NCBI RefSeq assembly: GCF_005670685.2
Contig: NZ_CP062008.1
Span: 2,604,001 to 2,668,000 of the forward strand
Source: Mycolicibacterium mucogenicum DSM 44124
GTDB lineage: Bacteria > Actinomycetota > Actinomycetes > Mycobacteriales > Mycobacteriaceae
Direction: 5' to 3'
DNA length: 64,000 nt
Part shown: one piece after another, positions 1-64,000 of the stretch
Layout of the letters: each line of letters opens with the position of its first letter
Numbering within the stretch: the stretch's first letter is position 1
The notes under the pieces: model-generated
Told to the model about the DNA's origin: nothing
Databases searched by the model: none
Seen by the model: the letters and a program-made list of their open reading frames with translations, nothing else
Program-made: the position numbers and the translations under genes

Positions 1-146
1 AGCAGGGTCGGACCGCGCTCACCTGCGGTGAGGGCGTCGTCGGTGTGCGGAACCCGCACGCCCTGTTGGGTGGTCAGGTACCCCGCGTTGTTGTCGACCC
101 GCGCGGCGTCGAGCTGCTCGTGCTTCGCATTCGATGTTTCGTCCAC
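1..146 (-). CDS. Monofunctional haem catalase, N-terminal part only
   Basis: The first 48 codons of a catalase run off the left edge of the window. Catalases convert hydrogen peroxide to water and oxygen in the cytoplasm. The visible N-terminus contains LTTQQGVRVP, then a DALTAGERGPTLL stretch, which is the conserved entry into the catalase core (family knowledge). Start chosen: GTG at 144-146, because an in-frame TAA lies four codons upstream and no other start exists. There is no Shine-Dalgarno sequence, but a SigF-type -10 ends 9 nt upstream, so the transcript is probably leaderless. Whether it is a small- or large-subunit catalase cannot be told from this fragment. Confidence 0.8.
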   Translation of the reverse strand, partial: MDETSNAKHEQLDAARVDNNAGYLTTQQGVRVPHTDDALTAGERGPTL

Positions 147-155
147 CGTGTCTGG

Positions 156-180
156 TTACCCAAGGCGATGGCCAACAAAC
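156..180 (-). promoter_or_regulatory. SigF-type promoter of the catalase gene
   Basis: Minus strand: -35 GTTT (177-180), 15-nt spacer, -10 GGGTAA (156-161). It fits the mycobacterial SigF consensus GTTT-N15-17-GGGTAT with one mismatch. Only 9 nt separate the -10 from the GTG start, which predicts a leaderless mRNA. Confidence 0.65.
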
Positions 181-201
181 GCGGCGGTTGGCGGCCCTGG
201 T

Positions 202-1206
202 TCACAGCGAGGCGGCCGACGGATATTCCGGTGTGTCGCTGTCCGCTGCGGGAGTGACTTCCTTGACGAAGTCGCCGATGTAGCGGATGGCCCGCCGTCC
301 TTCGGGCAGGACGGCGGCGGCGAGCGGGAAATCGTGAATCTGCCCGTCCCACATATGAAGTTCGCACCGCGCCCCCGCTGCGGTCAGCCGCTCGTACATC
401 AGTTCCGCGTCGGGCCGGAGGAACTCGTCGCTGCTGACGTGGATCGACACCGGCGGCATCTGGTGCAGGTCCGCATCGACGGGTGAGGCGATGGGTTGCC
501 CGGACGAGCTCTTCTCACCGTGCGTGGCGACGTAGCGCATGAACGATGTCATCGCGCGCGCGGTGAACATGGCGCAGCGGTCCTTGCCACCGGGGGATTT
601 GTCGCGCGGGTTCAGCGTCGTCAGGGGAGAGATGGCCGCCACGCCGGCGGTCGGCGGGTGACCGTGCCGAAGCAGTTCCGCAGCGGTCTGCAGCGCGAGG
701 TAGCCGCCCGCGGAGTCCCCGGCCACCACGATCTCGGACCAGCGGTAGCCGCGGTGCAGCAGCCAGCGGAGCCCGTCGGCCGCGTCGGCCAGCGCCGCCG
801 ACAGCCCGTGGTCGGGCAGCATGCGGTAGCCGACGTTGAGCACCTCGGCCTCAGCGCTGCGGGCCAGCCGCGCCACCAGGGATCGGTGCGTGTTGAGGCC
901 GCAGGTGAGGAACGCCCCACCGTGCAGATAGAGGATGGCGCGACGCGCCGACGAGCCTGCGGTGCCGATCAATTCGGCCGGACAGGACGGCAGGCGGACC
1001 CGTTGCACAGTCGTCGATCTCGGCAGCGGGGCCAGCGCGGCGACCTGATCGATGGAACTGAAGGGCCAATGCAGATTCGGTTGCAGGGCCCACATCCGCA
1101 CCACGTTCTTCACGAACACCCGACAGACGGCGCCGATCGCCTGAGATTGCGGACTGCGTCGGCGATGGTGATGCCGTACTCCCTGGTCACGCCGGGTATT
1201 TCGCAT
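202..1206 (-). CDS. Alpha/beta hydrolase, hormone-sensitive-lipase (Lip) family
   Basis: A 334-residue esterase/lipase that probably hydrolyses short or medium acyl esters; the substrate is unknown. It has the family's oxyanion-hole HGG (residues 95-97), nucleophile Ser165 in GDSAGG, a likely Asp260 and His291 (WDGQIHDFP). The N-terminus is rich in Arg and His and shows no signal peptide, so it is probably cytoplasmic or membrane-peripheral. Start chosen: ATG at 1204-1206, with AGGAG 9 nt upstream; a TTG three codons earlier overlaps that ribosome site and is less likely. A consensus SigF-type promoter lies directly upstream, so the gene is likely induced in stationary phase or stress with the neighbouring catalase. 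Confidence 0.85.
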   Translation of the reverse strand: MRNTRRDQGVRHHHRRRSPQSQAIGAVCRVFVKNVVRMWALQPNLHWPFSSIDQVAALAPLPRSTTVQRVRLPSCPAELIGTAGSSARRAILYLHGGAFLTCGLNTHRSLVARLARSAEAEVLNVGYRMLPDHGLSAALADAADGLRWLLHRGYRWSEIVVAGDSAGGYLALQTAAELLRHGHPPTAGVAAISPLTTLNPRDKSPGGKDRCAMFTARAMTSFMRYVATHGEKSSSGQPIASPVDADLHQMPPVSIHVSSDEFLRPDAELMYERLTAAGARCELHMWDGQIHDFPLAAAVLPEGRRAIRYIGDFVKEVTPAADSDTPEYPSAASL

Positions 1207-1230
1207 GGTGATCAACTCCTGGACACTCGG

Positions 1231-1256
1231 GTACCCGTGCCAGATTTTGGTGAAAC
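1231..1256 (-). promoter_or_regulatory. SigF-type promoter of the Lip-family esterase
   Basis: Minus strand: GTTT (1253-1256), 16 nt, GGGTAC (1231-1236), about 25 nt before the ATG. One mismatch from the SigF consensus. Confidence 0.65.
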
Positions 1257-1271
1257 GTTGCGTCAGAGGAG

Positions 1272-1297
1272 GTTTCCGATGGGTACAGACCAGGTAT
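1272..1297 (+). promoter_or_regulatory. SigF-type promoter of the CsbD gene
   Basis: Plus strand: GTTT (1272-1275), 16 nt, AGGTAT (1292-1297). The -10 has one mismatch to GGGTAT. It lies about 47 nt before the GTG of the CsbD gene and is divergent from the esterase promoter at 1231-1256. Confidence 0.5.
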
Positions 1298-1344
1298 GTC
1301 GGTAGTGCCGGAGTTCAAGAGCCGCAATACAAGGAGGAAATGCA

Positions 1345-1581
1345 GTGGGAGAGCACAAGAGCGGTCCCGAAGAGGGCATCAAGGGCACCGTCGAGGGTGT
1401 CAAGGGCAAGCTGAAGGAAGCCGCAGGCAGCGTCGTCGGCCGGGATGACCTGGTCCGTGAGGGACAGGCACAGCAGGACAAGGCCGACGCCGAACGCGAT
1501 GCGGCGAAGCGTGAGGCGGAAGCTGAGTCGGCCCGTGCCGGCGCGGCGGCCGCTGAGAAGCGCCAGCAGCAGAACCAGTAA
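1345..1581 (+). CDS. CsbD family stress protein
   Basis: A 78-residue hydrophilic, charged protein. The N-terminal half (GIKGTVEGVKGKLKEAAG) is the CsbD signature, a family induced by general-stress sigma factors in many bacteria but without a known biochemical role. The C-terminal half is an Ala/Lys/Glu/Gln-rich helix, probably disordered or coiled coil. Start: GTG at 1345 with AAGGAGG 7 nt upstream. An ATG at 1340 is in another frame (it would start MQWES) and is rejected. It is followed by a strong hairpin. The SigF-type promoter upstream agrees with the family's usual control by SigB/SigF. Confidence 0.85.
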   Translation: MGEHKSGPEEGIKGTVEGVKGKLKEAAGSVVGRDDLVREGQAQQDKADAERDAAKREAEAESARAGAAAAEKRQQQNQ

Positions 1582-1588
1582 GCCAGAA

Positions 1589-1625
1589 CGGCCCGGCCTC
1601 CTTCAACCGTGGGGAGGCCGGGCCG
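1589..1625. terminator. Hairpin terminator between convergent genes
   Basis: A 13-bp perfect stem (1589-1601 with 1613-1625) and an 11-nt loop lie 8 nt after the CsbD stop and 15 nt after the end of the opposing membrane gene. There is no U-tract, which is usual for mycobacterial terminators; it may serve both strands. Confidence 0.6.
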
Positions 1626-1640
1626 CTTCGTGTTCGAAAA

Positions 1641-2171
1641 CTATTGTGCGCGAGCGGTATCGCTGTTTCTGCTGTTCTGCATCGCCAACGGCACCAATAC
1701 CCAGAACGTGCAGAAGCCGGCCAGCCCGATGCCGCCGGCGACCCAGCCCGCCACCTGGCCCGCGACGGTGCCGAAGATCAACTCGGTCACGCCGGTCAGG
1801 GCGATCCCGAGCAACAACAGGCCGTAGAAGGCGCATCGATGTGCCGCGGCGACGATCAGCGGCATGCGCCGTTGCCGAAACAGGATGCGGTGCATGCCGA
1901 CTGGGGCGATCAGCAGAATCGTCGACGCGACCGAGAAGCCGACGGTCGCGAGGTAGACGGTCTGGCTCTGGTCATCCAGTGTGCTGAACCGCTGTTGGAA
2001 CGGCAGGGTCAGCAGGAAACCGGTGAGCAGCTGTACTCCGGTCTGCGCGACACGCAGTTCCTGCAACAGACTCGACCAATTGCGGTCCAGCCGTTGGGTT
2101 TCGGTCTCGTGACGGGCCATCCGGTCCCATCTCTGGTCGGACGGTCCCAGATCACCGTGCTCGTCCGTCAT
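1641..2171 (-). CDS. DUF6328 family integral membrane protein
   Basis: About 176 residues. After a charged N-terminus come four hydrophobic segments: around ELRVAQTGVQLLTGFLLTLP, YLATVGFSVASTILLIAPVG, CAFYGLLLLGIALTGVTEL and VAGGIGLAGFCTFWVLVPLA. The ELRVAQTGVQ start of the first segment is typical of DUF6328; function unknown. ATG 2171 is preferred, but an in-frame ATG at 2180 is possible. Both lie inside the end of the upstream gene (stop at 2152), so translation is probably coupled. It is the last gene of a three-gene minus-strand operon whose promoter is of SigF type. Confidence 0.7.
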   Translation of the reverse strand: MTDEHGDLGPSDQRWDRMARHETETQRLDRNWSSLLQELRVAQTGVQLLTGFLLTLPFQQRFSTLDDQSQTVYLATVGFSVASTILLIAPVGMHRILFRQRRMPLIVAAAHRCAFYGLLLLGIALTGVTELIFGTVAGQVAGWVAGGIGLAGFCTFWVLVPLAMQNSRNSDTARAQ

Positions 2172-2388
2172 CGGATACATCGCTCTTGCGTCGAACCTTT
2201 TCCGTGTCGACGACGATGACGCGGTCGTCGGGCCCCGAACCGTAAAAACTGAAGACGTCTCGGTAGCGTGAGGAGTCCACCCGGATCTCACGGACGGTGA
2301 GCCACCGGCCACCGGCCGGGTCCTCGATGATGTCACCCTTCGTCACGTTCGCAGGTCGGACGGCTTCGATGTTGGTATCGATGGTCAT
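2152..2388 (-). CDS. Small hypothetical protein (78 aa)
   Basis: A 78-residue soluble protein of unknown function. The middle (VTKGDIIEDPAGGRWLTVREI) looks like a small beta-barrel fold, similar in style to the short mycobacterial proteins with a K-G-D-x-I motif, but I cannot name a family. A good ribosome site (AAGGGG, 5 nt before ATG 2388) decides the start. It lies 16 nt after the upstream membrane gene and overlaps the start of the DUF6328 gene, so it is the middle gene of an operon. SigF-linked by operon position. Confidence 0.65.
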   Translation of the reverse strand: MTIDTNIEAVRPANVTKGDIIEDPAGGRWLTVREIRVDSSRYRDVFSFYGSGPDDRVIVVDTEKVRRKSDVSDDGRAR

Positions 2389-2404
2389 CGGAACCCCTTG
2401 ACTC

Positions 2405-2776
2405 TCAGGGGGTTTCGAAGGTGAAGGTGAGCACGACGAATCCGGCGATCAACAAGGCCCAGGCGACCAGCGGTACCACGATGCCGCGTCGGGTGCGTGC
2501 CGTCACGAAGGACAGCGCGATGGCCAGCACAGCGACCACTGGCGCGCCGTACTCGATGAGGCCGAACACGAACGGGCTCGGGCCCAGCTTGGCGCAGGTC
2601 CGTTCGGAACAGCCCGCGGTCGCGAGGACCTGGGCGTACTGATACAGGATGATCGCGAAGGCGCCTGGCACGGTGAGGCCGGCCAGCACCCAGTTGATGA
2701 CGGTGCGTCGCCGGTGTCCGGCTTCCTGTGCGTCTGCATCGTGTTGCGCGATCGCCCCGGCCTGGACCTCAGACAT
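2405..2776 (-). CDS. Small integral membrane protein
   Basis: 123 residues with three predicted membrane helices: VINWVLAGLTVPGAFAIILY, an FVFGLIEYGAPVVAVLAIAL region and VPLVAWALLIAGFVVLTFTF. Two Cys residues (CSERTC) sit in the first outer loop. Family not recognised. Start: ATG 2774-2776 with GGGAGG 5 nt upstream. The same frame stays open far upstream, but that part is antisense to the oxidase gene and is not coding. First gene of the operon with the 78-aa protein and the DUF6328 protein; divergent from the TPP enzyme. Confidence 0.7.
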   Translation of the reverse strand: MSEVQAGAIAQHDADAQEAGHRRRTVINWVLAGLTVPGAFAIILYQYAQVLATAGCSERTCAKLGPSPFVFGLIEYGAPVVAVLAIALSFVTARTRRGIVVPLVAWALLIAGFVVLTFTFETP

Positions 2777-2826
2777 CGACACCTCCCGGGTGGTAGCGGC
2801 TTCCTTCGTACTGTCCTGCTGGGGGC

Positions 2827-2852
2827 GTACCCGGGCGGCCGAACCGCGAAAC
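2827..2852 (-). promoter_or_regulatory. SigF-type promoter of the three-gene membrane operon
   Basis: Minus strand: GTTT (2849-2852), 16 nt, GGGTAC (2827-2832). Its -35 is only 4 nt from the -35 of the divergent promoter at 2857-2881, giving the inverted repeat GAAACGCCTGTTTC. Confidence 0.65.
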
Positions 2853-2856
2853 GCCT

Positions 2857-2881
2857 GTTTCGTCCGGTACCTCAGGGGTAT
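2857..2881 (+). promoter_or_regulatory. SigF-type promoter of the TPP-dependent oxidase
   Basis: Plus strand: GTTT (2857-2860), 15 nt, GGGTAT (2876-2881): an exact consensus match. The ATG begins 9 nt after the -10, so a leaderless transcript is expected. Confidence 0.75.
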
Positions 2882-2890
2882 CACGCCGGG

Positions 2891-4693
2891 ATGACGATGA
2901 CTGTTGGGGATTACCTGCTCGAGCGGCTGAGGCAATGGCATGTCCGTCACGTGTTCGCCTATCCGGGCGACGGCATCAACGGGATCGTCGCCGCATTCGG
3001 CCGCAGTGACGATGAGCCGCAATTCATTCAGACCCGCCACGAAGAGATGGCAGCGTTCGGCGCCACGGGGTACGCCAAATTCGGCGGGGGTGTCGGTGTC
3101 TGTATGGCGACGTCGGGTCCGGGCGCCATCCACCTCCTGAACGGGCTGTACGACGCGAAGCTCGACCGCGTTCCGGTGGTGGCAATCGTGGGCCAGACGG
3201 CGCGCAGCGCGATGGGCGGTAGTTATCAGCAGGAAGTCGACCTGCACAGTCTCTACAAGGATGTCGCCAGTGACTATCTGGTCGAGGTCAATGTCGCCAA
3301 CCAGCTGCCCAACGCGCTCGACCGGGCAATCCGCATCGCGCTGGCGAGGCGGGCGCCGACGGCCCTGGTGATCCCGTCGGACCTGCAGGAGCAGCCGTAC
3401 GAACCGCCGCAACACGAGTTCAAGCAGGTGCCGTCGAGCGATCCGGAGTACGTGCCACCTGCGGTGTATCCGCAGAACGAACAGGTCCGCAAGGCCGCCG
3501 ATGTACTCAATGCCGGTGAGCGCGTGGCGATTCTGGTCGGTCAGGGTGCCCGCCGGGCCGCCGACCAGGTGCGCGAACTCGCCGACAAGACAGGCGCCGG
3601 GGTCGCCAAGGCGCTGCTGGGCAAGGACGTGCTGCCGGACGACCTGCCGTATGTCACCGGATCCATCGGGCTCCTCGGGTCGCGGCCGAGCTACGAGATG
3701 ATGCGCGACTGCGACACCCTGCTGATCGTCGGATCGAATTTTCCGTACAGCCAGTTCCTGCCGAAGTTCGGGCAGGCCAGGGGGATTCAGATCGACATCG
3801 ACGGAACCGCGATCGGTATGCGCTACCCGACGGAGGTGAACATCGTCGCCGACGCGGGTGCCGCGCTCGGTGCGCTCCTGCCGCTGGTGGAGCCGAAAAC
3901 CGACCGCACATGGCGAGATACCATCGAGCACAACGTCTCTCGCTGGTGGGACACCATCGAGCGTCAGTGCATGTTGTCGGCCCGACCTGTGAACCCGATG
4001 CGGATCGCGTGGGAACTTTCGCGGCGGATACCGTCGACCGCCATCGTGACGGCCGACTCCGGTTCGTCCACCAATTGGTACGCGCGGTGTCTGAAGTTCC
4101 GTGGTGAGATTCGGGGTTCGCTATCGGGCACGCTCGCCACCATGGGACCCGGGGTGCCATACGCGATCGGTGCGAAGTTCGCGCATCCGGACCGTCCCGT
4201 GGTGGCGCTCGTCGGAGACGGCGCGATGCAGATGAATGGTATGGCCGAGCTGCTGACCATCAAGCGCTACGCCGAGCAATGGTCCGACCCGCGCCTGGTG
4301 GTGTGTGTCTTCCACAACGGTGACCTCAATCAGGTCACCTGGGAGTTGCGGGCAATGGGAGGAGCGCCCAAGTTCGTGCCGTCACAATCGCTACCGGACG
4401 TCTCGTATGCCGAAATCGCCTGTGCCATGGGGCTGGATGGCATCGCGGTTGACAACCCCGAGCGGCTCGGCGAGGCCTGGGATCGGGCGCTGGGTGCCGA
4501 CCACCCCGTGGTGCTGGACGTGCGGTGCGACCCCGAAGTGCCGCCGATCCCGCCGCACGCCACCTACGAACAGATCAAAGATCTGACGGCCGCGATTCTC
4601 AAGGGCGATCCCAACGGCTGGCACCTGGTGTATCAGGGGATGAAGACCAAGGCGCAGGAATACATCGCCCGTTCTGGTGGTGGCGCCGGGTAG
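2891..4693 (+). CDS. Thiamine pyrophosphate enzyme, pyruvate oxidase/dehydrogenase (quinone)-like
   Basis: 600 residues with the three-domain TPP-enzyme layout. The N-terminal Pyr domain has the cofactor-activating Glu in TRHEEMAAF (about residue 51). A central FAD/nucleotide-type domain follows, and the C-terminal PP domain carries the GDGAMQMNG...FHNGDLNQ Mg/TPP motif (from about residue 440). It most resembles PoxB-type pyruvate oxidases and acetolactate-synthase-like enzymes of the same superfamily; pyruvate to acetate plus CO2 with electrons to quinone is the most likely reaction, but the substrate is not proven. Start: ATG 2891, chosen because an exact SigF promoter ends 9 nt before it. 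It would supply electrons to respiration when the main pyruvate dehydrogenase is limited in stress. Confidence 0.8.
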   Translation: MTMTVGDYLLERLRQWHVRHVFAYPGDGINGIVAAFGRSDDEPQFIQTRHEEMAAFGATGYAKFGGGVGVCMATSGPGAIHLLNGLYDAKLDRVPVVAIVGQTARSAMGGSYQQEVDLHSLYKDVASDYLVEVNVANQLPNALDRAIRIALARRAPTALVIPSDLQEQPYEPPQHEFKQVPSSDPEYVPPAVYPQNEQVRKAADVLNAGERVAILVGQGARRAADQVRELADKTGAGVAKALLGKDVLPDDLPYVTGSIGLLGSRPSYEMMRDCDTLLIVGSNFPYSQFLPKFGQARGIQIDIDGTAIGMRYPTEVNIVADAGAALGALLPLVEPKTDRTWRDTIEHNVSRWWDTIERQCMLSARPVNPMRIAWELSRRIPSTAIVTADSGSSTNWYARCLKFRGEIRGSLSGTLATMGPGVPYAIGAKFAHPDRPVVALVGDGAMQMNGMAELLTIKRYAEQWSDPRLVVCVFHNGDLNQVTWELRAMGGAPKFVPSQSLPDVSYAEIACAMGLDGIAVDNPERLGEAWDRALGADHPVVLDVRCDPEVPPIPPHATYEQIKDLTAAILKGDPNGWHLVYQGMKTKAQEYIARSGGGAG

Positions 4694-4734
4694 CCCCGTG
4701 TAGTGTGAGAAGCACGACGCTGTTGTACAGCGTG

Positions 4735-4754
4735 GCCGCTTAGCCAAAAGCGGC
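4735..4754 (+). terminator. Hairpin after the TPP-enzyme gene
   Basis: A 7-bp stem (4735-4741 with 4748-4754) and a 6-nt loop, preceded by a second small hairpin at about 4717-4733. No U-tract. The rest of the 4694-4961 gap shows no gene and no SigF-type promoter that I can see. Confidence 0.4.
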
Positions 4755-4961
4755 GTCGGTCGAGAGACTGCAGCTCGGCGCGTGAATCCGGTCCAGAGCG
4801 GGGCCTCCATTCTCAGGATTCGCCGGTTGCGGCCGGGCTCGACTTCGGCAGATTGCCGTTCCGCCTCCACGGCGGAAGCCAGCACGTCGCGGACCCCGTA
4901 ATTGTGTATGCCGTCAATCGGTGGTGTCGTGCGTGCTGTCACACCCTGGAAGGGGTGCTGC

Positions 4962-5792
4962 ATGTCAGTTTCTGTGTTGGAAAACGACTTTCGCGAAACG
5001 AGCGAGCCGGTTGAGGCGGGCTCGGATCAAAGTCCTGACGAATACGCGGACGTGGTCGCGATGGTCGCGGTGCTCCGTCAATTACCGCCCGACTCGGACG
5101 CCTACGCGCGTCAACTCGAACGGATCGTGCTGCGGTGCTGCCCGCTGGCGGACCGGGTGGCCCGCCACTTCGACCGCCGAGGCGAGAACCTCGAAGACCT
5201 GATCCAGGTGGCCCGGGTGGGGTTGCTGCAGGCGGTCAACCGATTCGATCCCGCGCGGGGATCACGATTCGTCGCGTTCGCCCTTCCCACGATGATGGGG
5301 GAGTTGCGCCGGTACTTCCGTGACTATGGCTGGAAAGTGCACGTACCCAGGCGAATTCGCGATCGGCAGCACGATATTGCCTGTGCTACTGCATATTTGA
5401 CGAGCGACCTGAGAAGGGCGCCGAGTATCGAGGAGCTCGCCAAGGAACTGGAGATAGACCGTGACCAGGTCGTCGAGAGCATCGTGGCAGCCAAGGCGTA
5501 TCAGCCCCAGTCGCTCGACGTGAACGTCAGCGACGACGATGCGCGCGCGCAGGCGCTGGGTGACTCGCTCGGTGAGATGGACGCCGGCTTCGACCGTGTG
5601 ACGGATCGCGAATCGGTACGGTCCCTGCTGGCGGCGCTGCCTCGACGCGAGCAGAAGGTGCTTTATCTGCGGTACTTCGGTGCCATGACGCAGCGTCAGA
5701 TCGCCGACTCGATCGGCGTTTCCCAGATGCATGTGTCACGGATACTGGACCGCACCTTGCGCGATTTGCGAGCTCAAGTGGGTTGCGCCTGA
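4962..5792 (+). CDS. RNA polymerase sigma factor, SigF/SigB/SigG (group 3) family
   Basis: 276 residues. Region 2 spans about 54-130 (RRGENLEDLIQVARVGLLQA, then RFDPARGSRFVAFALPTMMG and a VPRR end). Region 3 lies about 140-190 with PSIEELAKELEID. Region 4 is about 220-270 with an HTH (MTQRQIADSIGVSQMHVSRI). There is no region 1.1, which fits stress/sporulation-type sigma factors. Start ATG 4962 has GGAAGGGG 6 nt upstream; an upstream in-frame ATG at 4902 lacks a ribosome site. No anti-sigma or anti-anti-sigma gene adjoins it, unlike the usfX-sigF locus. No SigF box is visible before it. It may read promoters like those around it (inference). It overlaps the convergent CDGSH gene by 19 bp. Confidence 0.85.
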   Translation: MSVSVLENDFRETSEPVEAGSDQSPDEYADVVAMVAVLRQLPPDSDAYARQLERIVLRCCPLADRVARHFDRRGENLEDLIQVARVGLLQAVNRFDPARGSRFVAFALPTMMGELRRYFRDYGWKVHVPRRIRDRQHDIACATAYLTSDLRRAPSIEELAKELEIDRDQVVESIVAAKAYQPQSLDVNVSDDDARAQALGDSLGEMDAGFDRVTDRESVRSLLAALPRREQKVLYLRYFGAMTQRQIADSIGVSQMHVSRILDRTLRDLRAQVGCA

Positions 5793-6010
5793 TCGACGCC
5801 GGACTTTCGGCCATCGGCGGCAGAACGGTTCTGTCGCCGATGGCTGGTGTCGCACCACGGATAGGTTTTGCTGCGCTGGCAGCAGCAGATGGCGACCATG
5901 AATCTGTCGGAGCAGACCCGGGTGCCGTCTTCCAGTTCGACCTCGACCGGTCCCTGGATCAACATCGGGCCGCGGGGGACGATGCGCACGGTTCTTCGGC
6001 TGGGGCTCAT
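5774..6010 (-). CDS. CDGSH-type iron-sulfur protein
   Basis: 78 residues with the motif CCCQRSKTYPWCDTSH (Cys-x-Cys, then Cys-Asp and His ligands), the 3Cys:1His [2Fe-2S] site of CDGSH proteins; the usual G after CD is T here. The N-terminal half (VRIVPRGPMLIQGPVEVELE) is the MitoNEET-like prokaryotic domain. Likely electron transfer or iron-sulfur handling in the cytoplasm. Start ATG 6010 overlaps the stop of the upstream methyltransferase (ATGA), so the two are translationally coupled. The 3' end overlaps the sigma factor gene on the other strand. Confidence 0.8.
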   Translation of the reverse strand: MSPSRRTVRIVPRGPMLIQGPVEVELEDGTRVCSDRFMVAICCCQRSKTYPWCDTSHRRQNRSAADGRKSGVDQAQPT

Positions 6011-6684
6011 GGCTTCACCGCCTTGATGGCGGCCAGTTCTTCGGTGCGTCGTCCGGGCGTCAAGCGACCGGTGTCTTCCAGCCAGCGTGCCCGTGCGGTC
6101 ATCACGGGCCCGAACGGGATGGTCCGGCGCGCCACCACAGCGGCCTGAAGTCCGCCGTCCCGCAAGGCGGTGACGCTGCTCGCGACACCGGCGAACTCGG
6201 ACTGAACGATGAGCAGTGTGCCACCGCGCTTGAGCAGTGCGGGTGCCGCGGCGCAGAGCGGATCGAGGATGAGTCGGCCGTCGGGACCGGCATTGAACGA
6301 TGTGGGCGGGCCGCCGGCGCCGACGATCACCGGCTCCCGGCTGGCGGGCTCCGGCACGTACGGCGGGTTGCACAGCACCAGGTCGAACGGCTCGAGTTCC
6401 AGCGCCGCCGACCAGGAACCGAGCCGCGCATCGATCGGGGATTGGGCGAGTCGAGCATTGGCGCGGGCCGCCGCGATGGCGGCGCGTGACGTATCGAAGG
6501 CGACGACGCTGTCTGCTCCGGCACCGGACGCAGCAATCGCTGCCACCCCGCTTCCCGTACACAGGTCCGCGACGCGCATACCCGCCGGGTGGCAGCAGCG
6601 GTGCATGGTATCGATCAGCAGTCGCGAATCATGTTGCGGCAGATATACGTTTGCGCACTCGCGGGAGATTTCGGAGCTCAGCAT
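6007..6684 (-). CDS. Class I SAM-dependent methyltransferase, HemK/PrmC-like
   Basis: 225 residues. SAM-binding motif I is VADLCTGSGVAAIAA and the catalytic motif is CNPPYVPEP, the NPPY signature of N5-glutamine/N6-adenine methyltransferases. It lacks the N-terminal substrate domain of PrmC and is nearer in layout to the small HemK2/Mtq2-type enzymes; a release-factor or other protein Gln substrate is possible but not shown. ATG 6684 is the start. The gene is coupled by ATGA to the CDGSH gene and has a SigF-like promoter (GGCTAT) upstream. Confidence 0.75.
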   Translation of the reverse strand: MLSSEISRECANVYLPQHDSRLLIDTMHRCCHPAGMRVADLCTGSGVAAIAASGAGADSVVAFDTSRAAIAAARANARLAQSPIDARLGSWSAALELEPFDLVLCNPPYVPEPASREPVIVGAGGPPTSFNAGPDGRLILDPLCAAAPALLKRGGTLLIVQSEFAGVASSVTALRDGGLQAAVVARRTIPFGPVMTARARWLEDTGRLTPGRRTEELAAIKAVKP

Positions 6685-6716
6685 CGGGCTTCCTCTCTGG
6701 ATTCAACCTCTCCGAT

Positions 6717-6742
6717 ATAGCCGCGAAGTTGTATCGGCAAAC
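6717..6742 (-). promoter_or_regulatory. SigF-like promoter of the methyltransferase-CDGSH operon
   Basis: Minus strand: GTTT (6739-6742), 16 nt, GGCTAT (6717-6722). One mismatch in the -10. Confidence 0.5.
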
Positions 6743-6806
6743 GCATCGAATCGGTAACGCGGCTCGAGGTGAACGGTTTTGATGCCGCCGGAACGGGTAA
6801 CTACCG

Positions 6807-7580
6807 TCAATGCCGGGTCACGGTGACAGCCAAGGGACGGTGATCCGAGAGTTCCACCCGCGGAGTGGCATGTCGGAGCACGGTCAGCTGCCGGTCGTCG
6901 GTGAGAAGGTGGTCGAGCTGCTGAGTCGGTTCTTCGGCCGGGAAGGTGTCGGCACACGCGAGCGGGCGCATGCCCGTCCAGCGCACCGCCGGCCCCGTCG
7001 CCATGTTCAAGTCGCCGGCGATGATGTGCGGCCCCGGCAGGGCGCGAACGGTACGGGCCAGCTGCCGCAGTTGATGCCGATTCCAGCCGGGCACGAACGA
7101 CAAGTGCGTACCGGCGATCGTCATGGCGCCCAACGGCGTATCGAGCCGTGCGAGCACCGCCGCGCGGGGCTCCTCGTGCACGATCATCACTTTTCCGGGG
7201 ACCGGCAGATACATCGGAAAGCGGGTCGGTATCCGCGGCAGCCGCAGTACCTGCCAGCTGGTCGCCGGATAGCGCGAGAGCAGCGAGATGCCGTATGCCG
7301 CCGATTCCGGATGTTCCTCGCCGGTGGCCGCGATCCAGGTGGCGCCCGGCGTTCCGGTGATGGCGGCGACGAACCGGTGCGAGACCGCGTTCATCACTTC
7401 AGCCGCGATGGCGGTCAGATCCGCTCGGCCGGAACGCGATTGGTCGAAATCCACTTCCTGCAGCGCCAGGATGTCCGGGTCGAGAATGCTGATACTGCGG
7501 CGCAGCCTGTCGAGGTGGACGCCGTCGCCGACGGTGCGGCCGTGCAGGATGTTGAAGGTCGCGAGGCGCATCGAAGTCAT
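6807..7580 (-). CDS. Endonuclease/exonuclease/phosphatase family protein
   Basis: About 257 residues. EEP-fold motifs in order: TFNILHG near the start, LALQEVD (metal-binding Glu), TIAGTHLS, IAGDLNMATG, and the C-terminal SDHRPLAV catalytic Asp-His. The family includes Mg-dependent nucleases, sphingomyelinases and inositol-phosphate phosphatases, so the substrate is open. Starts at ATG 7580 or ATG 7571 (MRLATFN); neither has a strong ribosome site. A GGGTAT sits 9 nt before ATG 7580 as in the leaderless SigF genes, but no GTTT is found at the right distance. Divergent from the nucleotidyltransferase-like gene at 7627. Confidence 0.8.
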   Translation of the reverse strand: MTSMRLATFNILHGRTVGDGVHLDRLRRSISILDPDILALQEVDFDQSRSGRADLTAIAAEVMNAVSHRFVAAITGTPGATWIAATGEEHPESAAYGISLLSRYPATSWQVLRLPRIPTRFPMYLPVPGKVMIVHEEPRAAVLARLDTPLGAMTIAGTHLSFVPGWNRHQLRQLARTVRALPGPHIIAGDLNMATGPAVRWTGMRPLACADTFPAEEPTQQLDHLLTDDRQLTVLRHATPRVELSDHRPLAVTVTRH

Positions 7581-7626
7581 GATGTCTCGATACCCGCGAA
7601 TACCGGCTTTGATCGCGCGGTCCGTC

Positions 7627-8175
7627 ATGTGTCCTGAGCGCACCCAACTGCGAGATGCACTGCGCGCCGCGGCGAGTGCCTTCAAGGCCAATGCCCAGAG
7701 CTTCGCCCTTGCCGGCAGCTACGCCCTGTGGGTCCACGGCGCCCCGGAGCCCGACCACGATGTCGACTTCGTCGTGCCTGAGGAGGACACCGAGTCGGCG
7801 GTGAAAATCCTGGGGCAGAACGGCTTCGACATCGAGCGGACACCTGAGGATTGGCTGTTCAAGGCGCACGTCGACGGCGTCCTCGTCGACGTCCTGCACC
7901 GGCTCAACGGTGTGCCGGTGGACTCCGCCCTGCTCGCCGGCGCCGTGGTGCGTGAAGTGCTGGCCATTTCGATGCCGGTGCTGACCCCCGATGCGGTGAT
8001 CACTCAGAAGCTGCTGACCCTCAATGAGCATCACTGTGACTTCGCGCCGCTGCTGCCGGCGGTGCGCGCCGTCCGTGAGCAGCTCGACTGGCCGCGCATT
8101 CGAGAGCTGGTGGCCGGGAACGACTTCGCCATGGCGTTCCTTGAGCTGGCGACACGTCTTCGGCTGGACCAGTGA
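7627..8175 (+). CDS. Nucleotidyltransferase-like protein
   Basis: 182 residues. The N-terminal part has the Pol-beta nucleotidyltransferase pattern LAGSYALWVHG...PDHDVDFVVPEED, where Gly-Ser and the two Asp of DVD are the metal-site residues. The rest resembles the proteins of the AbiEii/DUF6036-type superfamily that often act as antitoxin partners or tRNA/protein NTases. No partner toxin or antitoxin is next to it, so I do not assign that role. ATG 7627 is the start; no clear ribosome site, 46 nt divergent from the EEP gene. Confidence 0.65.
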   Translation: MCPERTQLRDALRAAASAFKANAQSFALAGSYALWVHGAPEPDHDVDFVVPEEDTESAVKILGQNGFDIERTPEDWLFKAHVDGVLVDVLHRLNGVPVDSALLAGAVVREVLAISMPVLTPDAVITQKLLTLNEHHCDFAPLLPAVRAVREQLDWPRIRELVAGNDFAMAFLELATRLRLDQ

Positions 8176-8193
8176 CGGCTTTCCCGCGCGTTA

Positions 8194-8219
8194 GTTTGCC
8201 ATCACGCGCCCATGGGTAC
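8194..8219 (+). promoter_or_regulatory. SigF-type promoter before the small membrane protein genes
   Basis: Plus strand: GTTT (8194-8197), 16 nt, GGGTAC (8214-8219), 39 nt before ATG 8259. Confidence 0.65.
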
Positions 8220-8258
8220 TTCTTTCATGAGACCAGAGAGGTCTGTGTAGGAGGAGCC

Positions 8259-8471
8259 ATGTTGCGAGGAAGCGTGGGCGTCATCGTGGTGGTCTGGCTG
8301 CTGATCGGTGTATTGGCAGCTTGGCAGCGCGACTATTTCCGCGGCGGCGACACCAGCTGCGGCTCGGCAGGGCGTATCGCGCTGACCGTGGTCGCCGGGC
8401 CGTTGAACTACGCCGGGGTCAATCCGAAGGTCGTCGATTGCCGACTGCCACAACCAAGTGCGATGCGGTAA
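8259..8471 (+). CDS. Small membrane protein (70 aa)
   Basis: 70 residues with one N-terminal hydrophobic helix (VGVIVVVWLLIGVLAAW) followed by a short hydrophilic part with two Cys (TSCGS and VDC) that could pair outside the membrane. Family not named. A strong ribosome site (GGAGGAG) just before ATG 8259 sets the start, although the frame is open upstream to 8172. First gene after a consensus SigF promoter; the DUF6131 gene follows 29 nt later and probably shares the transcript. Confidence 0.7.
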   Translation: MLRGSVGVIVVVWLLIGVLAAWQRDYFRGGDTSCGSAGRIALTVVAGPLNYAGVNPKVVDCRLPQPSAMR

Positions 8472-8500
8472 GCCGCGTCTGAGATAAGGAAACGATCATC

Positions 8501-8656
8501 ATGATTGCTTTGGGAGTAGTCCTGCTCATCCTGGGCTTCGTCTTCAACGTGTATCTGCTGTGGGTCCTGGGCATCGTGCTCGTCGTGGTGGGCGCGGTCT
8601 TCTGGCTCCTCGGGGCGGCCGGTCACGCCGTCGCCGGACGCCGTTACTGGTATTGA
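8501..8656 (+). CDS. DUF6131 family small membrane protein (51 aa)
   Basis: 51 residues: two back-to-back hydrophobic segments (IALGVVLLILGFVFNVYLLW and ILGIVLVVVGAVFWLLG-like) and a short C-terminal AVAGRRYWY tail. This is the layout of DUF6131, small actinobacterial membrane proteins of unknown role. ATG 8501 has AAGGA 10 nt upstream. It stops at 8654-8656, just before the bidirectional hairpin at 8671-8703. Confidence 0.75.
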   Translation: MIALGVVLLILGFVFNVYLLWVLGIVLVVVGAVFWLLGAAGHAVAGRRYWY

Positions 8657-8670
8657 CACAACGCGAGGGG

Positions 8671-8703
8671 GCGAAAGCCCGGGCCTCAGGCCCGGGCTTT
8701 CGC
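8671..8703. terminator. Bidirectional terminator hairpin overlapping a gene end
   Basis: A perfect 15-bp stem (8671-8685 with 8689-8703) and a 3-nt loop. The loop TCA is the stop codon (TGA) of the minus-strand DoxX-like gene, so one arm encodes its last residues and the other lies past its stop. It also ends the plus-strand small-membrane-protein transcript. Confidence 0.7.
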
Positions 8704-9435
8704 CTTCTTCGCGGTAGTGACTGCGGTGTCGGCCAGCTCCGAAGCACGCGCGCTGGCCTTCCGGTAGGCCGATTCCGCATACGGGGCAGCCTTTTCCAAG
8801 CCGTCTCCTAGGGTGTCGGCCAATTCAGAAGCACGTGCGCTGGCTTTCCGGTAGGCCGATTCCGCATAGGGGGCAGCCTTTTCCAGTCCGTCCTCCAATT
8901 TCTCGCGCGCGACGCCGGCGAGTTCACGGCCGTGCTCGAGCGCGACTTCCGTCCGCGATGGGACGGTCGATGAGAGGGCCTCGGCTGCCCGTTGCGCGGC
9001 CCGCCGTCCCCGCCAGCCCAGCGACGGCTTTCCGGCGGTATCCGCCGAGGCGAGGATCAGACCGCCGAGCAGGCTGAGGTCGGCCAGGAAGCCGCGGCGC
9101 TTGGCGGCCTTCGCCTCGGGATCGTTCTCGGTCCAGAACATGTGGTGCCCCAGGTTTGCCGGAATCACCGTCGCGGCGAGTACCGCCGAGGCCACGCGTG
9201 GGATGCGTCCGGTGGCCAGCAGCAGCCCACCGGCGACCTGGGCGGCCGCGGTCGCCTGCGCCACGGCGACGGCGTTGGACGGCACGTTACGTGCCACGGG
9301 ATCCGGCATGTCCTTCAGCCCGTCGAGCGCCGGCTGTACGGCCTCGGCGCCGGAATCGGTGTTCAACAGGGTTTCGACGCCCTGTCCGATGAACGCGGTG
9401 GCAAGAAGCGGGCGGGCGATCCTACGAATGATCAT
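8686..9435 (-). CDS. DoxX family membrane protein with a repeated C-terminal tail
   Basis: About 249 residues. The N-terminal 150 residues are a DoxX-type four-helix membrane domain (ARPLLATAFIGQGVETLL, VAQATAAAQVAGGLLLATGR, VASAVLAATVIPANLGHHMF, FLADLSLLGGLILAS). The C-terminal part is Ala/Lys/Glu-rich and contains two nearly identical 29-residue units (DGLEKAAPYAESAYRKASAR then ASELADT), probably an amphipathic helix. DoxX relatives take part in redox and stress membrane complexes. Start ATG 9435; no strong ribosome site. A weaker SigF-like promoter lies upstream, and a hairpin terminator covers the end. Confidence 0.8.
   Translation of the reverse strand: MIIRRIARPLLATAFIGQGVETLLNTDSGAEAVQPALDGLKDMPDPVARNVPSNAVAVAQATAAAQVAGGLLLATGRIPRVASAVLAATVIPANLGHHMFWTENDPEAKAAKRRGFLADLSLLGGLILASADTAGKPSLGWRGRRAAQRAAEALSSTVPSRTEVALEHGRELAGVAREKLEDGLEKAAPYAESAYRKASARASELADTLGDGLEKAAPYAESAYRKASARASELADTAVTTAKKAKARA
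8726..8899 (-). repeat. Two tandem 87-bp units in the DoxX-like gene
   Basis: Units 8726-8812 and 8813-8899 align without gaps and differ at a small number of positions, mostly silent. Each encodes 29 residues of the C-terminal helix. The period (29 = about 8 helical turns) suggests duplication of a helical module. Confidence 0.85.
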
Positions 9436-9445
9436 GGAGCTGGGA

Positions 9446-9470
9446 TTTCCCGTGCGGCTTGCGCCCAAAC
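9446..9470 (-). promoter_or_regulatory. Possible SigF-like promoter of the DoxX-like gene
   Basis: Minus strand: GTTT (9467-9470), 15 nt, GGGAAA (9446-9451). Two mismatches in the -10, so weaker than the others. Confidence 0.35.
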
Positions 9471-9508
9471 ATCATCCTGGCGCGGGATAGGCGATCGGCG
9501 TGCCCATC

Positions 9509-9715
9509 TCAGGCGTCGCGTCCGAAATCGTCTTCATCGGCGTCTATTTCGACGTCCGTGGTCTGCTCCACCCAATCGTGCGGGGCGGCCTCCGTCGGTG
9601 GGTTGTCGCTGCCGGTGACCGCTGCTTCATCGTCGAGGACCTGTTCGTGGACGTCACGCGACTGCTCGACGGCGTCCGCGTCGGGAACTGCGTCCGGGAA
9701 CTGTTGTGGTGTCAT
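9509..9715 (-). CDS. Small acidic hypothetical protein (68 aa)
   Basis: 68 residues, strongly acidic (many Asp/Glu, ending VEIDADEDDFGRDA), no membrane segment, probably disordered. No family recognised. Start ATG 9715: an exact SigF consensus promoter ends 10 nt upstream, and no Shine-Dalgarno is seen, so the mRNA is probably leaderless. The frame continues upstream to 9763, but that part would lie over the promoter and is rejected. Head-to-head with the DoxX promoter region downstream. Confidence 0.65.
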   Translation of the reverse strand: MTPQQFPDAVPDADAVEQSRDVHEQVLDDEAAVTGSDNPPTEAAPHDWVEQTTDVEIDADEDDFGRDA

Positions 9716-9725
9716 GACAGAGCAG

Positions 9726-9750
9726 ATACCCGCCCCGCCCGCCGGAAAAC
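9726..9750 (-). promoter_or_regulatory. SigF-type promoter of the small acidic protein
   Basis: Minus strand: GTTT (9747-9750), 15 nt, GGGTAT (9726-9731): an exact consensus match, 10 nt from the ATG. Confidence 0.7.
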
Positions 9751-9814
9751 ACTTCGTGTTCAAGGGGCCGGGCGAGATCGACTGCGCGGCAAGGGGAGAT
9801 ATCCCGGCTCCGAG

Positions 9815-10114
9815 TCAGCTCGTCGGCGGCGTCCGCGGCTCACCAGGATGCGAGTGGAGATAGTCGAGCTCACGGCGCCGGATGCGGCGGTGCCGCGTGA
9901 AGAGCCACGCGCCACCCACCACAGCCAGCACGGCCGCGATTGCCAGCGTCACTCCACCTGTGTCCGGTTGAGCCTCGGCGAAGAAGTACAGGCTCACGAC
10001 CAGGGTGGCAACTGCGAGGGCAAGAGCCACCAGACCCGGAGCATTCGTGCCGTCCTTGAAGGATTCGCCGGCATGCGGCCGGGTGGTGCGAGCATGGTCG
10101 ACGGGGTCTTTCAT
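9815..10114 (-). CDS. UsfY-like membrane protein
   Basis: 99 residues. The N-terminus DPVDHARTTRPHAGESF resembles UsfY, the protein encoded next to usfX-sigF in M. tuberculosis (from memory of that family). Two membrane helices follow (APGLVALALAVATLVVSLYF and VTLAIAAVLAVVGGAWLF), then a basic RHRRIRRRELDYLHSHP tail. Function unknown. Start ATG 10114 has AGGAGG 7 nt upstream. No convincing SigF box is upstream, which is odd for this family and this region. Divergent from the haem-oxygenase-like gene. Confidence 0.7.
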   Translation of the reverse strand: MKDPVDHARTTRPHAGESFKDGTNAPGLVALALAVATLVVSLYFFAEAQPDTGGVTLAIAAVLAVVGGAWLFTRHRRIRRRELDYLHSHPGEPRTPPTS

Positions 10115-10219
10115 GGGATGCCTCCTGGGGATAAGTCCTCGACGTTCTAATGCCCGGCGCAGCGCGGTTCTACACCCGCCGTGCCGACGCCTACACCCCG
10201 TGAGCCGCAGTGCCAGCGG

Positions 10220-10245
10220 GTTTAGCTGCCCGTGCCTGCGGGTAT
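10220..10245 (+). promoter_or_regulatory. SigF-type promoter of the haem-oxygenase-like gene
   Basis: Plus strand: GTTT (10220-10223), 16 nt, GGGTAT (10240-10245): exact -35 and -10, 12 nt before ATG 10258, with GGGGAGG between. Confidence 0.7.
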
Positions 10246-10257
10246 CGGGGAGGTCTC

Positions 10258-11280
10258 ATGTGCACAGAAGAACTTGTTCAGCCTTTGCTGCCGGATCCGC
10301 GCGGTCCATTGTCGAGTGTGGTGACCGGACTGCTGGGGGAGCGACTGCCCACGCAGTATTTGGCGCGGATACAGCTACCACTACTCGCGAACACCGATCC
10401 CTTCGGACTCGACCTGCAGTTGGCGCTCTACGTCTGCTACGAGCTGCATTACCGGGGCTTCACCGGCACCGACGAGAAGTGGGAATGGAACCCCGCGCTC
10501 CTCGATGTTCGCCATCGTCTCGAGGAGCGATTCCTCGCCGCCGTCCGGGAGCTCGTCGGTGACATCAGCCCCGACAGTACGGCGCACGCCGAGCTGAATC
10601 GCTGTGACACCGAACCTGTCGATGACTCGAGTCTGTCTGTGTACCTGCAAGATCAGGCGACGTGGCCGCAGATGCAGGAGTACTTCGTCCACCGGTCGCT
10701 GTACCACCTGAAGGAAGCCGACCCGCAGTCGTGGATCATTCCGCGGTTGACCGGACGCGCGAAAGCCGCGCTGGTGGCAGTGGAATACGACGAATACGGC
10801 GGTCGGGGCGGCTACGCGACCATGCACCAGCGCCTGTTCGCCGATCTGCTCGACGCCGCGGATCTGCGCAGCGACTACCTGCACTACCTCGGCAACGCGA
10901 CGGGCAGCACGCTGGCCGCGGTGAACCTCATGTCGATGTTCGGTCTGCATCGTCACCTGCGCGGCGCGGCCGTCGGCCATTTCGCCGCGACCGAACTGAC
11001 CTCGTCGCCGGCATCGCAGCGAATAGTCAAGGGCCTCAGGCGACTTGGCGCCCCGCGGCCGTGCGTCGACTTCTATCGCGAGCATGTCGAGGCCGACGCG
11101 GTTCACGAACAGGTGGTCCGCAAGGACGTCGTGGCAGACCTGCTGTCGCGTGAGCCGGGCCTGGAACTGGACATCGTGTTCGGCATCCGGGCCTTCGACG
11201 CGATCGAGGGACGGCTCGCCGATCACATGCTGTCCAGCTGGGCGGCGGGGTGCCCGTCGCTGCACCACTGGCCCGTTTGA
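10258..11280 (+). CDS. Iron-containing redox enzyme, haem-oxygenase-like fold
   Basis: 340 residues. The C-terminal two thirds match the iron-containing redox/haem-oxygenase-like diiron family (HDO-type helical bundle): Glu/His-rich helices such as YVCYELHYRGF, QMQEYFVHRSLYHLKEADP, VEYDEYGGR and DFYREHVEADAVHEQVV carry spaced acidic and His metal ligands. Known members oxidise amino or fatty acyl groups; the substrate is not predictable here. Start ATG 10258 has GGGGAGG just upstream and a consensus SigF promoter. The stop codon overlaps the -35 of the hemerythrin promoter. Confidence 0.75.
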   Translation: MCTEELVQPLLPDPRGPLSSVVTGLLGERLPTQYLARIQLPLLANTDPFGLDLQLALYVCYELHYRGFTGTDEKWEWNPALLDVRHRLEERFLAAVRELVGDISPDSTAHAELNRCDTEPVDDSSLSVYLQDQATWPQMQEYFVHRSLYHLKEADPQSWIIPRLTGRAKAALVAVEYDEYGGRGGYATMHQRLFADLLDAADLRSDYLHYLGNATGSTLAAVNLMSMFGLHRHLRGAAVGHFAATELTSSPASQRIVKGLRRLGAPRPCVDFYREHVEADAVHEQVVRKDVVADLLSREPGLELDIVFGIRAFDAIEGRLADHMLSSWAAGCPSLHHWPV

Positions 11281-11299
11281 CCTCCGGCGCACCGGGTAA
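11275..11299 (+). promoter_or_regulatory. SigF-type promoter of the hemerythrin gene
   Basis: Plus strand: GTTT (11275-11278), 15 nt, GGGTAA (11294-11299). The -35 overlaps the end of the upstream coding region, so the hemerythrin has its own start of transcription. Confidence 0.6.
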
Positions 11300-11355
11300 C
11301 CGGTGGGGGACGCGCTCACAGCCCGGGCGCGTAAGACGTTCCCACAGGAGGAAAT

Positions 11356-11916
11356 ATGGCTTCTCACGCCCTCAAATCCCCGTCTGATGTGATCGATCTC
11401 CTCACTGATCAGCACGAGCAGATCAAGTCACTGTTCACCGAGACCCTGGTGCTGACCGGCGACGAGAGAGCGAGGTCGTTCCGGGATCTGCGCCGGCTCC
11501 TCGCGGTGCACGAGACCGCAGAGGAGGAGATCGTCCATCCGCGCGCGAAGCAGAAGCTGCCCGGTGGCGAGAAGGTTGTCGACGCCAGGCTCGAAGAGGA
11601 GCACGAGGCGAAAAAGCTTCTCGCCGAATTGGAATCGCTCGATGTCGATAGCAAGGAGTTCACCACCAAGCTGACGAAACTCCGCGACGCGGTGATCGCG
11701 CACGCCGAGCACGAGGAGGCCGAGGAGTTCGCCAAGCTCGGAACCGAGCTGTCGCAGACGGAACTTCAGCGCATGGGTGAAATCGCCAAACTCGCCGAAG
11801 CGGTCGCACCGACCAGGCCACACCCCGGTGTGGAGTCCCCGGTCGCGAACCTCATCGTCGGGCCGTTCGCAGCCATGCTGGACCGGGTACGGGACGTGAT
11901 CTCGAGCGCCCGCTGA
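11356..11916 (+). CDS. Hemerythrin HHE-domain protein
   Basis: 186 residues. Diiron ligands are laid out as in HHE hemerythrins: DQHEQIKSLF (first His), VHETAEEEIVHP, EEEHEAKKLLAEL, and IAHAEHEEAEEF. The C-terminal 40 residues are a separate helix (NLIVGPFAAMLDRVRDVISS). Mycobacterial members respond to peroxide, oxygen or NO and affect sigma-factor-linked stress survival. Start ATG 11356 has AGGAGGAA upstream. It has a SigF-type promoter and follows the haem-oxygenase-like enzyme, which fits iron/oxygen handling. Confidence 0.9.
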   Translation: MASHALKSPSDVIDLLTDQHEQIKSLFTETLVLTGDERARSFRDLRRLLAVHETAEEEIVHPRAKQKLPGGEKVVDARLEEEHEAKKLLAELESLDVDSKEFTTKLTKLRDAVIAHAEHEEAEEFAKLGTELSQTELQRMGEIAKLAEAVAPTRPHPGVESPVANLIVGPFAAMLDRVRDVISSAR

Positions 11917-11994
11917 CCGACGATCGCTGGGTGCATTCGAATCCGATGCGTCCCATGCCAAGTCGAACGGCCATGTTGGTGGAGTTCCTGGTGA

Positions 11995-12020
11995 GTTTGT
12001 CTCCGAACCTTCCGGGGTAA
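11995..12020 (+). promoter_or_regulatory. SigF-type promoter of the iron-permease-like gene
   Basis: Plus strand: GTTT (11995-11998), 16 nt, GGGTAA (12015-12020), 27 nt before ATG 12048. Confidence 0.6.
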
Positions 12021-12047
12021 ACAACGGTGCTCAGGAAAGGACGCGCC

Positions 12048-12461
12048 ATGACCGCCTCCGATAATGCCGTCGCTGACGTGATGCCGTCCGGTGTCACCGG
12101 CAAGGTGTCCCCGTTCGACCGATTCGCCACCAGCACGGCTGAAATCGTTTCCCGGGCCTGGTTCTTCCTGGCCTGCGTGCTGCTGGTGATCGTCTGGGCG
12201 CCGACGTTCGCCCTCATGACCGTCGACACCTGGCAGCTGGTCATCAACACGATCACGACGATCATCACGTTCCTGTTGGTCGCCCTGCTGCAGAACACCC
12301 AGCGGCGTTCCGATGACGCGATTCAGCACAAGCTCAACGCCGTCGCCGACGCCCTGGCAGATTTGATGCACCACCTGGGCGACGAGAACGACAGCATTCG
12401 CGACGACGAGAAAGAACTGCGGGAGGCCGTCGGTCTCGAAGAACGCGAAAGCACCGGCTGA
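12048..12461 (+). CDS. Low-affinity iron permease family protein
   Basis: 137 residues with two membrane helices (AWFFLACVLLVIVWAPTFAL and LVINTITTIITFLLVALLQN) followed by a polar helix (AIQHKLNAVADALADLMHHL) and an acidic tail. This is the small low-affinity iron permease/COG5478 family; direct iron transport by it is not proven. Start ATG 12048 with AGGAAAGG about 7 nt upstream. SigF-type promoter upstream. The stop lies 9 nt from the end of the convergent ctaD gene. Confidence 0.8.
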   Translation: MTASDNAVADVMPSGVTGKVSPFDRFATSTAEIVSRAWFFLACVLLVIVWAPTFALMTVDTWQLVINTITTIITFLLVALLQNTQRRSDDAIQHKLNAVADALADLMHHLGDENDSIRDDEKELREAVGLEERESTG

Positions 12462-12470
12462 CGGTGACCG

Positions 12471-14150
12471 TCACCGGCCGACGTGCGACTCGTTACGCAT
12501 CCGTTCTGTCATGTGGGGGTAGTGCAGCTCGAAAGCCGGCCGCTCCGAACGGATTCGGGGCAGCTCGGTGAAGTTGTGCCGCGGCGGCGGGCAGGTCGTG
12601 GCCCACTCGAGCGAGTTGCCGTGGCCCCAGGGGTCGTCGACGACGACGGGCTCGCCGTAGCGCCAGCTCTTGAACACGTTCCAGACGAACGGCAGCACCG
12701 ACAGCGCAAGGATGAAGGACCCGATGGTGGAGACCAGGTTGAGGGCGTCGAAGCCGTCGCCGGGCAGGTAGTCCGCATAGCGGCGGGGCATGCCCGCATC
12801 GCCCAGCCAGTGCTGCACGAGGAACGTGGTGTGGAAGCCGATGAAGGTCAACCAGAAGTGCAGCTTGCCGAGGCGCTCGTCGAGCAGCCGTCCGCACATC
12901 TTCGGGAACCAGAAGTAGATGCCGGCATAGGTGGCGAACACGATGGTGCCGAACAGCACGTAATGGAAGTGCGCCACAACGAAATACGAGTCCGTGACGT
13001 GGAAGTCGAGCGGCGGGCTGGCCAGCAGCACGCCGGAGAGTCCGCCCAACAGGAAGGTGACGAGGAAACCGACCGAGAACAGCATCGGCGTCTCGAAGGT
13101 CAACTGCCCCTTCCACATGGTGCCGATCCAATTCCAGAATTTGATGCCGGTGGGGACCGCGATCAGGAACGTCATGAACGAGAAGAACGGCAGCAGCACG
13201 GCACCCGTGGCGAACATGTGGTGCGCCCACACCGCGACCGACAGCACGGTGATGGCCCACGTAGCGTAAATCAGTGTGGTGTAACCGAATATCGGTTTGC
13301 GCGAGAACACCGGAATGATCTCGGTGACGATGCCGAAGAACGGCAGCGCGACGATGTACACCTCAGGGTGCCCGAAGAACCAGAACAGGTGTTGCCACAG
13401 GATCGTGCCGCCATTGGCCGCGTCGTAGATGTGCGCCCCCAGGTGACGCTGCGCGAGCAGACCGAACAGCGCCGCGGTCAGGATCGGGAAGGCGAGGAGG
13501 ATCAGCACGCCGGTGGCCACGATGTTCCAGGTGAAGATGGGCATGCGGAACATGGTCATGCCGGGGCAGCGCATGCAGACCACGGTGGTGATCATGTTGA
13601 CCGCACCGAGGATTGTGCCGAGTCCGGACACGATCAGGCCCACGGCCCACAGGTCCCCACCGGACCCCGGCGAATGGGCAGCGTCGGACAACGGGGTGTA
13701 CCCCGTCCACCCGAAATCCGCTGCGCCGCCGGGCACGACGAATCCGGCCAGCACCATCAGCCCACCGAACAGGAACAGCCAGAACGACAGCGCGTTGAGG
13801 CGGGGGAAGGCGACGTCCGGTGCGCCGATCTGCAGGGGCAGCACGAGATTCGCGAAACCGAACACGACGGGGGTCGCGTACAGCAGCAGCATCAAGGTGC
13901 CGTGCACGGTGAACAGCTGGTTGTACTGCTCGTTGGACAAGAACTGCAGACCGGGCATGGCGAGCTCGGTGCGCATCAGCAATGCCATGATCCCGGCGCT
14001 GAAGAAGAACGCGAACGACGCCGCCAGGTACATCTGGCCGATCAGCTTGTGATCGGTCGTGCTGACGAGTCCGTACAGGACAGCGCCCAAACTCTTGCGG
14101 CGCGCCGGGAACGGCCGCTGCGGCGTCAACGGCACTTCGACAGCAGTCAC
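12471..14150 (-). CDS. ctaD: Cytochrome c oxidase subunit I (aa3-type)
   Basis: 559 residues, twelve membrane helices. It carries the haem-copper core: [15 protein letters not shown] (haem a ligand), [17 protein letters not shown] (CuB His and cross-linked Tyr), WAHHMFATG (CuB His pair), and [11 protein letters not shown] (haem a3/a ligands). It reduces O2 and pumps protons as part of the aa3 oxidase supercomplex. Start: GTG 14148-14150, 9 nt after a SigF -10, so leaderless. It stands alone, without ctaC/ctaE or qcr genes. It is thus likely a second, stress-induced copy in addition to a housekeeping ctaD elsewhere (inference; the other copy is not in this window). Confidence 0.9.
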
Positions 14151-14159
14151 CCCGGGGCG

Positions 14160-14185
14160 GTACCCGGGTCGCCCTGGTACTAAAC
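14160..14185 (-). promoter_or_regulatory. SigF-type promoter of ctaD
   Basis: Minus strand: GTTT (14182-14185), 16 nt, GGGTAC (14160-14165). 9 nt before the GTG start. Its -35 is 3 nt from the -35 of the divergent dps promoter. Confidence 0.65.
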
Positions 14186-14188
14186 GGT

Positions 14189-14214
14189 GTTTGCCCCCGA
14201 TGCCGTAGGGGTAG
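14189..14214 (+). promoter_or_regulatory. SigF-type promoter of dps
   Basis: Plus strand: GTTT (14189-14192), 16 nt, GGGTAG (14209-14214). One mismatch in the -10; 9 nt before ATG 14224. Confidence 0.6.
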
Positions 14215-14223
14215 AGGCAACCA

Positions 14224-14760
14224 ATGAGCGAATTCACCATTCCAGGGCTTTCCGAAGAGCAGAGCAGCCGGATCCGAGAACTGCTGCAAATCCAACTGAG
14301 CACGTACAACGACCTGCATCTCACGCTCAAGCACGTGCATTGGAATGTTGTGGGCCCCAATTTCATTGGCGTGCACGAGATGATCGATCCGCAGGTCGAG
14401 CTGGTGCGGGGTTACGCCGATCAGACAGCCGAACGCGTCGCGGCGCTCGGCGCGTCGCCCGACGGTACGCCGGGGGCGATTCTCAAACATCGCACCTGGG
14501 ACGACTACTCGATCGGCCGTGACACCGCGCAAGCGCACCTCGCGGCGCTCGACCTGGTCTACGACGGCGTCATCAAGGACGCGCGTAAGTCGATCGAAGA
14601 ACTGGACGAGCTCGATCTGGTCACGCAGGACATGCTGATCGGTCAGGTCGCCGAACTGGAGAAGTTCCAGTGGTTCGTCCGTGCCCACCTGGAATCCGCC
14701 GGCGGCGAGCTGGCCACCGGCGGTGCGCACACCGAGCGCCAGGCGGCGGCTCAGGCGTAA
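14224..14760 (+). CDS. dps: DNA-binding ferritin-like protein Dps
   Basis: 178 residues, very close to the mycobacterial Dps family. Ferroxidase residues lie in [20 protein letters not shown] (His, Asp) and the following PQVE Glu. The C-terminal tail is short ([17 protein letters not shown]). It forms dodecamers that bind DNA and mineralise iron using H2O2, protecting DNA in stationary phase. ATG 14224 is 9 nt after a SigF-type -10. Divergent from ctaD with shared, abutting promoters. The stop overlaps the end of the convergent F420 oxidoreductase gene by 10 bp. Confidence 0.93.
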
Positions 14761-15719
14761 GCCGAGGCCTGGAATTCCGGCAGTACGTCGCGCTCCCAGG
14801 CGTCGAAGAAGCCGTCCATGTCCGGACCGATCTGCTGGACGTAGATCTCGTCGACACCGGCGTCGACGTACTTGCGCACCTGGGCGACATGGGCGTCGAT
14901 GTCGGGTCCGCAGACGATCGCGTCGGTGACGGCCTCGTGCGTCACCAGGCTCGCGGCGGACGCGAAATCCGTTGGCCGGGGCAGAATCTGGTTGAGTTGT
15001 CCGGGTAGCTGCTCGGTGGCCCACAAACGGTGCGCCGTGTCGGCCGCGAATTCCGGGTCCAGGTCCCAGCAGACCTTCATCCCGGCCTGCACCGGCTTGC
15101 GGCCGCCGCCGGCCTCGCGGAACAGCGCAACGCGATCGGCGTCGGGCATGGTGATGCAGTAGCCGTCACCGATCCGCCCTGCCAGCCGGGTTGCCTGCGG
15201 GCCGAAACCCGAAATATAGATCGGTATGCGGTGGTCCGGCAGCGTGTAGATGCGCGCGTCCTGGACGTGGAAGTAGCGGCCGTCGTGGTTCAGTTCTTCG
15301 CCGCGGTGCAGAGCCCTGATGAGCGAGACCGCTTCGGCGAGTCGGTCCAGCCGTTCACCGGCCGAGGGCCACGGGTCGCCGAGGATGTGCTCGTTCAGCG
15401 CCTCTCCGCTGCCGACTCCGAGCCGGAAGCCGCCGCGCAGCTGCACGGCGGCTGTCGCGGCGGCCTGCGCGATGATCGCGGGATGTATCCGGAACGTCGG
15501 GCACGTGACGGCGGTCGTCACGGGTAGTGCCGTCACCTCGGACAGCGTGCCCAGAATGCCCCAGACGAAGGGGCTTTGGCCCTGTTCGTCGTTCCACGGG
15601 TGGAAGTGGTCTGATACCCACAGCGCGTGGAATCCGGCTTCCTCGGCTCGTCTGGCCTGAGCGATCAGGTCGTGGGGATTGAACTGTTCACAGCAGAGGA
15701 AGTAACCGATATGCGTCAT
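14751..15719 (-). CDS. LLM class F420-dependent oxidoreductase
   Basis: 322 residues, TIM-barrel luciferase-like family. Typical features: IGYFLCCEQFNP start, RRAEEAGFHALWVSDHFHPW, LRGGFRLGVGSGEALNEHILGD and GFGPQATRLAGRIGDGYC. It belongs to the FGD-like branch that uses coenzyme F420; the substrate (sugar phosphate or another) is not clear. Start ATG 15719, 9 nt after GGGTAC with a GATT -35, a SigF-like and leaderless arrangement. Two in-frame upstream codons that could start earlier lie across the promoter and are rejected. Confidence 0.85.
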   Translation of the reverse strand: MTHIGYFLCCEQFNPHDLIAQARRAEEAGFHALWVSDHFHPWNDEQGQSPFVWGILGTLSEVTALPVTTAVTCPTFRIHPAIIAQAAATAAVQLRGGFRLGVGSGEALNEHILGDPWPSAGERLDRLAEAVSLIRALHRGEELNHDGRYFHVQDARIYTLPDHRIPIYISGFGPQATRLAGRIGDGYCITMPDADRVALFREAGGGRKPVQAGMKVCWDLDPEFAADTAHRLWATEQLPGQLNQILPRPTDFASAASLVTHEAVTDAIVCGPDIDAHVAQVRKYVDAGVDEIYVQQIGPDMDGFFDAWERDVLPEFQASAYA

Positions 15720-15728
15720 GTGGGCCGC

Positions 15729-15754
15729 GTACCCGGCAAGTGAGGCGGACAATC
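15729..15754 (-). promoter_or_regulatory. SigF-like promoter of the F420 oxidoreductase
   Basis: Minus strand: GATT (15751-15754), 16 nt, GGGTAC (15729-15734), 9 nt before the ATG. The -35 has one mismatch. Confidence 0.45.
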
Positions 15755-15770
15755 CCGCTAGGGAGTTACG

Positions 15771-15806
15771 ATGATTACGGCCACCTGCCACCACATAACG
15801 ACATGA
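15771..15806 (+). CDS. Possible leader peptide (11 codons) before the PAS-ANTAR gene
   Basis: A short open frame MITATCHHITT starts at ATG 15771 with an AGGGAG ribosome site 5 nt upstream and ends in TGA that overlaps the ATG 15803 of the next gene (ATGA). The spacing and coupling suggest translational coupling or a sensing leader. Support is only positional; it could be chance. Confidence 0.35.
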   Translation: MITATCHHITT

Positions 15807-16465
15807 GTGAAACCGACGGCGAAATCGCCGAGTCCGAGTCCTGGGACGTCGCCGCCGTGTTCAGCGGCGGCGCTGAGCAGCATGTCGGCAGCTTTCAGTT
15901 CAATCTCGCCGAACAACGGTGGGTGTGGTCTGAAGAGGTGGCCCGCATGCACGGCTACGCGCTGGGGGAAGTGGAGCCCACCACCGAATTGCTGTTGAGT
16001 CACAAGCATCCAGACGACCGGGCCAAGGTCGCCGAGATTCTCGAGCGGGTGCAGACGGGTGGGTTGTTCAGCAGCCGGCACCGCATCGTCGACGCCGACG
16101 GGAGGATCCACTGGGTGGTGGTGGTCAGTGACCGGATGACCGACGACGACGGTGAGGTCACCGGCACGCACGGCTACTACATCGATGTCACCGCCGGCAT
16201 CCAGTCCGACCTCACCACGGCCATGGCCTCGGTGGTGGAGTCGCGCGCCGTGATCGACCAGGCCAAGGGCGTCCTCATGGCGGCGTACGGCATCGACGCC
16301 GACCGTGCCTTCGAGATTCTGAAATGGCGCTCGCAAGCCACCCAGGTGAAGCTCAGGACCGTCGCGGCCCGGTTGTTGGACGCCGTCATTCGCGAAGGAC
16401 TCGCCCCTGACACCGTCAGCGCGATCGACCATCTGTTGCTAGTCGACGGACCCAGCGAGGCTTGA
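15803..16465 (+). CDS. PAS-ANTAR domain protein
   Basis: 220 residues. The N-terminal PAS fold (about 20-135) includes WSEEVARMHGYALGEVEP and the DADGRIHWVVVVSDR...GTHGYYIDVT end. The C-terminal ANTAR domain (about 150-205) has SRAVIDQAKGVLMAAYGIDA and a three-helix layout; ANTAR domains bind two-hexaloop RNA hairpins to control termination. The mycobacterial PAS-ANTAR proteins are common stress regulators. ATG 15803 overlaps a short upstream frame; an in-frame upstream start at 15740 also exists but would start before that leader. RNA target not found here. Confidence 0.85.
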   Translation: MSETDGEIAESESWDVAAVFSGGAEQHVGSFQFNLAEQRWVWSEEVARMHGYALGEVEPTTELLLSHKHPDDRAKVAEILERVQTGGLFSSRHRIVDADGRIHWVVVVSDRMTDDDGEVTGTHGYYIDVTAGIQSDLTTAMASVVESRAVIDQAKGVLMAAYGIDADRAFEILKWRSQATQVKLRTVAARLLDAVIREGLAPDTVSAIDHLLLVDGPSEA

Positions 16466-16490
16466 CAAAGCGTCGAACAATTGTTCGAAT
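16462..16490 (+). promoter_or_regulatory. Promoter with embedded LexA box
   Basis: TTGACA (16462-16467), 17 nt, TCGAAT (16485-16490), a few nt before the GTG at 16496, so a leaderless transcript. The -35 overlaps the stop codon of the PAS-ANTAR gene. Confidence 0.55.
16473..16488. promoter_or_regulatory. LexA (SOS) box
   Basis: TCGAACAATTGTTCGA, a perfect 16-bp palindrome and exact match to the mycobacterial LexA consensus TCGAAC-N4-GTTCGA. It covers the -10 of the promoter, so LexA binding would block transcription of the radical SAM gene. Confidence 0.9.
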
Positions 16491-16495
16491 GAAGT

Positions 16496-17521
16496 GTGCG
16501 GTGGGACGGGCAGACGGTGGCGCGGGCCGAGGCGGACGGCGCGCTACCCGGCCTGGAACGGCTCGGTCTGGTGCGCAGCGTCCGGGTTCCCAAATTCGAC
16601 GGCATCACGTTCCATGAGGTGCTCTGCAAGTCGGCGCTGAACAAAGTGCCGGAAGCGTCGAATCTGCCGTTCCGGTACACCGTCAACGCCTACCGTGGCT
16701 GCTCGCACGCGTGCCGGTACTGCTTCGCCAGGCCCACGCACGAGTATCTGGACTTCGACTCCGGAAATGACTTCGACCGGGAACTCGTCGTGAAGACGAA
16801 TGTCGCGGAAGTGTTGCGGCGGGAGCTCTTTCGGCGGTCGTGGACGCGTGACGCCGTCGCACTCGGTACCAATACCGATCCCTATCAACGCGCCGAGGGC
16901 CGGTACGCGCTGATGCCGGGAATCATCGCGGCGCTGTCGGATTCGGGAACGCCGTTCTCGATCCTGACCAAGGGCACGCTGCTGCGCCGCGACCTGCCAC
17001 TGATCGTCGACGCGGGCACCCGCGTGGGGGTCAGCGTCTCGGTGTCGCTGGCGATGCTCGACCCCGATCTGCACCGGTCGGTCGAACCCGGGACCCCCAC
17101 GCCGGCCGCACGATTGGAGCTCATCTCGGCCATCACGGCGGCCGGGCTCGACTGCCACGTGATGGTGGCGCCGGTGCTGCCGTACCTGACCGACTCGGAG
17201 GCGCATCTGGAGGCGTTGCTGTCGCGCATCGCGGCGGCCGGTGCCACGGGTGTGACGGTCTTCGGACTGCATCTTCGCGGCGCGACGCGTGGCTGGTTCC
17301 TGGCGTGGCTGGGCTCGACGTATCCCGAACTGCTGCCCAAGTATCGCGAATTGTACGGGCGCGGTGCGTATCTCGGACCGGAGTACCGCGAACGGTTGCG
17401 TAATCGGGCCGCGCCACTGGTCGCGCGATACGGCCTCGGCGGCCGGGCGAACAGACTTGACACCGTGCGTACCGCCCCGGCGGCAGTGTCCGCCGGGGCG
17501 GTGCAGCCTGCGTTGTTCTGA
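16496..17521 (+). CDS. Radical SAM protein, Rv2578c family
   Basis: 341 residues. The [4Fe-4S] motif CSHACRYCFARP (CxxxCxxC) lies about residues 69-80 after a YRG turn. The rest is a TIM-barrel radical-SAM core (TNTDPYQRAEG, ILTKGTLLRRDLP, GVSVSVSLAML). It resembles spore photoproduct lyase-like and Rv2578c family proteins; DNA repair is likely given its LexA control, but the reaction is not established. GTG 16496 is the start, following a LexA-controlled promoter. In M. tuberculosis the homologue is also among the SOS genes (family knowledge). Confidence 0.85.
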   Translation: MRWDGQTVARAEADGALPGLERLGLVRSVRVPKFDGITFHEVLCKSALNKVPEASNLPFRYTVNAYRGCSHACRYCFARPTHEYLDFDSGNDFDRELVVKTNVAEVLRRELFRRSWTRDAVALGTNTDPYQRAEGRYALMPGIIAALSDSGTPFSILTKGTLLRRDLPLIVDAGTRVGVSVSVSLAMLDPDLHRSVEPGTPTPAARLELISAITAAGLDCHVMVAPVLPYLTDSEAHLEALLSRIAAAGATGVTVFGLHLRGATRGWFLAWLGSTYPELLPKYRELYGRGAYLGPEYRERLRNRAAPLVARYGLGGRANRLDTVRTAPAAVSAGAVQPALF

Positions 17522-17522
17522 G

Positions 17523-18527
17523 TCAGCCGACGTGGAGGACCGCGGCGCCCGAGATACGTCCGGCGGCCAGATCGCCCAGGGCACGGTCTGCCTGGTCGAG
17601 AGGGTAGATCGGGGCCGTGACATCGATGTGGTGGGTGCCGGCGAAGGCGAGGAATTCCCGGGCATCGGCGCGCGTGTTCGATGCCACCGACCGCACCTGG
17701 CGTTCCTGGAACAGATGGCGCTGGTAATTCAGTTCGGGGATGTCACTGAGATGAATGCCGGCAATCGCCAGGGTGCCGCCACGATCGAGGGCTTCGAGCG
17801 CCGGCAACACCAGATCACCCACGGGCGCGAACAGGATCGCGGCGTCCAAGGCGACCGGTGGCCGCGCCGTGGCGCCCTGGGCCGAGGCGGCACCGAGGGC
17901 GAGCGCGAGTTGCTGGGCAGCCTCGCCGCGGGTCATGACGTGCACCTCGGCGCCCTGGGCGAGCGCCACCTGCGCGGTGATGTGGGCACTGCCGCCGAAG
18001 CCATAGATTCCGAGCCGGCCACCGGCGGGTAGGTCGGCCCGAAGCAGCGACCGATAGCCGATGATGCCGGCACACAGCAGCGGTGCCAGTTCGGCGTCGG
18101 TGTATCCCGTGGGCAGCCGGTGGACGTAATCGGCTGGTGCCGTGATGAATTCGGCGTAGCCGCCGTCGGCGTCCCAGCCGGTGTAGCGGGAATGCGGGCA
18201 CAGGTTCTCGGCGCCGCGGAGGCAGAATCGGCAGCTGCCGCAGGTGTGGCGGAGCCAGGCCACCCCGACCCGATCACCGACGGCGAGCTGCGGATGGGCG
18301 TGTTCGCCGACCGCCACCACCTCGCCCACCACTTCGTGGCCCGGGATGACGAGCGGTCGGTGCACCGGCAGGTCACCCTCGGCGATGTGTAAGTCGGTGC
18401 GACACACACCGCACGCCCGCACGGCGATGAGCACTTCACCGTCACCGGGCGCGGGGACATCGACGGAGTCGAATTCGAGTGGACCGCGCGCTATCGGCGC
18501 GGGCTCACGCACTCGCCATGCGCGCAT
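17523..18527 (-). CDS. Zinc-dependent alcohol dehydrogenase
   Basis: 334 residues, MDR superfamily. Catalytic zinc: CGVCRTDLH and GHEVVGEV; structural zinc: [17 protein letters not shown]; nucleotide site: [13 protein letters not shown]. It oxidises alcohols or reduces aldehydes with NAD(P); substrate unknown. It resembles the AdhA-type mycobacterial enzymes. Start ATG 18527. It ends 2 nt from the radical SAM stop (convergent). It is the last gene of a minus-strand run of oxidoreductases. Confidence 0.85.
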
Positions 18528-18547
18528 GAACCCAGCCTACGTCGGGG

Positions 18548-19528
18548 TCAACCGGCCCGGACGTGAAAGACGTCCGACAAGGGGCGGCGCGGTGTCGGCG
18601 GTGGCACATCGTCGAATTCGGGCGCGACGCCGATCCGGACCAGCGCCTGCGGTAGCGGATGGCCCGTGAGCGTACCGATGATGTCGCGGGTGGCAGGGTG
18701 CTCGGTCACATGGGTCAGGGTGCAACTCGCCAGCCCGGCGGCGGTGGCTTCGATGAGCACCGCCGACAACGTCTCGCCACAGGCCAGGATGCTCTGCGGG
18801 GTGTCGTCGAACGCCGAGATCACCACGATGGTGGCTTGATCGTCGCCGCTGTGCTGCCGTCTTTCCTTGGTATGCGTCACCGGGAAGGTCCGTCCGACCT
18901 CGACCCGATCCGATTCCGCGGCCGAAACCAGTGCGCTGTGCGGAATTCCGGTGGTGGCCCCGAAAGGAGCTGTCCACCAGGCCAATTCGGCGTGATATGA
19001 CGTGTCGTACATGCGCAGCGCCTCGGCGAGATGGGAGGCCTCGGCTACTTTGTCCCGCTGCTGCGGCGTGATCAGGTCGACGTGAGTGGGTCGGTCCTCG
19101 ACAGCCAGTCGCAGGAGCATCTCGAACGCCGCCAGGTTCTCGACGGGGTCGTAGGGCAGCCGGTCCGAACGTCGACGCGCGATGGCGTCGGCGTCCCGGC
19201 GCTGGGCAGTTGTGACGCCGGCCGACTGGCGGAACTCGATATCTGCCAGGTGGTGGCGGTTGTTCGGATTTGGAAAACGGTCCACCAGGATCTCCCAGCC
19301 GCGCGCGGCCATGACCACGCGCAGATGGTCCAGGGCCGCGCCGCAGCTCAGCAAGGCCTGGCGGCCGGAGCTGTCGGTGTCCACCAACTGATCGGGATCG
19401 AGGAAAAGCCGCAAGGTTGTCGATTCGAGCACCCAGATCCACGGCTGGCTGTTGTGGAACGACGGTGCCCGGCAGGCCGAATGAACTGCGTCCTCGATCT
19501 CCCCAAGCGCAACGGCGGTTTTCATCAT
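18548..19528 (-). CDS. Acg-family nitroreductase-like flavoprotein
   Basis: About 326 residues. The N-terminal APSFHNSQPWIW motif is diagnostic of the Acg/Rv2032-Rv3131 family, nitroreductase-fold proteins thought to bind FMN without clear reductase activity and linked to dormancy. A second flavin-type half lies at the C-terminus (ETLSAVLIEATAAGLASCTL). Start: ATG 19528 or 19525; no ribosome site decides. I looked for a DosR box upstream, usual in M. tuberculosis, and did not see one. 20 nt upstream of the alcohol dehydrogenase, so probably co-transcribed. Confidence 0.8.
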   Translation of the reverse strand: MMKTAVALGEIEDAVHSACRAPSFHNSQPWIWVLESTTLRLFLDPDQLVDTDSSGRQALLSCGAALDHLRVVMAARGWEILVDRFPNPNNRHHLADIEFRQSAGVTTAQRRDADAIARRRSDRLPYDPVENLAAFEMLLRLAVEDRPTHVDLITPQQRDKVAEASHLAEALRMYDTSYHAELAWWTAPFGATTGIPHSALVSAAESDRVEVGRTFPVTHTKERRQHSGDDQATIVVISAFDDTPQSILACGETLSAVLIEATAAGLASCTLTHVTEHPATRDIIGTLTGHPLPQALVRIGVAPEFDDVPPPTPRRPLSDVFHVRAG

Positions 19529-19577
19529 GTGCCCACATTGCCCCGCCGCGAAGCGGCTCAGACAGGGCCAGAAGTCA

Positions 19578-20195
19578 TCAGTTTTCCAACGCGCGCAGGC
19601 AGAACGCGTAGATGCGCTCGCTGCCGATGGGGGTGAGGTCCAGGCCCGGTCCCAGTGCGCGCAGTCGCAGGGCACCGAAGATGGTCTGCATGACCAGTGC
19701 CGCCGTGGCTTCGACGTCGAGGCCGGAAGCAAAGGTGCCATCGGTCATTCCGCGTTCGACGATGTTGACGATGAGCGCGTGCAACGGTGTGAGCACCCGG
19801 CCGTAGTCGTCCGGCATCGTTTCGGCCAGGCGGTCGTGGTAAAAGGTCAGCCCGCGATTGATGCGGTCCTGGGTGCTCGACGCGGGCGGCACGCAGATGC
19901 GGTCGACAAGCTCACGCAGCGCGTCCGCGGGGCTCAGCTCGGCCGCCTCGGCCTGCCACGTCGTGGTGAACTCGGTCAGCATCGCGTCGATCAGCGCCAG
20001 CACCAGCTCGTCCTTGGTGGCGAAGTGCTGATAGAAGGCCCGCAACGACGTCTTCGAGCGCTCCACGACCTGGAGCACCGTGAACTCCGTGCGGCCGGTC
20101 TCACCGAGGATGTCGAGGGCCGAGCGCATGAACTGTGTGGCGCGCGCCTGCGCGTCGAGACTGTTGCTTGCCACCTCGGCGTTCGACTTCGCCAT
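19578..20195 (-). CDS. TetR family transcriptional regulator
   Basis: 205 residues. N-terminal HTH at about 25-70 (ALDILGETGRTEFTVLQVVE then SKTSLRAFYQHFATKDELV). The C-terminal ligand domain is all-helical. It lies 19 nt after the SDR gene in the same direction, and another TetR gene starts the cluster. Which of the two controls the operon is not clear. ATG 20195 is the start. Confidence 0.85.
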   Translation of the reverse strand: MAKSNAEVASNSLDAQARATQFMRSALDILGETGRTEFTVLQVVERSKTSLRAFYQHFATKDELVLALIDAMLTEFTTTWQAEAAELSPADALRELVDRICVPPASSTQDRINRGLTFYHDRLAETMPDDYGRVLTPLHALIVNIVERGMTDGTFASGLDVEATAALVMQTIFGALRLRALGPGLDLTPIGSERIYAFCLRALEN

Positions 20196-20214
20196 GGCGA
20201 CTGAGGTTACCCGG

Positions 20215-21036
20215 TCAGATCTTGAGATAACCCTTGTCTGCCGGGATTTGCGCCGCCGTCACCAACGATGATGCGTCGCTCGCCAACCACACCACGATGT
20301 CCGAGATCTGGTCCGGCTTGATGAGTGAATCCGTCGGCAGCGCGCCGGGGGAGAAGCTGTGGATGTACTGCGGATGATCCTGCAGGACCTGGTACATCGA
20401 CACGTCGTTGCCCATCGGGGTGTCGGTGCCGTACGGGTGTACCGAATTCACGCGGATGCCGAACTCGCCCAACTCGACGGCCAGCGCGTTGACCATGCCC
20501 ACGACACCGAACTTGCTGGCGCAGTAGTGCCCGCAACCCGGCACCGCCTTGATGCCGGCCGCCGAGCTGGTGGCGATGATCGACCCACCGTTGCCGGCCT
20601 CGATCATCGCCGGCACGACAGCCCGGATGGTGTGCCACACGCCGGTCAGGTTGATGTCCAGGGTGTCCTGCCACTGCTGTGGGGAAATCTCCCAGAGCCG
20701 TCCCCAGTTGAGCACGCCCGCGTTGGCCACCACGATGTCCAGCCGCCCGAACTGCTCGATGGTCTCGGCGACCACGCGCTGCTGGCCTTCGGCATCCCGG
20801 ACGTCGACCTGCTTGGCGTAGATCTTGCGACCTTCGCCTTCGACGAGGTTCACCGTCTCGGCCAGATCCGCGGGAGTCGCCGGCTCGTACCCGTTGGCTT
20901 CCGCGACGGGCGCGCAGGCGTCGATGGCGACGATGTCGGCTCCGGCTCGCGCCAGCCGCACACAGTGCGAACGGCCCTGTCCGCGCGCCGCCCCGGTGAC
21001 ATAGGCGACCTTGCCGGCCAGTGGTTGATCGATCAT
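20215..21036 (-). CDS. Mycofactocin-coupled short-chain dehydrogenase
   Basis: 273 residues. NAD site TGAARGQGRSHCVRLA, NAG motif (VVANAGVLNWG), catalytic Ser in ATSSAAG, and Tyr-Lys in YCASK. The sequence type (AARGQGRSHCVRLARAGADI) is that of SDRs that keep NAD bound and pass electrons to the cofactor mycofactocin. It would oxidise an alcohol made or used by the adjoining flavoprotein monooxygenase. ATG 21036 overlaps that gene's stop (ATGA), so they are coupled. Confidence 0.85.
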   Translation of the reverse strand: MIDQPLAGKVAYVTGAARGQGRSHCVRLARAGADIVAIDACAPVAEANGYEPATPADLAETVNLVEGEGRKIYAKQVDVRDAEGQQRVVAETIEQFGRLDIVVANAGVLNWGRLWEISPQQWQDTLDINLTGVWHTIRAVVPAMIEAGNGGSIIATSSAAGIKAVPGCGHYCASKFGVVGMVNALAVELGEFGIRVNSVHPYGTDTPMGNDVSMYQVLQDHPQYIHSFSPGALPTDSLIKPDQISDIVVWLASDASSLVTAAQIPADKGYLKI

Positions 21037-22595
21037 GCGCTGAGCTCCTCACTCATCGTGGCGGCCTGCACATTGCTGAACTCGTAGTCCGTCAGCGGCG
21101 ATCGCCGCGCGAAAATCCTTGCGCCGGTGATGGTTTGCGGTCGGTAGTAGGGCGTTTCGTGCTGAGAGTTGACGAAGTACGTCCGCAGCTCGGGGTTGCG
21201 GGTGTAGTACGTGTGGGCGGTCCGGCCGCGGCGGTCCATCAGGGCGTTCCACTTGTGGAAGGCGTCGTTGCTCACCGCCACGACAGGTGCGTCCGACCGG
21301 CGGCGGGCTTCAGTGATCATCCGAACCGCATGGGCGGCAACGGTTTCGACATAGTCCATCCACGCGAACCCGACATATCCCAGCGGGCCGACGATCTCCC
21401 AGCGGTTGGGCAGCCGGGGGTGCGCCGTGCCGGCGTAGGCGTGCAGTCCGTGGGCGCGGTAGTACTCGGCAAGGTCGAAACCGTTGGAGCCCAAGATGGT
21501 TCCGGGCCGGTACGTCTCCGGATCGGTCCACAGCTCGTAGCCCGTGGCGGTTACCAGCAGGTCGGCCGGGTGGTCCACGCCGTCGACGGTGCGGACGCCG
21601 TCGCGGGTGATCCGCTCGATGGGCGTGGTGATCAGGTGCGTGTCGGGGTGGTTGAGCGCCGGCAGGAACGAGCTGGAGATCACCGGGCGTTTGGCCATGA
21701 TGCCGTACCGGGGGAGCAGCGCCTTGCGGGTCGCCGGGTCCCGCACGGTCGACCGCAGCAGCAACCGGTAGAGGTTGCGGCTGTTGCCGTCGTAGAGGGG
21801 CATGAGCCTGGTCAGCACCTTGCGGGGCAGCCGGGAGAAGACGTGCACGATCGGCACGACCATGGTCACATCCATCAGCAGGCGACCGAATGCGTTGGCG
21901 GCGCTGACCATACCGGGCACCTTGAGCAGCCGCTGCATCCACTGCGGGATGTCGAAGTCGATCTTGGGCAGTACCCAGGCCGGAGTGCGTTGGTACACAT
22001 CGAGATTGGCGGCGACCCCGGACAGTGCCCCGGTGATCTGCACGCCGCTGGAGCCGGTACCGATCACCGCGACGCGCTTGCCGCGGACGTCATAGTCGTC
22101 GTCCCAGTCGTTGGGGCGCAGGATGGTGCCTTGGAAGTCTTCGATGCCGTCGATGTCGATGACGTTCTTGGCGTTGACATATCCGCCGACCGAGCTGATC
22201 AGGAACCGGGCCGTCACATCCGGCTGGTTGCGGATGGACAGCCGCCACAGGCCGGCGTCGTCGTCCCACTGTTGGCGCAGCACCTCGGAGTTCGCGCGCA
22301 GGTGCGGCCGCAGGCCGAGCTTGTCGGCGGTGTCGCGCAGGTAGGCGTAGATCTCCGGGCCGGGCGCGAAGAATCGGGACCAGTGGGGGTTGGGCGCGAA
22401 CGACAGCTGGTACCACAGCGAGGGGATGTCGACGGCGAGCCCGGGGTAGTGGTTGTCGCGCCAGGTGCCACCGAAGTCGTCGCCGCGGTCGACGATGGCG
22501 AAGTCGTGAATCCCTTTCTGCTGCAACAGGTGAGCCGAGGCGATGCCGCCGGGCCCAGCGCCGATGATGACCACTTCGTGGTCGGGTGCGGTCAT
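21033..22595 (-). CDS. Flavin-containing monooxygenase, Baeyer-Villiger-like
   Basis: 520 residues. FAD site IGAGPGGIASAHLL; the GGTWRDNHYPGLAVD motif typical of BVMOs; NADPH site GTGSSGVQ; near fingerprint FQGTILRPNDWDDD, where the usual His is Arg. It likely oxygenates a ketone or aldehyde to an ester or lactone, or acts as an oxidase because the fingerprint is atypical. Start ATG 22595 overlaps the TetR stop (ATGA). In one operon with the SDR that could provide the ketone from an alcohol. Confidence 0.8.
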   Translation of the reverse strand: MTAPDHEVVIIGAGPGGIASAHLLQQKGIHDFAIVDRGDDFGGTWRDNHYPGLAVDIPSLWYQLSFAPNPHWSRFFAPGPEIYAYLRDTADKLGLRPHLRANSEVLRQQWDDDAGLWRLSIRNQPDVTARFLISSVGGYVNAKNVIDIDGIEDFQGTILRPNDWDDDYDVRGKRVAVIGTGSSGVQITGALSGVAANLDVYQRTPAWVLPKIDFDIPQWMQRLLKVPGMVSAANAFGRLLMDVTMVVPIVHVFSRLPRKVLTRLMPLYDGNSRNLYRLLLRSTVRDPATRKALLPRYGIMAKRPVISSSFLPALNHPDTHLITTPIERITRDGVRTVDGVDHPADLLVTATGYELWTDPETYRPGTILGSNGFDLAEYYRAHGLHAYAGTAHPRLPNRWEIVGPLGYVGFAWMDYVETVAAHAVRMITEARRRSDAPVVAVSNDAFHKWNALMDRRGRTAHTYYTRNPELRTYFVNSQHETPYYRPQTITGARIFARRSPLTDYEFSNVQAATMSEELSA

Positions 22596-23191
22596 GGTGC
22601 CTCTCCGTTGAGTCCATTGATGATGTGGTCGGTGACGAAGCGCCGGATGGCGCGGGGATTGTCTAGATTGACGCCGATGGGCGGGAGCAGTTCGAAACTC
22701 AGCAGCACGCGGACGATCCACTCGCCGGCGCGCGCCGGGTCGACGCCTGGGCCGATCTCACCGTCGCGTTGCGCGGCCTTGACGCGTGGCTTCCAGAGCT
22801 CGACGGCGCGCTTCATCAGGTCTTCACCGATGTTGCGCAGCAGCAGGACGACGATGCCCTCGTTGATGCCCTTCTGTGGCGCTGAGGGCGAGCTCTGCCG
22901 GTGCGCGCAGATCAGGACGGCCGCGGCGGCGACCTGGTCGGCCAGTGTGGACTGCTTGTCGATCTCGGCGGCCATGCCGTCGACGAACGTCGAGGCCAGA
23001 TGGTCCAGCGCGACGCTGATGGCGTGGTCACGACCGCCGAGCGCGTTGTAGACGGTGCCGCGGGAGACGCCGGCGGCCTCGGCCACGGCCGTGAGACTGA
23101 ATTGCCTTGGGCCCAAACGGTGGAGCGTCTCCGCGGTGGCTTCCAGTAGTGCCGGCGAGATGGTGCGCGGTGTCGGCGGCTTTGCGGGCAT
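22592..23191 (-). CDS. TetR family transcriptional regulator
   Basis: About 199 residues. The HTH lies about 20-60 (FSLTAVAEAAGVSRGTVYNA). It is the first gene of the TetR-monooxygenase-SDR-TetR run. Start ATG 23191 or GTG 23197; no Shine-Dalgarno, so a leaderless start is plausible. An imperfect palindrome (23198-23221) directly upstream, between it and the divergent HNH gene, is the likely operator and suggests autoregulation. Confidence 0.85.
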   Translation of the reverse strand: MPAKPPTPRTISPALLEATAETLHRLGPRQFSLTAVAEAAGVSRGTVYNALGGRDHAISVALDHLASTFVDGMAAEIDKQSTLADQVAAAAVLICAHRQSSPSAPQKGINEGIVVLLLRNIGEDLMKRAVELWKPRVKAAQRDGEIGPGVDPARAGEWIVRVLLSFELLPPIGVNLDNPRAIRRFVTDHIINGLNGEAP

Positions 23192-23197
23192 TTGCAC

Positions 23198-23221
23198 ACA
23201 TTAACGAAATTTGTTCAATGT
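23198..23221. promoter_or_regulatory. Candidate TetR operator
   Basis: A 24-nt imperfect palindrome with outer arms ACATT/AATGT and a central AAATTT; 18 of 24 positions are symmetric. It sits directly upstream of the TetR start and before the divergent HNH gene. Confidence 0.5.
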
Positions 23222-23280
23222 GGTCAACGATTCGGGAAACCGATCGTGGCGGTGGCACTTGTCGGGGGTGCGGTGTACAT

Positions 23281-23296
23281 TCGAACGTATGAGCGA
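23281..23296. promoter_or_regulatory. LexA-like box over the start of the HNH gene
   Basis: TCGAACGTATGAGCGA: first half exact (TCGAAC), second half GAGCGA against GTTCGA. It covers the ATG at 23289. Several 13E12-family genes in mycobacteria have LexA boxes (family knowledge), so this is plausible, with two mismatches. Confidence 0.45.
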
Positions 23297-24560
23297 AAGT
23301 CTGATGCTGGCCCCCGACGCTGATGAGGCGGCGTTGTTGGGTCGCATGACCGAGCTCGAGCAGGTCAAGGCTGCCGCGGCGGCGGAGCAGGCCCGGTTGG
23401 CGGCCGCGTTGGAGGCGCGGCGGGTCGCCGCCGCGAGAGCGGGTGGGCCGCGGGTCTCGCGGGCCGCGTTGGGCTCGGAGGTGGGGCTGGCTCGGCGGGA
23501 GTCTCCGCATCGGGGTGAGCGGTTGATGGCGATGGCCCGCATTCTGACCGCGGACATGCCGTGCACGCTGGCGGCGTTGGAATCCGGGGTGCTGTCGGAG
23601 CATCGGGCCGAACTGATCACCAAGGAAGCGGCGTACCTGTCGGCGTTGGATCGCCGGCTTCTGGATGTCGAGCTGTGCGGGGACCCGGCGCCGTTGGCGG
23701 GGCTGGGGAACGCCGAGGTGTCGGCGGAGGCCGCGCGGATCGCGTATGAGTTGGATCAGCAGACCGTGGCGGAGAAGATGACGCGGGCACGGGCCTCGCG
23801 GCATGTGCGGTTCCGGGTGGCCGGTGACGGGATGATGTCGATGACGGTGCTGCTGCCGGCCGCCCAGAGGCAGTTGGTGCGCCAGGCGCTCTCCCGCGAG
23901 GCGGCGTCGGTGGTGGCGGCGGGCTCGGAGCGCAGCCGTGCGCAGGTGATGGCCGATGTGGTGGTGGGGCGGGTCACGGCTCGTGATCCGGTCACGACAC
24001 CGGTGCCGGTGACACTGAACCTGGTGATGTCGGATGAGACGCTGCTGACCGGGGGTGAGCAGCCCGCGCAGTTGGACGGCTATGGGCCGATTCCGGCGGT
24101 GCTGGCCCGGGATCTGGTGCTGGCCGCGGCGGCCGATGCGACGGTGGGGGCGGCGTTGCGGCGCCTCTACGCCCAGCCCGACACCAACAAGCTGGTGGCG
24201 ATGGAGTCGAGGGCGCGGGCGTTCCCGAAGGCGCTCGCGACGTTCATCGGCTTGCGGGACCAGGTGTGCCGAACCCCGTACTGCAATGCGCGGATTCGGC
24301 ACACCGACCACGTCACGCCGCATGACAAGGGCGGGCCGACGAGTGCGCACAACGGGGATGGGTTGTGCGAGCACTGCAACTACGTCAAAGAAGAACCGGG
24401 CTGGCAGGCCGCGGCCAGTTATGACCGGTACGGCCGGCACACCATCGCGCTGACCACCCCGACCGGCGCGGTCTACACCTCAACCGCGCCACCGACACCA
24501 GATGGGTTGCGCATCTTCACCCGCGATGTCCACATCGCGCGAATCAACCCTGCGGCCTAG
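23289..24560 (+). CDS. 13E12/DUF222 family HNH endonuclease-like protein
   Basis: 423 residues. The N-terminal DUF222 domain (about 1-300) is rich in Ala/Arg/Glu helices. The C-terminal HNH motif is CRTPYCNARIRHTDHVTPHD, then LCEHCNYVKE, with two zinc-knuckle Cys pairs. Members occur as repeated families in mycobacteria and are poorly characterised. ATG 23289 follows a TACATT-like -10 with no ribosome site, so leaderless. High internal Ala/Gly/Arg and GTG-rich codons; a LexA-like box lies over the start. Confidence 0.8.
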   Translation: MSESLMLAPDADEAALLGRMTELEQVKAAAAAEQARLAAALEARRVAAARAGGPRVSRAALGSEVGLARRESPHRGERLMAMARILTADMPCTLAALESGVLSEHRAELITKEAAYLSALDRRLLDVELCGDPAPLAGLGNAEVSAEAARIAYELDQQTVAEKMTRARASRHVRFRVAGDGMMSMTVLLPAAQRQLVRQALSREAASVVAAGSERSRAQVMADVVVGRVTARDPVTTPVPVTLNLVMSDETLLTGGEQPAQLDGYGPIPAVLARDLVLAAAADATVGAALRRLYAQPDTNKLVAMESRARAFPKALATFIGLRDQVCRTPYCNARIRHTDHVTPHDKGGPTSAHNGDGLCEHCNYVKEEPGWQAAASYDRYGRHTIALTTPTGAVYTSTAPPTPDGLRIFTRDVHIARINPAA

Positions 24561-25447
24561 CCCAGATTCTGTGCGTTGTACGTGTCGCACTGCTTGGGGT
24601 CACCGGTCTGGTAACCGGTGGTGAACCACTTCTGCCGTTCGGCCGACGAGCCGTGCGTCCACGACTCCGGGTTGACACGTCCGGTGGCCTGCTTCTGGAT
24701 GTGATCGTCACCGACCGACGAGGCCGCCGACAGCGCGTCGGCAATGTCCTTGTCGCTCAACGGCTGCAGGAACGGCACGCCGGTGCTCTTCTGCTTGACC
24801 GTCGACGCGTAGTGCGCCCACACACCGGCGTAGCAGTCGGCCTGCAGCTCGGTGCGCACGCTGTTGCCCTCGGCGCCCTTCGGCCCGCGTTGCGCCTTGC
24901 CGATGTCACCGAGCAGGTTCTGCACATGGTGGCCGTACTCGTGGGCCACCACGTATTCCTGTGCCAAAGGTCCACCGCTGGAACCGAATTCGTCGACCAG
25001 GGTCTGGAAGAAGCTGGTGTCGAAGTAGGCGACCTTATCGCCGGGGCAGTAGAAGGGGCCCACCGAGGTGTCGGCCGGGCCGCACGCGGTGTTGACCTGC
25101 CCACGGAACAGCCGGATCTTCGGCGGCGTGTAGCCCTTCAGCAGCTGCGACCACACGCCGTCCACGGAGTTGCCGGTGGCCACGATGCGGCACTCCAGGT
25201 ACTTGTTGGCGTCCGCGCCGGTCTTGCACTTGCTCAGGTCGTAGGCGCTCGATCCCTGGCTGGACTGGGGCGCCTGGCTCTGGTGACCGAGAATCGAACT
25301 GGGATCCACGCCGAGGAACATGGCGACGACCACGATCACCAAGCCACCCATCCCGCCGCCGATCGCGAGACCCCGGCCGCCGAAGCCACCGCCCCCGCTG
25401 GTCGACGTGTTGCTCGTGTCGATCTGCATACCTTCGTTGAAGGACAT
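24557..25447 (-). CDS. Neutral zinc metallopeptidase, membrane-anchored (YpfJ family)
   Basis: 296 residues. A glycine-rich cytoplasmic start (TSGGGGFGGRG) leads to one membrane helix (AIGGGMGGLVIVVVAMFLGV), then an outside domain with the zinc motif HEYGHHVQ (HEXXH) and downstream LQADCYAGVW (third ligand region). Cys residues suggest disulfides. Substrate unknown. Start ATG 25447 with GGAG 5 nt upstream. Stop overlaps the HNH gene end (convergent, 4 bp). Confidence 0.85.
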   Translation of the reverse strand: MSFNEGMQIDTSNTSTSGGGGFGGRGLAIGGGMGGLVIVVVAMFLGVDPSSILGHQSQAPQSSQGSSAYDLSKCKTGADANKYLECRIVATGNSVDGVWSQLLKGYTPPKIRLFRGQVNTACGPADTSVGPFYCPGDKVAYFDTSFFQTLVDEFGSSGGPLAQEYVVAHEYGHHVQNLLGDIGKAQRGPKGAEGNSVRTELQADCYAGVWAHYASTVKQKSTGVPFLQPLSDKDIADALSAASSVGDDHIQKQATGRVNPESWTHGSSAERQKWFTTGYQTGDPKQCDTYNAQNLG

Positions 25448-25509
25448 CACCGCTCCGTCCGGGCCTCGAATACGACTGGATGCCAGCTTTCCACACTAGG
25501 ATTTGCGGT

Positions 25510-27000
25510 GTGGCCGTCCAGCCCGAAACCATCGACCGTTCGACCATCGTTCACACCCGCGCCGGCGCCCTCAGGGGCACCACGGAAGGCAGTGTGTACG
25601 TCTGGCGGGGTGTCGGCTACGCCGAACAGCCCGTCGGGCCGTTGCGGTTCCGCGCCCCGCAACCACTGATCCCGTGGTCCGGCATTCGTGACGCCATCGA
25701 TCACGGACCCATCCCGCCGCAGGGCAAGTCGTTCGTCGGCGGCGGGCGTGACGACCCCAAGATGCGTGACGAGGCCTGCCTGACCGTGACGGTCTGGTCA
25801 CCCGACGTGACAGGCACACTGCCGGTGATGGTGTGGATTCCCGGCGGCGCGTTCGTGTTCGGGGCCGGCCAGCTGCAGCTCTATAACGGCTCCCGGCTGG
25901 CGGCCAACGGCAACGTGGTGGTCGTCAACGTCACCTATCGGCTCGGCGTCTTCGGCGGCTTCGAACTCGGCGATCTGGGCCCCGGATTCGACGACAACCT
26001 GTGTCTGCGCGACCAGATCGCGGCCCTGCAATGGGTGCGCGACAACATCGCTGCGTTCGGCGGCGACCCCGACCAGGTCACCGTCTTCGGCGAATCCGCG
26101 GGTGCCACATCGGTGCTGGCGCTGCTGGCCAGCCCCGCCGCCGACGGGCTGTTCGGCCGGGCCATCGCGCAGAGCCCGGCGCTGCCGCTCATCGCCGACC
26201 GTGAGACCCGGGCCCACCAGGCGCACGAGTTCGTCCGCCGGTTGGACGTCCCCGTCGACGAGATCGCCACGCTGCCGCAGCGCCAGCTGCGCCGCGCCGC
26301 CGGCCAACTGCAGGGGGAGAGCGCGGCCAACAGTCCCAAGCTGGCCTACGGACTGACCTACGGCGTCGACCTGCTGCCCGCGCATCCGGTGCTCGCCGCC
26401 CGGGCCGGGGCCGTGGCCAAGGTCCCGCTGATCGTGGGTACCAACAGCCGTGAGGCATCGATGTTCGCCTGGGGCCGACCACCGATGCTGCCCACCACGG
26501 TGCCCATGGTCGACGACTACTTCAGGCGAGTCGCGCCCGACGCCAAAGATGCTGTGCTGCAGGCCTATCCGAGCTACCCGCGGCGCCGGGCGCTGATCGC
26601 GATCGGCTCTGACGTCATGTTCGGCGCCCCGACATGGGCGTTCGCGGACGCCTACAGCGGGCACGCGCCGACGCACGCCTACCGGTTCGACCACACCACC
26701 TGGACCCTGAAAGTGCTGGGGCTCGGCGCCACGCACGGCAGTGAGATCGTGCACATCCAGCACAGCTACGGCTCGTACCTCGGCCGGATGCTGCATCCGC
26801 TCGGGCGTCAGGTACAGCCGTCGGTCGGCCGGCGCATGCAGCGCACCTGGCTGGATTTCGCGACGGCGGCACTGGCGAATTGGCCGACCTACGACACCGA
26901 GCGCCGGGCCACGCGGGTCATCGGCTCGATGCGCGACGAGACCATCGACGACCCGGACCGCGCGCGCCGCGAGGTCTGGGAAGGGCTCTACGCGCCGTAG
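25510..27000 (+). CDS. Type B carboxylesterase
   Basis: 496 residues, cholinesterase-like alpha/beta hydrolase. Oxyanion GGAFVFG, nucleophile Ser in GESAGATSV, acidic residue near GTNSREAS, and catalytic His in GATHGSE. No signal peptide. It hydrolyses carboxylic esters; natural substrate unknown. GTG 25510 is chosen because TAGGAT lies 9 nt upstream as a -10 and there is no ribosome site; an ATG at 25480 would precede that promoter. Its end overlaps the SRPBCC gene by 13 bp. Confidence 0.85.
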   Translation: MAVQPETIDRSTIVHTRAGALRGTTEGSVYVWRGVGYAEQPVGPLRFRAPQPLIPWSGIRDAIDHGPIPPQGKSFVGGGRDDPKMRDEACLTVTVWSPDVTGTLPVMVWIPGGAFVFGAGQLQLYNGSRLAANGNVVVVNVTYRLGVFGGFELGDLGPGFDDNLCLRDQIAALQWVRDNIAAFGGDPDQVTVFGESAGATSVLALLASPAADGLFGRAIAQSPALPLIADRETRAHQAHEFVRRLDVPVDEIATLPQRQLRRAAGQLQGESAANSPKLAYGLTYGVDLLPAHPVLAARAGAVAKVPLIVGTNSREASMFAWGRPPMLPTTVPMVDDYFRRVAPDAKDAVLQAYPSYPRRRALIAIGSDVMFGAPTWAFADAYSGHAPTHAYRFDHTTWTLKVLGLGATHGSEIVHIQHSYGSYLGRMLHPLGRQVQPSVGRRMQRTWLDFATAALANWPTYDTERRATRVIGSMRDETIDDPDRARREVWEGLYAP

Positions 27001-27488
27001 CGCTCGTCCGTGTAGCGGCGCAGGTTGTGCAGGAACCGCTGGAAAAGCCACGCCATCATGGGGCGGCCGGCCCGCATACCCAGCTCACCGGCGAGGCCCT
27101 TGGGCTTCATCGCCATCACCCACGTCAGGTGACAACCATCGGCGGTTTCCTCGACGGTGTAGCCCTCGGCGAACGCCGACAGCATGTTCGAGGTACTGGT
27201 GTTGAATCGGAATGCCATGTAGGAGAACGGTTCCCAGGCGATGAACTCCTCGTCGCCGATGATGTGGCCGCGCATGGTCACCGTGCGGGTGGTGCCCACG
27301 CCGTACGGCTTCGGGCTGGTCCACTCGACGTTGGTGATCAGCGTCGCCCAGCGCGGCCAGGACGTCTCATCCGAGAAGACCTCGAACAACTGCTCCGGCT
27401 TGATCGCCAGATCGACTTTGCTGACGAAGCGGAACGGTGCGCTGTCGATGAAGTCGACGCCTACGGGCTCGCACTGGTAGGTCTTCAT
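26988..27488 (-). CDS. SRPBCC (polyketide cyclase/START-like) protein
   Basis: 166 residues of the START/Bet v1-like helix-grip fold: KVDLAIKPEQLFEVFSDETS (helix/strand), GVGTTRTVTMRGHIIGDEEF, and the C-terminal long helix LGMRAGRPMMAWLFQRFLHN. It binds a hydrophobic ligand; the mycobacterial members are uncharacterised. ATG 27488. A perfect 12-bp inverted repeat ends just upstream of the start and may be an operator or a terminator of the upstream MPT63 gene. Confidence 0.75.
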   Translation of the reverse strand: MKTYQCEPVGVDFIDSAPFRFVSKVDLAIKPEQLFEVFSDETSWPRWATLITNVEWTSPKPYGVGTTRTVTMRGHIIGDEEFIAWEPFSYMAFRFNTSTSNMLSAFAEGYTVEETADGCHLTWVMAMKPKGLAGELGMRAGRPMMAWLFQRFLHNLRRYTDERYGA

Positions 27489-27489
27489 G

Positions 27490-27518
27490 AGTAGACACCC
27501 TAGAACAGGGTGTCTACT
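27490..27518. promoter_or_regulatory. Perfect inverted repeat before the SRPBCC gene
   Basis: AGTAGACACCCT (27490-27501), 5-nt spacer, AGGGTGTCTACT (27507-27518): 12-bp perfect arms, no U-tract. It fills the gap between the MPT63-like gene and the SRPBCC start, so it may be an operator, a terminator, or a structure that blocks initiation. Confidence 0.6.
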
Positions 27519-27521
27519 GAT

Positions 27522-27986
27522 TCACGGAGTCCAGACCATCAGGTCTTCCATGCCGTTGTTCATCGTCACCGTCGTGGGAGCGGGGCCGGTGACGTCGAAG
27601 TGGATCTTTCCCGTCGATTGGCCGCCTTGCGGAATGGTCGCGCCGCTGATGTTGATCGGGCTCGCGACCATCCACAGCACGCGGTAGGCCGCCTGGTTCG
27701 GCGCGACGGCGTTGAACTGCGAAATGCCAGGTGTCACCGGGCCGCTCAGCGCGCGAACGGTGGCGGTGGCCTCCCAGAGCTTTCCCGCGACCCGGTAGCC
27801 CGGCATCACATCAGAGCTGGGCTTGAGGTCCGAGACCTGCCAGCTCAGCTGGACCTGACCGACGCTGTCCGTCATCGTCATGGCGCTGCCGAGCTTGCCG
27901 ACGAGTGGATAGCCGGCCGACGCGATCGGCGCACTGGCGATGCCGATGACCGAGAAAACCGCAACAGCTGTTCCGGTGACCTTCAC
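27522..27986 (-). CDS. Secreted MPT63-like protein (DUF1942)
   Basis: 154 residues. Sec signal peptide ([17 protein letters not shown], cleaved before GYPL). The mature part [20 protein letters not shown] and [20 protein letters not shown] closely follows MPT63/Rv1926c, an immunoglobulin-like beta-sandwich of unknown function secreted by mycobacteria. Start GTG 27986 with AGGAGG 5 nt upstream. Confidence 0.88.
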
Positions 27987-28127
27987 TTCTGCCTCCTCGA
28001 ACGGTTTTTGTATGGCCCTGTCAATTACGGATTACCACTGAAAAGCGCTGATGGGAATAGGATCGGAGGTACGCGAAACCATGATTCGAGGCGCGTCTTT
28101 CGTGATCGTGCAGAAGCGGGGCGCGTA

Positions 28128-28718
28128 GTGGCCGGTCTGCTGACGGCGTACCGCGGCAGGCGTGATGTCGTCGTGCTCGGTCTGGCCCGTGGCGGTGTTC
28201 CCGTCGCCCGGGAAATCGCCGCCGCCCTCGACGCGCCGCTGGACGCGCTGATCATCCGCAAGCTGGGCGTCCCCGGCCACGAGGAGTACGCGATGGGTGC
28301 GATCGGCGGCGGCGGTCACGTCGTCGTCAATCAGGATGTCGTTGGGCCACTAAAGATTTCGCAGCAGACCCTGTGCGAGGTCGCGGAAGCCGAGGGCCGT
28401 GAGTTGCAACGGCGGGAAACCGATTACCGCCAGGGTCGGCCACCGCCGAACGTCAAGGGGCGCACCGTGATCCTCGCCGACGACGGCATGGCCACCGGCG
28501 CCAGCATGCGCGTCGCCGCCGAAGTGCTGCGGGAGAGCGGGCCGCGGACCCTGGTGGTCGCGGTGCCCGTCGGTACGGAAGCGGCGTGCCGCCAGCTCAT
28601 GGGAATCGCGGACGACGTGGTGTGCGCCGACATGCCGACGCCCTTTGCGGCTGTGGGGGAGTCCTACCGCGATTTCGATCAGGTCAGCGACGACGAGGTG
28701 CGGCGGCTGCTGCGTTAG
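28128..28718 (+). CDS. Phosphoribosyltransferase (PRTase-fold) protein, start uncertain
   Basis: 196 residues from the in-frame GTG 28128. PRPP-loop type motif [13 protein letters not shown], strand [14 protein letters not shown], and [17 protein letters not shown] are those of the type found in stress-linked PRTase/erythromycin-esterase-like fusion families. The family's N-terminus ([11 protein letters not shown]) continues in frame upstream to about 28100, but no in-frame ATG, GTG or TTG precedes it. The only well-placed ATG (28081, with GGAGG 11 nt upstream) is in another frame. Either a 1-nt deletion/sequence error or a truncated start is present. Confidence 0.7.
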
Positions 28719-29932
28719 GGATTGACGACGGTTTCGCCCGGCCCGGACTCGACATCGTGGCCGGAACCGATGGCGACGGCGTGGCTGTCTGGACCTTGAG
28801 CACTGACCGTGTTGGAGGTGCCGACAGCCACGGCGGTGCTGTCATTGCCGAGTATGTCGACATCGTTGTACGAACCGTATCCGGCCTCTGCCGCGCTGTT
28901 GTTCCCGTTCACCTGAACGTTGTTTCCGAAATCTGTCGATGTCAAGCCGGCCTGGGCGGAGCTCCCGTCGCCGTAGACCTGTGCGCTGCTGTAGTTGCCG
29001 AGTGCCTCGGCCGTGCTGTGATCTCCCTCGACCCAGGCGGTGGTGTGGTCGCCGACGGCGGTTGCCGTGTTGCTGTCGCCGACCACGTAGGCAGAGCTGT
29101 GGGGGCCAACCGTCGCCACATCGTTACTGTCGCCGCTGACCGAGGCGCCACTGTCGACGCCGTCGGTGGATACGTCGTTGTGGTCGCCGGTGACTCGCAC
29201 GGTGACGGTGCCGGTGTTCGTACTGTCGCTGCTGGTGACGTCGTTGTCCGAACCCCGCACGACGACGACATTGCGGGCCCCGGTCGCGGCCACGGTGTTG
29301 TCGGATCCGATCAATGAGACGGTGCTGTCCAGACCCGTGGCGTCGACGGTGTTGCGGGAGCCGGTGACGGTCGCCTCGCTGTCGATACCGGAGGCGCGCA
29401 CGGTGTTGTCGGACCCGCTGACGGTGGCCTCGCTTCCGGAACCGGAGGCCGTGACCGTGTTGTCAACACCGGTGGCGGTGGCCGTACTGCCGGCGCCGGA
29501 GGCAAGGACGCGGTTCCCCGTTCCGCTTGCGGTGGCCGTGGCTCCGGTGCCGCTGGCGGTGACCTTGTTTCCTCCGCCGGCCAGGCAGGTTTCGCATGCG
29601 CGGACGTTGGCGAGGGCGGTGGCGCCGTCGCCGCGTGCGATCGCGGTGGAGCCGTTCGATGCGACCGCTGTCGCGTCCACACCGCGGGCGAGGGCTTTCG
29701 AACCCTTGCCGTCGGAAATCGCGATGGCGTCGCCCTTCTGCACCCGCGTTACGCCGTTGGTGGCGACGGCCATGTTCTGGCCGGGAGCGGTGGGCGCGGT
29801 GGTGCCCGGGCCGTCCGATGTCGGCGAAGACGGAGCCGGTTTGGCCGAGGCCACTCCGGGCGCGACGACCAGTCCTATGCCCAATGCCACCGCCAGCGCC
29901 CCGATTCGCCCGATGTGGTTGGCATGACCCAT
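28715..29932 (-). CDS. Secreted repeat protein, probable beta-solenoid
   Basis: 405 residues. Signal peptide ([20 protein letters not shown], cut before KPAP), then a Pro/Ser/Thr linker. Residues 122-229 hold six 18-residue repeats of the type N-x-V-x-A-S/T-G-x-x-S-x-A-T-x-x-G-x-D. Residues about 278-330 hold 9-residue repeats ([45 protein letters not shown]). This alternation of small, Asn/Asp/Gly turns and Ala/Val/Thr strands resembles the beta-rolls of YadA-type adhesin heads. A CETC pair lies before the repeats. Function unknown. ATG 29932 has AAGGGG 6 nt upstream. Overlaps the PRTase end by 4 bp. Confidence 0.7.
29246..29569 (-). repeat. Six 54-bp coding repeats of the secreted protein
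   Basis: Six 18-codon units in register, diverged from each other at many bases, within residues 122-229 of the secreted protein. The divergence suggests old duplication rather than recent slippage. Confidence 0.7.
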
Positions 29933-30010
29933 GGTTCGCCCCTTCCGCCTCCGCCCACCGCCGGCAATTGCGCCGGTGATTGAAAAGTAAGGCGGCCGAC
30001 CGCACGGGAC

Positions 30011-30030
30011 TGGGGTAAGGCCCTACCCCA
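30011..30030. promoter_or_regulatory. Palindrome upstream of the LuxR regulator
   Basis: TGGGGTA and TACCCCA around a 6-nt centre, symmetric at 18 of 20 positions. It lies in the shared upstream region of the secreted protein and the LuxR-family regulator and may be an operator for the latter. Confidence 0.4.
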
Positions 30031-30131
30031 ATCATCTAGCGCAGCTATTGTTTGCCCTCGGCGAACCTGGCAGCATCTGGTGCAAATGATGTGAGTTTGC
30101 TGGGACTGGGCCCGCCGGAGGTGATCCGTCA

Positions 30132-32756
30132 GTGATCCACGAATGGCCCCTGCACGGACGAGCCGAGGAACTGCGGGCTATCGAGACCGCGATCAGGCGC
30201 CCGGACCGGGCCCGCGGCATCGTCTTGTCGGGCGCCGCGGGCGTCGGCAAGACCCGCCTTGCACGTGAAGTCGTCACGGCCTGCCGGCCACCGGGGCGCT
30301 CGCGGTGGATTGCCGGCACCGCGTCGGCCCGCAGCATCCCGCTGGGTGCGTTCGCCGACATCGCCAGTGACTTCGGCCCTGATCCGTTGCGGCGGGTCCG
30401 TGAGGTGATCGACGGGGTGATCGGCACCGCGCCGTCGGGTGCGGTGGTCGTCGGTGTCGACGACGCGCACCTCCTCGACGATCTGTCGGCTTTCGCCGTG
30501 CATCAACTCGTCTCGCGGAAGCTGGCCACCGTGGTGCTGACGCTGCGATCGGGTGAACCGGCTCCCGATGCCATCACCGCGATCTGGAAAGACGATGTAC
30601 TGGAACGCATTGAGTTGCAACCACTTTCCGCGACGGCCATCGCGAAACTGGTCGAGCGCATCCTGGGTGGTCCGGTGCATTCGCGGTGTGTGCAACAGCT
30701 GTGGCAGTACACGCAGGGCAACGTCCTGTATCTGCGCCACCTGCTGGACACCGAGGTCAGCGCCGGCCGGTTGACGCAGCAATCCGGGGTGTGGATGTGG
30801 CAGGGCCAGCCGCGGCTGACACCCACGCTCGCCGAACTGCTCACCACCCGGATCGGCCAGATCCCGGCCGCGGCGCGCCATGTGCTCGACGCCCTCGCCG
30901 TGACCGAACCACTCGACATCGAGACCCTGACAGCGGTCACGGATGCCGATGCCATCACCGAGACCGAAGCGCTCGGGTTGATCCGCATCGACAGCAGCGC
31001 GACGCCTGCCTCGGTGCGGCTGGCCCATCCGATGCTCGGTGAAGTGCGCCGCACCGACTCGCTGCGGATGCGTCGCCTGCACGGGCGGATCGCCGCGGCG
31101 CTGATGGCGCGTCCCGCCACCGATCCGCGTGATCTGGTCCGCCGCGCGGTGCTGACGCTGAACTCCGATCGCGCCCCCGACCCGGCGATCCTGAACGCGG
31201 CCACATCGGCGGCGATCCAGCTGACCGACATGCGGCTCGCGGAGTCACTGGCCGAGCGCGCGGTGGCGGCAGGTGGCGGCGTGGAAGCCGACATCGCGCT
31301 GTCGCTGGCGTTGATCTGGCAGGAGCGTGGCGAGGAGGCCGAGGTCATCTTCGCCCGGCTCGCCGCCGACACCTCGGGCCCGCTGCGGGTGCAGGTGGCC
31401 CTGCTGCGCGCCCTGAACTTCGCGGTGATCCTCGGCCACACGGCCCGCGCCGAAGCCGAACTCGACAGCGAGATACCGCCCGGCGATGCCACGGTCGCGG
31501 CGACGGCACTGGCGTTACGTGCGTCGATCGACGTGGCGCGCGGCCGGTCCGCTGCGGCCATCGAGCAGGCGCGCAGAGTGGTCGACGATGCGGCCGCCGA
31601 ACCCGTCGCGCGGATGCTCTCGACGTGGGCGCTGGTGAGCAGTCTGGGGGAGCTGGGCCGCATCGACGAGGTTGAGGCTGTCGCGGAGGCCGGCTACCGG
31701 CTGGCCGACACCAGTCCCGAGGTGTCGCACCTGCGGCTACCGCTGGCATTTCTGCACCTGCACATGCATCGGCTGGCCGGCACTCTTGACCAGGCCGACA
31801 TGACCATCGCGCGCATCCGCCGCGACACCGTCGACGTCCCTATCGAGGGCTCGTGGCAGGTCGCCGAATCGTGGCACGCCTTCGTTGCGGGACTGTCGGC
31901 CATCAGCCGGGGCGCGCTGGCCGACGCGCACCGGCTGTGCCTGGAATCGCTCGCCGATTTCAGCGCGCGGGACGGCGGCAGCATGCGCAAGATGCTAGCT
32001 CGGCTGTGGCTCGTCAGTGCCGACGCCATGTCGGGCCGTGCCGAGGACGCGCGCCGCGAATTCACCGCCACGCCGTGGTGGCGGGCCGACCCGGACGCCT
32101 GTGCCCGTGATCCTGACCGCACCCTGGCCCGCGCGTGGGTGTGCGCCGCCGAAGGTGCTGTGTCCGAAGCCATTTCGATAGCCCGCACGGCCGCGGCGCG
32201 CGAGCGTCAGCTCGGCCGGCTGGGCTGGGAGGTCATGCTGCTGCAGACGGCGACGCAATTCGGCGACCGCACCACCGCATCCCGGCTCGCCGAGCTCGCG
32301 CTGACGGTACGGGGACCGCGTGCGGCCGCCGCCGCGGCGCACGCCGTCGCGCTGGCCGCGGCCGACGGCGACGGCCTGGTGGCGGCGGCCAAGCTCTACG
32401 AGTACTTCGGTGACCGGGTGGCGGCCGCCGATGCGGCCGCGCAGGCCGCTGCCGTCTATCAGCAGGCGGGACTACGTGGATCGGGACTCGGCGCGGCGAG
32501 CACCGCCGCGCGGCTGGCGGCCGAGTGCGGCGGCGCCGACACCCCGGCCCTACGGGCCGCGGCCACCCCGCCGGCGATCACCGCCCGGCAACGCGAGATC
32601 GTCGGGTTGGCGGCCAAGGGGCTGAGCAACACCGCCATCGCCGAGCGGCTCGGGATGTCCCGTCGCTCGGTGGAAGGGCACATCTTCCGGGCGTGTCAGC
32701 GCGTCGGCGTCAACAGCCGCGACCAGCTGGTCGCGCTGGTTTTCGGTGAGCGCTAA
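30132..32756 (+). CDS. Large LuxR-family ATP-binding regulator
   Basis: 874 residues. An N-terminal STAND/AAA-like NTPase: Walker A GAAGVGKTRLA (about 34), Walker B VVVGVDDAHLL, then a long alpha-helical (TPR-like) middle and a C-terminal LuxR HTH (ITARQREIVGLAAKGLSNTA...MSRRSVEGHIFRACQ, about 810-870). Such LAL/MalT-type proteins sense a ligand in the middle domain and activate transcription. Target not known; neighbours suggest envelope or secreted products. Start GTG 30132, with GGAGG 11 nt upstream. A palindrome about 100 nt before it may be its own operator. Confidence 0.85.
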   Translation: MIHEWPLHGRAEELRAIETAIRRPDRARGIVLSGAAGVGKTRLAREVVTACRPPGRSRWIAGTASARSIPLGAFADIASDFGPDPLRRVREVIDGVIGTAPSGAVVVGVDDAHLLDDLSAFAVHQLVSRKLATVVLTLRSGEPAPDAITAIWKDDVLERIELQPLSATAIAKLVERILGGPVHSRCVQQLWQYTQGNVLYLRHLLDTEVSAGRLTQQSGVWMWQGQPRLTPTLAELLTTRIGQIPAAARHVLDALAVTEPLDIETLTAVTDADAITETEALGLIRIDSSATPASVRLAHPMLGEVRRTDSLRMRRLHGRIAAALMARPATDPRDLVRRAVLTLNSDRAPDPAILNAATSAAIQLTDMRLAESLAERAVAAGGGVEADIALSLALIWQERGEEAEVIFARLAADTSGPLRVQVALLRALNFAVILGHTARAEAELDSEIPPGDATVAATALALRASIDVARGRSAAAIEQARRVVDDAAAEPVARMLSTWALVSSLGELGRIDEVEAVAEAGYRLADTSPEVSHLRLPLAFLHLHMHRLAGTLDQADMTIARIRRDTVDVPIEGSWQVAESWHAFVAGLSAISRGALADAHRLCLESLADFSARDGGSMRKMLARLWLVSADAMSGRAEDARREFTATPWWRADPDACARDPDRTLARAWVCAAEGAVSEAISIARTAAARERQLGRLGWEVMLLQTATQFGDRTTASRLAELALTVRGPRAAAAAAHAVALAAADGDGLVAAAKLYEYFGDRVAAADAAAQAAAVYQQAGLRGSGLGAASTAARLAAECGGADTPALRAAATPPAITARQREIVGLAAKGLSNTAIAERLGMSRRSVEGHIFRACQRVGVNSRDQLVALVFGER

Positions 32757-33643
32757 CCCGGTCCGTCACTGGCCGCGGCGAGCAGCGGCACCAGTACGTC
32801 ACTGATCGGGGTGGGGATGCCGTGCGCGGCACCCTTGCGCTGGATGACGCCGTTGCGGATGTCCCACTCGAGCGGACGGCGGGCCTCCCGGTCGATCAGC
32901 ATCGAGGTCGCCATGTCCGTGGGCGCTTGTTTGAGCATGTCGGCGATCTCGTCGACGACACCGTCGGGCAGCGTCGCGCCGTCGGCTCGGGCGACCGCGA
33001 GGCACTCGGTCAGGTACCTGCGGGCCACGGCGGCGACATCGTCGCGCCGGAACATGCCGGAACGCCGGCCGGACAGCACCATGAACCCCACCACGGCATT
33101 GACCAGCAGCTTGCGCCACGCCGCGCTGAGGAAGTCCGCGTCCAGCTCGACGGCGATCCCGCTGCCCTCCAGATCGGCCGCCAGGCGGGCCGCGGCCGCG
33201 TCATCGGGCAGCACCAGTCGAGGGGCGCTCAGCACCTGCACCCAGCCCTCGGGCCGGGTCTCGGCGGCGATCCAGATCGCCGCAGGTACGACGGTGGATT
33301 CGGGGCAGTAGGGCCGCAGCCGGTCGGTTTGTTCGACACCGTTCTGCAGCGCGCAGACCACGGTGTCCGGACCGCACAAGCGGGCCAGCCACTCGGCGGA
33401 GGCGGCGTACTGGGTGTCCTTGACCGCCAGCAGCACCACGTCGACCGGTCCGGTGACGGTGTCTGGATCGGTGTGCACCGGGCCGGGTACGACGATGGGC
33501 GCGCTGCCGTCCAGCCGCACCTCGATCTGTGCACGCGCAGTTCGGCCGCACAACACGATGTCGCGGCCCGCCGCGTACAGCAGCGCGGCGATGGTCGATC
33601 CGATAGCGCCTGGTCCCACGAGGGCGAAGCTCACTGTCGCCAA
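32753..33643 (-). CDS. Ketopantoate reductase (PanE/ApbA)-like protein
   Basis: 296 residues. N-terminal Rossmann GPGAIGSTIAALLY, substrate-binding Lys region AAWRKLLVNAVVG, and the C-terminal PTDMATSMLIDREARRPLEW helix typical of PanE. It resembles M. tuberculosis Rv2573, which lies next to aspS there too. It likely reduces 2-keto acids with NADPH; pantothenate synthesis or another 2-keto acid cannot be decided. Start: TTG 33643 (MATVSF) or GTG 33634; TTG chosen because the homologue also starts MAT (from memory). Overlaps the LuxR end by 4 bp. Confidence 0.8.
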   Translation of the reverse strand: MATVSFALVGPGAIGSTIAALLYAAGRDIVLCGRTARAQIEVRLDGSAPIVVPGPVHTDPDTVTGPVDVVLLAVKDTQYAASAEWLARLCGPDTVVCALQNGVEQTDRLRPYCPESTVVPAAIWIAAETRPEGWVQVLSAPRLVLPDDAAAARLAADLEGSGIAVELDADFLSAAWRKLLVNAVVGFMVLSGRRSGMFRRDDVAAVARRYLTECLAVARADGATLPDGVVDEIADMLKQAPTDMATSMLIDREARRPLEWDIRNGVIQRKGAAHGIPTPISDVLVPLLAAASDGPG

Positions 33644-33704
33644 AATACCGGTCGAGGCTCCCCTCTAGACTTAGCGGTCGATTCAGACGTCAGAGGAGAT
33701 TTTC

Positions 33705-35474
33705 GTGTTGCGCAGCCACGCCGCCGGTTCGTTGCGGTCCACCGATGCCGGTCAGACGGTGACCCTCGCCGGATGGGTGGCGCGCCGGCGCGACCACGGC
33801 GGCGTCATCTTCATCGACCTGCGTGACGCCTCCGGGGTCTCCCAGGTGGTGTTCCGCGACGCCGCCGTTCTGGAGCAGGCCCACCGGCTGCGCGCCGAGT
33901 TCTGCGTCCTGGTCACGGGCATCGTCGAGGTGCGGCCGGAAGGCAACGCCAACAAGGACATCGCCACCGGTGACATCGAGGTCAACGCGACGACGCTCGA
34001 GGTGCTCTCCGAGAGCGCGCCGCTGCCGTTCCAGCTCGACGAGACCCCGGGCGAGGAAGCGCGCCTGAAGTACCGCTATCTGGACCTGCGCCGCGAAGGC
34101 CCGGGCAACGCAATCCGGTTGCGCTCCAAGGTCAACGCCGCGGCTCGTGCCGTGCTCGACAAGCACGACTTCGTCGAGATCGAGACGCCGACCATGACCC
34201 GGTCGACCCCCGAAGGCGCCCGCGACTTCGTGATCCCCGCGCGTCTGCAGCCGGGCTCGTTCTATGCACTGCCGCAGAGCCCGCAGCTGTTCAAGCAGCT
34301 GCTCATGGTGGCGGGCATGGAGCGGTACTACCAGATCGCCCGCTGCTACCGCGATGAGGATTTCCGCGCCGACCGCCAGCCCGAGTTCACCCAGCTGGAC
34401 CTCGAGATGAGCTTCGTCAACGCCGACGACGTGATCGGCGTGGCCGAAGAGGTGGTGGCGGCGCTGTGGAAGCTGATCGGCGTCGACCTGCCGCTGCCGC
34501 TGCCGCGCATCAGCTACGAGGAGGCCATGCGCCGCTTCGGTTCGGACAAGCCGGACCTGCGCTTCGCCGTCGAGCTCGTCGAGTGCACCGACTACTTCAA
34601 GGACACCCCGTTCCGGGTCTTCCAGGCGCCGTACGTGGGTGCGGTTGTCATGCCGGGCGGGGCGTCGCAGCCGCGACGCACGCTGGACGGCTGGCAGGAG
34701 TTCGCCAAGCAGCGCGGCCACAAGGGCCTGGCCTACGTGCTCGTCGGCGAGGACGGCGAGCTGGGTGGCCCGGTGGCCAAGAACCTCACCGACGCCGAGC
34801 GGGCCGGTCTGGCCGAGCACGTCGGCGCGAAGGTGGGGGACTGCATCTTCTTCGCGGCCGGCCCGGCCAAGGGCGCCCGCGCCTTGCTGGGCGCGACGCG
34901 CATCGAGATCGCCAAGCGCCTCGACCTGATCGATCCGAACGCGTGGGCGTTCACCTGGGTGGTCGACTGGCCGCTGTTCGAGTCCGCCGACGCCGCCACC
35001 GCATCGGGTGACGTCGCCGTCGGTTCGGGTGCCTGGACCGCGGTGCACCACGCGTTCACCGCGCCGCAGCCCGACTCGATCGCGACCTTCGACACCGATC
35101 CCGGCGCGGCCATGGCCGACGCCTACGACATCGTGTGCAACGGCAACGAGATCGGCGGCGGCTCGATCCGTATCCACCGTCGCGATGTCCAGGAGCGGGT
35201 GTTCGCGATGATGGGCATCGACGAGGCCGAGGCGCAGGACAAGTTCGGATTCCTGTTGGATGCCTTCACCTTTGGCGCGCCGCCCCACGGCGGCCTGGCC
35301 TTCGGCTGGGACCGCATCACCGCGCTGCTGGCCGGGGTCGACTCCATCCGCGACGTCATCGCGTTCCCGAAGTCGGGCGGCGGCGTCGACCCGCTGACCG
35401 ACGCCCCGGCGCCCATCACCGCGCAGCAGCGCAAGGAGTCAGGGATCGACTTCAAGCCTGAGAAAAGCGCGTAA
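33705..35474 (+). CDS. aspS: Aspartyl-tRNA synthetase
   Basis: 589 residues. The N-terminal OB-fold anticodon domain (about 1-110) and class II core with motif 2 [20 protein letters not shown] and motif 3 [15 protein letters not shown]; a GAD insertion domain lies about 290-420. It charges tRNA-Asp; the mycobacterial enzyme is non-discriminating and also charges tRNA-Asn when the Gat amidotransferase is used (family knowledge). Start GTG 33705 with GAGGAG about 6 nt upstream. Overlaps the fused monooxygenase gene by 36 bp at the 3' end. Confidence 0.97.
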
Positions 35475-37988
35475 GGCTTCGGCCATCTGCGCCCGGATCG
35501 GCGCGCCGGACACGACGAGGTCGACCATCGTCGTCGACAGGTGCGTGTGGCCGCGGGCCTGGACGTGCTCGGTGGGCACGCCGGCCGCGGCCAGCGCGGC
35601 GGCGTAGGCGTTGCCTTCGTCGCGCAGCGGGTCGAACTCGCAGGTCACCACCATCGCCGGTGGTAGGCCGGCCAGGTTGCCGCGCAACGGTGACCGCCGC
35701 GGATCGTCGGCGGGACCGTCGTACAGCTCGGCGAACCACTGCATGAGCGGTGTGGTGAGCCCGTAGCCATCGGCGTTCTCCTCGTACGACGGGTACGGCT
35801 GCGCGTCGGTCACCGGCGTCAGCAGGAGCTGGCCGCTGAGGTGTGGGCCGCCGTGGTCGCGCGCCCATTGGCACACGGCCGCGGCGATGTTCCCGCCGGC
35901 GCTCCACCCGGCCACCGCGAGCCGGTCGGGGAGCCCGCCGAGGGCTGCGGCATTGGCGGCCGCCCACCGCAGCGCGGCGATGCCGTCATCGATGGCCGCG
36001 GGGAACGGGTGTTCCGGGGCGTGCCGGTAGTTCATCGACAAGACGAGCGCATCGGCCCGCACGCACAGATCGCGGCACAGCGGGTCGTCGGATGCCGCGT
36101 CACCCAGTACCCAGCCGCCGCCGTGGAAGTAGACGACCACCGGGTGCGGCCGCGGCGTCGCGGGCCGGTACAGCCGGAAGTCGAGTTCGCCTGCGGCACC
36201 CGGGAATCGGCCGTCGACAATCTCACCGACGTCCGGGCCCGGCGGCCGGGCGGCATTCGCCTCGACCATGGCGGCGCGTGCCACGTCGACCGGAAGTGAT
36301 TCCAGTGGAGGCGGATTCATCGCCGCCACCATGTCCAGCACCATCTGAACGTCGGGTTGCAGCCGCCGTACCACACCGTCATGACACTGCGAACCTGCCG
36401 GCCCGGTCAGCTCGAACCCGAGGTAGTCCCGTCCGACGACGTCGGCGCAGGCGGCGGCGTAGAAGTCGACACCCGCGGCGTAGGGCATGAAGACCCGGGT
36501 CTTGCCGGGGATGTTGGCGCCGACGTACCACGAATTGGCTTGCGGGAACATGGTGATGGCGCCGGCGTCGGCGACGTGCTGCATCCAGCCGGCTTCGGCG
36601 GTCGGCGTCGGTTCGATGGTGTCGAAGCCGTGTTCACGCAGATATGCCACCGTCTCGGCGACGAGTTCGACGTGCTGCTCGATGGACACCGCCATGTTGG
36701 ACAGCACCGACGGACTGCCCGGTCCGGTGATCAGGAACAGGTTCGGGAACCCGGTGGTGGTGAGACCGAGATAGGTCGACGGGCCTTGCGCCCATTTGGT
36801 TTTCAGTGTGAGTCCGTCGCGCCCGACGATGTCGATGGCCGTCACCGCACCGGTGATGGCGTCGAATCCGGTCGCGAACACCAGCGCGTCGAAGTCGAAC
36901 GATTCGCCCACGGTCTCGACGCCGCTTTCGGTGACGCCGACCAATGGCTGCGTTCGGAGGTCGACCAGCCGTACGTGCGGCTGGTTGAACGTGGCGTAGT
37001 AGTCGGTGTCGAGGCACAGCCGTTTCGCGCCGACCGGATAATCGTTGGGACACAACAGTTCCGCGATCTGGGGATCATGGACCGCGCTGCGGATTTTGTC
37101 GCGGACGAAATCGGCGAACGACGCGTTGGCGGCCGGGTTGCTCATCAGGTCCGAGAACATGTTGAGCGTTTCGAGGAGCTCGCCGATCTGCCAGGCGCGT
37201 TCGTATCGCTGCTGGCGATAGGCCTCGGGCACCGCGAACGTCGGAATCAGCGTGCGCTCCTGCGGCACCCCGCCGAACGACGCCCGCGCCGCCGCCCGGT
37301 ACGCGGGCTCGTCGGCCAGCGCGGCCTGCTTCTCCGCCGACACCGGCCCGTTGTGCGCCGGGATCGAAAAACACGGTGTGCGCTGGAAGACAGTCAGCTG
37401 CGCGGCCTGCGCGGCGATCAGCGGAATCGACTGGATGCCCGACGACCCCGTACCGATCACCCCGACGCGCTTGCCGGTGAAGTCGACGGGTTCGTGCGGC
37501 CAGCGGTTGGTGTAAAACGTCTCACCCGTGAAGGTTTCGATGCCCTTGATGTCGGGCTCCTTGGGGATCGACAGGCAGCCGGTGGCCAGCACCAGATGAC
37601 GGCACACGACGTCGTCGCCCCGGTCGGTGCGCACGCGCCACGTGCCGTCGGCCCAGTGCGCGCTGGTGACCCGGGTACCGAACGTGATGTCGCGGCGCAG
37701 ATCGAACTTGCCGGCGACGTGGTTCAGGTACCGCAGGATTTCCGGCTGGGTTGCGTACTTCTCCGACCATTGCCAGTCGCGGTGCCAGTCCGGGTCGAAG
37801 CTGAACATGTAGTCGAGGCTGGGGATGTCGACGCGCGCGCCAGGGTAGCGGTTCCAGTACCAGGTGCCGCCGATGTCGTCGGCCGCTTCGAAGACGCTCA
37901 CCGAGAAGCCGCGCTCGCGCAATTTGTGGATCAGGTACAGGCCGGCGAACCCGGCCCCGACTACGACGGCGTCGACTTCGGGCGTCAT
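35439..37988 (-). CDS. Baeyer-Villiger-type monooxygenase fused to an HSL-family esterase
   Basis: 849 residues. Residues 1-about 555 are a flavin monooxygenase: FAD site [15 protein letters not shown] motif [15 protein letters not shown] (40-54), NADPH site GTGSSGIQ (179-186). The fingerprint at 153-164 ([12 protein letters not shown]) has Tyr159 where BVMOs have His. Residues about 557-849 are an HSL-family alpha/beta hydrolase: HGGGW (622-626), nucleophile Ser696 in GWSAGG, acid Asp786 in CEFDPLRDE, His near 814-816. A ketone could be turned to an ester and then cleaved in one polypeptide (inference). Start ATG 37988 with GGAGG 5 nt upstream. No internal stop or start separates the halves. 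Confidence 0.85.
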
Positions 37989-38066
37989 TGGCACCTCCGT
38001 CAATTCCCACGCAAGTATCGCGCCGCGACGGGAACATTTGGGCCGGTTCGCGAGGTTGGGTCAGGC

Positions 38067-38498
38067 ATGACCGAATTCACGGATGCCGCGTCCTTCCATG
38101 CCTTCAACGCCGCGATCGTCGACGAGTTCCGCGCCAACGGCGGCAAGGTCGGAGGCCAGTTTGAGGGTGGCAATCTGCTGCTGTTGCACACCACGGGCGC
38201 CAAGTCGGGTCAGCCGCGCATGTCGCCGCTGGCGTACCTGCCGGTCGACGGCAAGATCCTCATCGTCGGCTCGAAGGCCGGCGCCCCCACCCACCCGGAC
38301 TGGGTGCACAACCTGCGGGCCAACCCGAATGCTCATATCGAGATCGGGACGGACGCTTACGACGTCGTCGCCCGCGAACTGCCCGATGATGAGCGCGAGG
38401 CCACGTATCCGCTCATCACGGCCGTGGCCCCCGTCTTCGCGGACTACCAGGCGAAGACGTCGCGCGTCATCCCGCTGTTCGAGCTCGTACGCGCCTGA
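38067..38498 (+). CDS. Deazaflavin (F420)-dependent nitroreductase family (Ddn-like)
   Basis: 143 residues, split beta-barrel of the Ddn/FDOR-A type. Motif LLHTTGAKSGQPRMSPLAYL, then KAGAPTHPDWVHNLRANPNA, is characteristic. It would bind F420 and reduce quinones or fatty-acid-like substrates. ATG 38067; the start is divergent from the monooxygenase gene with about 78 nt between. A hairpin terminator follows. Confidence 0.85.
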   Translation: MTEFTDAASFHAFNAAIVDEFRANGGKVGGQFEGGNLLLLHTTGAKSGQPRMSPLAYLPVDGKILIVGSKAGAPTHPDWVHNLRANPNAHIEIGTDAYDVVARELPDDEREATYPLITAVAPVFADYQAKTSRVIPLFELVRA

Positions 38499-38506
38499 GC
38501 GTGGCC

Positions 38507-38546
38507 GCAGCCCCGGCAGGACAGGGGGACGGACTGCCGGGGCTGC
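38507..38546 (+). terminator. Hairpin terminator after the Ddn-like gene
   Basis: A 13-bp stem (38507-38519 with 38534-38546) and a 14-nt loop, 8 nt after the stop; also usable by the convergent thiolase gene. Confidence 0.6.
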
Positions 38547-38561
38547 GTCATTCAGGAGGTC

Positions 38562-39746
38562 TTACAGCCGCTCGATGATGGTGGCGTTCGCCATGCCGCC
38601 GCCTTCGCACATCACCTGCAGGCCGTAGCGTCCGCCGCGCTGGTCGAGTGCATTGACCAGCGTGCTCATGATGCGGGCGCCGCTGGCACCGAGCGGGTGG
38701 CCGATGGCGATGGCGCCGCCGTTGACGTTGGTCTTGGCGAGGTCGGCTCCGGTGTCGGCCGCCCAGGCCAGTACGACGGGCGCGAACGCCTCGTTCACCT
38801 CGAACAGGTCGATGTCGGACAGCGACAGGCCGGACCGGGCCAGCACCTTCTCGGTCGCCGGGATGACACCGGTCAGCATGTACAGCGGATCCGATCCGAC
38901 CGCGGTCATGGTGTGGATGCGGGCCAGCGGCGTGAGCCCGTGGCTGCGGGCGAAGGCGCCACTGGTGATCATGACCGCCGCGCTGCCGTCGGACAGCGGC
39001 GACGAGTTGCCGGGCGTGATCTCCCAACGGATTTGGGGGAAGCGCGCGGCGTAGGCGTCGCTGTAGAACGCGGGCTTCAGCCCGGACAGGGTCTCGACAG
39101 AGGTGCCCGGCCGGATGATCTCGTCGGCGGCCAGGCCGGCCACCGGCACGAGTTCGTTGTCGAACAGCCCGTCCTTGGCGGCGCGGGCCGCCTTCTCGTG
39201 GCTGGCCGCGGAGAACTCGTCGAGCTGGGTGCGGGAGAAGTTCCAGCGCGCCGCGATCAGTTCGGCGCTGATGCCCTGGGGGACAAGGCCGTCGGGATAG
39301 CGTTCGGCCAGGCCCACCCCGAACGGGTTGCTGCCCGGCAGGACGGCGGCGCCCATCGGCACGCGGGACATCGACTCGACGCCCGCTGCGATCACCGCGT
39401 CGTACGACCCGGCCAGCACACCCTGCGCGGCGAACGAGATGGCCTGCTGCGAACTGCCGCACTGGCGGTCGACGGTGGTGCCGGGCACGCTCTCGGGAAA
39501 ACCGGCGCCCAGCAAGGCGTTTCGGGCCACATTTGCTGCTTGATCACCGGCTTGCGTGACGGCGCCGGCGATGACGTCGTCCACCAGGACCGGGTCGACG
39601 CCCGTGCGTTCCACCACGGACCGCAGGCTGTGGGCGAGCAGGTCGGCGGGAAGGACGTCGTGCAGCGCGCCGTTCGCCTTGCCCTTGCCGACCGGCGTGC
39701 GTACCGCCGCGACGATCACGGCATCGCGGTCTGTGTATCCCGACAT
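38562..39746 (-). CDS. Acetyl-CoA acetyltransferase / 3-ketoacyl-CoA thiolase
   Basis: 394 residues. Nucleophile Cys96 in DRQCGSSQQA, active His in AIGHPLGASGAR, and second Cys in CEGGGMANA, the thiolase triad. It cleaves 3-ketoacyl-CoA or condenses two acetyl-CoA; chain preference unknown. Start ATG 39746 has AGGAGG 6 nt upstream. A divergent HxlR gene and a palindrome between them suggest direct regulation. Confidence 0.9.
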   Translation of the reverse strand: MSGYTDRDAVIVAAVRTPVGKGKANGALHDVLPADLLAHSLRSVVERTGVDPVLVDDVIAGAVTQAGDQAANVARNALLGAGFPESVPGTTVDRQCGSSQQAISFAAQGVLAGSYDAVIAAGVESMSRVPMGAAVLPGSNPFGVGLAERYPDGLVPQGISAELIAARWNFSRTQLDEFSAASHEKAARAAKDGLFDNELVPVAGLAADEIIRPGTSVETLSGLKPAFYSDAYAARFPQIRWEITPGNSSPLSDGSAAVMITSGAFARSHGLTPLARIHTMTAVGSDPLYMLTGVIPATEKVLARSGLSLSDIDLFEVNEAFAPVVLAWAADTGADLAKTNVNGGAIAIGHPLGASGARIMSTLVNALDQRGGRYGLQVMCEGGGMANATIIERL

Positions 39747-39785
39747 GAGAATCCTCCTGTAACTCCACGCTGAGTACTGCTTCCT

Positions 39786-39810
39786 ATACCCAGATCTAAC
39801 ACCTGGGTAT
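39786..39810. promoter_or_regulatory. Candidate HxlR operator
   Basis: ATACCCAG (39786-39793), 9-nt spacer, CTGGGTAT (39803-39810): 8-bp perfect inverted arms in the divergent promoter region of the thiolase and the HxlR gene. Confidence 0.55.
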
Positions 39811-39842
39811 GGCAAGAGCAACCCAGCGGTAGAGTGATCCGC

Positions 39843-40319
39843 ATGACAGCGCTACAGGGTGTGCTCGCCGAACGCGACAACTGGTCGGCGGTCGGCCAGT
39901 GCGCCATCGAGAAGACGATGTCGTTGGTCGGCACCAAATCGGCCATGCTGCTCATGCGTGAGGCCTACTACGGCACAACGCGTTTCGACGACTTCGCCAG
40001 ACGGGTCGGCATCACCAAGGCGGCCACGTCGGCGCGGCTCGCCGAACTGGTGGAGGCCGGCCTGCTGACCAAACAGCCGTACCAGGAGCCGGGGCAGCGC
40101 AGCCGCGACGAGTACGTGCTGACGCAGGCGGGCACGGACTTCATGCCGGTGGTGTGGGCGATGTTCGAATGGGGCCGGAAACACCTGGGCGACACCGGCC
40201 TGCGGCTGACCCACCTGGGCTGCGGCGCCGACGCCACCGTCGAGATCCGGTGTGCGGAGGGACACGAGGTTCCGCCGGACGAGCTCGGGATGAAGCTGGC
40301 GCGCCGCCGCGGTCGGTAA
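39843..40319 (+). CDS. HxlR family transcriptional regulator
   Basis: 158 residues with an HxlR winged HTH (IEKTMSLVGTKSAMLLMREA, DDFARRVGITKAATSARLAE, wing RSRDEYVLTQAG). The C-terminal part has two Cys near LGCGADATVEIRCAEGH, which may bind metal or sense redox. ATG 39843 (a GTG three codons earlier is less likely). Divergent from the thiolase gene it probably controls. Confidence 0.85.
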   Translation: MTALQGVLAERDNWSAVGQCAIEKTMSLVGTKSAMLLMREAYYGTTRFDDFARRVGITKAATSARLAELVEAGLLTKQPYQEPGQRSRDEYVLTQAGTDFMPVVWAMFEWGRKHLGDTGLRLTHLGCGADATVEIRCAEGHEVPPDELGMKLARRRGR

Positions 40320-40328
40320 TCTTCGGCC

Positions 40329-41240
40329 GTGCTGCATCTACGCGTGATCACCCCGCCGGAACTCGCCGATTCGGTACTCGAGCTCTACCGGCACCACGGC
40401 GGCATCGCCAACGTGGTGGCCCACCCGGGCGCGGCGATCGATCCGCGCGGCGACGTGATCACCGCCGACATCGCCCGCGACGCCGCCGACGGACTGATCC
40501 GCGGGCTGCGGGCGCTCGGCATCGACCAGGACGGCGCCATCACGATGGAGGTGCTCGACACCGTGCTGTCGACGGCCGCCTACCGCGCCGAGGACGAGAT
40601 CGACGGTGACGGCGAAGACGCGGTGGTCTGGGACGAACTGGTGCTGCGCACCCGCGAGCAGAGCAGCCTCGGCATCTCCTACATGGCGTTCCTGTGCATC
40701 GCGTGTCTGCTGGCCGCCGTCGGCGTGCTGACCGATTCGGCGATCACCGTCGTCGGCGCCATGGTCGTCGGCCCCGAGTTCGGGCCGCTGGCCGCACTGG
40801 CGGTGGCGGTGGTGCGGCGCAAGGGCTATCTGGCGAAGCGCGCGGCGCTGGCCCTGCTCGTCGGCTTCCCGGCGGCGATGCTCGTCACAGCGGTGGCCAC
40901 GCTCGCCTTCGAGGCACTGGGCTGGGTGGCGTTGCGCAGCATCCACGAACTGCAGAACGTCGACTTCATCTTCCAGGTCGGGCCGTTCTCATTCGTGGTG
41001 GCACTGCTGGCCGGTGCCGCCGGGATGCTGTCCCTGGTGACATCGAAATCGGCTGCGCTGGTTGGGGTCTTCATCTCGGTGACGACGGTCCCCGCGGCCG
41101 GGATGTCGGTGGTCGCGGCCACCACGCGCGACTGGGATGTGGCCCTGGCCTCGGCGGGACAGTTGGCCGTCAACATGGTCGGCATCGTGGCGGCGGGGGT
41201 GCTGGTCCTGGCCGGGTACAACAGGGCCCGCCGCCGCTAG
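40329..41240 (+). CDS. DUF389 family integral membrane protein
   Basis: 303 residues. A soluble N-terminal part (about 1-110, TPPELADSVLELYRHHGG) precedes six or so membrane helices with DSAITVVGAMVVGPEFGPLAAL, the DUF389 core. Function not established. GTG 40329 starts 9 nt after the HxlR stop, so the genes may be co-transcribed. Confidence 0.85.
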   Translation: MLHLRVITPPELADSVLELYRHHGGIANVVAHPGAAIDPRGDVITADIARDAADGLIRGLRALGIDQDGAITMEVLDTVLSTAAYRAEDEIDGDGEDAVVWDELVLRTREQSSLGISYMAFLCIACLLAAVGVLTDSAITVVGAMVVGPEFGPLAALAVAVVRRKGYLAKRAALALLVGFPAAMLVTAVATLAFEALGWVALRSIHELQNVDFIFQVGPFSFVVALLAGAAGMLSLVTSKSAALVGVFISVTTVPAAGMSVVAATTRDWDVALASAGQLAVNMVGIVAAGVLVLAGYNRARRR

Positions 41241-41288
41241 TTTTCTCCACTCTGCGACCTACCCGTTCTTGTGGTGGGATCGATCGCT

Positions 41289-44200
41289 ATGGCAATCAAG
41301 GTGGCGCTGGAGCACCGGACCAGCTACACGTTCGACCGGCTGGTCAAGGTGTACCCGCACGTGGTTCGGCTGCGCCCCGCCCCGCACTCGCGCACGCCGA
41401 TCGAGGCCTACTCGCTGCAGGTCGAGCCCGCCGACCACTTCATCAACTGGCAGCAGGACGCCTTCGGTAACTTCGTGGGCCGCTTGGTCTTTCCGAACCG
41501 CGCCACCAAGTTGAGCATCACCGTCGGACTGATCGCCGACCTCAAGGTCATCAACCCGTTCGACTTCTTCATCGAGGAATGGGCCGAAACCGTCCCGTTC
41601 GCGTACCCGGACAACCTGCTCGAAGACCTCAAGCCCTACCTGCGCCCCGTCGACGACGCCGACGACCTGACGGCGGACTGGGTGCGGAACTTCGACGTGG
41701 TGCCGGGCACCGGCACCATCGACTTCCTGGTGGCGCTGAACCGGGCGGTCAATGCCGACGTCGGGTACAGCGTCCGTCTCGAACCCGGCGTCCAGGCGCC
41801 GGACTACACCCTGCGCACCGGCATCGGCTCCTGCCGGGACTCCGCCTGGCTGCTGGTCGCGATCCTGCGGAAGATGGGCTTCGCGGCGCGCTTCGTGTCC
41901 GGTTATCTCGTGCAGCTGAGCGCCGACATCGAAGCATTGGACGGGCCGTCGGGTCCCGCTGCCGACTTCACCGACCTGCACGCCTGGACCGAGGTGTACA
42001 TCCCGGGCGCCGGCTGGGTCGGCCTCGACGCGACCTCGGGCCTGCTGGCCGGGGAAGGCCACATCCCGCTGTCGGCGACGCCGCACCCCGAATCGGCGGC
42101 CCCGATCACCGGTGCCGTCGAACCGTGCGAATCCACCCTCGACTTCGTCAACGTGGTGACGCGGATTCACGAAGACCCGCGCGTCACCCTGCCGTACACC
42201 GAACAGGCGTGGGAGTCGATCCAGGCCCTCGGCGCCGTCATCGACGAGCGGATGGCCGAGCGTGACGTGCGGCTCACCGTCGGCGGCGAACCCACCTTCG
42301 TCTCGATCGACAACCAGACCGACGAGGAATGGACCACGGCCGCCGACGGACCGCACAAGCGCACGCTCGCCTCCGCCCTCACCGCCCAGCTGAAAGCCGC
42401 GTGGGCCCCGGACGGGCTGGTGCAGCGCAGCCAGGGCAAGTGGTATCCGGGGGAGCCGCTGCCGCGCTGGCAGATCGGTCTGATGTGGCGCACCGACGGA
42501 ACGCCGCTGTGGACCGATGCGGCGCTGCTGGCCGATCCGTGGTCCGGTGAATCCCCTGCGGTCGCACCGGATGCGGCACGGCGGTTGCTCACCGAGATCG
42601 CCGACGGGCTCGGCCTGCCGGATAGTCAGGTGCGTCCGGCCTACGAGGACGCCCTCGCCCGGTTGGCCGATGCCGTCCGCCGGCCCGACGGGGACCCGGT
42701 CACCGACGATCTGACGGACGACGGTGCCGCGCAGCGGAAAGCCCTGGCGGACAAGCTCGATGCCGCGGTCACCGAACCCGCGGCCCACGTCTTGCCGCTG
42801 CACCGCAGCGACGACGACACCGGGTGGGTCTCCGCCGACTGGAAATTGCGCCGCGGGCGATTGGTGCTCATCGGCGGCGATTCGCCTGCGGGCCTGCGAT
42901 TGCCGCTGAACTCGATCAGCTGGCAGCCGCCGCGACCGGTGCCCGACGCCGACCCGCTCGCGCCCGAGCGCGCCGACACCCCCGCCAGGCCGGCGACCGT
43001 CGTCAGCGCCGACGGCGCACCCCCCACCGCCCTGGTCGCCGAGGTGCGCGACGGCCTGCTGTACGTATTCCTGCCGCCCACAACGGCATTCGACGACTTC
43101 GCTGATCTGGTCAGCCGTATCGAGAAGGCCGCCGCGAACATCGGCGTCCCCGTCGTGATCGAGGGCTACGGACCGCCGCCGGACGCCCGGCTCCAGCAGA
43201 TGACCGTCACACCCGACCCCGGCGTCATCGAGGTCAACGTGGCGCCGACGGCCGGCTTCGCCGAGCAGGCCGCACAACTGGAGACCTTGTACGAGGCGGC
43301 CCGGCAGGCCCGGCTCGGCACGGAGTCCTTCGATGTCGACGGCACCCACGGCGGCACGGGCGGTGGCAACCACATCACCCTCGGCGGCGTCACGCCCGCC
43401 GACTCACCGCTGCTGCGCCGGCCCGACCTGCTGGTGTCGATGCTGACGTACTGGCAACGGCATCCGGCGCTGTCGTACCTGTTCTCCGGCCGGTTCGTCG
43501 GGACGACGTCGCAGGCCCCGCGCGTCGACGAGGGGCGCCTCGAGGCGCTGCACGAGCTGGAGATCGCGTTCGCGGAGATCGAGCGCGTGGCCGAGGGAGC
43601 TCCGTGGGCCGTCGACCGGGCCCTCCGGCACCTCCTCACCGACATCACCGGCAACACGCACCGCGCCGAGTTCTGCATCGACAAGCTCTACAGCCCCGAC
43701 AGCGCCCGCGGCCGGCTCGGCCTGCTGGAGCTGCGCGGCTTCGAGATGCCGCCGCATTTCCAGATGGCCATGGTGCAGTCGCTGCTGGTGCGGTCGCTGG
43801 TCTCGTGGTTCTGGGACGAGCCGCTGCGGGCCCCGCTGATCCGCCACGGGGAGAACCTGCACGGCCGATATCTGTTGCCGCACTTCATCATTCAAGACAT
43901 CGCCGAGGTCGCCGCCGACCTGCGGGCGCACGGCATCGCATTCGACACCAGTTGGCTGGACCCGTTCACCGAGTTCCGCTTTCCCCGGATCGGCAGCGTC
44001 ATCCTGGACGGCGCCGAGTTGGAGCTGCGCGGCGCCATCGAGCCGTGGAACACCCTGGGCGAGGAGTCCACCGGCACCGGCACCGCCCGCTACGTCGACT
44101 CCTCGGTGGAGCGGCTGCAGGTCCGGCTCATCGGCGCCGACCGGAACCGGTACCTCGTCACCGTGAACGGCCATCCCATCCCGCTGCTGGCGACCGACTC

Positions 44201-44555
44201 ACCCGACGTCCAGGTCGGCGGCGTCCGGTACCGGGCCTGGCAACCACCGAGCGCGCTGCATCCCACGATCACCGTCGACGGGCCGCTGCGGTTCGAACTC
44301 GTCGATGGATTCACCGGCTTTTCGAAAGGCGGCTGTACCTACCACGTCTCGCATCCCGGCGGCCGTGCGTACGACACCCCGCCGGTCAACGCCGTCGAGG
44401 CCGAGTCGCGCCGAGGCCGCCGTTTCGAGGCCATCGGCTTCACCCCGGGCGCGGTCGATCTGGCCGATCTCCGGGAGAAGCGGGCCCGTCAATCCACCGA
44501 TGGCGGAGCGTCGGGCATCCTCGATCTGCGCCGGGTGCGTACCGTTCTGCGGTAA
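41289..44555 (+). CDS. Transglutaminase-like protein with DUF2126 domain
   Basis: 1088 residues, like M. tuberculosis Rv2566. N-terminal bacterial transglutaminase region (about 1-90, VALEHRTSYTFDRLVKVYPH), papain-like core with Cys182 (GSCRDSAW), His and Asp in DLHAWTEVY...GLDATSG, then the large DUF2126 domain from RLTVGGEPTFVSID onward. It may be a protease, or a cross-linking or ligating enzyme; substrate unknown. ATG 41289; the TAA stop overlaps the next ATG by one base. First gene of a four-gene operon. Confidence 0.9.
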   Translation: MAIKVALEHRTSYTFDRLVKVYPHVVRLRPAPHSRTPIEAYSLQVEPADHFINWQQDAFGNFVGRLVFPNRATKLSITVGLIADLKVINPFDFFIEEWAETVPFAYPDNLLEDLKPYLRPVDDADDLTADWVRNFDVVPGTGTIDFLVALNRAVNADVGYSVRLEPGVQAPDYTLRTGIGSCRDSAWLLVAILRKMGFAARFVSGYLVQLSADIEALDGPSGPAADFTDLHAWTEVYIPGAGWVGLDATSGLLAGEGHIPLSATPHPESAAPITGAVEPCESTLDFVNVVTRIHEDPRVTLPYTEQAWESIQALGAVIDERMAERDVRLTVGGEPTFVSIDNQTDEEWTTAADGPHKRTLASALTAQLKAAWAPDGLVQRSQGKWYPGEPLPRWQIGLMWRTDGTPLWTDAALLADPWSGESPAVAPDAARRLLTEIADGLGLPDSQVRPAYEDALARLADAVRRPDGDPVTDDLTDDGAAQRKALADKLDAAVTEPAAHVLPLHRSDDDTGWVSADWKLRRGRLVLIGGDSPAGLRLPLNSISWQPPRPVPDADPLAPERADTPARPATVVSADGAPPTALVAEVRDGLLYVFLPPTTAFDDFADLVSRIEKAAANIGVPVVIEGYGPPPDARLQQMTVTPDPGVIEVNVAPTAGFAEQAAQLETLYEAARQARLGTESFDVDGTHGGTGGGNHITLGGVTPADSPLLRRPDLLVSMLTYWQRHPALSYLFSGRFVGTTSQAPRVDEGRLEALHELEIAFAEIERVAEGAPWAVDRALRHLLTDITGNTHRAEFCIDKLYSPDSARGRLGLLELRGFEMPPHFQMAMVQSLLVRSLVSWFWDEPLRAPLIRHGENLHGRYLLPHFIIQDIAEVAADLRAHGIAFDTSWLDPFTEFRFPRIGSVILDGAELELRGAIEPWNTLGEESTGTGTARYVDSSVERLQVRLIGADRNRYLVTVNGHPIPLLATDSPDVQVGGVRYRAWQPPSALHPTITVDGPLRFELVDGFTGFSKGGCTYHVSHPGGRAYDTPPVNAVEAESRRGRRFEAIGFTPGAVDLADLREKRARQSTDGGASGILDLRRVRTVLR

Positions 44556-47239
44556 TGGTTCTCCGTACACACAGATCCCAAGAGCTGGCCGAGGAGGCGG
44601 CGCCCGTCGGCGACCCACTGGCCGGGTACCGGGCCGACCGGGCCCAGGAGCCGTTGTTCGACGTCCGCGAGGTGGCCGGCGCCGGTTACGACGAACTGGT
44701 CGATGACGCGGGCGCGGTCCGGCCGGCCTGGCAGGAGCTGACCGACTGCGTCCGCGACCGTGGCCGGACCGGCCTGGACCAGCTCCGTGGTGTCGTTCGC
44801 GAGCTCGTCGACAACGACGGCATCAGCTACGTGCAGGTCGACCGGGACGGCACGACCGTCACCGATGTCGACGGCACGCCGGTGGTCGACACCTGGCAGC
44901 TCGACGCCCTGCCCCTGGTGCTGTCCGCGGCGGACTGGCGCAACCTCGAATCCGGACTGGTACAGCGCTCCCGGCTGCTCGACGCGGTGCTCACCGACCT
45001 GTACGGGGCGCGCCGCGCCATCACCTCCGGGGTGCTGCCGCCCGAGTTGCTGTACGCCCATCCCGGTTACGTCCGCGCGGCCCGCGGCATCACGGTGCCG
45101 GGTCGCCACCAGCTGTTCCTGCACGGCTGCGACGTCAGCCGTCACCGCGACGGTGGCTTCGCGGTGAACGCGGACTGGACGCAGGCGCCCTCGGGCGCCG
45201 GGTACGCGCTCGCCGACCGGCGGGTCGTCGCGCACGCGGTGCCCGAGCTGTACGAGAAGGTGGCGCCGCGCCCGGCGTCGCCCTGGGCGCAGGCCCTGCG
45301 GCTGGCGCTCATCGACGCGGCGCCGGAAGCCGCGCGCGAACCGGTGGTCGTCGTGCTCAGCCCCGGCAGCCACTCCGAGACCGCCTTCGACCAGGCCTAC
45401 CTGGCCGGTGTGTTGGGCTTCCCACTGGTGGAGAGCGCCGACCTCGTGGTGCGCGACGGCAACCTCTTGATGCGCTCGCTCGGCACCCTCAAGCGGGTCG
45501 ACGTCGTACTGCGCCGCGTGGACGCCGAGTATGCCGATCCGCTGGACCTGCGGCCGGACTCCCGGCTCGGCGTGGTCGGACTCGTCGAGGTGCTGCGGCG
45601 CGGGGCGGTGACGGTGGTGAACACGCTGGGCAGCGGCATCCTCGAAAGCCCAGGCATCACCCGATTCCTGCCGGAGTTGGCCGAGCTGCTCACGGGGGAG
45701 ACCCCGGAACTGCCGAGCGCCCGATGTTTCTGGGGCGGAATCGACGCCGAGCGCTCGCATCTGTTGACCAAACTGTCCACCCTGCTGATCAGGCCGGTGA
45801 CGGGCGGCCCGGCGATCGTCGGTCCCGCCCTGTCCACCACCCAGCGGGCCGAGCTGGCGGCCCGCATCGACGCCGCCCCGTGGCAATGGATGGGCCAGGA
45901 ACTGCCCGAGTTCTCCACGGCCCCGATGGACCTGCTCCCCAGCGGATTGTCCGCGGGCAGCGTCGGGATGCGGCTGTTCACCGTCGCCCAGCGCGGGGGT
46001 TACGCGCCGATGATCGGCGGGCTGGGCTACATCCTGGCGCGGGGGCACGCCGCCTACGGCATGGAAACCGTTGCGGCCAAGGATGTCTGGGTGCGATCGC
46101 CCGACCGGGCCGCGGTCGTGCAGGCGCAGCCGGTCGAGCTGCCGGCCATGACGCCGAGCCCGACCCGCGCGGTGAGCTCGCCGCGTGTGCTCTCCGACCT
46201 GTTCTGGCTGGGCCGGTACGCCGAACGTGCCGAGTTCACCGCCCGGCTGCTCACCGTCACCCGTGAGCGCTACCACGAATTCCGTTACCGGCGGGACCTC
46301 GGCGGCAGTGACTGCGTGCCGGTACTGCTGACCGCACTGGGCCGGATCACCGGCACCGACACCGGTGCCGACGGCGACTACGCCGAACAGCTGGCCATCA
46401 CGCCGACGACGTTGTGGGCGCTCACCGCCGACCGGCACCGGCCGGGTTCGCTGGCGCAATCCGTCGAACGGCTGGGGCTGGCCGCGCGCGCGGTCCGCGA
46501 CCAGATGTCGAACGACACCTGGATGGTGCTGGCCGCCGTCGAACGTGCGGTGCTGCAGCCGTCAGACCGCGCCCGGCAGCGCCAGGGCACGGCGCTGTCG
46601 CCGCCGGATTCGAAGACCAAGGGGGAGGCGTACCTGTCCACCGCCCCCAGCCAGACCCTGGCCGGGATGCTGGCACTGTCCGGTGTGGCGGCCGAGTCCA
46701 TGGTGCGCGACGTCGGCTGGACGATGATGGACATCGGCAAGCGCATCGAGCGTGGTCTGGGCCTGACCGCACTGCTGCGGGCCACCCTCACCACCGCCCA
46801 CAGCGCCGAGACCGAACGGACCGTCAGCGAGTCCGTGCTCGTGGTGTGTGAGTCGGCGGTGATGTACCGCAGGCGCATGCTGGGACAGGTGAGCGTGGCG
46901 GCCATCGCCGACCTCGTGCTGTTCGACGAGGAGAACCCGCGGTCGCTGGCCTTCCAGTTCGAGCGTCTGCGCGCCGACCTGCGGGCCCTGCCGTCGTCGA
47001 CCGGGTCGACCCGCCCGGAGCGGATGATCGACGAGATCGCCGCCCGACTGCGACGTCAGGACCCCGCCGACCTCGAGCACGTCACCGGCGAAGGGCAGCG
47101 CGACGAACTCGCCGAGCTGCTCGACGGTATGCACGCCGATCTGCGGGAGTTGTCCGAGCTGATCCGGGCCACGCATCTGGCCCTCCCGAGTGGCATGCAG
47201 CCGCTGTGGGGTCCCGACGAACGGCGGCAGATGCCATGA
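44555..47239 (+). CDS. Circularly permuted ATP-grasp / alpha-E domain fusion
   Basis: 894 residues, like Rv2567. N-terminal part (about 1-500) is a circularly permuted ATP-grasp (DUF404/407 type: LLYAHPGYVRAARGI, GFAVNADWTQAPSGAGYAL, PRPASPWAQALRLALID). The C-terminal part (about 540-880) is an alpha-E/DUF403 helical domain (SDLFWLGRYAERAEFTARLL and SVLVVCESAVMYRRR). ATP-grasp enzymes form peptide bonds using ATP; the comparative-genomic proposal is a peptide-ligation or modification system. ATG 44555 overlaps the upstream stop. Tight operon with transglutaminases on both sides. Confidence 0.9.
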   Translation: MVLRTHRSQELAEEAAPVGDPLAGYRADRAQEPLFDVREVAGAGYDELVDDAGAVRPAWQELTDCVRDRGRTGLDQLRGVVRELVDNDGISYVQVDRDGTTVTDVDGTPVVDTWQLDALPLVLSAADWRNLESGLVQRSRLLDAVLTDLYGARRAITSGVLPPELLYAHPGYVRAARGITVPGRHQLFLHGCDVSRHRDGGFAVNADWTQAPSGAGYALADRRVVAHAVPELYEKVAPRPASPWAQALRLALIDAAPEAAREPVVVVLSPGSHSETAFDQAYLAGVLGFPLVESADLVVRDGNLLMRSLGTLKRVDVVLRRVDAEYADPLDLRPDSRLGVVGLVEVLRRGAVTVVNTLGSGILESPGITRFLPELAELLTGETPELPSARCFWGGIDAERSHLLTKLSTLLIRPVTGGPAIVGPALSTTQRAELAARIDAAPWQWMGQELPEFSTAPMDLLPSGLSAGSVGMRLFTVAQRGGYAPMIGGLGYILARGHAAYGMETVAAKDVWVRSPDRAAVVQAQPVELPAMTPSPTRAVSSPRVLSDLFWLGRYAERAEFTARLLTVTRERYHEFRYRRDLGGSDCVPVLLTALGRITGTDTGADGDYAEQLAITPTTLWALTADRHRPGSLAQSVERLGLAARAVRDQMSNDTWMVLAAVERAVLQPSDRARQRQGTALSPPDSKTKGEAYLSTAPSQTLAGMLALSGVAAESMVRDVGWTMMDIGKRIERGLGLTALLRATLTTAHSAETERTVSESVLVVCESAVMYRRRMLGQVSVAAIADLVLFDEENPRSLAFQFERLRADLRALPSSTGSTRPERMIDEIAARLRRQDPADLEHVTGEGQRDELAELLDGMHADLRELSELIRATHLALPSGMQPLWGPDERRQMP

Positions 47240-48132
47240 CCCGCGAGTACCAGATCACCCATCGCACGCGGTATCGCTACTCCGACGTCGTCACCAGCTC
47301 GTACGGCCGCGGGTTCCTCACCCCGCGCGACAGCGGTCAGCAGCGCTGCCAGTCGTATCGGCTCAACATCGACCCCGAACCCGCCGACCGCTCCACGAGC
47401 CGGGACGCCTACGGCAACATCAGCTCGTATTTCCATGTGACACAACCCCATCGCGAACTCGTCGTGACGGGGCGCAGCATCGTGGAGGTCGATCCGCCGC
47501 CCGCCGAGTGGTACGGGGCAGGAGCCGCGCTGGCACCGTGGGAGCAGTCTCGGCCGTCCGGGCCGGACGGTGCGCTGGCCGCCGAATTCGTGCTGGATCT
47601 GCAATCCGCGGAGATCACCGACGAGGTGCGGGATTACGCCGCACCGAGTTTCGTGCCCGGCCGGCCGCTGATCGAGGTGCTGCGCGACCTGAACTCGCGC
47701 ATCTTCGCCGACTTCACCTACCGGTCCGGGTCGACGACGGTGTCCACCCGGGTCGCGGAGGTCCTGACCGCCCGCGAAGGAGTGTGCCAGGACTTCGCCC
47801 GCCTGGCCATCGCCTGCCTGCGTGCGAACGGCCTTGCCGCCAGCTATGTGTCGGGATATCTGGCCACCGACCCGCCGCCGGGCAAGGAACGTATGGTGGG
47901 GATTGACGCCACCCATGCCTGGGCGTCGGTGTGGACGCCGGAGAACAACTGGCTGGGGCTGGACCCGACCAACGACCAGATGGTGGACGAACGCTACATC
48001 GTGGTGGGGTTCGGCCGTGACTACGCCGACGTGCCGCCGCTGCGGGGCATCATCTACACCGACTCCGAGAGCAGCATCATCGACGTCTCCGTCGATGTCG
48101 CACCTATTGCGGGAGGCCCACTGCATGCGTGA
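47236..48132 (+). CDS. Transglutaminase-family protein (Rv2569c-like)
   Basis: 298 residues. N-terminal transglutaminase-type domain (YQITHRTRYRYSDVVTSSYG), papain-like triad Cys in GVCQDFARLA, His in DATHAWASVW and Asp in GLDPTND. Function unproven; paired with the ATP-grasp and DUF2126 proteins as a set. ATGA overlap with the previous gene (ATG 47236). Confidence 0.88.
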   Translation: MTREYQITHRTRYRYSDVVTSSYGRGFLTPRDSGQQRCQSYRLNIDPEPADRSTSRDAYGNISSYFHVTQPHRELVVTGRSIVEVDPPPAEWYGAGAALAPWEQSRPSGPDGALAAEFVLDLQSAEITDEVRDYAAPSFVPGRPLIEVLRDLNSRIFADFTYRSGSTTVSTRVAEVLTAREGVCQDFARLAIACLRANGLAASYVSGYLATDPPPGKERMVGIDATHAWASVWTPENNWLGLDPTNDQMVDERYIVVGFGRDYADVPPLRGIIYTDSESSIIDVSVDVAPIAGGPLHA

Positions 48133-49174
48133 TTTCAACTGCCCGAACTGCGGTCAGCGGTTGGCGTTCGACAACTCGGTGTGCCTGGGCTGCGGTAGCG
48201 CCCTGGGCTTCTCGCTGGACGACATGGCGCTGCTGGTGATCGCCCCACCGGACGGTAACGGCGACAACGATCATGCCGGTGCGGTCGCCTCGACCGACTA
48301 CCAGCTGTGCGCGAATCTGCATCTGGCCGAATGCAATTGGCTGGTGCGGATCGAGCCGGTGCGGCAGCTGTGCCCATCATGCGCGTTGACCCGGACCCGG
48401 CCCGCCGACGACGACACCAAAGCCATGGCGAACTTCGCCGCCGCCGAGCAGGCCAAGCGCCGGCTGATCGTCGAACTGGCGGAGCTGGGCCTGCCGATCA
48501 TCGGCCGCGACCGCGACCCGGAGCAGGGCCTCGCTTTCGATCTGCTGTCCAGCGAGCATCACCAGGTCTTCACCGGCCATGAGGACGGTGTCATCACCCT
48601 GGATCTCGCCGAAGGCGACGACGTGCACCGCGAACAGCTGCGGATCGCCATGGCCGAGCCGTACCGGACGCTGCTGGGCCACTTCCGCCATGAGATCGGG
48701 CACTACTACTTCTATCGCCTGATTCAGCCGTCGCCCGAGGCCGTCGCGGACTTCACCGCCCTGTTCGGGGACCCCGACGCCGACTATCAGGCCGCGCTGG
48801 ACCGGCACTACCGCGACGGTGCGCCCGCCGGCTGGGAACAGCAGTACGTGTCGTCCTACGCCACGATGCATCCGGCGGAGGACTGGGCCGAGACGTTCGC
48901 GCACTACCTGCACATCCGGGACACTCTCGATACCGCGGCAGCTTTCGGTTTCGCGCCCGCGGGCGCCACCTTCGAGCGGCGGGTGCTGGGCCCCAGCGGT
49001 TTTGACACGCTCATCGAGCTCTGGCTGCCGCTGGCCTGGGCGTTGAACATGGTCAACCGGTCGATGGGCAAAGAGGATCTGTACCCGTTCGTGCTGCCGG
49101 CCGCGGTGCTCGAGAAGATGCGGTTCATCCATACGGCGGTGGACGAGGTCAATGCCTCCCGCGCGGCGCGTTGA
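48125..49174 (+). CDS. Putative zinc-binding metallopeptidase (Mx family, Rv2568c-like)
   Basis: 349 residues. N-terminal zinc ribbons (CPNCGQRL, CLGCG and CPSC), then a metallopeptidase domain with HEIGHYYFYRL (HEXXH) and a downstream Glu/His region DWAETFAHYLHIRDT. It starts 8 nt inside the previous gene, so it is translationally coupled. It may process or remove the product of the ligase system (inference). Confidence 0.88.
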   Translation: MRDFNCPNCGQRLAFDNSVCLGCGSALGFSLDDMALLVIAPPDGNGDNDHAGAVASTDYQLCANLHLAECNWLVRIEPVRQLCPSCALTRTRPADDDTKAMANFAAAEQAKRRLIVELAELGLPIIGRDRDPEQGLAFDLLSSEHHQVFTGHEDGVITLDLAEGDDVHREQLRIAMAEPYRTLLGHFRHEIGHYYFYRLIQPSPEAVADFTALFGDPDADYQAALDRHYRDGAPAGWEQQYVSSYATMHPAEDWAETFAHYLHIRDTLDTAAAFGFAPAGATFERRVLGPSGFDTLIELWLPLAWALNMVNRSMGKEDLYPFVLPAAVLEKMRFIHTAVDEVNASRAAR

Positions 49175-49207
49175 CGCGGCCCACGGCGATAGAGCACGAT
49201 CGCGCCC

Positions 49208-49516
49208 ATGATTCGCGTACGGGTGGGGGCAGCGGTGCTACTGGGTCTGGTGGCCCTTTCACCGGCCGGATGTAGCTCGAAAACCACGGTCAAGGCGGAT
49301 GATGCCGCCAAGCAGGTCGTCAAGCTGGTCTCGGATCAGAACAAGTTCACCCCCACCGACGTGAAGTGTCCGTCCGACGTGGAGGCCACCAAGGGTGCCC
49401 AGTTCGACTGCCATTTCACCGGGCCGCGCAAGGTCCAGTACGTCGCGCACATGAAGATCGTGAAGGTCGACGGTGAGCGCATCACCTGTGACATCAAGGT
49501 CGAGAAGGCCCCGTAA
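49208..49516 (+). CDS. Small lipoprotein, DUF4333 family
   Basis: 102 residues. Signal peptide with lipobox LSPAGC (Cys22 region); mature domain has a disulfide pair (VKCPSDVEA...FDCHF and ITCDIK) typical of DUF4333. Anchored outside the membrane; function unknown. ATG 49208. Confidence 0.8.
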   Translation: MIRVRVGAAVLLGLVALSPAGCSSKTTVKADDAAKQVVKLVSDQNKFTPTDVKCPSDVEATKGAQFDCHFTGPRKVQYVAHMKIVKVDGERITCDIKVEKAP

Positions 49517-49584
49517 CCGGTCTGTGACGAAAACACGGGTGGCGCAACCGGATCTGGCTCGCGATCGTTCCTAGGATCGGTGCC

Positions 49585-50421
49585 GTGAGCGACCGATACG
49601 GATCCGATGTACTGGCCCGCAACCCGAACGCCAGGAAGCGTTCGACCGAGCAAGCCGCCGAGAAGGGGCTCGTGGTCGAGTGCGCCACGACCGGCTTCGT
49701 GGGCGCCGTGGTCTCGGTCGAGTACGGCCGCATGGTCCTCGAGGACTTCGACGGCTACCGCAAGCCGTTCCCCATCGGCCCCGGCTATCTGATCGACGGC
49801 AACCCCGTCATCCTCACCGCACCCAAGCGCACCGCGCCGGCCGCGCCCACCCGCACGGCCTCGGGTTCGGTTGCCGTGCAAGGACATCGGGCCCGCACCG
49901 CGCTGGCCAGCCGCATCTACGTGGAAGGCCGCCACGACGCCGAACTGGTCGAGCAGGTGTGGGGACACGACCTGCGGGTCGAGGGCGTGGTCGTCGAGTA
50001 CCTCGGCGGTGTCGACGACCTGGCCGCCATCGTCCGCGAGTTCCAGCCCGGGCCGGGCCGCCGGCTCGGCGTCCTCGTCGACCACCTGGTGTCGGGCTCG
50101 AAGGAGGCGCGCATCGCCGAGCAGGTGCGGCGCGGTCCGGGAGGCGAGCACACGCTGGTGGTGGGCCACCCGTTCATCGACATCTGGGAGGCCGTCAAAC
50201 CCGCCCGCATCGGGCGTGAGGCGTGGCCCGTCATCCCGCGCGGTATCGAGTGGAAGCACGGCGTCTGCGAGGCGCTCGGCTGGCCGCACGCCGACCAGGC
50301 CGACATCGCCCAGGCATGGCAGCGCATCCGCGGCCGCGTGCGGGACTGGAACGACCTCGAACCCGCGCTGATCGGGCGGGTCGAGGAACTCATCGACTTC
50401 GTGACCGCACCTGCCGACTGA
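49585..50421 (+). CDS. DUF3097 family protein
   Basis: 278 residues. DUF3097 is conserved in actinobacteria; a TOPRIM-like segment (RIYVEGRHDAELVEQVWG and VLVDHLVSGSKEA with acidic DxD-like positions) suggests a nucleic-acid or nucleotide role. Soluble. Start GTG 49585. It precedes rarA, 34 nt apart, which fits a role in DNA maintenance. Confidence 0.8.
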   Translation: MSDRYGSDVLARNPNARKRSTEQAAEKGLVVECATTGFVGAVVSVEYGRMVLEDFDGYRKPFPIGPGYLIDGNPVILTAPKRTAPAAPTRTASGSVAVQGHRARTALASRIYVEGRHDAELVEQVWGHDLRVEGVVVEYLGGVDDLAAIVREFQPGPGRRLGVLVDHLVSGSKEARIAEQVRRGPGGEHTLVVGHPFIDIWEAVKPARIGREAWPVIPRGIEWKHGVCEALGWPHADQADIAQAWQRIRGRVRDWNDLEPALIGRVEELIDFVTAPAD

Positions 50422-50455
50422 ACCGCCGGTCGGTGCGGCGTGGTAAGCCTGAGGC

Positions 50456-51778
50456 GTGTCTGACGGGTTGTTCGACGTAGGGGGCGGCGATGAGCCGGCG
50501 TCCGGCTCCGTCGTGGCCGCACCCCTGGCGGTGCGGATGCGCCCGGCCGGCCTCGACGAGGTCGTCGGCCAGGACCACCTGCTCAAGCCGGGTTCGCCGC
50601 TGCGCCGCCTGGTCGAGGGCTCGGGCGCGGCCAGCGTCATCCTCTACGGGCCGCCCGGCACCGGCAAGACCACCCTGGCATCGCTGATCTCGGGGGCCAC
50701 CGGCCGCCGGTTCGAGGCATTGTCTGCGCTGTCGGCCGGCGTCAAAGACGTGCGGGCGGTGATCGACGAGGCCCGGCGCAGCGCCGTCCACGGCCGTCAG
50801 ACCGTGCTGTTCATCGACGAGGTGCACCGGTTCTCCAAGACGCAGCAGGACGCCCTGCTGGCCGCGGTGGAGAACCGGGTGGTGCTGCTCGTGGCGGCGA
50901 CCACGGAGAACCCGTCGTTCTCGGTGGTGGCGCCGCTGCTGTCGCGGTCGCTGATCCTGCAGCTGCAACCGCTGACGGCCGACGCCGTGCGGACCGTCGT
51001 GCAGCGCGCGATCACCGATCCGCGCGGCCTGGGCGGTGCCGTCGAGGTCGACGACGACGCCGTCGCGCTGCTCGTGACGCTGTCGGCGGGCGATGCCCGG
51101 CGGGCGCTGACGGCGCTGGAGGTCGCTGCTGAAGCCGGCGAACGCGTGACGGTCGAGGTCATCGAACAGTCGCTGGACAAGGCCGCCGTGCGCTACGACC
51201 GCGACGGTGACCAGCACTACGACGTCGTCAGCGCGTTCATCAAATCGGTGCGCGGCTCGGACGTCGACGCGGCACTGCACTACCTGGCCCGGATGCTGAC
51301 CGCGGGGGAGGACCCGCGGTTCATCGCGCGCCGGCTGATGATCCTGGCCAGCGAGGACATCGGCATCGCCGACCCGACCGCGCTGCCGACGGCGGTGGCC
51401 GCCGCGCAGACCGTGCAGCTCATCGGGCTACCGGAGGCCCAGCTGACCCTGGCCCACGCGACGGTGCACCTGGCGACGGCGCCGAAATCCAACGCGGTGA
51501 CCGTCGCCCTCGGGGCGGCGATGGCCGACATCAGGGCCGGCAAGGCCGGCATGGTGCCCGCGCATCTGCGAGACGGGCACTACGCCGGCGCCGCCGCGCT
51601 CGGCCACGCGCAGGGCTACAAGTACGCGCACGACCACCCGGGTGGTGTTGCGGCGCAACAGTATCCACCCGATGAGCTGGTCGGGGTCGACTACTACCGG
51701 CCCACGGCGTACGGGGCCGAACGCGAGATCGGCGGCCGCCTGGAGAAGCTGCGCGCCATCATCCGGCGCAAGCGCTAG
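50456..51778 (+). CDS. rarA: Replication-associated recombination protein A (MgsA/RarA)
   Basis: 440 residues, AAA+ clamp-loader-like ATPase: Walker [11 protein letters not shown], Walker [11 protein letters not shown], sensor 1 TTENPSF, arginine finger region LLSRS, then the C-terminal RarA domain ([27 protein letters not shown]). It acts at stalled replication forks. GTG 50456. Corresponds to Rv2559c. Confidence 0.93.
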
Positions 51779-52392
51779 ACCAGTTCGGGCACCCGCAGGT
51801 GGGCGATGGCGAGATCGAAGGCGCAATCGTCGATCTCCGACGCCCCGGCGGCCTGCACCGATTCGACCTTCAACGCCGTGGCCTGCTCCCAGTAGTCCTC
51901 CATCAGTTCGCGGGTGCGGAAGGACGCCGACGACACCGCACGGCCCGAGCCGCGGTCGACGAGCAGGCTGGCGCTGCAGAACCCCGGCAGATGCTCGATC
52001 TGCCGCAGCACGGTGTCGCGGTAGTAGTCGATGCCGGCCTCCATGAGATCCGGCGGCACGGTGAGCCAGGTCGCCCGCACACACGCGCCGTTGCCGCGTT
52101 CGCGGTGCAGAACGGCGATCTCCCACTCCTCGACCAGTGGGGCGCCGCCGCCGAAGCGTTCGGCGGCCAGATTGCGGAGCCGGCGGCCCTCGCCGGCGCT
52201 GTAATGCAGGGCGTCCTCGGACTCCCATGCGCTGGTGGCGATGCACCGGCCGGTTGCCCGGTCGACCATCAGGGACAGGCCGACAGAACCGGGAAGTTCC
52301 TGCAGCACAGGCATGACCTCGTCGCGGATATAGGCGACGCCGGCATCGATCTGATCAGGGCTCGCCATCATCGTGGTAGAACGTGCGAACAC
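51775..52392 (-). CDS. Rv2557/Rv2558-like protein
   Basis: 205 residues made of two ABM-like ferredoxin-fold halves ([20 protein letters not shown] and [20 protein letters not shown]), ending in [10 protein letters not shown]. It closely resembles the M. tuberculosis Rv2557/Rv2558 starvation-induced pair (from memory); here only one copy is present. Start GTG 52392 with AGAGGGGG 6 nt upstream. Convergent with rarA (4-bp overlap) and divergent from alaS. Confidence 0.8.
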
Positions 52393-52532
52393 GGTCCACC
52401 CCCTCTTTATTCAGGGCGGCGCTCCGGTGGCGCCACCGGATAGAGACAACTGTCCGCCGCGGCGGCGCTGGGCACAAGGCCGACCGGTACTGTTATTCGG
52501 GCAACTACCCGGTCGATGAAGGACATCAGCAC

Positions 52533-55220
52533 GTGCAGACACACGAGATCAGGAAACGATTCCTCGATCATTTCGTGAAAGCGGGCCACACCGAGGTGCC
52601 GAGCGCATCGGTGATCCTGGACGATCCGAACCTGTTGTTCGTCAACGCCGGCATGGTCCAGTTCGTGCCGTACTTCCTGGGCGACCGCACCCCGCCGTAT
52701 GACAAGGCGACGAGCGTCCAGAAGTGCATCCGCACGCCGGACATCGACGAGGTCGGCATCACGACCCGGCACAACACGTTCTTCCAGATGGCCGGCAACT
52801 TCTCGTTCGGCGACTACTTCAAGCGCGGCGCCATCGCGCTCGCCTGGGACCTGCTGACCAACCCGGTGTCCGAGGGTGGCTACGGCTTCGATCCCGAAAG
52901 GCTCTGGGCCACCGTCTATCTCGATGACGACGAGGCCATCGGGCTCTGGGAGGAGATCGCCGGCCTGCCGCCGGAGCGCATCCAGCGCCGCGGCAAGGCC
53001 GATAACTACTGGTCCATGGGCATTCCGGGACCCTGCGGTCCGTGTTCGGAGATCTACTACGACCGCGGCCCCGAGTACGGCATCGACGGTGGCCCCGAGG
53101 CCAACGAGGACCGCTACATCGAGATCTGGAACCTCGTGTTCATGGAGAACGAGCGCGGCGAGGGCACCAGCAAGACCGACTTCGAAATCCTCGGCCCGCT
53201 GCCGCGCCAGAACATCGACACCGGCATGGGTGTCGAGCGCATCGCGTGCCTGCTGCAGGGCGTGGACAACGTCTACGAGACCGACCTGGTCCGTCCCGTC
53301 ATCGACATGGTCGCCTCGGTGGCGCCGCGGCACTACGGCGCGGGCAACCACGCCGACGATGTGCGCTATCGCGTCATCGCCGACCACAGCCGCACCGCGG
53401 CGATCATCATCGGCGACGGTGTCACTCCGGGTAACGAAGGCCGCGGCTACGTGCTGCGCCGCCTGCTGCGCCGCATCATCCGCGCCGCCAAGCTGCTCGG
53501 TGTCGAGCAGCCGATCATGTCCGACCTGATGGCCACCGTGCGCGACACGATGGGTCCGTCGTACCCGGAACTGGTCACCGACTTCGAGCGCATCAACCGC
53601 ATCGCGGTCGCCGAGGAGACCGCCTTCAACCGCACCCTCGCTTCGGGTTCGCGGCTGTTCGAGGATGCCGCGGCCGCCACGAAGGCCGCCGGCAAGACCG
53701 TCGTCTCCGGTACCGACGCCTTCACGCTGCACGACACCTACGGTTTCCCCGTCGAGCTGACGCTGGAGATGGCGGCCGAAGCCGGCCTGACCGTCGACGA
53801 AGAGGGCTTCCGCGGCCTGATGGCCGAGCAGCGCGCCCGCGCCAAGGCCGACGCCGCCGCCCGCAAGCACGCGCACGCCGACCTGTCGGCCTACCGCGAC
53901 CTGGTCGACGCCGGTCCCACCGAGTTCACCGGTTTCGACGAATTGACTTCCGAGGCAAGGATTCTCGGCATCTTCGTCGACGGCAAGCGGGTGCCGGTGG
54001 TGACGCACGGCACCGAGGGCTCGGACCGTGTCGAGCTGGTGCTGGACCGGACGCCGCTGTACGCCGAGTCCGGTGGCCAGATCGCCGACACCGGAACGAT
54101 CACCGGCACCGGTTCCTCGGCCACCGCCAAGGCCGCGGTCACCGATGTGCAGAAGATCGCCAAGTCGCTGTGGGTGCACACCATCAACGTCGAGTCCGGT
54201 GAGTTCGTCGAGGGCGACACCGTGACCGCCGCGGTCGATCCCACGTGGCGCCGCGGCGCCACCCAGGGCCACTCGGGTACCCACATGGTGCACGCTGCGC
54301 TGCGACAGGTGTTGGGCCCCAACGCTGTTCAGGCCGGCTCGCTGAACCGTCCGGGCTACCTGCGGTTCGACTTCAACTACCAGGGCGCGCTCAGTGAGGA
54401 GCAGCGCACGCAGGTCGAGGAAGTCACCAACGAGGCCGTGCAGGCCGACTTCGAGGTGCACACCTTCAACGAGAAGCTCGAGAAGGCCAAGGCGATGGGC
54501 GCCATGGCGATGTTCGGCGAGTCCTACCCGGACGAGGTCCGCGTCGTCGAGATCGGCGGACCGTTCTCCATGGAGCTGTGCGGTGGTACGCACGTCCAGC
54601 GCTCGGCGCAGATCGGCCCCGTCACCATCCTCGGCGAGTCGTCGGTGGGTTCGGGTGTGCGTCGCGTCGAGGCCTACGTCGGTCTGGACTCGTTCCGGCA
54701 CCTGGCCAAGGAACGCGCGCTGATGGCCGGTCTGGCCGCGTCGCTGAAGGTGCCGTCGGAAGAGGTGCCTGCCCGCGTGGCCACCCTGGTGGACAAGCTC
54801 AAGGCCGCCGAGAAGGAACTCGACAAGGTCCGGCTGGCCGGCGCCAAGGCCGCTGCCGCCAACGCCGCGGCCGGTGCCGAGGTCATCGGCAAGGTCCGCG
54901 TCGTCGCACAGCGGATGGCCGGCGGCATCTCCGGTGGTGACCTGCGCACCCTGGTCGGTGACATCAAGGGCAAGCTCGGCTCGGAGCCGGCGGTGATCGC
55001 GCTGATCGCCGACTCGGGTGAGTCGGTGCCGTACGTGGTGGCCGTCAACGCCGCCGCGCAGGACCTCGGGTTCAAGGCCAACGAACTGGTGCAGCAGCTG
55101 GGCACCGCGGTCGGTGGCCGTGGTGGTGGAAAGGCCGATCTGGCACAGGGTTCCGGTAAGGGGGCAGCGGGTATCGACGCGGGTCTGGCCGCGCTACGCG
55201 CTGAACTGGGCCGGAGCTAG
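52533..55220 (+). CDS. alaS: Alanyl-tRNA synthetase
   Basis: 895 residues. Class II aminoacylation core, editing domain with [12 protein letters not shown] and the C-terminal [13 protein letters not shown] zinc-type motif, then the C-Ala oligomerisation/DHHA1 part. Start GTG 52533 ([10 protein letters not shown]), the conserved N-terminus. It charges tRNA-Ala and clears mischarged Ser/Gly. Confidence 0.97.
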
Positions 55221-55222
55221 CT

Positions 55223-55732
55223 TTGGCCGATACCGACCGCATGCCCGACCGCCCCGGGGCCGACGACCCTGGTCGCGGTCGCCGGCTCGGCATCGACGTC
55301 GGCACGGTGCGGATCGGTGTCGCAGTGTGTGACCCCGACGGCATCCTGGCGACGCCGCTCGAGACGGTGCGTCGTGACAAGACCGACAAGCACCTGGGTC
55401 GACTCGTGAAGCTGGCCGGTGAGCAGGAGGCGGTCGAGATCGTCGTCGGGTTGCCGCGCACACTGAAGGACCGGGCGAGCAGCTCGGCGCAGGACGCGAT
55501 CGAGGTGGCCGACGCCCTGGCGGTGCGGGTGGCTCCGACTCCGGTACGGATGGCCGACGAACGGCTGACGACGGTCACCGCGCAGCGCTCGCTGCGGGAG
55601 GCCGGAGTGCGTGCGAAGGGGCAACGTCAGATGATCGATCAGGTGGCCGCCGTCGGCATCCTGCAGAACTGGCTGGACATGCGCCGTTCGGTGCTGGCCG
55701 CCCGCGAGCGGTCCGAGGAGGCCGATCTGTGA
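55223..55732 (+). CDS. ruvX: Putative Holliday junction resolvase / pre-16S rRNA nuclease (YqgF)
   Basis: 169 residues, RNase H-like: [20 protein letters not shown] (first Asp), [12 protein letters not shown], and [15 protein letters not shown] plus [15 protein letters not shown]. Start TTG 55223 (2 nt after alaS) or ATG 55241. Corresponds to Rv2554c. Coupled to alaS and mltG. Confidence 0.88.
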
Positions 55733-57021
55733 CGCCGGCCGAGGACATGCGCCCCGACGCCCCGGGGGATGACGACGAGTGGGGCAGCAGCACCCGCATC
55801 AAGCCCGAGTCGGTGGGCCGGCCCCGCCGGGGCATGAGCCGGGCCGAGCGGGTCCGCGCCGAGCGCAACCGCAAGCGCCGCCGGCGCCGCAGCATGGTGG
55901 CGCTGACGGTGTTCATCGTCGTCGTGGTCAGCGCGGTGTTCCTCGGGTCCCGGCTGTGGCACGGCATCTTCGGGTCGGGCAACGACTACTCCGGTGACGG
56001 TGGCAGCGACCTCGTCGTCGAGGTGCACAACGGTGACTCGACCACCGCGATCGGGCAGACCTTGTTCGATCACGGCGTCGTGGCGAACGTGAAGACGTTT
56101 GTCCTGGCCGCCGAGGGCAACAAGGCGATGACCGAGATTCAGCCGGGCTTCTACAAGCTGCGGACCGAGATCTCGGCCGCCAACGCGGTGTCCCGGCTCA
56201 CCGAGAAGAACAATCGGGTGGGCCGCCTGGTGATCCCGGAGGGCCGCCAGCTCGACGACACCACCGACGTCAAGACCAACAAGATCAATCAGGGCATCTT
56301 CAGCCTGATCTCGGCGGCCTCCTGCGTCGACCTGGACGGCAAGCGCAAGTGCGTGTCGGCCGACGAGCTGAAGAAGGCCGCCGGTGCCGCCGACGTCTCG
56401 GCGTTGTTGGTGCCCAGCTGGGCGGCGGGGCCGGTGAAGGCGCTGGGCGCCGATCACCGCAGGCTCGAGGGGCTCATCGCGCCCGGCACCTGGAACGTCG
56501 ACCCGGCCGGGACGCCGACATCGATCCTGTCGGGTCTGATCAGCGCGAGCAGCCGCCAGTACGAACAGGGCGGGTTGCTCGACGCCGGCGCCGCCGCCAA
56601 CCTGAACCCGTACCAGATCCTGATCGTGGCGTCGCTGGTGCAGCGGGAGTCCAACCCGCAGGACTTCGCCAAGGTGGCCCGCGTCATCTACAACCGGCTG
56701 GCGACCCCCGACCATCGCAGGCTGCAGTTCGACTCGACGGTGAACTACCCGCTGGACCGACAGGAAGTGGCGACCACCGACGCCGACCGCGAGCAGCCGA
56801 CACCGTGGAACACCTATGTGCGCGAAGGACTTCCGGTCACGCCGATCTGTTCGCCCGGCCAGCCCGCCGTCGTCGCGGCGCAGGACCCGGCGCCGGGGGA
56901 CTGGCTGTACTTCGTGACCATCGACCTGCAGGGCACGACGGTGTTCACCCGCGACTACCAGCAGCACCTCGCCAGCATCGAGCTCGCCAAACGCAACGGC
57001 GTGCTCGACAGTGCCCGATGA
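55729..57021 (+). CDS. mltG: Endolytic transglycosylase MltG (YceG-like)
   Basis: 430 residues. A basic cytoplasmic N-terminus with Arg-rich stretch, one membrane helix (about 56-74, [17 protein letters not shown]), LysM-like then YceG catalytic domain with Glu in [13 protein letters not shown] and [17 protein letters not shown]. It cuts glycan strands to end their elongation. GTG 55729 overlaps ruvX by 4 nt. Corresponds to Rv2553c. Confidence 0.9.
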
Positions 57022-57794
57022 GGGCTGCGGTCCTGGGCTCGCCGATCGCGCATTCGCGGTCGCCGCAGCTGCATCTGGCGGCCTACCGGGAGCTCGGTCT
57101 GACCGACTGGACCTACGACCGCATCGAGTGCACCGCGGAGCAATTGCCGGCTCTGGTGGGCGGTTTCGGCCCGGAATGGGTCGGCGTCTCGGTCACGATG
57201 CCCGGCAAGTTCGCGGCGCTGCGGTTCGCCACTGAACGCACGGCCCGCGCTGAGCTGGTCGGTTCGGCCAACACCCTGGTGCGGATCGACGGCGGCTGGC
57301 GGGCCGACAACACCGACGTCGACGGTGTCGCCGGCGCACTGGGTGAGGTGTCGGGCGCCGCAGCGGTGCTGGGCTCCGGTGGCACCGCGCCGGCGGCTGT
57401 CGTGGCGTTGGCCGAACTCGGTGTGCGGGACCTGGCGATCGTCGCCCGCAATGCCGACAAGGCCGCGTCGTTGGTGGCGTTGGGGGATCGGCTGGGCGTC
57501 GCGAGCCGGTGGGTCGCGCTCGGCGAACAGCTGAATTCCCTTGGTGTGGTGGTCAATACGCTGCCCGCCGCCGTTGCCGGCGAGTTCTCCGGGACCGTCG
57601 CCGACACGGCCGTGCTGCTCGATGCCATCTACGACCCGTGGCCGACGCCGCTGGCCGCCGCGGTTGCCGCGGCTGGTGGCCGGGTGATCAGCGGCCTGCA
57701 GATGCTGCTGAACCAGGCCTACGCGCAGGTGGAGCAATTCACCGGGACGCCCGCGCCCCGCGAGGTGATGGCGGCTGCGCTGGCTGCGAGCTGA
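57018..57794 (+). CDS. aroE: Shikimate dehydrogenase
   Basis: 258 residues. Substrate site SPIAHSRSPQLH, catalytic Lys in VTMPGKF and Asp in DNTDVDG, NADP site GSGGTAPAAV. It reduces 3-dehydroshikimate with NADPH. ATGA overlap with mltG. Corresponds to Rv2552c. Confidence 0.93.
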   Translation: MRAAVLGSPIAHSRSPQLHLAAYRELGLTDWTYDRIECTAEQLPALVGGFGPEWVGVSVTMPGKFAALRFATERTARAELVGSANTLVRIDGGWRADNTDVDGVAGALGEVSGAAAVLGSGGTAPAAVVALAELGVRDLAIVARNADKAASLVALGDRLGVASRWVALGEQLNSLGVVVNTLPAAVAGEFSGTVADTAVLLDAIYDPWPTPLAAAVAAAGGRVISGLQMLLNQAYAQVEQFTGTPAPREVMAAALAAS

Positions 57795-57841
57795 GCGTAG
57801 GGGCGCATGCTGGGCACTCGACAAGCAATCGGCTCATGAGC

Positions 57842-57976
57842 GTTGACCCTGCGCTGACGGCCACAAAGGTCGAGTAGCGACGACCCTGGGTGCAGGGTGA
57901 ACGCGAGGTCGGCATTGACTCCGCGGCTATGGCGTAAAAGTCCGAGTAGATGGTGCCCTCGTGTGAGGGTCAACGC
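57842..57976 (+). repeat. Two 63-nt intergenic repeat units with hairpins
   Basis: Units 57842-57904 and 57914-57976 share about 60% identity in an ungapped comparison by eye (common TTGAC start, AAAG...CGAGTAG middle, AGGGT...AACGC end). In each the middle and end can pair (for example GTTGACCCTGC with GCAGGGTGAAC). They fill the gap between aroE and the peptidase gene; no gene is seen there. Confidence 0.6.
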
Positions 57977-58062
57977 GTGTTTGGCTGTGGTGGTGGTTGA
58001 GCCTGCAGCTGTGGCGCAATCTTGTGTCAGGACGCCCTGCGCAACGCCCTTAGCCTCGAAAG

Positions 58063-58494
58063 ATGGGGGCGGGCTTGGCTATTGGTTTGTGGATGATCGC
58101 GCTGTGTGCCTATGACCTACGCGAGCGACGGCTACCGAACTGGCTCACGCTGCCCGGCGCTGCGGTGATTCTGCTCGCGGCTGTCATCCTCGGCCGGGGA
58201 CTCCCCGCGCTGGCTGGCGCGGCTGCGCTGTTCGCGCTCTACCTCCTGATCCATCTCCTGAGCCCCGACGCGATGGGCGGGGGCGACGTCAAGCTCGCCC
58301 TCGGGCTGGGCGCACTGACCGGGATGTGCGGCGCCGACGTGTGGGTGCTCGCCGCGATCGGGGCGCCGCTGCTGACCGCGGGATACGCGGTGCTGGTCCT
58401 GCTTCGACGCAACGGGCGGACCGTGCCGCACGGCCCGTCGATGTGCCTGGCGAGCGCCGCGGCCGTCGCGCTAGGTACCTTTGCCTCACCATGA
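58063..58494 (+). CDS. Type IV prepilin peptidase-like membrane protease (A24)
   Basis: 143 residues, six or fewer membrane helices. Catalytic aspartates in CAYDLRERRLPNWL and MGGGDVKLALG. It lacks the N-terminal methylase domain of full prepilin peptidases. Probably processes Flp/Tad-type pilin or pseudopilin precursors; no pilin gene is near. ATG 58063. Corresponds to Rv2551c. Overlaps the next gene by ATGA. Confidence 0.88.
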   Translation: MGAGLAIGLWMIALCAYDLRERRLPNWLTLPGAAVILLAAVILGRGLPALAGAAALFALYLLIHLLSPDAMGGGDVKLALGLGALTGMCGADVWVLAAIGAPLLTAGYAVLVLLRRNGRTVPHGPSMCLASAAAVALGTFASP

Positions 58495-58985
58495 CCACCC
58501 GCACCGCCACCACCGCTGACCTGCCCGCCATTGCCGACATCTACGCGCATTACGTGTTGAACAGCGTGGCGTCGTTCGAGCTGGAGTCGCCCGCGGCCGA
58601 GGAGTGGCAGGCGCGGTTCGCCAGGGTCTTCGCCGCCGGACTGCCGTTCCTGGTCGTCGAGCGCGAAGGCAAGGTCGCGGGGTACGCGTACTGCCTGCCC
58701 TGGAAATCCCGGCCGGCCTATCAGGGCACGGTGGAGGACTCGATCTACCTTGCGCCGTGGGCCACCGGACAGGGCGCCGGCAAGGAACTGCTCGGCGCAC
58801 TGCTGGACGCTGCCCGCGCCGCCGGCGTGCGTGAGGTCATCGCGGTGATCGCCGACAGCGGCGACCCGTCGTCCATCGCGCTGCACAAGAAGCTGGGTTT
58901 CGACGAGGCCGGCCGACTGCGGCAGGTCGGGCACAAGCACGGCCGTGACATCGACACCGTGCTGCTGCAATGCAGCCTGGGCTGA
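58491..58985 (+). CDS. GNAT N-acetyltransferase, phosphinothricin-type
   Basis: 164 residues. GNAT motif A region YLAPWATGQGAGKELLGAL (acetyl-CoA pyrophosphate loop), then IADSGDPSSIALHKKLGFDE. It resembles phosphinothricin/methionine-sulfoximine acetyltransferases, so a Gln-synthetase-inhibitor-like or amino acid substrate is likely. ATG 58491. Confidence 0.85.
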   Translation: MTTRTATTADLPAIADIYAHYVLNSVASFELESPAAEEWQARFARVFAAGLPFLVVEREGKVAGYAYCLPWKSRPAYQGTVEDSIYLAPWATGQGAGKELLGALLDAARAAGVREVIAVIADSGDPSSIALHKKLGFDEAGRLRQVGHKHGRDIDTVLLQCSLG

Positions 58986-59027
58986 CGGATTTCAGCCGGT
59001 AAACCCCCTCATGGGACAATGGGACAC

Positions 59028-60224
59028 GTGTTGCGATGGACCACAGCAGGTGAATCCCATGGTCGTGCCCTGGTGGCCATGCTCGAAGGCATGGTGGCCG
59101 GTCTTTCGGTGACCTCGGACGACATCGCCACGCAGTTGCAGCGGCGTCGTCTCGGCTACGGCCGCGGTGCCCGGATGAAGTTCGAAAAGGACGAAGTCAC
59201 ACTGCTCGGCGGCGTTCGGCACGGCCTGACGCTCGGCGGCCCGATCGCCATCCAGATCGGCAACACCGAGTGGCCCAAGTGGGAGACCGTCATGGCTTCC
59301 GACCCGGTCGACCCGGAGGCGCTGGCCAACACCGCGCGTAACGAGCCGCTCACCCGGCCCCGGCCCGGGCACGCCGACTACGCCGGCATGCTCAAATACG
59401 GCTTCGACGACGCCCGCCCGGTGCTCGAGCGCGCCAGTGCCCGCGAGACCGCGGCCCGCGTCGCGGCCGGCACCGTCGCCCGTGCGTTCCTGAAGCAGGC
59501 CCTCGGTGTGGACGTCGTCTCGCACGTCATCTCCATCGGCGCCTCCAAGCCCTACGACGGCCCGGTCCCGGGCCCGCAGGATCTCGAGGCCATCGATGAC
59601 AGCCCGGTGCGTGCCTTCGACAAGACCGCCGAGGAGGCCATGATCGCCGAGATCGAGGCCGCCAAGAAGGACGGCGACACCCTCGGCGGCGTCGTCGAGG
59701 TGGTGGTCAGCGGACTGCCCGTCGGCCTCGGCTCGTTCATCAGCGGCGACAACCGGCTGGACAGCCAGCTGGCCGCCGCCGTCATGGGTATCCAGGCCAT
59801 CAAGGGCGTCGAGATCGGTGACGGCTTCGAGACCGCGCGGCGCCGCGGCAGCGTCGCGCACGACGAGATCTACCCGGGCGCGGACGGCATCACCCGCTCC
59901 ACGAACCGCGCCGGCGGCCTGGAAGGCGGCATGACCAACGGCCAGCCGCTGCGGGTCCGTGCCGCGATGAAGCCGATCTCGACGGTGCCGCGCGCACTGG
60001 CGACCGTCGACATGGCCACCGGCGAAGAGGCCGTCGCCATCCACCAGCGTTCCGACGTGTGTGCGGTGCCCGCGGCCGGTGTGGTCGTCGAGGCCATGGT
60101 GGCGCTGGTGCTGGCCCGGGCCGCGCTGGACAAGTTCGGCGGCGACTCGCTGGCCGAGACCCGCGCCAACGTCGAGAACTACCTGCGTGCGGTGCATGAG
60201 CGCGAACCGCAGATGTCCGGATAA
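59028..60224 (+). CDS. aroC: Chorismate synthase
   Basis: 398 residues. [41 protein letters not shown], the FMN site [18 protein letters not shown] and [19 protein letters not shown] motifs. It makes chorismate from EPSP with reduced FMN. Start GTG 59028 (mycobacterial homologue starts LRW); an ATG at 59019 and a TTG at 59031 are alternatives. Named aroF in M. tuberculosis. Confidence 0.95.
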
Positions 60225-60228
60225 CTCG

Positions 60229-61940
<1,712 letters not shown>

Positions 61941-61947
61941 GCTGCGC

Positions 61948-62295
61948 TCAGTAGACGGGGTTGAAATAGTCGGTGCCGCCGACAGGGCATTCGACCTTGG
62001 CTTTCCACGTCGTGCCGGTCTGGATGCCCGGGAACCACAGATTGTGGCTCTGGTTTGCCTGCAGCTGGAACGGGACCTTGTACACCGGCAGGGGCTTGAC
62101 CGACTTCCAGCCGAACCACGGCTCCGCGGAGTAGAAGCACAGGCCTTCGCTCCCGGTCGAGTTGATGTGGACCGTGACGCCCGCGGCGTCGCTTGTCGTA
62201 TCGATCGACGACGCGGCCTGCGCGGTTCCTGTTCCGGTTCCGAGGGCGATCATCGCCAGGGCAGCTGCGGCGGTGACGAACTTCGTGCGGTTCAT
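61948..62295 (-). CDS. Small secreted protein (115 aa)
   Basis: 115 residues. Signal peptide (KFVTAAAALAMIALGTGTGTAQA, cleaved before ASSID); mature domain of about 88 residues with two Cys (GLCFYSAEPW and KVECPVGG) that may pair. No family recognised; beta-rich. ATG 62295 with CAGGAG 6-7 nt upstream. It takes the place of aroQ between aroB and the Rv2536-like gene. Confidence 0.7.
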   Translation of the reverse strand: MNRTKFVTAAAALAMIALGTGTGTAQAASSIDTTSDAAGVTVHINSTGSEGLCFYSAEPWFGWKSVKPLPVYKVPFQLQANQSHNLWFPGIQTGTTWKAKVECPVGGTDYFNPVY

Positions 62296-62385
62296 GATGT
62301 GCTCCTGTTTGGGATTTGCGGCTCCGGTTGAGCCGCTCTCACAGGTAGGAGCAGTTACGCCGCGGAAGTCTTACAACTTTTCGGC

Positions 62386-62430
62386 AAAAAAGATCGCGGC
62401 CCGTCTGATGACGGGGCCGCGATCTTTTTT
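62386..62430. terminator. Strong bidirectional terminator with T-tracts
   Basis: A 17-bp stem (62386-62402 with 62414-62430) whose outer ends are six A and six T, giving a U-tract on both strands, between two genes on the minus strand (the small secreted protein and the Rv2536-like gene). Confidence 0.85.
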
Positions 62431-62440
62431 GCGTGGCTGC

Positions 62441-63010
62441 TCAGGACTCGGGGTTGGTCTTGGGCCTGGTCTCGATGACCTCGGTGTTGCCCTCGGAACC
62501 TTCGACGGGGACGGCGACGGCGACCGCGGCGAAGACGTCGGTGTCGGCGCGCTCGCTCTCACCGGCGTGGTCGTGCTTCGGCGGCGGCGGGGCCTTGCGG
62601 TCGACGAGGTACCGGCCGAGTGACACGCCGCAGACGCCGCCCACGAAGACGATCAGCGCGGTGAACGCGGCGAACGTGGTGACCTCGGCGGCCAGGGCGT
62701 CGACATAGATGTTGTCGTAGAACTGGCCGATCAGCCATGCGAAGAAGCCGCTGACGATGCCGGCAAACAGACCGCCGACCAGCCAGGCCATCGCCAGGTC
62801 CTCGCGGCGGTCGGGGTCGGGCTGCGCCTTCGCATCGCTCTGGCCGTCGAGAACGCCCCAGGCAAAGGCGGCGAGGATGTACAGCACGACGAGCGTGACA
62901 CTGATGATCAGCGACTGTTTTTCCCAGGCACCGATCATCGCGCCCTGCAGTAATCGGACGATCACCATCAACGCCGCAAAGACGATTCCGCGCAGCAACC
63001 ACTTACTCAT
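62441..63010 (-). CDS. B-4DMT family membrane protein (Rv2536-like)
   Basis: 189 residues: four or five helices (IVFAALMVIVRLLQGAMIG, SVTLVVLYILAAFAWGV, WLVGGLFAGIVSGFFAWLIG, FAAFTALIVFVGGVCGVSLG) and an acidic/Pro-rich tail. It matches the conserved mycobacterial gene next to pepQ; the transporter role is inferred from the family name. ATG 63010. Confidence 0.8.
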   Translation of the reverse strand: MSKWLLRGIVFAALMVIVRLLQGAMIGAWEKQSLIISVTLVVLYILAAFAWGVLDGQSDAKAQPDPDRREDLAMAWLVGGLFAGIVSGFFAWLIGQFYDNIYVDALAAEVTTFAAFTALIVFVGGVCGVSLGRYLVDRKAPPPPKHDHAGESERADTDVFAAVAVAVPVEGSEGNTEVIETRPKTNPES

Positions 63011-63043
63011 GAGCAGACAGCGTAGCGAGTAGCGTCACATATC

Positions 63044-64000
63044 GTGACAATTTCCCACCGGCGCCACATTCTGCGTCGCCAGCTGGCGGCCGCCGAGCTG
63101 GATGCGATCCTGGTAACCGACCTGGTCAACGTGCGTTATCTGTCCGGGTTCACCGGGTCCAACGCGGCCCTGCTCATTCCCACTGAAGGGGACACTCCCG
63201 TCCTGGCCACCGACGGGCGGTACCGGACGCAGGCCGCGCAGCAGGCGCCCGACGCGCAGATCCTCATCGAGCGGGCGTGTGCTCCCCAGCTGGTGCGCGC
63301 CGCGGAAGCCGCCGGAGTCAAGCGGCTGGGCTTCGAGAGCCATGTCATGACCGTCGACGCCCACGCGGCGCTGCAGCGGGTCAGCGGGAACCTCGAACTG
63401 GTCCGGGCGCCCGGCATGGTCGAGACGCTGCGTGAGGTCAAGGACGCCGGCGAGATCGCGATCCTGCGGCTGGCCTGCGAGGCCGCCGACGCCGCGCTCA
63501 AAGACCTCATCGAATCGGGCGGGCTGCGGGCCGGCCGCACCGAGAAGGAGGTCGGCCGCGAACTGGAGGCGCGGATGCTGGACCACGGCGCCGACGGCCC
63601 GTCGTTCGAGACCATCGTCGCGACCGGTGCCAACTCCGCGATACCGCACCACCGGCCCACCGACGCTGTGCTGGCGGCCGGTGACTTCGTCAAGATCGAC
63701 TTCGGCGCGCTCGTCGAGGGTTACCACTCCGACATGACCCGCACCTTCGTCCTGTCGCCGGTGGCGCAGTGGCAGCGTGACATCTACGACCTGGTCGCGA
63801 CGTCGCAGCGAGCCGGTCGGGAAGCGCTGGTGCCGGGCACGACGCTGGCGGCCGTCGACCGGGCGTCGCGGCAGGTCATCGCCGATGCCGGGTACGGCGA
63901 GCAGTTCTCCCACGGGCTCGGGCACGGGGTCGGTCTGCAGATTCACGAAGCGCCGGGAATCAACTCCGCCGCCGCCGGTACACTGCTTGCTGGCTCCGTG
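63044..64000 (+). CDS. pepQ: Xaa-Pro peptidase (M24), truncated by window end
   Basis: At least 319 codons before the window ends. N-terminal creatinase-type domain (AELDAILVTDLVNVRYLSGF) and M24 pita-bread domain (ATGANSAIPHHRPTD, KIDFGALVEGYHSDMTRTF metal Asp, FSHGLGHGVGLQIHEAPG His). It removes N-terminal residues next to proline. GTG 63044 is preceded by a CATAT -10 with no ribosome site, so likely leaderless. Confidence 0.93.
   Translation, partial: MTISHRRHILRRQLAAAELDAILVTDLVNVRYLSGFTGSNAALLIPTEGDTPVLATDGRYRTQAAQQAPDAQILIERACAPQLVRAAEAAGVKRLGFESHVMTVDAHAALQRVSGNLELVRAPGMVETLREVKDAGEIAILRLACEAADAALKDLIESGGLRAGRTEKEVGRELEARMLDHGADGPSFETIVATGANSAIPHHRPTDAVLAAGDFVKIDFGALVEGYHSDMTRTFVLSPVAQWQRDIYDLVATSQRAGREALVPGTTLAAVDRASRQVIADAGYGEQFSHGLGHGVGLQIHEAPGINSAAAGTLLAGSV

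Follow-up and report, generated by a model that had tools for sequence, protein, structure and literature searches.

An island of putative SigF-type promoter boxes around a SigF-paralogue sigma factor gene in Mycolicibacterium mucogenicum DSM 44124

Gene content and box positions of the island

The 64-kb window, i.e. the whole stretch of chromosomal DNA that was analysed, opens within an island of about 18 kb that is flanked by hisS and a radical-SAM gene, reaches from about C1:2601616 (C1 marks chromosome coordinates) to window position 15754 and contains about 17 genes or operons with boxes of the GTTT-N15/16-GGGTA type. The left edge, katE-chaB at about C1:2601616, is outside the window, the start of which hid this end of the island from the preliminary description. 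The gene types named there (catalase, Dps, hemerythrin and others) were all present.

The long catalase gene katE (minus strand; C1:2602038-2604146, 702 aa, 5' end at 1-146; Pfam Catalase, E 5e-178) has a ChaB/Rho_N gene (C1:2601616-2601969; Pfam ChaB, E 1e-9) on its downstream side, and both are conserved in the related loci L045-L047. An exact N15 box (157-180, minus) lies 10 nt from the katE start. The neighbouring alpha/beta hydrolase of the hormone-sensitive-lipase type (202-1206, minus; Pfam Abhydrolase_3, E 4e-47), its start placed at a conserved ATG, has an exact N16 box at a distance of 25 nt (1232-1256, minus). The variant box GTTT-N16-AGGTA (1272-1296, plus), kept in all four species, precedes the gene for a CsbD-like protein (1345-1581, plus; Pfam CsbD, E 2.6e-8, under the gathering cut-off). 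A probable operon on the minus strand (1641-2776) comprises h2405 (2405-2776), h2152 (2152-2388; not detected in L047) and a gene for a DUF6328 membrane protein (1641-2180); its exact N16 box (2828-2852, minus) is divergent from the exact N15 box (2857-2880, plus) of a pyruvate-oxidase-like TPP enzyme (2891-4693, plus; NF006129 PRK08273, above cut-off). The region that follows (4694-4961, plus) is partly conserved and boxless, with a hairpin at 4859-4877, and leads to the gene of a SigB/F/G-family sigma factor of 276 aa (4962-5792, plus), a paralogue of canonical SigF according to TIGR02980 and a phylogenetic tree. This gene had been overlooked in the preliminary description.

Downstream of the sigma factor gene, a CDGSH iron-sulfur protein (5774-6010, minus; Pfam zf-CDGSH, E 3.6e-15) and a HemK/PrmC-like methyltransferase (6007-6684, minus; under the cut-offs of named models) have the variant box GTTT-N16-GG[CT]TA (6718-6742, minus; GGCTA here and GGTTA in relatives), which is kept in all four species. 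The same is true of an exact N15 box (6776-6799, plus) directed into, and antisense to, the gene for an endonuclease/exonuclease/phosphatase (EEP) protein (6807-7583, longest reading from 7628, minus), towards a conserved nucleotidyltransferase-like gene (7627-8175, plus; weak Pfam NTP_transf_5 match under cut-off). The plus-strand ORF at 6810-7637, with this box just upstream, was rejected as coding in favour of EEP because of the Pfam match of the latter (E 3.6e-19) and the concentration of substitutions at its third codon positions. An exact N16 box (8194-8218, plus) precedes genes for two small membrane proteins (8259-8656, plus), the second of which is DUF6131. A DoxX-like protein in which a C-terminal segment is repeated (8686-9435, minus) has the variant box GTTT-N15-GGGAA (9447-9470, minus), and an identical type of variant is listed for the M. 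smegmatis DoxX gene MSMEG_3255 (PMC4694148). Two further minus-strand genes encode a small acidic protein (9509-9715; exact N15 box at 9727-9750, minus) and the small protein h9815 (9815-10114; no family above cut-off), the latter with the variant box GTGT-N16-GGGCA (10151-10175, minus), kept in all four species.

The right part of the island begins with a haem-oxygenase-like iron-containing redox enzyme (10258-11280, plus; Pfam Haem_oxygenas_2, E 2e-54), which has an exact N16 box at 10220-10244 (plus); its dN/dS of 0.63 for L047 looks like a frame error and was set aside. Genes for a hemerythrin HHE protein (11356-11916, plus; exact N15 box at 11275-11298, plus) and a low-affinity iron-permease-like protein (12048-12461, plus; Pfam E 1.9e-23; exact N16 box at 11995-12019, plus) follow. 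The exact N16 boxes of ctaD, encoding aa3 cytochrome oxidase subunit I (12471-14135, minus; NF050116, above cut-off), and of the Dps/ferritin-like gene (14224-14760, plus) are found at 14161-14185 (minus) and 14189-14213 (plus). The last gene encodes an F420-dependent oxidoreductase (14751-15719, minus; TIGR03557, above cut-off) and has the variant box GATT-N16-GGGTA (15730-15754, minus), also kept in all four species.

Number, clustering and conservation of the boxes

In total, the island has 17 boxes, 12 of them exact and five variants (csbD, methyltransferase, DoxX, F420 gene and h9815). The box-rich island of the preliminary description is thereby upheld, with its tally of 13 good and two weaker matches revised. 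All 12 exact GTTT-N15/16-GGGTA boxes in the window lie within 157-14213 and none was found at 15801-64000, in agreement with the earlier statement that the inspected promoter regions of the remaining 48 kb have no such box. Dinucleotide shuffles of the whole window (n=100, N14-18) gave a mean of 0.28 boxes and a maximum of 4. A scan of the 6.1-Mb genome with N14-17 found 76 boxes, compared to 20 with the reversed pattern as control. An N15/16 spacer is present in 57 of these boxes, and 21% of the 57 exact boxes are therefore inside 14 kb. The density elsewhere in the genome predicts 0.10 boxes per 14 kb, compared to the 12 of the island. An equal density elsewhere, named beforehand as a refutation, was not seen; any other 14-kb stretch of the genome has at most three exact boxes, and random placement of 57 sites never put more than six together in 100,000 trials. 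A position matrix (score ≥13) gave 17 sites in 1-15810 and three in the rest of the window, a count that is partly circular because boxes of the relatives entered its training; its 17 sites are 16 of the 17 island boxes (h9815 missed) and one opposite-strand site overlapping the katE box.

Measured to the start codons assigned in the present analysis, 16 of the 17 boxes are 10-57 nt from a start (h9815: 36 nt). The sole exception is the box at 6776, with 827 nt between it and its putative gene. At matching places in three related Mycolicibacterium genomes, with boxes matched by order and strand, 35 of 36 boxes are exact. One of these exact boxes occupies the iron-permease position in L046 and lies upstream of another gene (no permease was detected there); without it the count is 34 of 35. 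The spacers are only 65-76% identical (131/172 positions in 11 pairs, 117/156 in 10 and 92/141 in nine, for pairs of equal length; 1/12, 2/12 and 2/11 pairs of unequal length were dropped). Four of the five variant boxes are kept in all four species and the DoxX variant in the three alignable ones. The boxes are thus selectively conserved relative to their spacers.

The M. smegmatis SigF consensus is given as GTTT-N(14-19)-GGGTA in Table 1 of PMC4694148, and the island boxes match it. Consensus match, clustering beyond chance, selective conservation and promoter-like position support the SigF-type reading of the preliminary description, i.e. these are predicted SigF-type promoters upstream of genes. 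Which SigF that label meant is ambiguous, as the genome encodes three SigB/F/G-type sigma factors, one of them inside the island.

The island sigma factor and its relatives

With 279 bits against TIGR02980 (cut-off 234.35) the island sigma factor is a member of the SigB/SigF/SigG family. Against NF005514, the NCBI model of the mycobacterial SigF subfamily, it scores 361.8 bits, below the cut-off of 372; the second paralogue of the same genome scores 367, its canonical SigF 440.6 and the sigma factor of G050 426.9. In the tree, which has several long branches, the island sigma factor belongs to a separate clade of 19 rows (support 100/96), outside the canonical SigF clade of 32 rows (100/99) that includes C1:4414942 of the same genome. 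Its region 4.2 segment SQMHVSR equals the canonical SigF consensus and its region 2.4 is similar. Its dN/dS of 0.077-0.088 indicates purifying selection, and it has the same island position in all four species. No SigF box was found upstream of the gene in the four-species alignment or in a matrix scan of the window, so autoregulation via an own box is unsupported. Of 17 genomic matches to HATPase_c_2 (RsbW-type), one is beside canonical sigF at C1:4414942 and none is inside the window.

The synteny comparison, proposed earlier as a test of block-wise movement of the island, gave a divided answer. Four species share the island in almost collinear form, whereas deeper relatives have some of the same gene families in a different order, at a different locus, around a related sigma gene (hisS to radical-SAM slots were covered in 14 of 26 other genomes, G046 being without the middle 8 kb). 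As to signs of horizontal transfer by a mobile element, no tRNA was found in the 20-kb left flank and the first 25 kb of the window, Pfam searches with island proteins gave no integrase, and the GC content shows a mild dip (0.653 vs. 0.672 and 0.688).

Three distant mycobacteria, G050, G088 and G092, encode just one SigB/F/G factor above cut-off, and it belongs to the clade of the island paralogue. Around this sole sigma gene, 9 of 35, 7 of 29 and 5 of 29 boxes are clustered, respectively, leaving 26, 22 and 24 elsewhere in the genome, compared to reversed-control totals of 17, 21 and 33. In G050 the boxes elsewhere exceed the control, and 12 of 24 tested island families besides sigma occur in about 18 kb containing its sigma gene. 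In G088 and G092 the boxes outside are at background level, and the whole exact-box regulon may therefore be essentially the island. All three have a weak RsbW-type match (28-30 bits, above cut-off) about 1 kb from the sigma gene. Loci of the paralogue clade do not always come with a box cluster, since 8 of 18 other loci of this clade have no exact box in the fetched stretch (one of them a 3.9-kb contig). Across 46 SigF-type loci there are 77 boxes vs. 6.8 expected (calculated with 59 instead of 57 own-genome boxes, an effect of about 0.01) and four for the control pattern, and 28 of the loci have no box or one. These loci are from the own genome, the window island excluded, and 31 complete or near-complete genomes; draft-genome sites, several near-complete genomes (e.g. 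G004, G020, G079 and G117) and unlisted matches are not part of the sample. Some canonical sigF neighbourhoods share island gene families (nine in G034, seven in G077).

Possible function and comparison with known systems

About 17 box-bearing genes or operons, many of them for peroxide and iron stress, surround a sigma factor gene, and the island thus resembles a stress programme kept in one place with the factor that reads it. We regard it as likely that this is a general-stress regulon gathered in one place, the promoters of which are read by the SigF-paralogue encoded there and probably by canonical SigF too. Under peroxide, iron or respiratory stress, or in stationary phase, RNA polymerase holoenzyme with a SigF-type sigma factor would recognize the GTTT and GGGTA elements, and nearly every island transcript would be driven from a separate SigF-type promoter, with the sigma factor encoded mid-island. 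Catalase, Dps, hemerythrin, CDGSH protein, iron-redox enzyme, iron permease, cytochrome oxidase subunit and pyruvate oxidase would then be switched on simultaneously. We infer from sequence the activity of the promoters, the identity of the reading sigma factor, the inducing stress and the restraint of a sigma factor that has no neighbouring anti-sigma gene. Genes for a methylase, DoxX, hemerythrin, catalase, a DNA-protecting protein and ChaB, likened to island genes by product name, are down in the M. smegmatis sigF mutant (PMC4694148, Table 1).

Canonical SigF in the same genome could read all the boxes. The island might accordingly be just a dense part of the canonical regulon, read by the C1:4414942 SigF, with the island sigma factor a bystander or in a different, weaker role. 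The genome has this SigF with an RsbW-type gene beside it, the boxes conform to the SigF consensus of M. smegmatis (PMC4694148), which has a dense SigF-dependent run near canonical sigF (MSMEG_1766-1804; PMC4694148, Table 1), Streptomyces SigB homologues are reported to cross-recognize promoters (PMC8346170), the G034 and G077 neighbourhoods overlap the island repertoire, and the paralogue clade has its boxless loci. Nevertheless, three genomes without another SigB/F/G factor above cut-off keep the cluster around a paralogue-clade sigma gene, and purifying selection and constant position of the island sigma factor also speak against this view; we consider the canonical factor alone a rather doubtful explanation. 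Less probable still is a division of labour, in which an orphan island sigma factor, constitutive or transcriptionally controlled, gives a basal level of island expression and canonical SigF adds induction. The lack of an RsbW-type match in the window, where G050, G088 and G092 have one near sigma, and the partly conserved yet boxless region 5' of the gene are consistent with it, but an anti-sigma factor of another family, or distant RsbW control, may act. An artefact of base composition or repeats, for which no supporting point was found, is ruled out for practical purposes by shuffles, reversed control and genome-wide scan, as well as by the higher conservation of boxes than spacers and their position before start codons.

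More tentatively, the island may represent a self-contained regulon whose sigma factor and most target promoters and genes are kept together as one unit, rebuilt or moved to other chromosomal sites during mycobacterial evolution, and which here has no adjoining partner-switching anti-sigma gene and runs next to canonical SigF. The 8 of 18 other paralogue-clade loci without a nearby box make this reading less probable. General-stress sigma regulons are usually regarded as scattered across the chromosome. In this genome, a 14-kb stretch surrounding one SigF paralogue contains about a fifth of all exact boxes, and some of the island gene families are again grouped around a related sigma gene in a distant mycobacterium. 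Three questions could be studied in this compact natural system: the sharing of promoters with nearly identical boxes between paralogous sigma factors, the reason for a regulon to remain grouped with its reader, and the control of a SigF-type factor whose gene has no anti-sigma gene next to it. As 55 of 118 sampled genomes have more than one SigF-type gene, these questions are not peculiar to the present species.

SigF-dependent clusters and multiple sigF genes have already been published, separately; no description of a SigF paralogue surrounded by such a dense set of boxes was found in the open-licence literature, covered largely at the level of abstracts and passages. The closest likeness is MSMEG_1766-1804 of M. 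smegmatis, a dense run of genes down in the sigF mutant with many GTTT-N15/16-GGGTA-type boxes, which includes a methylase and its neighbour and extends to sigF itself (PMC4694148, Table 1). That run ends at canonical rsbW-sigF, in a species with one group III sigma factor (PMC4694148), whereas the present island holds a paralogue, gave no RsbW-type match and has hisS and the radical-SAM gene as its neighbours. For the M. mucogenicum clade, three sigF genes (sigF1, sigF2 and sigF3) at three genomic places have been described, with sigF3 listed as linked to an anti-sigma gene, and in the portion of that paper covered here the additional sigF genes are not described as lying in box-rich islands (PMC6917791). 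The sigF cluster of M. abscessus (MAB_2511, MAB_2512 and usfX MAB_2513c) possibly belongs to the island paralogue clade, judged from gene position; in G088 and G092 the only SigF-type gene is at about 2.5 Mb in genomes of 5.0-5.1 Mb, and the gene order around it differs from that of the island. The M. abscessus cluster differs by the usfX anti-sigma gene inside it (PMC4974804). The nine SigB homologues of Streptomyces coelicolor are comparable in that several SigB/F-type factors have overlapping promoter recognition (PMC8346170).

Density and conservation of the boxes

In the M. mucogenicum genome (6,099,273 bases in a single contig, C1, with the window at C1:2604001-2668000), 12 exact GTTT-N15/16-GGGTA boxes fall in the window, all within 157-14213, while dinucleotide shuffles of the whole window, allowing N14-18, averaged 0.28 matches and reached at most 4. 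The preliminary description had claimed a box-dense first 15.8 kb and no such box in the promoter regions inspected in the other 48 kb, and both statements hold: the motif scan found no exact match at 15801-64000, and none in the left flank C1:2584001-2604000. Its proposed check on density elsewhere in the genome gave a second-densest 14-kb stretch with only 3 exact boxes. Genome-wide, N14-17 spacers yielded 76 matches vs. 20 for the reversed control pattern, 57 of the 76 having N15/16 spacing (hand count), and 57 sites placed at random 100,000 times never put more than 6 in a 14-kb stretch. An identical 25-base match to the box, possibly coding sequence, recurs across many mycobacteria (e.g. 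C1:1384019 and C1:3387003 here), so chance matches may inflate genome-wide box counts. A position matrix, its training partly circular, scored 17 sites at 13 or above in the island (about 18 kb, from about C1:2601616 to window 15754) vs. 3 in the remaining 48 kb; the 17 comprise 16 of the 17 boxes (12 exact and five variant), that of the small gene h9815 being missed, and one opposite-strand site overlapping the katE box.

Island order is the same at the corresponding loci of three related Mycolicibacterium genomes (L045, L046 and L047), from cytb561-catrel-dtd at the left end to PAS-ANTAR and radical-SAM genes at the right. The iron permease was not detected in L046, where the box at the corresponding place precedes another gene, and the small gene h2152 was not detected in L047. 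These genomes carry 55, 51 and 53 exact boxes; among the matches listed, the island accounts for 12, 11 and 12 of them. Boxes at matching places are exact in 35 of 36 cases (34 of 35 once the iron-permease place of L046 is set aside), the sole exception, before the small gene h9509 in L046, having an N14 spacer; equal-length spacers are identical at 131/172, 117/156 and 92/141 positions (11, 10 and 9 pairs). In the relatives' alignment the hemerythrin-iron permease gap is about 1 kb longer than in the window (11917-11994); the extra stretch in L046 (17106-18164) is a 352-codon ORF, resembling an M42-type peptidase by eye, of which the window retains only short matching pieces.

Of the five variant boxes, four are maintained in all four species: GTTT-N16-AGGTA before csbD, GTTT-N16-GG[CT]TA before the HemK/PrmC-like methyltransferase gene, GATT-N16-GGGTA before the F420 gene and GTGT-N16-GGGCA before h9815. 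With start codons as we assigned them, the start lies 10-57 nt downstream of the box in 16 of 17 cases (36 nt for h9815, computed by hand; the other 15 by program). From the box at 6776 the nucleotidyltransferase gene is 827 nt further on, and transcription would run antisense through the endonuclease/exonuclease/phosphatase gene; this box is kept in four of four species. The two divergent genes (region 6776-8175), whose longest readings share positions 7626-7629 at the start codons, may form an antisense-linked transcript pair. Taken together, the island boxes are very probably real SigF-type promoters. Outside the island, a GGTT-N16-GGGTA box on the minus strand (20208-20232) is followed 12 nt on by a gene (19578-20195), TetR-like by eye.

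Gene content and chromosomal slot

Peroxide, iron and respiration dominate among the assigned families: a long catalase with ChaB, Dps, hemerythrin, CDGSH, an iron-containing redox enzyme and an iron-permease-like protein, together with cytochrome aa3 subunit I and a pyruvate-oxidase-like TPP enzyme. Several genes are without known function. In the DoxX-like protein (8686-9435) a segment of about 25 residues is repeated in the C-terminus.

The island is flanked by hisS and a radical-SAM gene, a slot which probably corresponds to the Rv2578c-Rv2580c region of M. tuberculosis. Of 32 genomes searched, this one among them, 27 have the radical-SAM gene, and all 27 also have hisS; the distance between them is 21.6 kb here and 0.25 to 45 kb in the 26 others. 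Fifteen slot pieces, taken from 14 of those 26 genomes, contained none of 24 island families at the thresholds used, the only matches besides the flanking genes being catrel and cytb561 in G009 and a match to the island sigma at 43% identity (G082, L123). G046 alone had exact boxes, a single one in each of its two pieces. This makes the island an addition to a slot that varies among genomes.

The island sigma gene and its relatives

A whole-genome TIGR02980 search returned three sigma factors above cut-off, C1:4414942, C1:3266990 and C1:2609109, the last lying inside the island (window 4962-5792). In a tree of 59 SigF-type proteins, with some inner forks open and several long branches, C1:4414942 falls within the canonical SigF clade (32 rows, 100/99), and a separate 19-row clade (100/96) unites the island sigma and its sister C1:3266990 with the sigma genes of genomes G050, G088 and G092. 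The island sigma is under constraint values of dN/dS 0.077-0.088 against the three relatives. A small hairpin, TTCCGCC-N5-GGCGGAA (4859-4877), follows the TPP enzyme gene and precedes the sigma gene; in the relatives its stem is mostly kept and its loop variable.

Of 118 genomes of the genus, this one among them, 114 have a SigF-type match (E 1e-60 or better) and 55 have two or more (hand count). The surroundings of 46 SigF-type genes (about 20 kb apiece, window island excluded) contain 77 exact boxes, where 6.8 would be expected and the control pattern gives 4, with at least two boxes at 18 loci, at least four at 7, and none or one at 28. G050, G088 and G092 have one SigB/F/G factor each above cut-off, and boxes cluster there: 9 of the 35 in G050 lie within 18.5 kb, 7 of the 29 in G088 within 8 kb and 5 of the 29 in G092 within 5.4 kb, leaving 26, 22 and 24 elsewhere vs. 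reversed-control totals of 17, 21 and 33. Near the G050 sigma lie katE, ChaB, TPP enzyme, DUF6328, PAS-ANTAR, h9815, CsbD, iron permease, nucleotidyltransferase, methyltransferase, CDGSH and iron-redox genes, in a differing order; on the question whether the island moves as a block, L045-L047 speak for and G050 against. Five island families are near the sigma gene in G088 and three in G092. Close to the sigma gene, each of the latter two also has one pair of exact boxes overlapping head to head (L069, G088:C1:2554598-2554626; L068, G092:C1:2513374-2513402); the pair, a stretch of about 29 bases, is a predicted near-palindromic bidirectional SigF-type promoter.

Which sigma factor reads the island

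The island sigma likely reads the island promoters, and control is probably shared with canonical SigF. Both sigma factors have the recognition-helix segment SQMHVSR. Cross-recognition has been shown among nine SigB homologues (PMC8346170). The 268 bases that precede the island sigma gene show partial conservation in the relatives' alignment, and no box was found there by the four-species alignment or the matrix scan. An RsbW-type HATPase match (4415763) adjoins canonical sigF, none of the 17 in the genome lies within the window, and G050, G088 and G092 each have a weak one at a distance of about 1 kb from their sigma gene. The canonical sigF neighborhoods of G034 and G077 share nine and seven island families, so this gene content is not confined to the surroundings of the paralogue. 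A self-contained regulon, in which the sigma factor and most of its target promoters and genes are kept together as a unit, is less likely than not. Eight of 18 other paralogue-clade loci, one being a 3.9-kb contig, have no box, and for this reason we lowered our confidence in that case somewhat, and in the overall reading slightly. That reading, a general-stress regulon in one place with a SigF-paralogue sigma at its middle, we still favor with reasonable confidence.

SigF clusters have been described before, and so, separately, have multiple sigF genes. Three sigF genes are reported in the M. mucogenicum clade (PMC6917791), an induced sigF-usfX cluster in M. abscessus (PMC4974804) and strains without detected sigF in the chelonae-abscessus complex (PMC6418233), while M. 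smegmatis is stated to have one group III sigma factor (PMC4694148). The literature searched contained no description of the combination seen here: a box-dense island around a paralogue that lacks an adjacent RsbW-type match, with some of its gene set turning up in shuffled order elsewhere. Partner switching is described in PMC7693655, as is raised expression of two SigF-regulon genes on loss or inhibition of the aa3 oxidase. The sigF-dependent genes of M. smegmatis carry this consensus and include the MSMEG_1766-1804 run, hemerythrins, catalases and a starvation-induced DNA-protecting protein (PMC4694148). The same list gives GTTT-N15-GGGAA for the DoxX gene MSMEG_3255 (PMC4694148), the very variant box that precedes the island DoxX gene and is kept in three of three aligned species.
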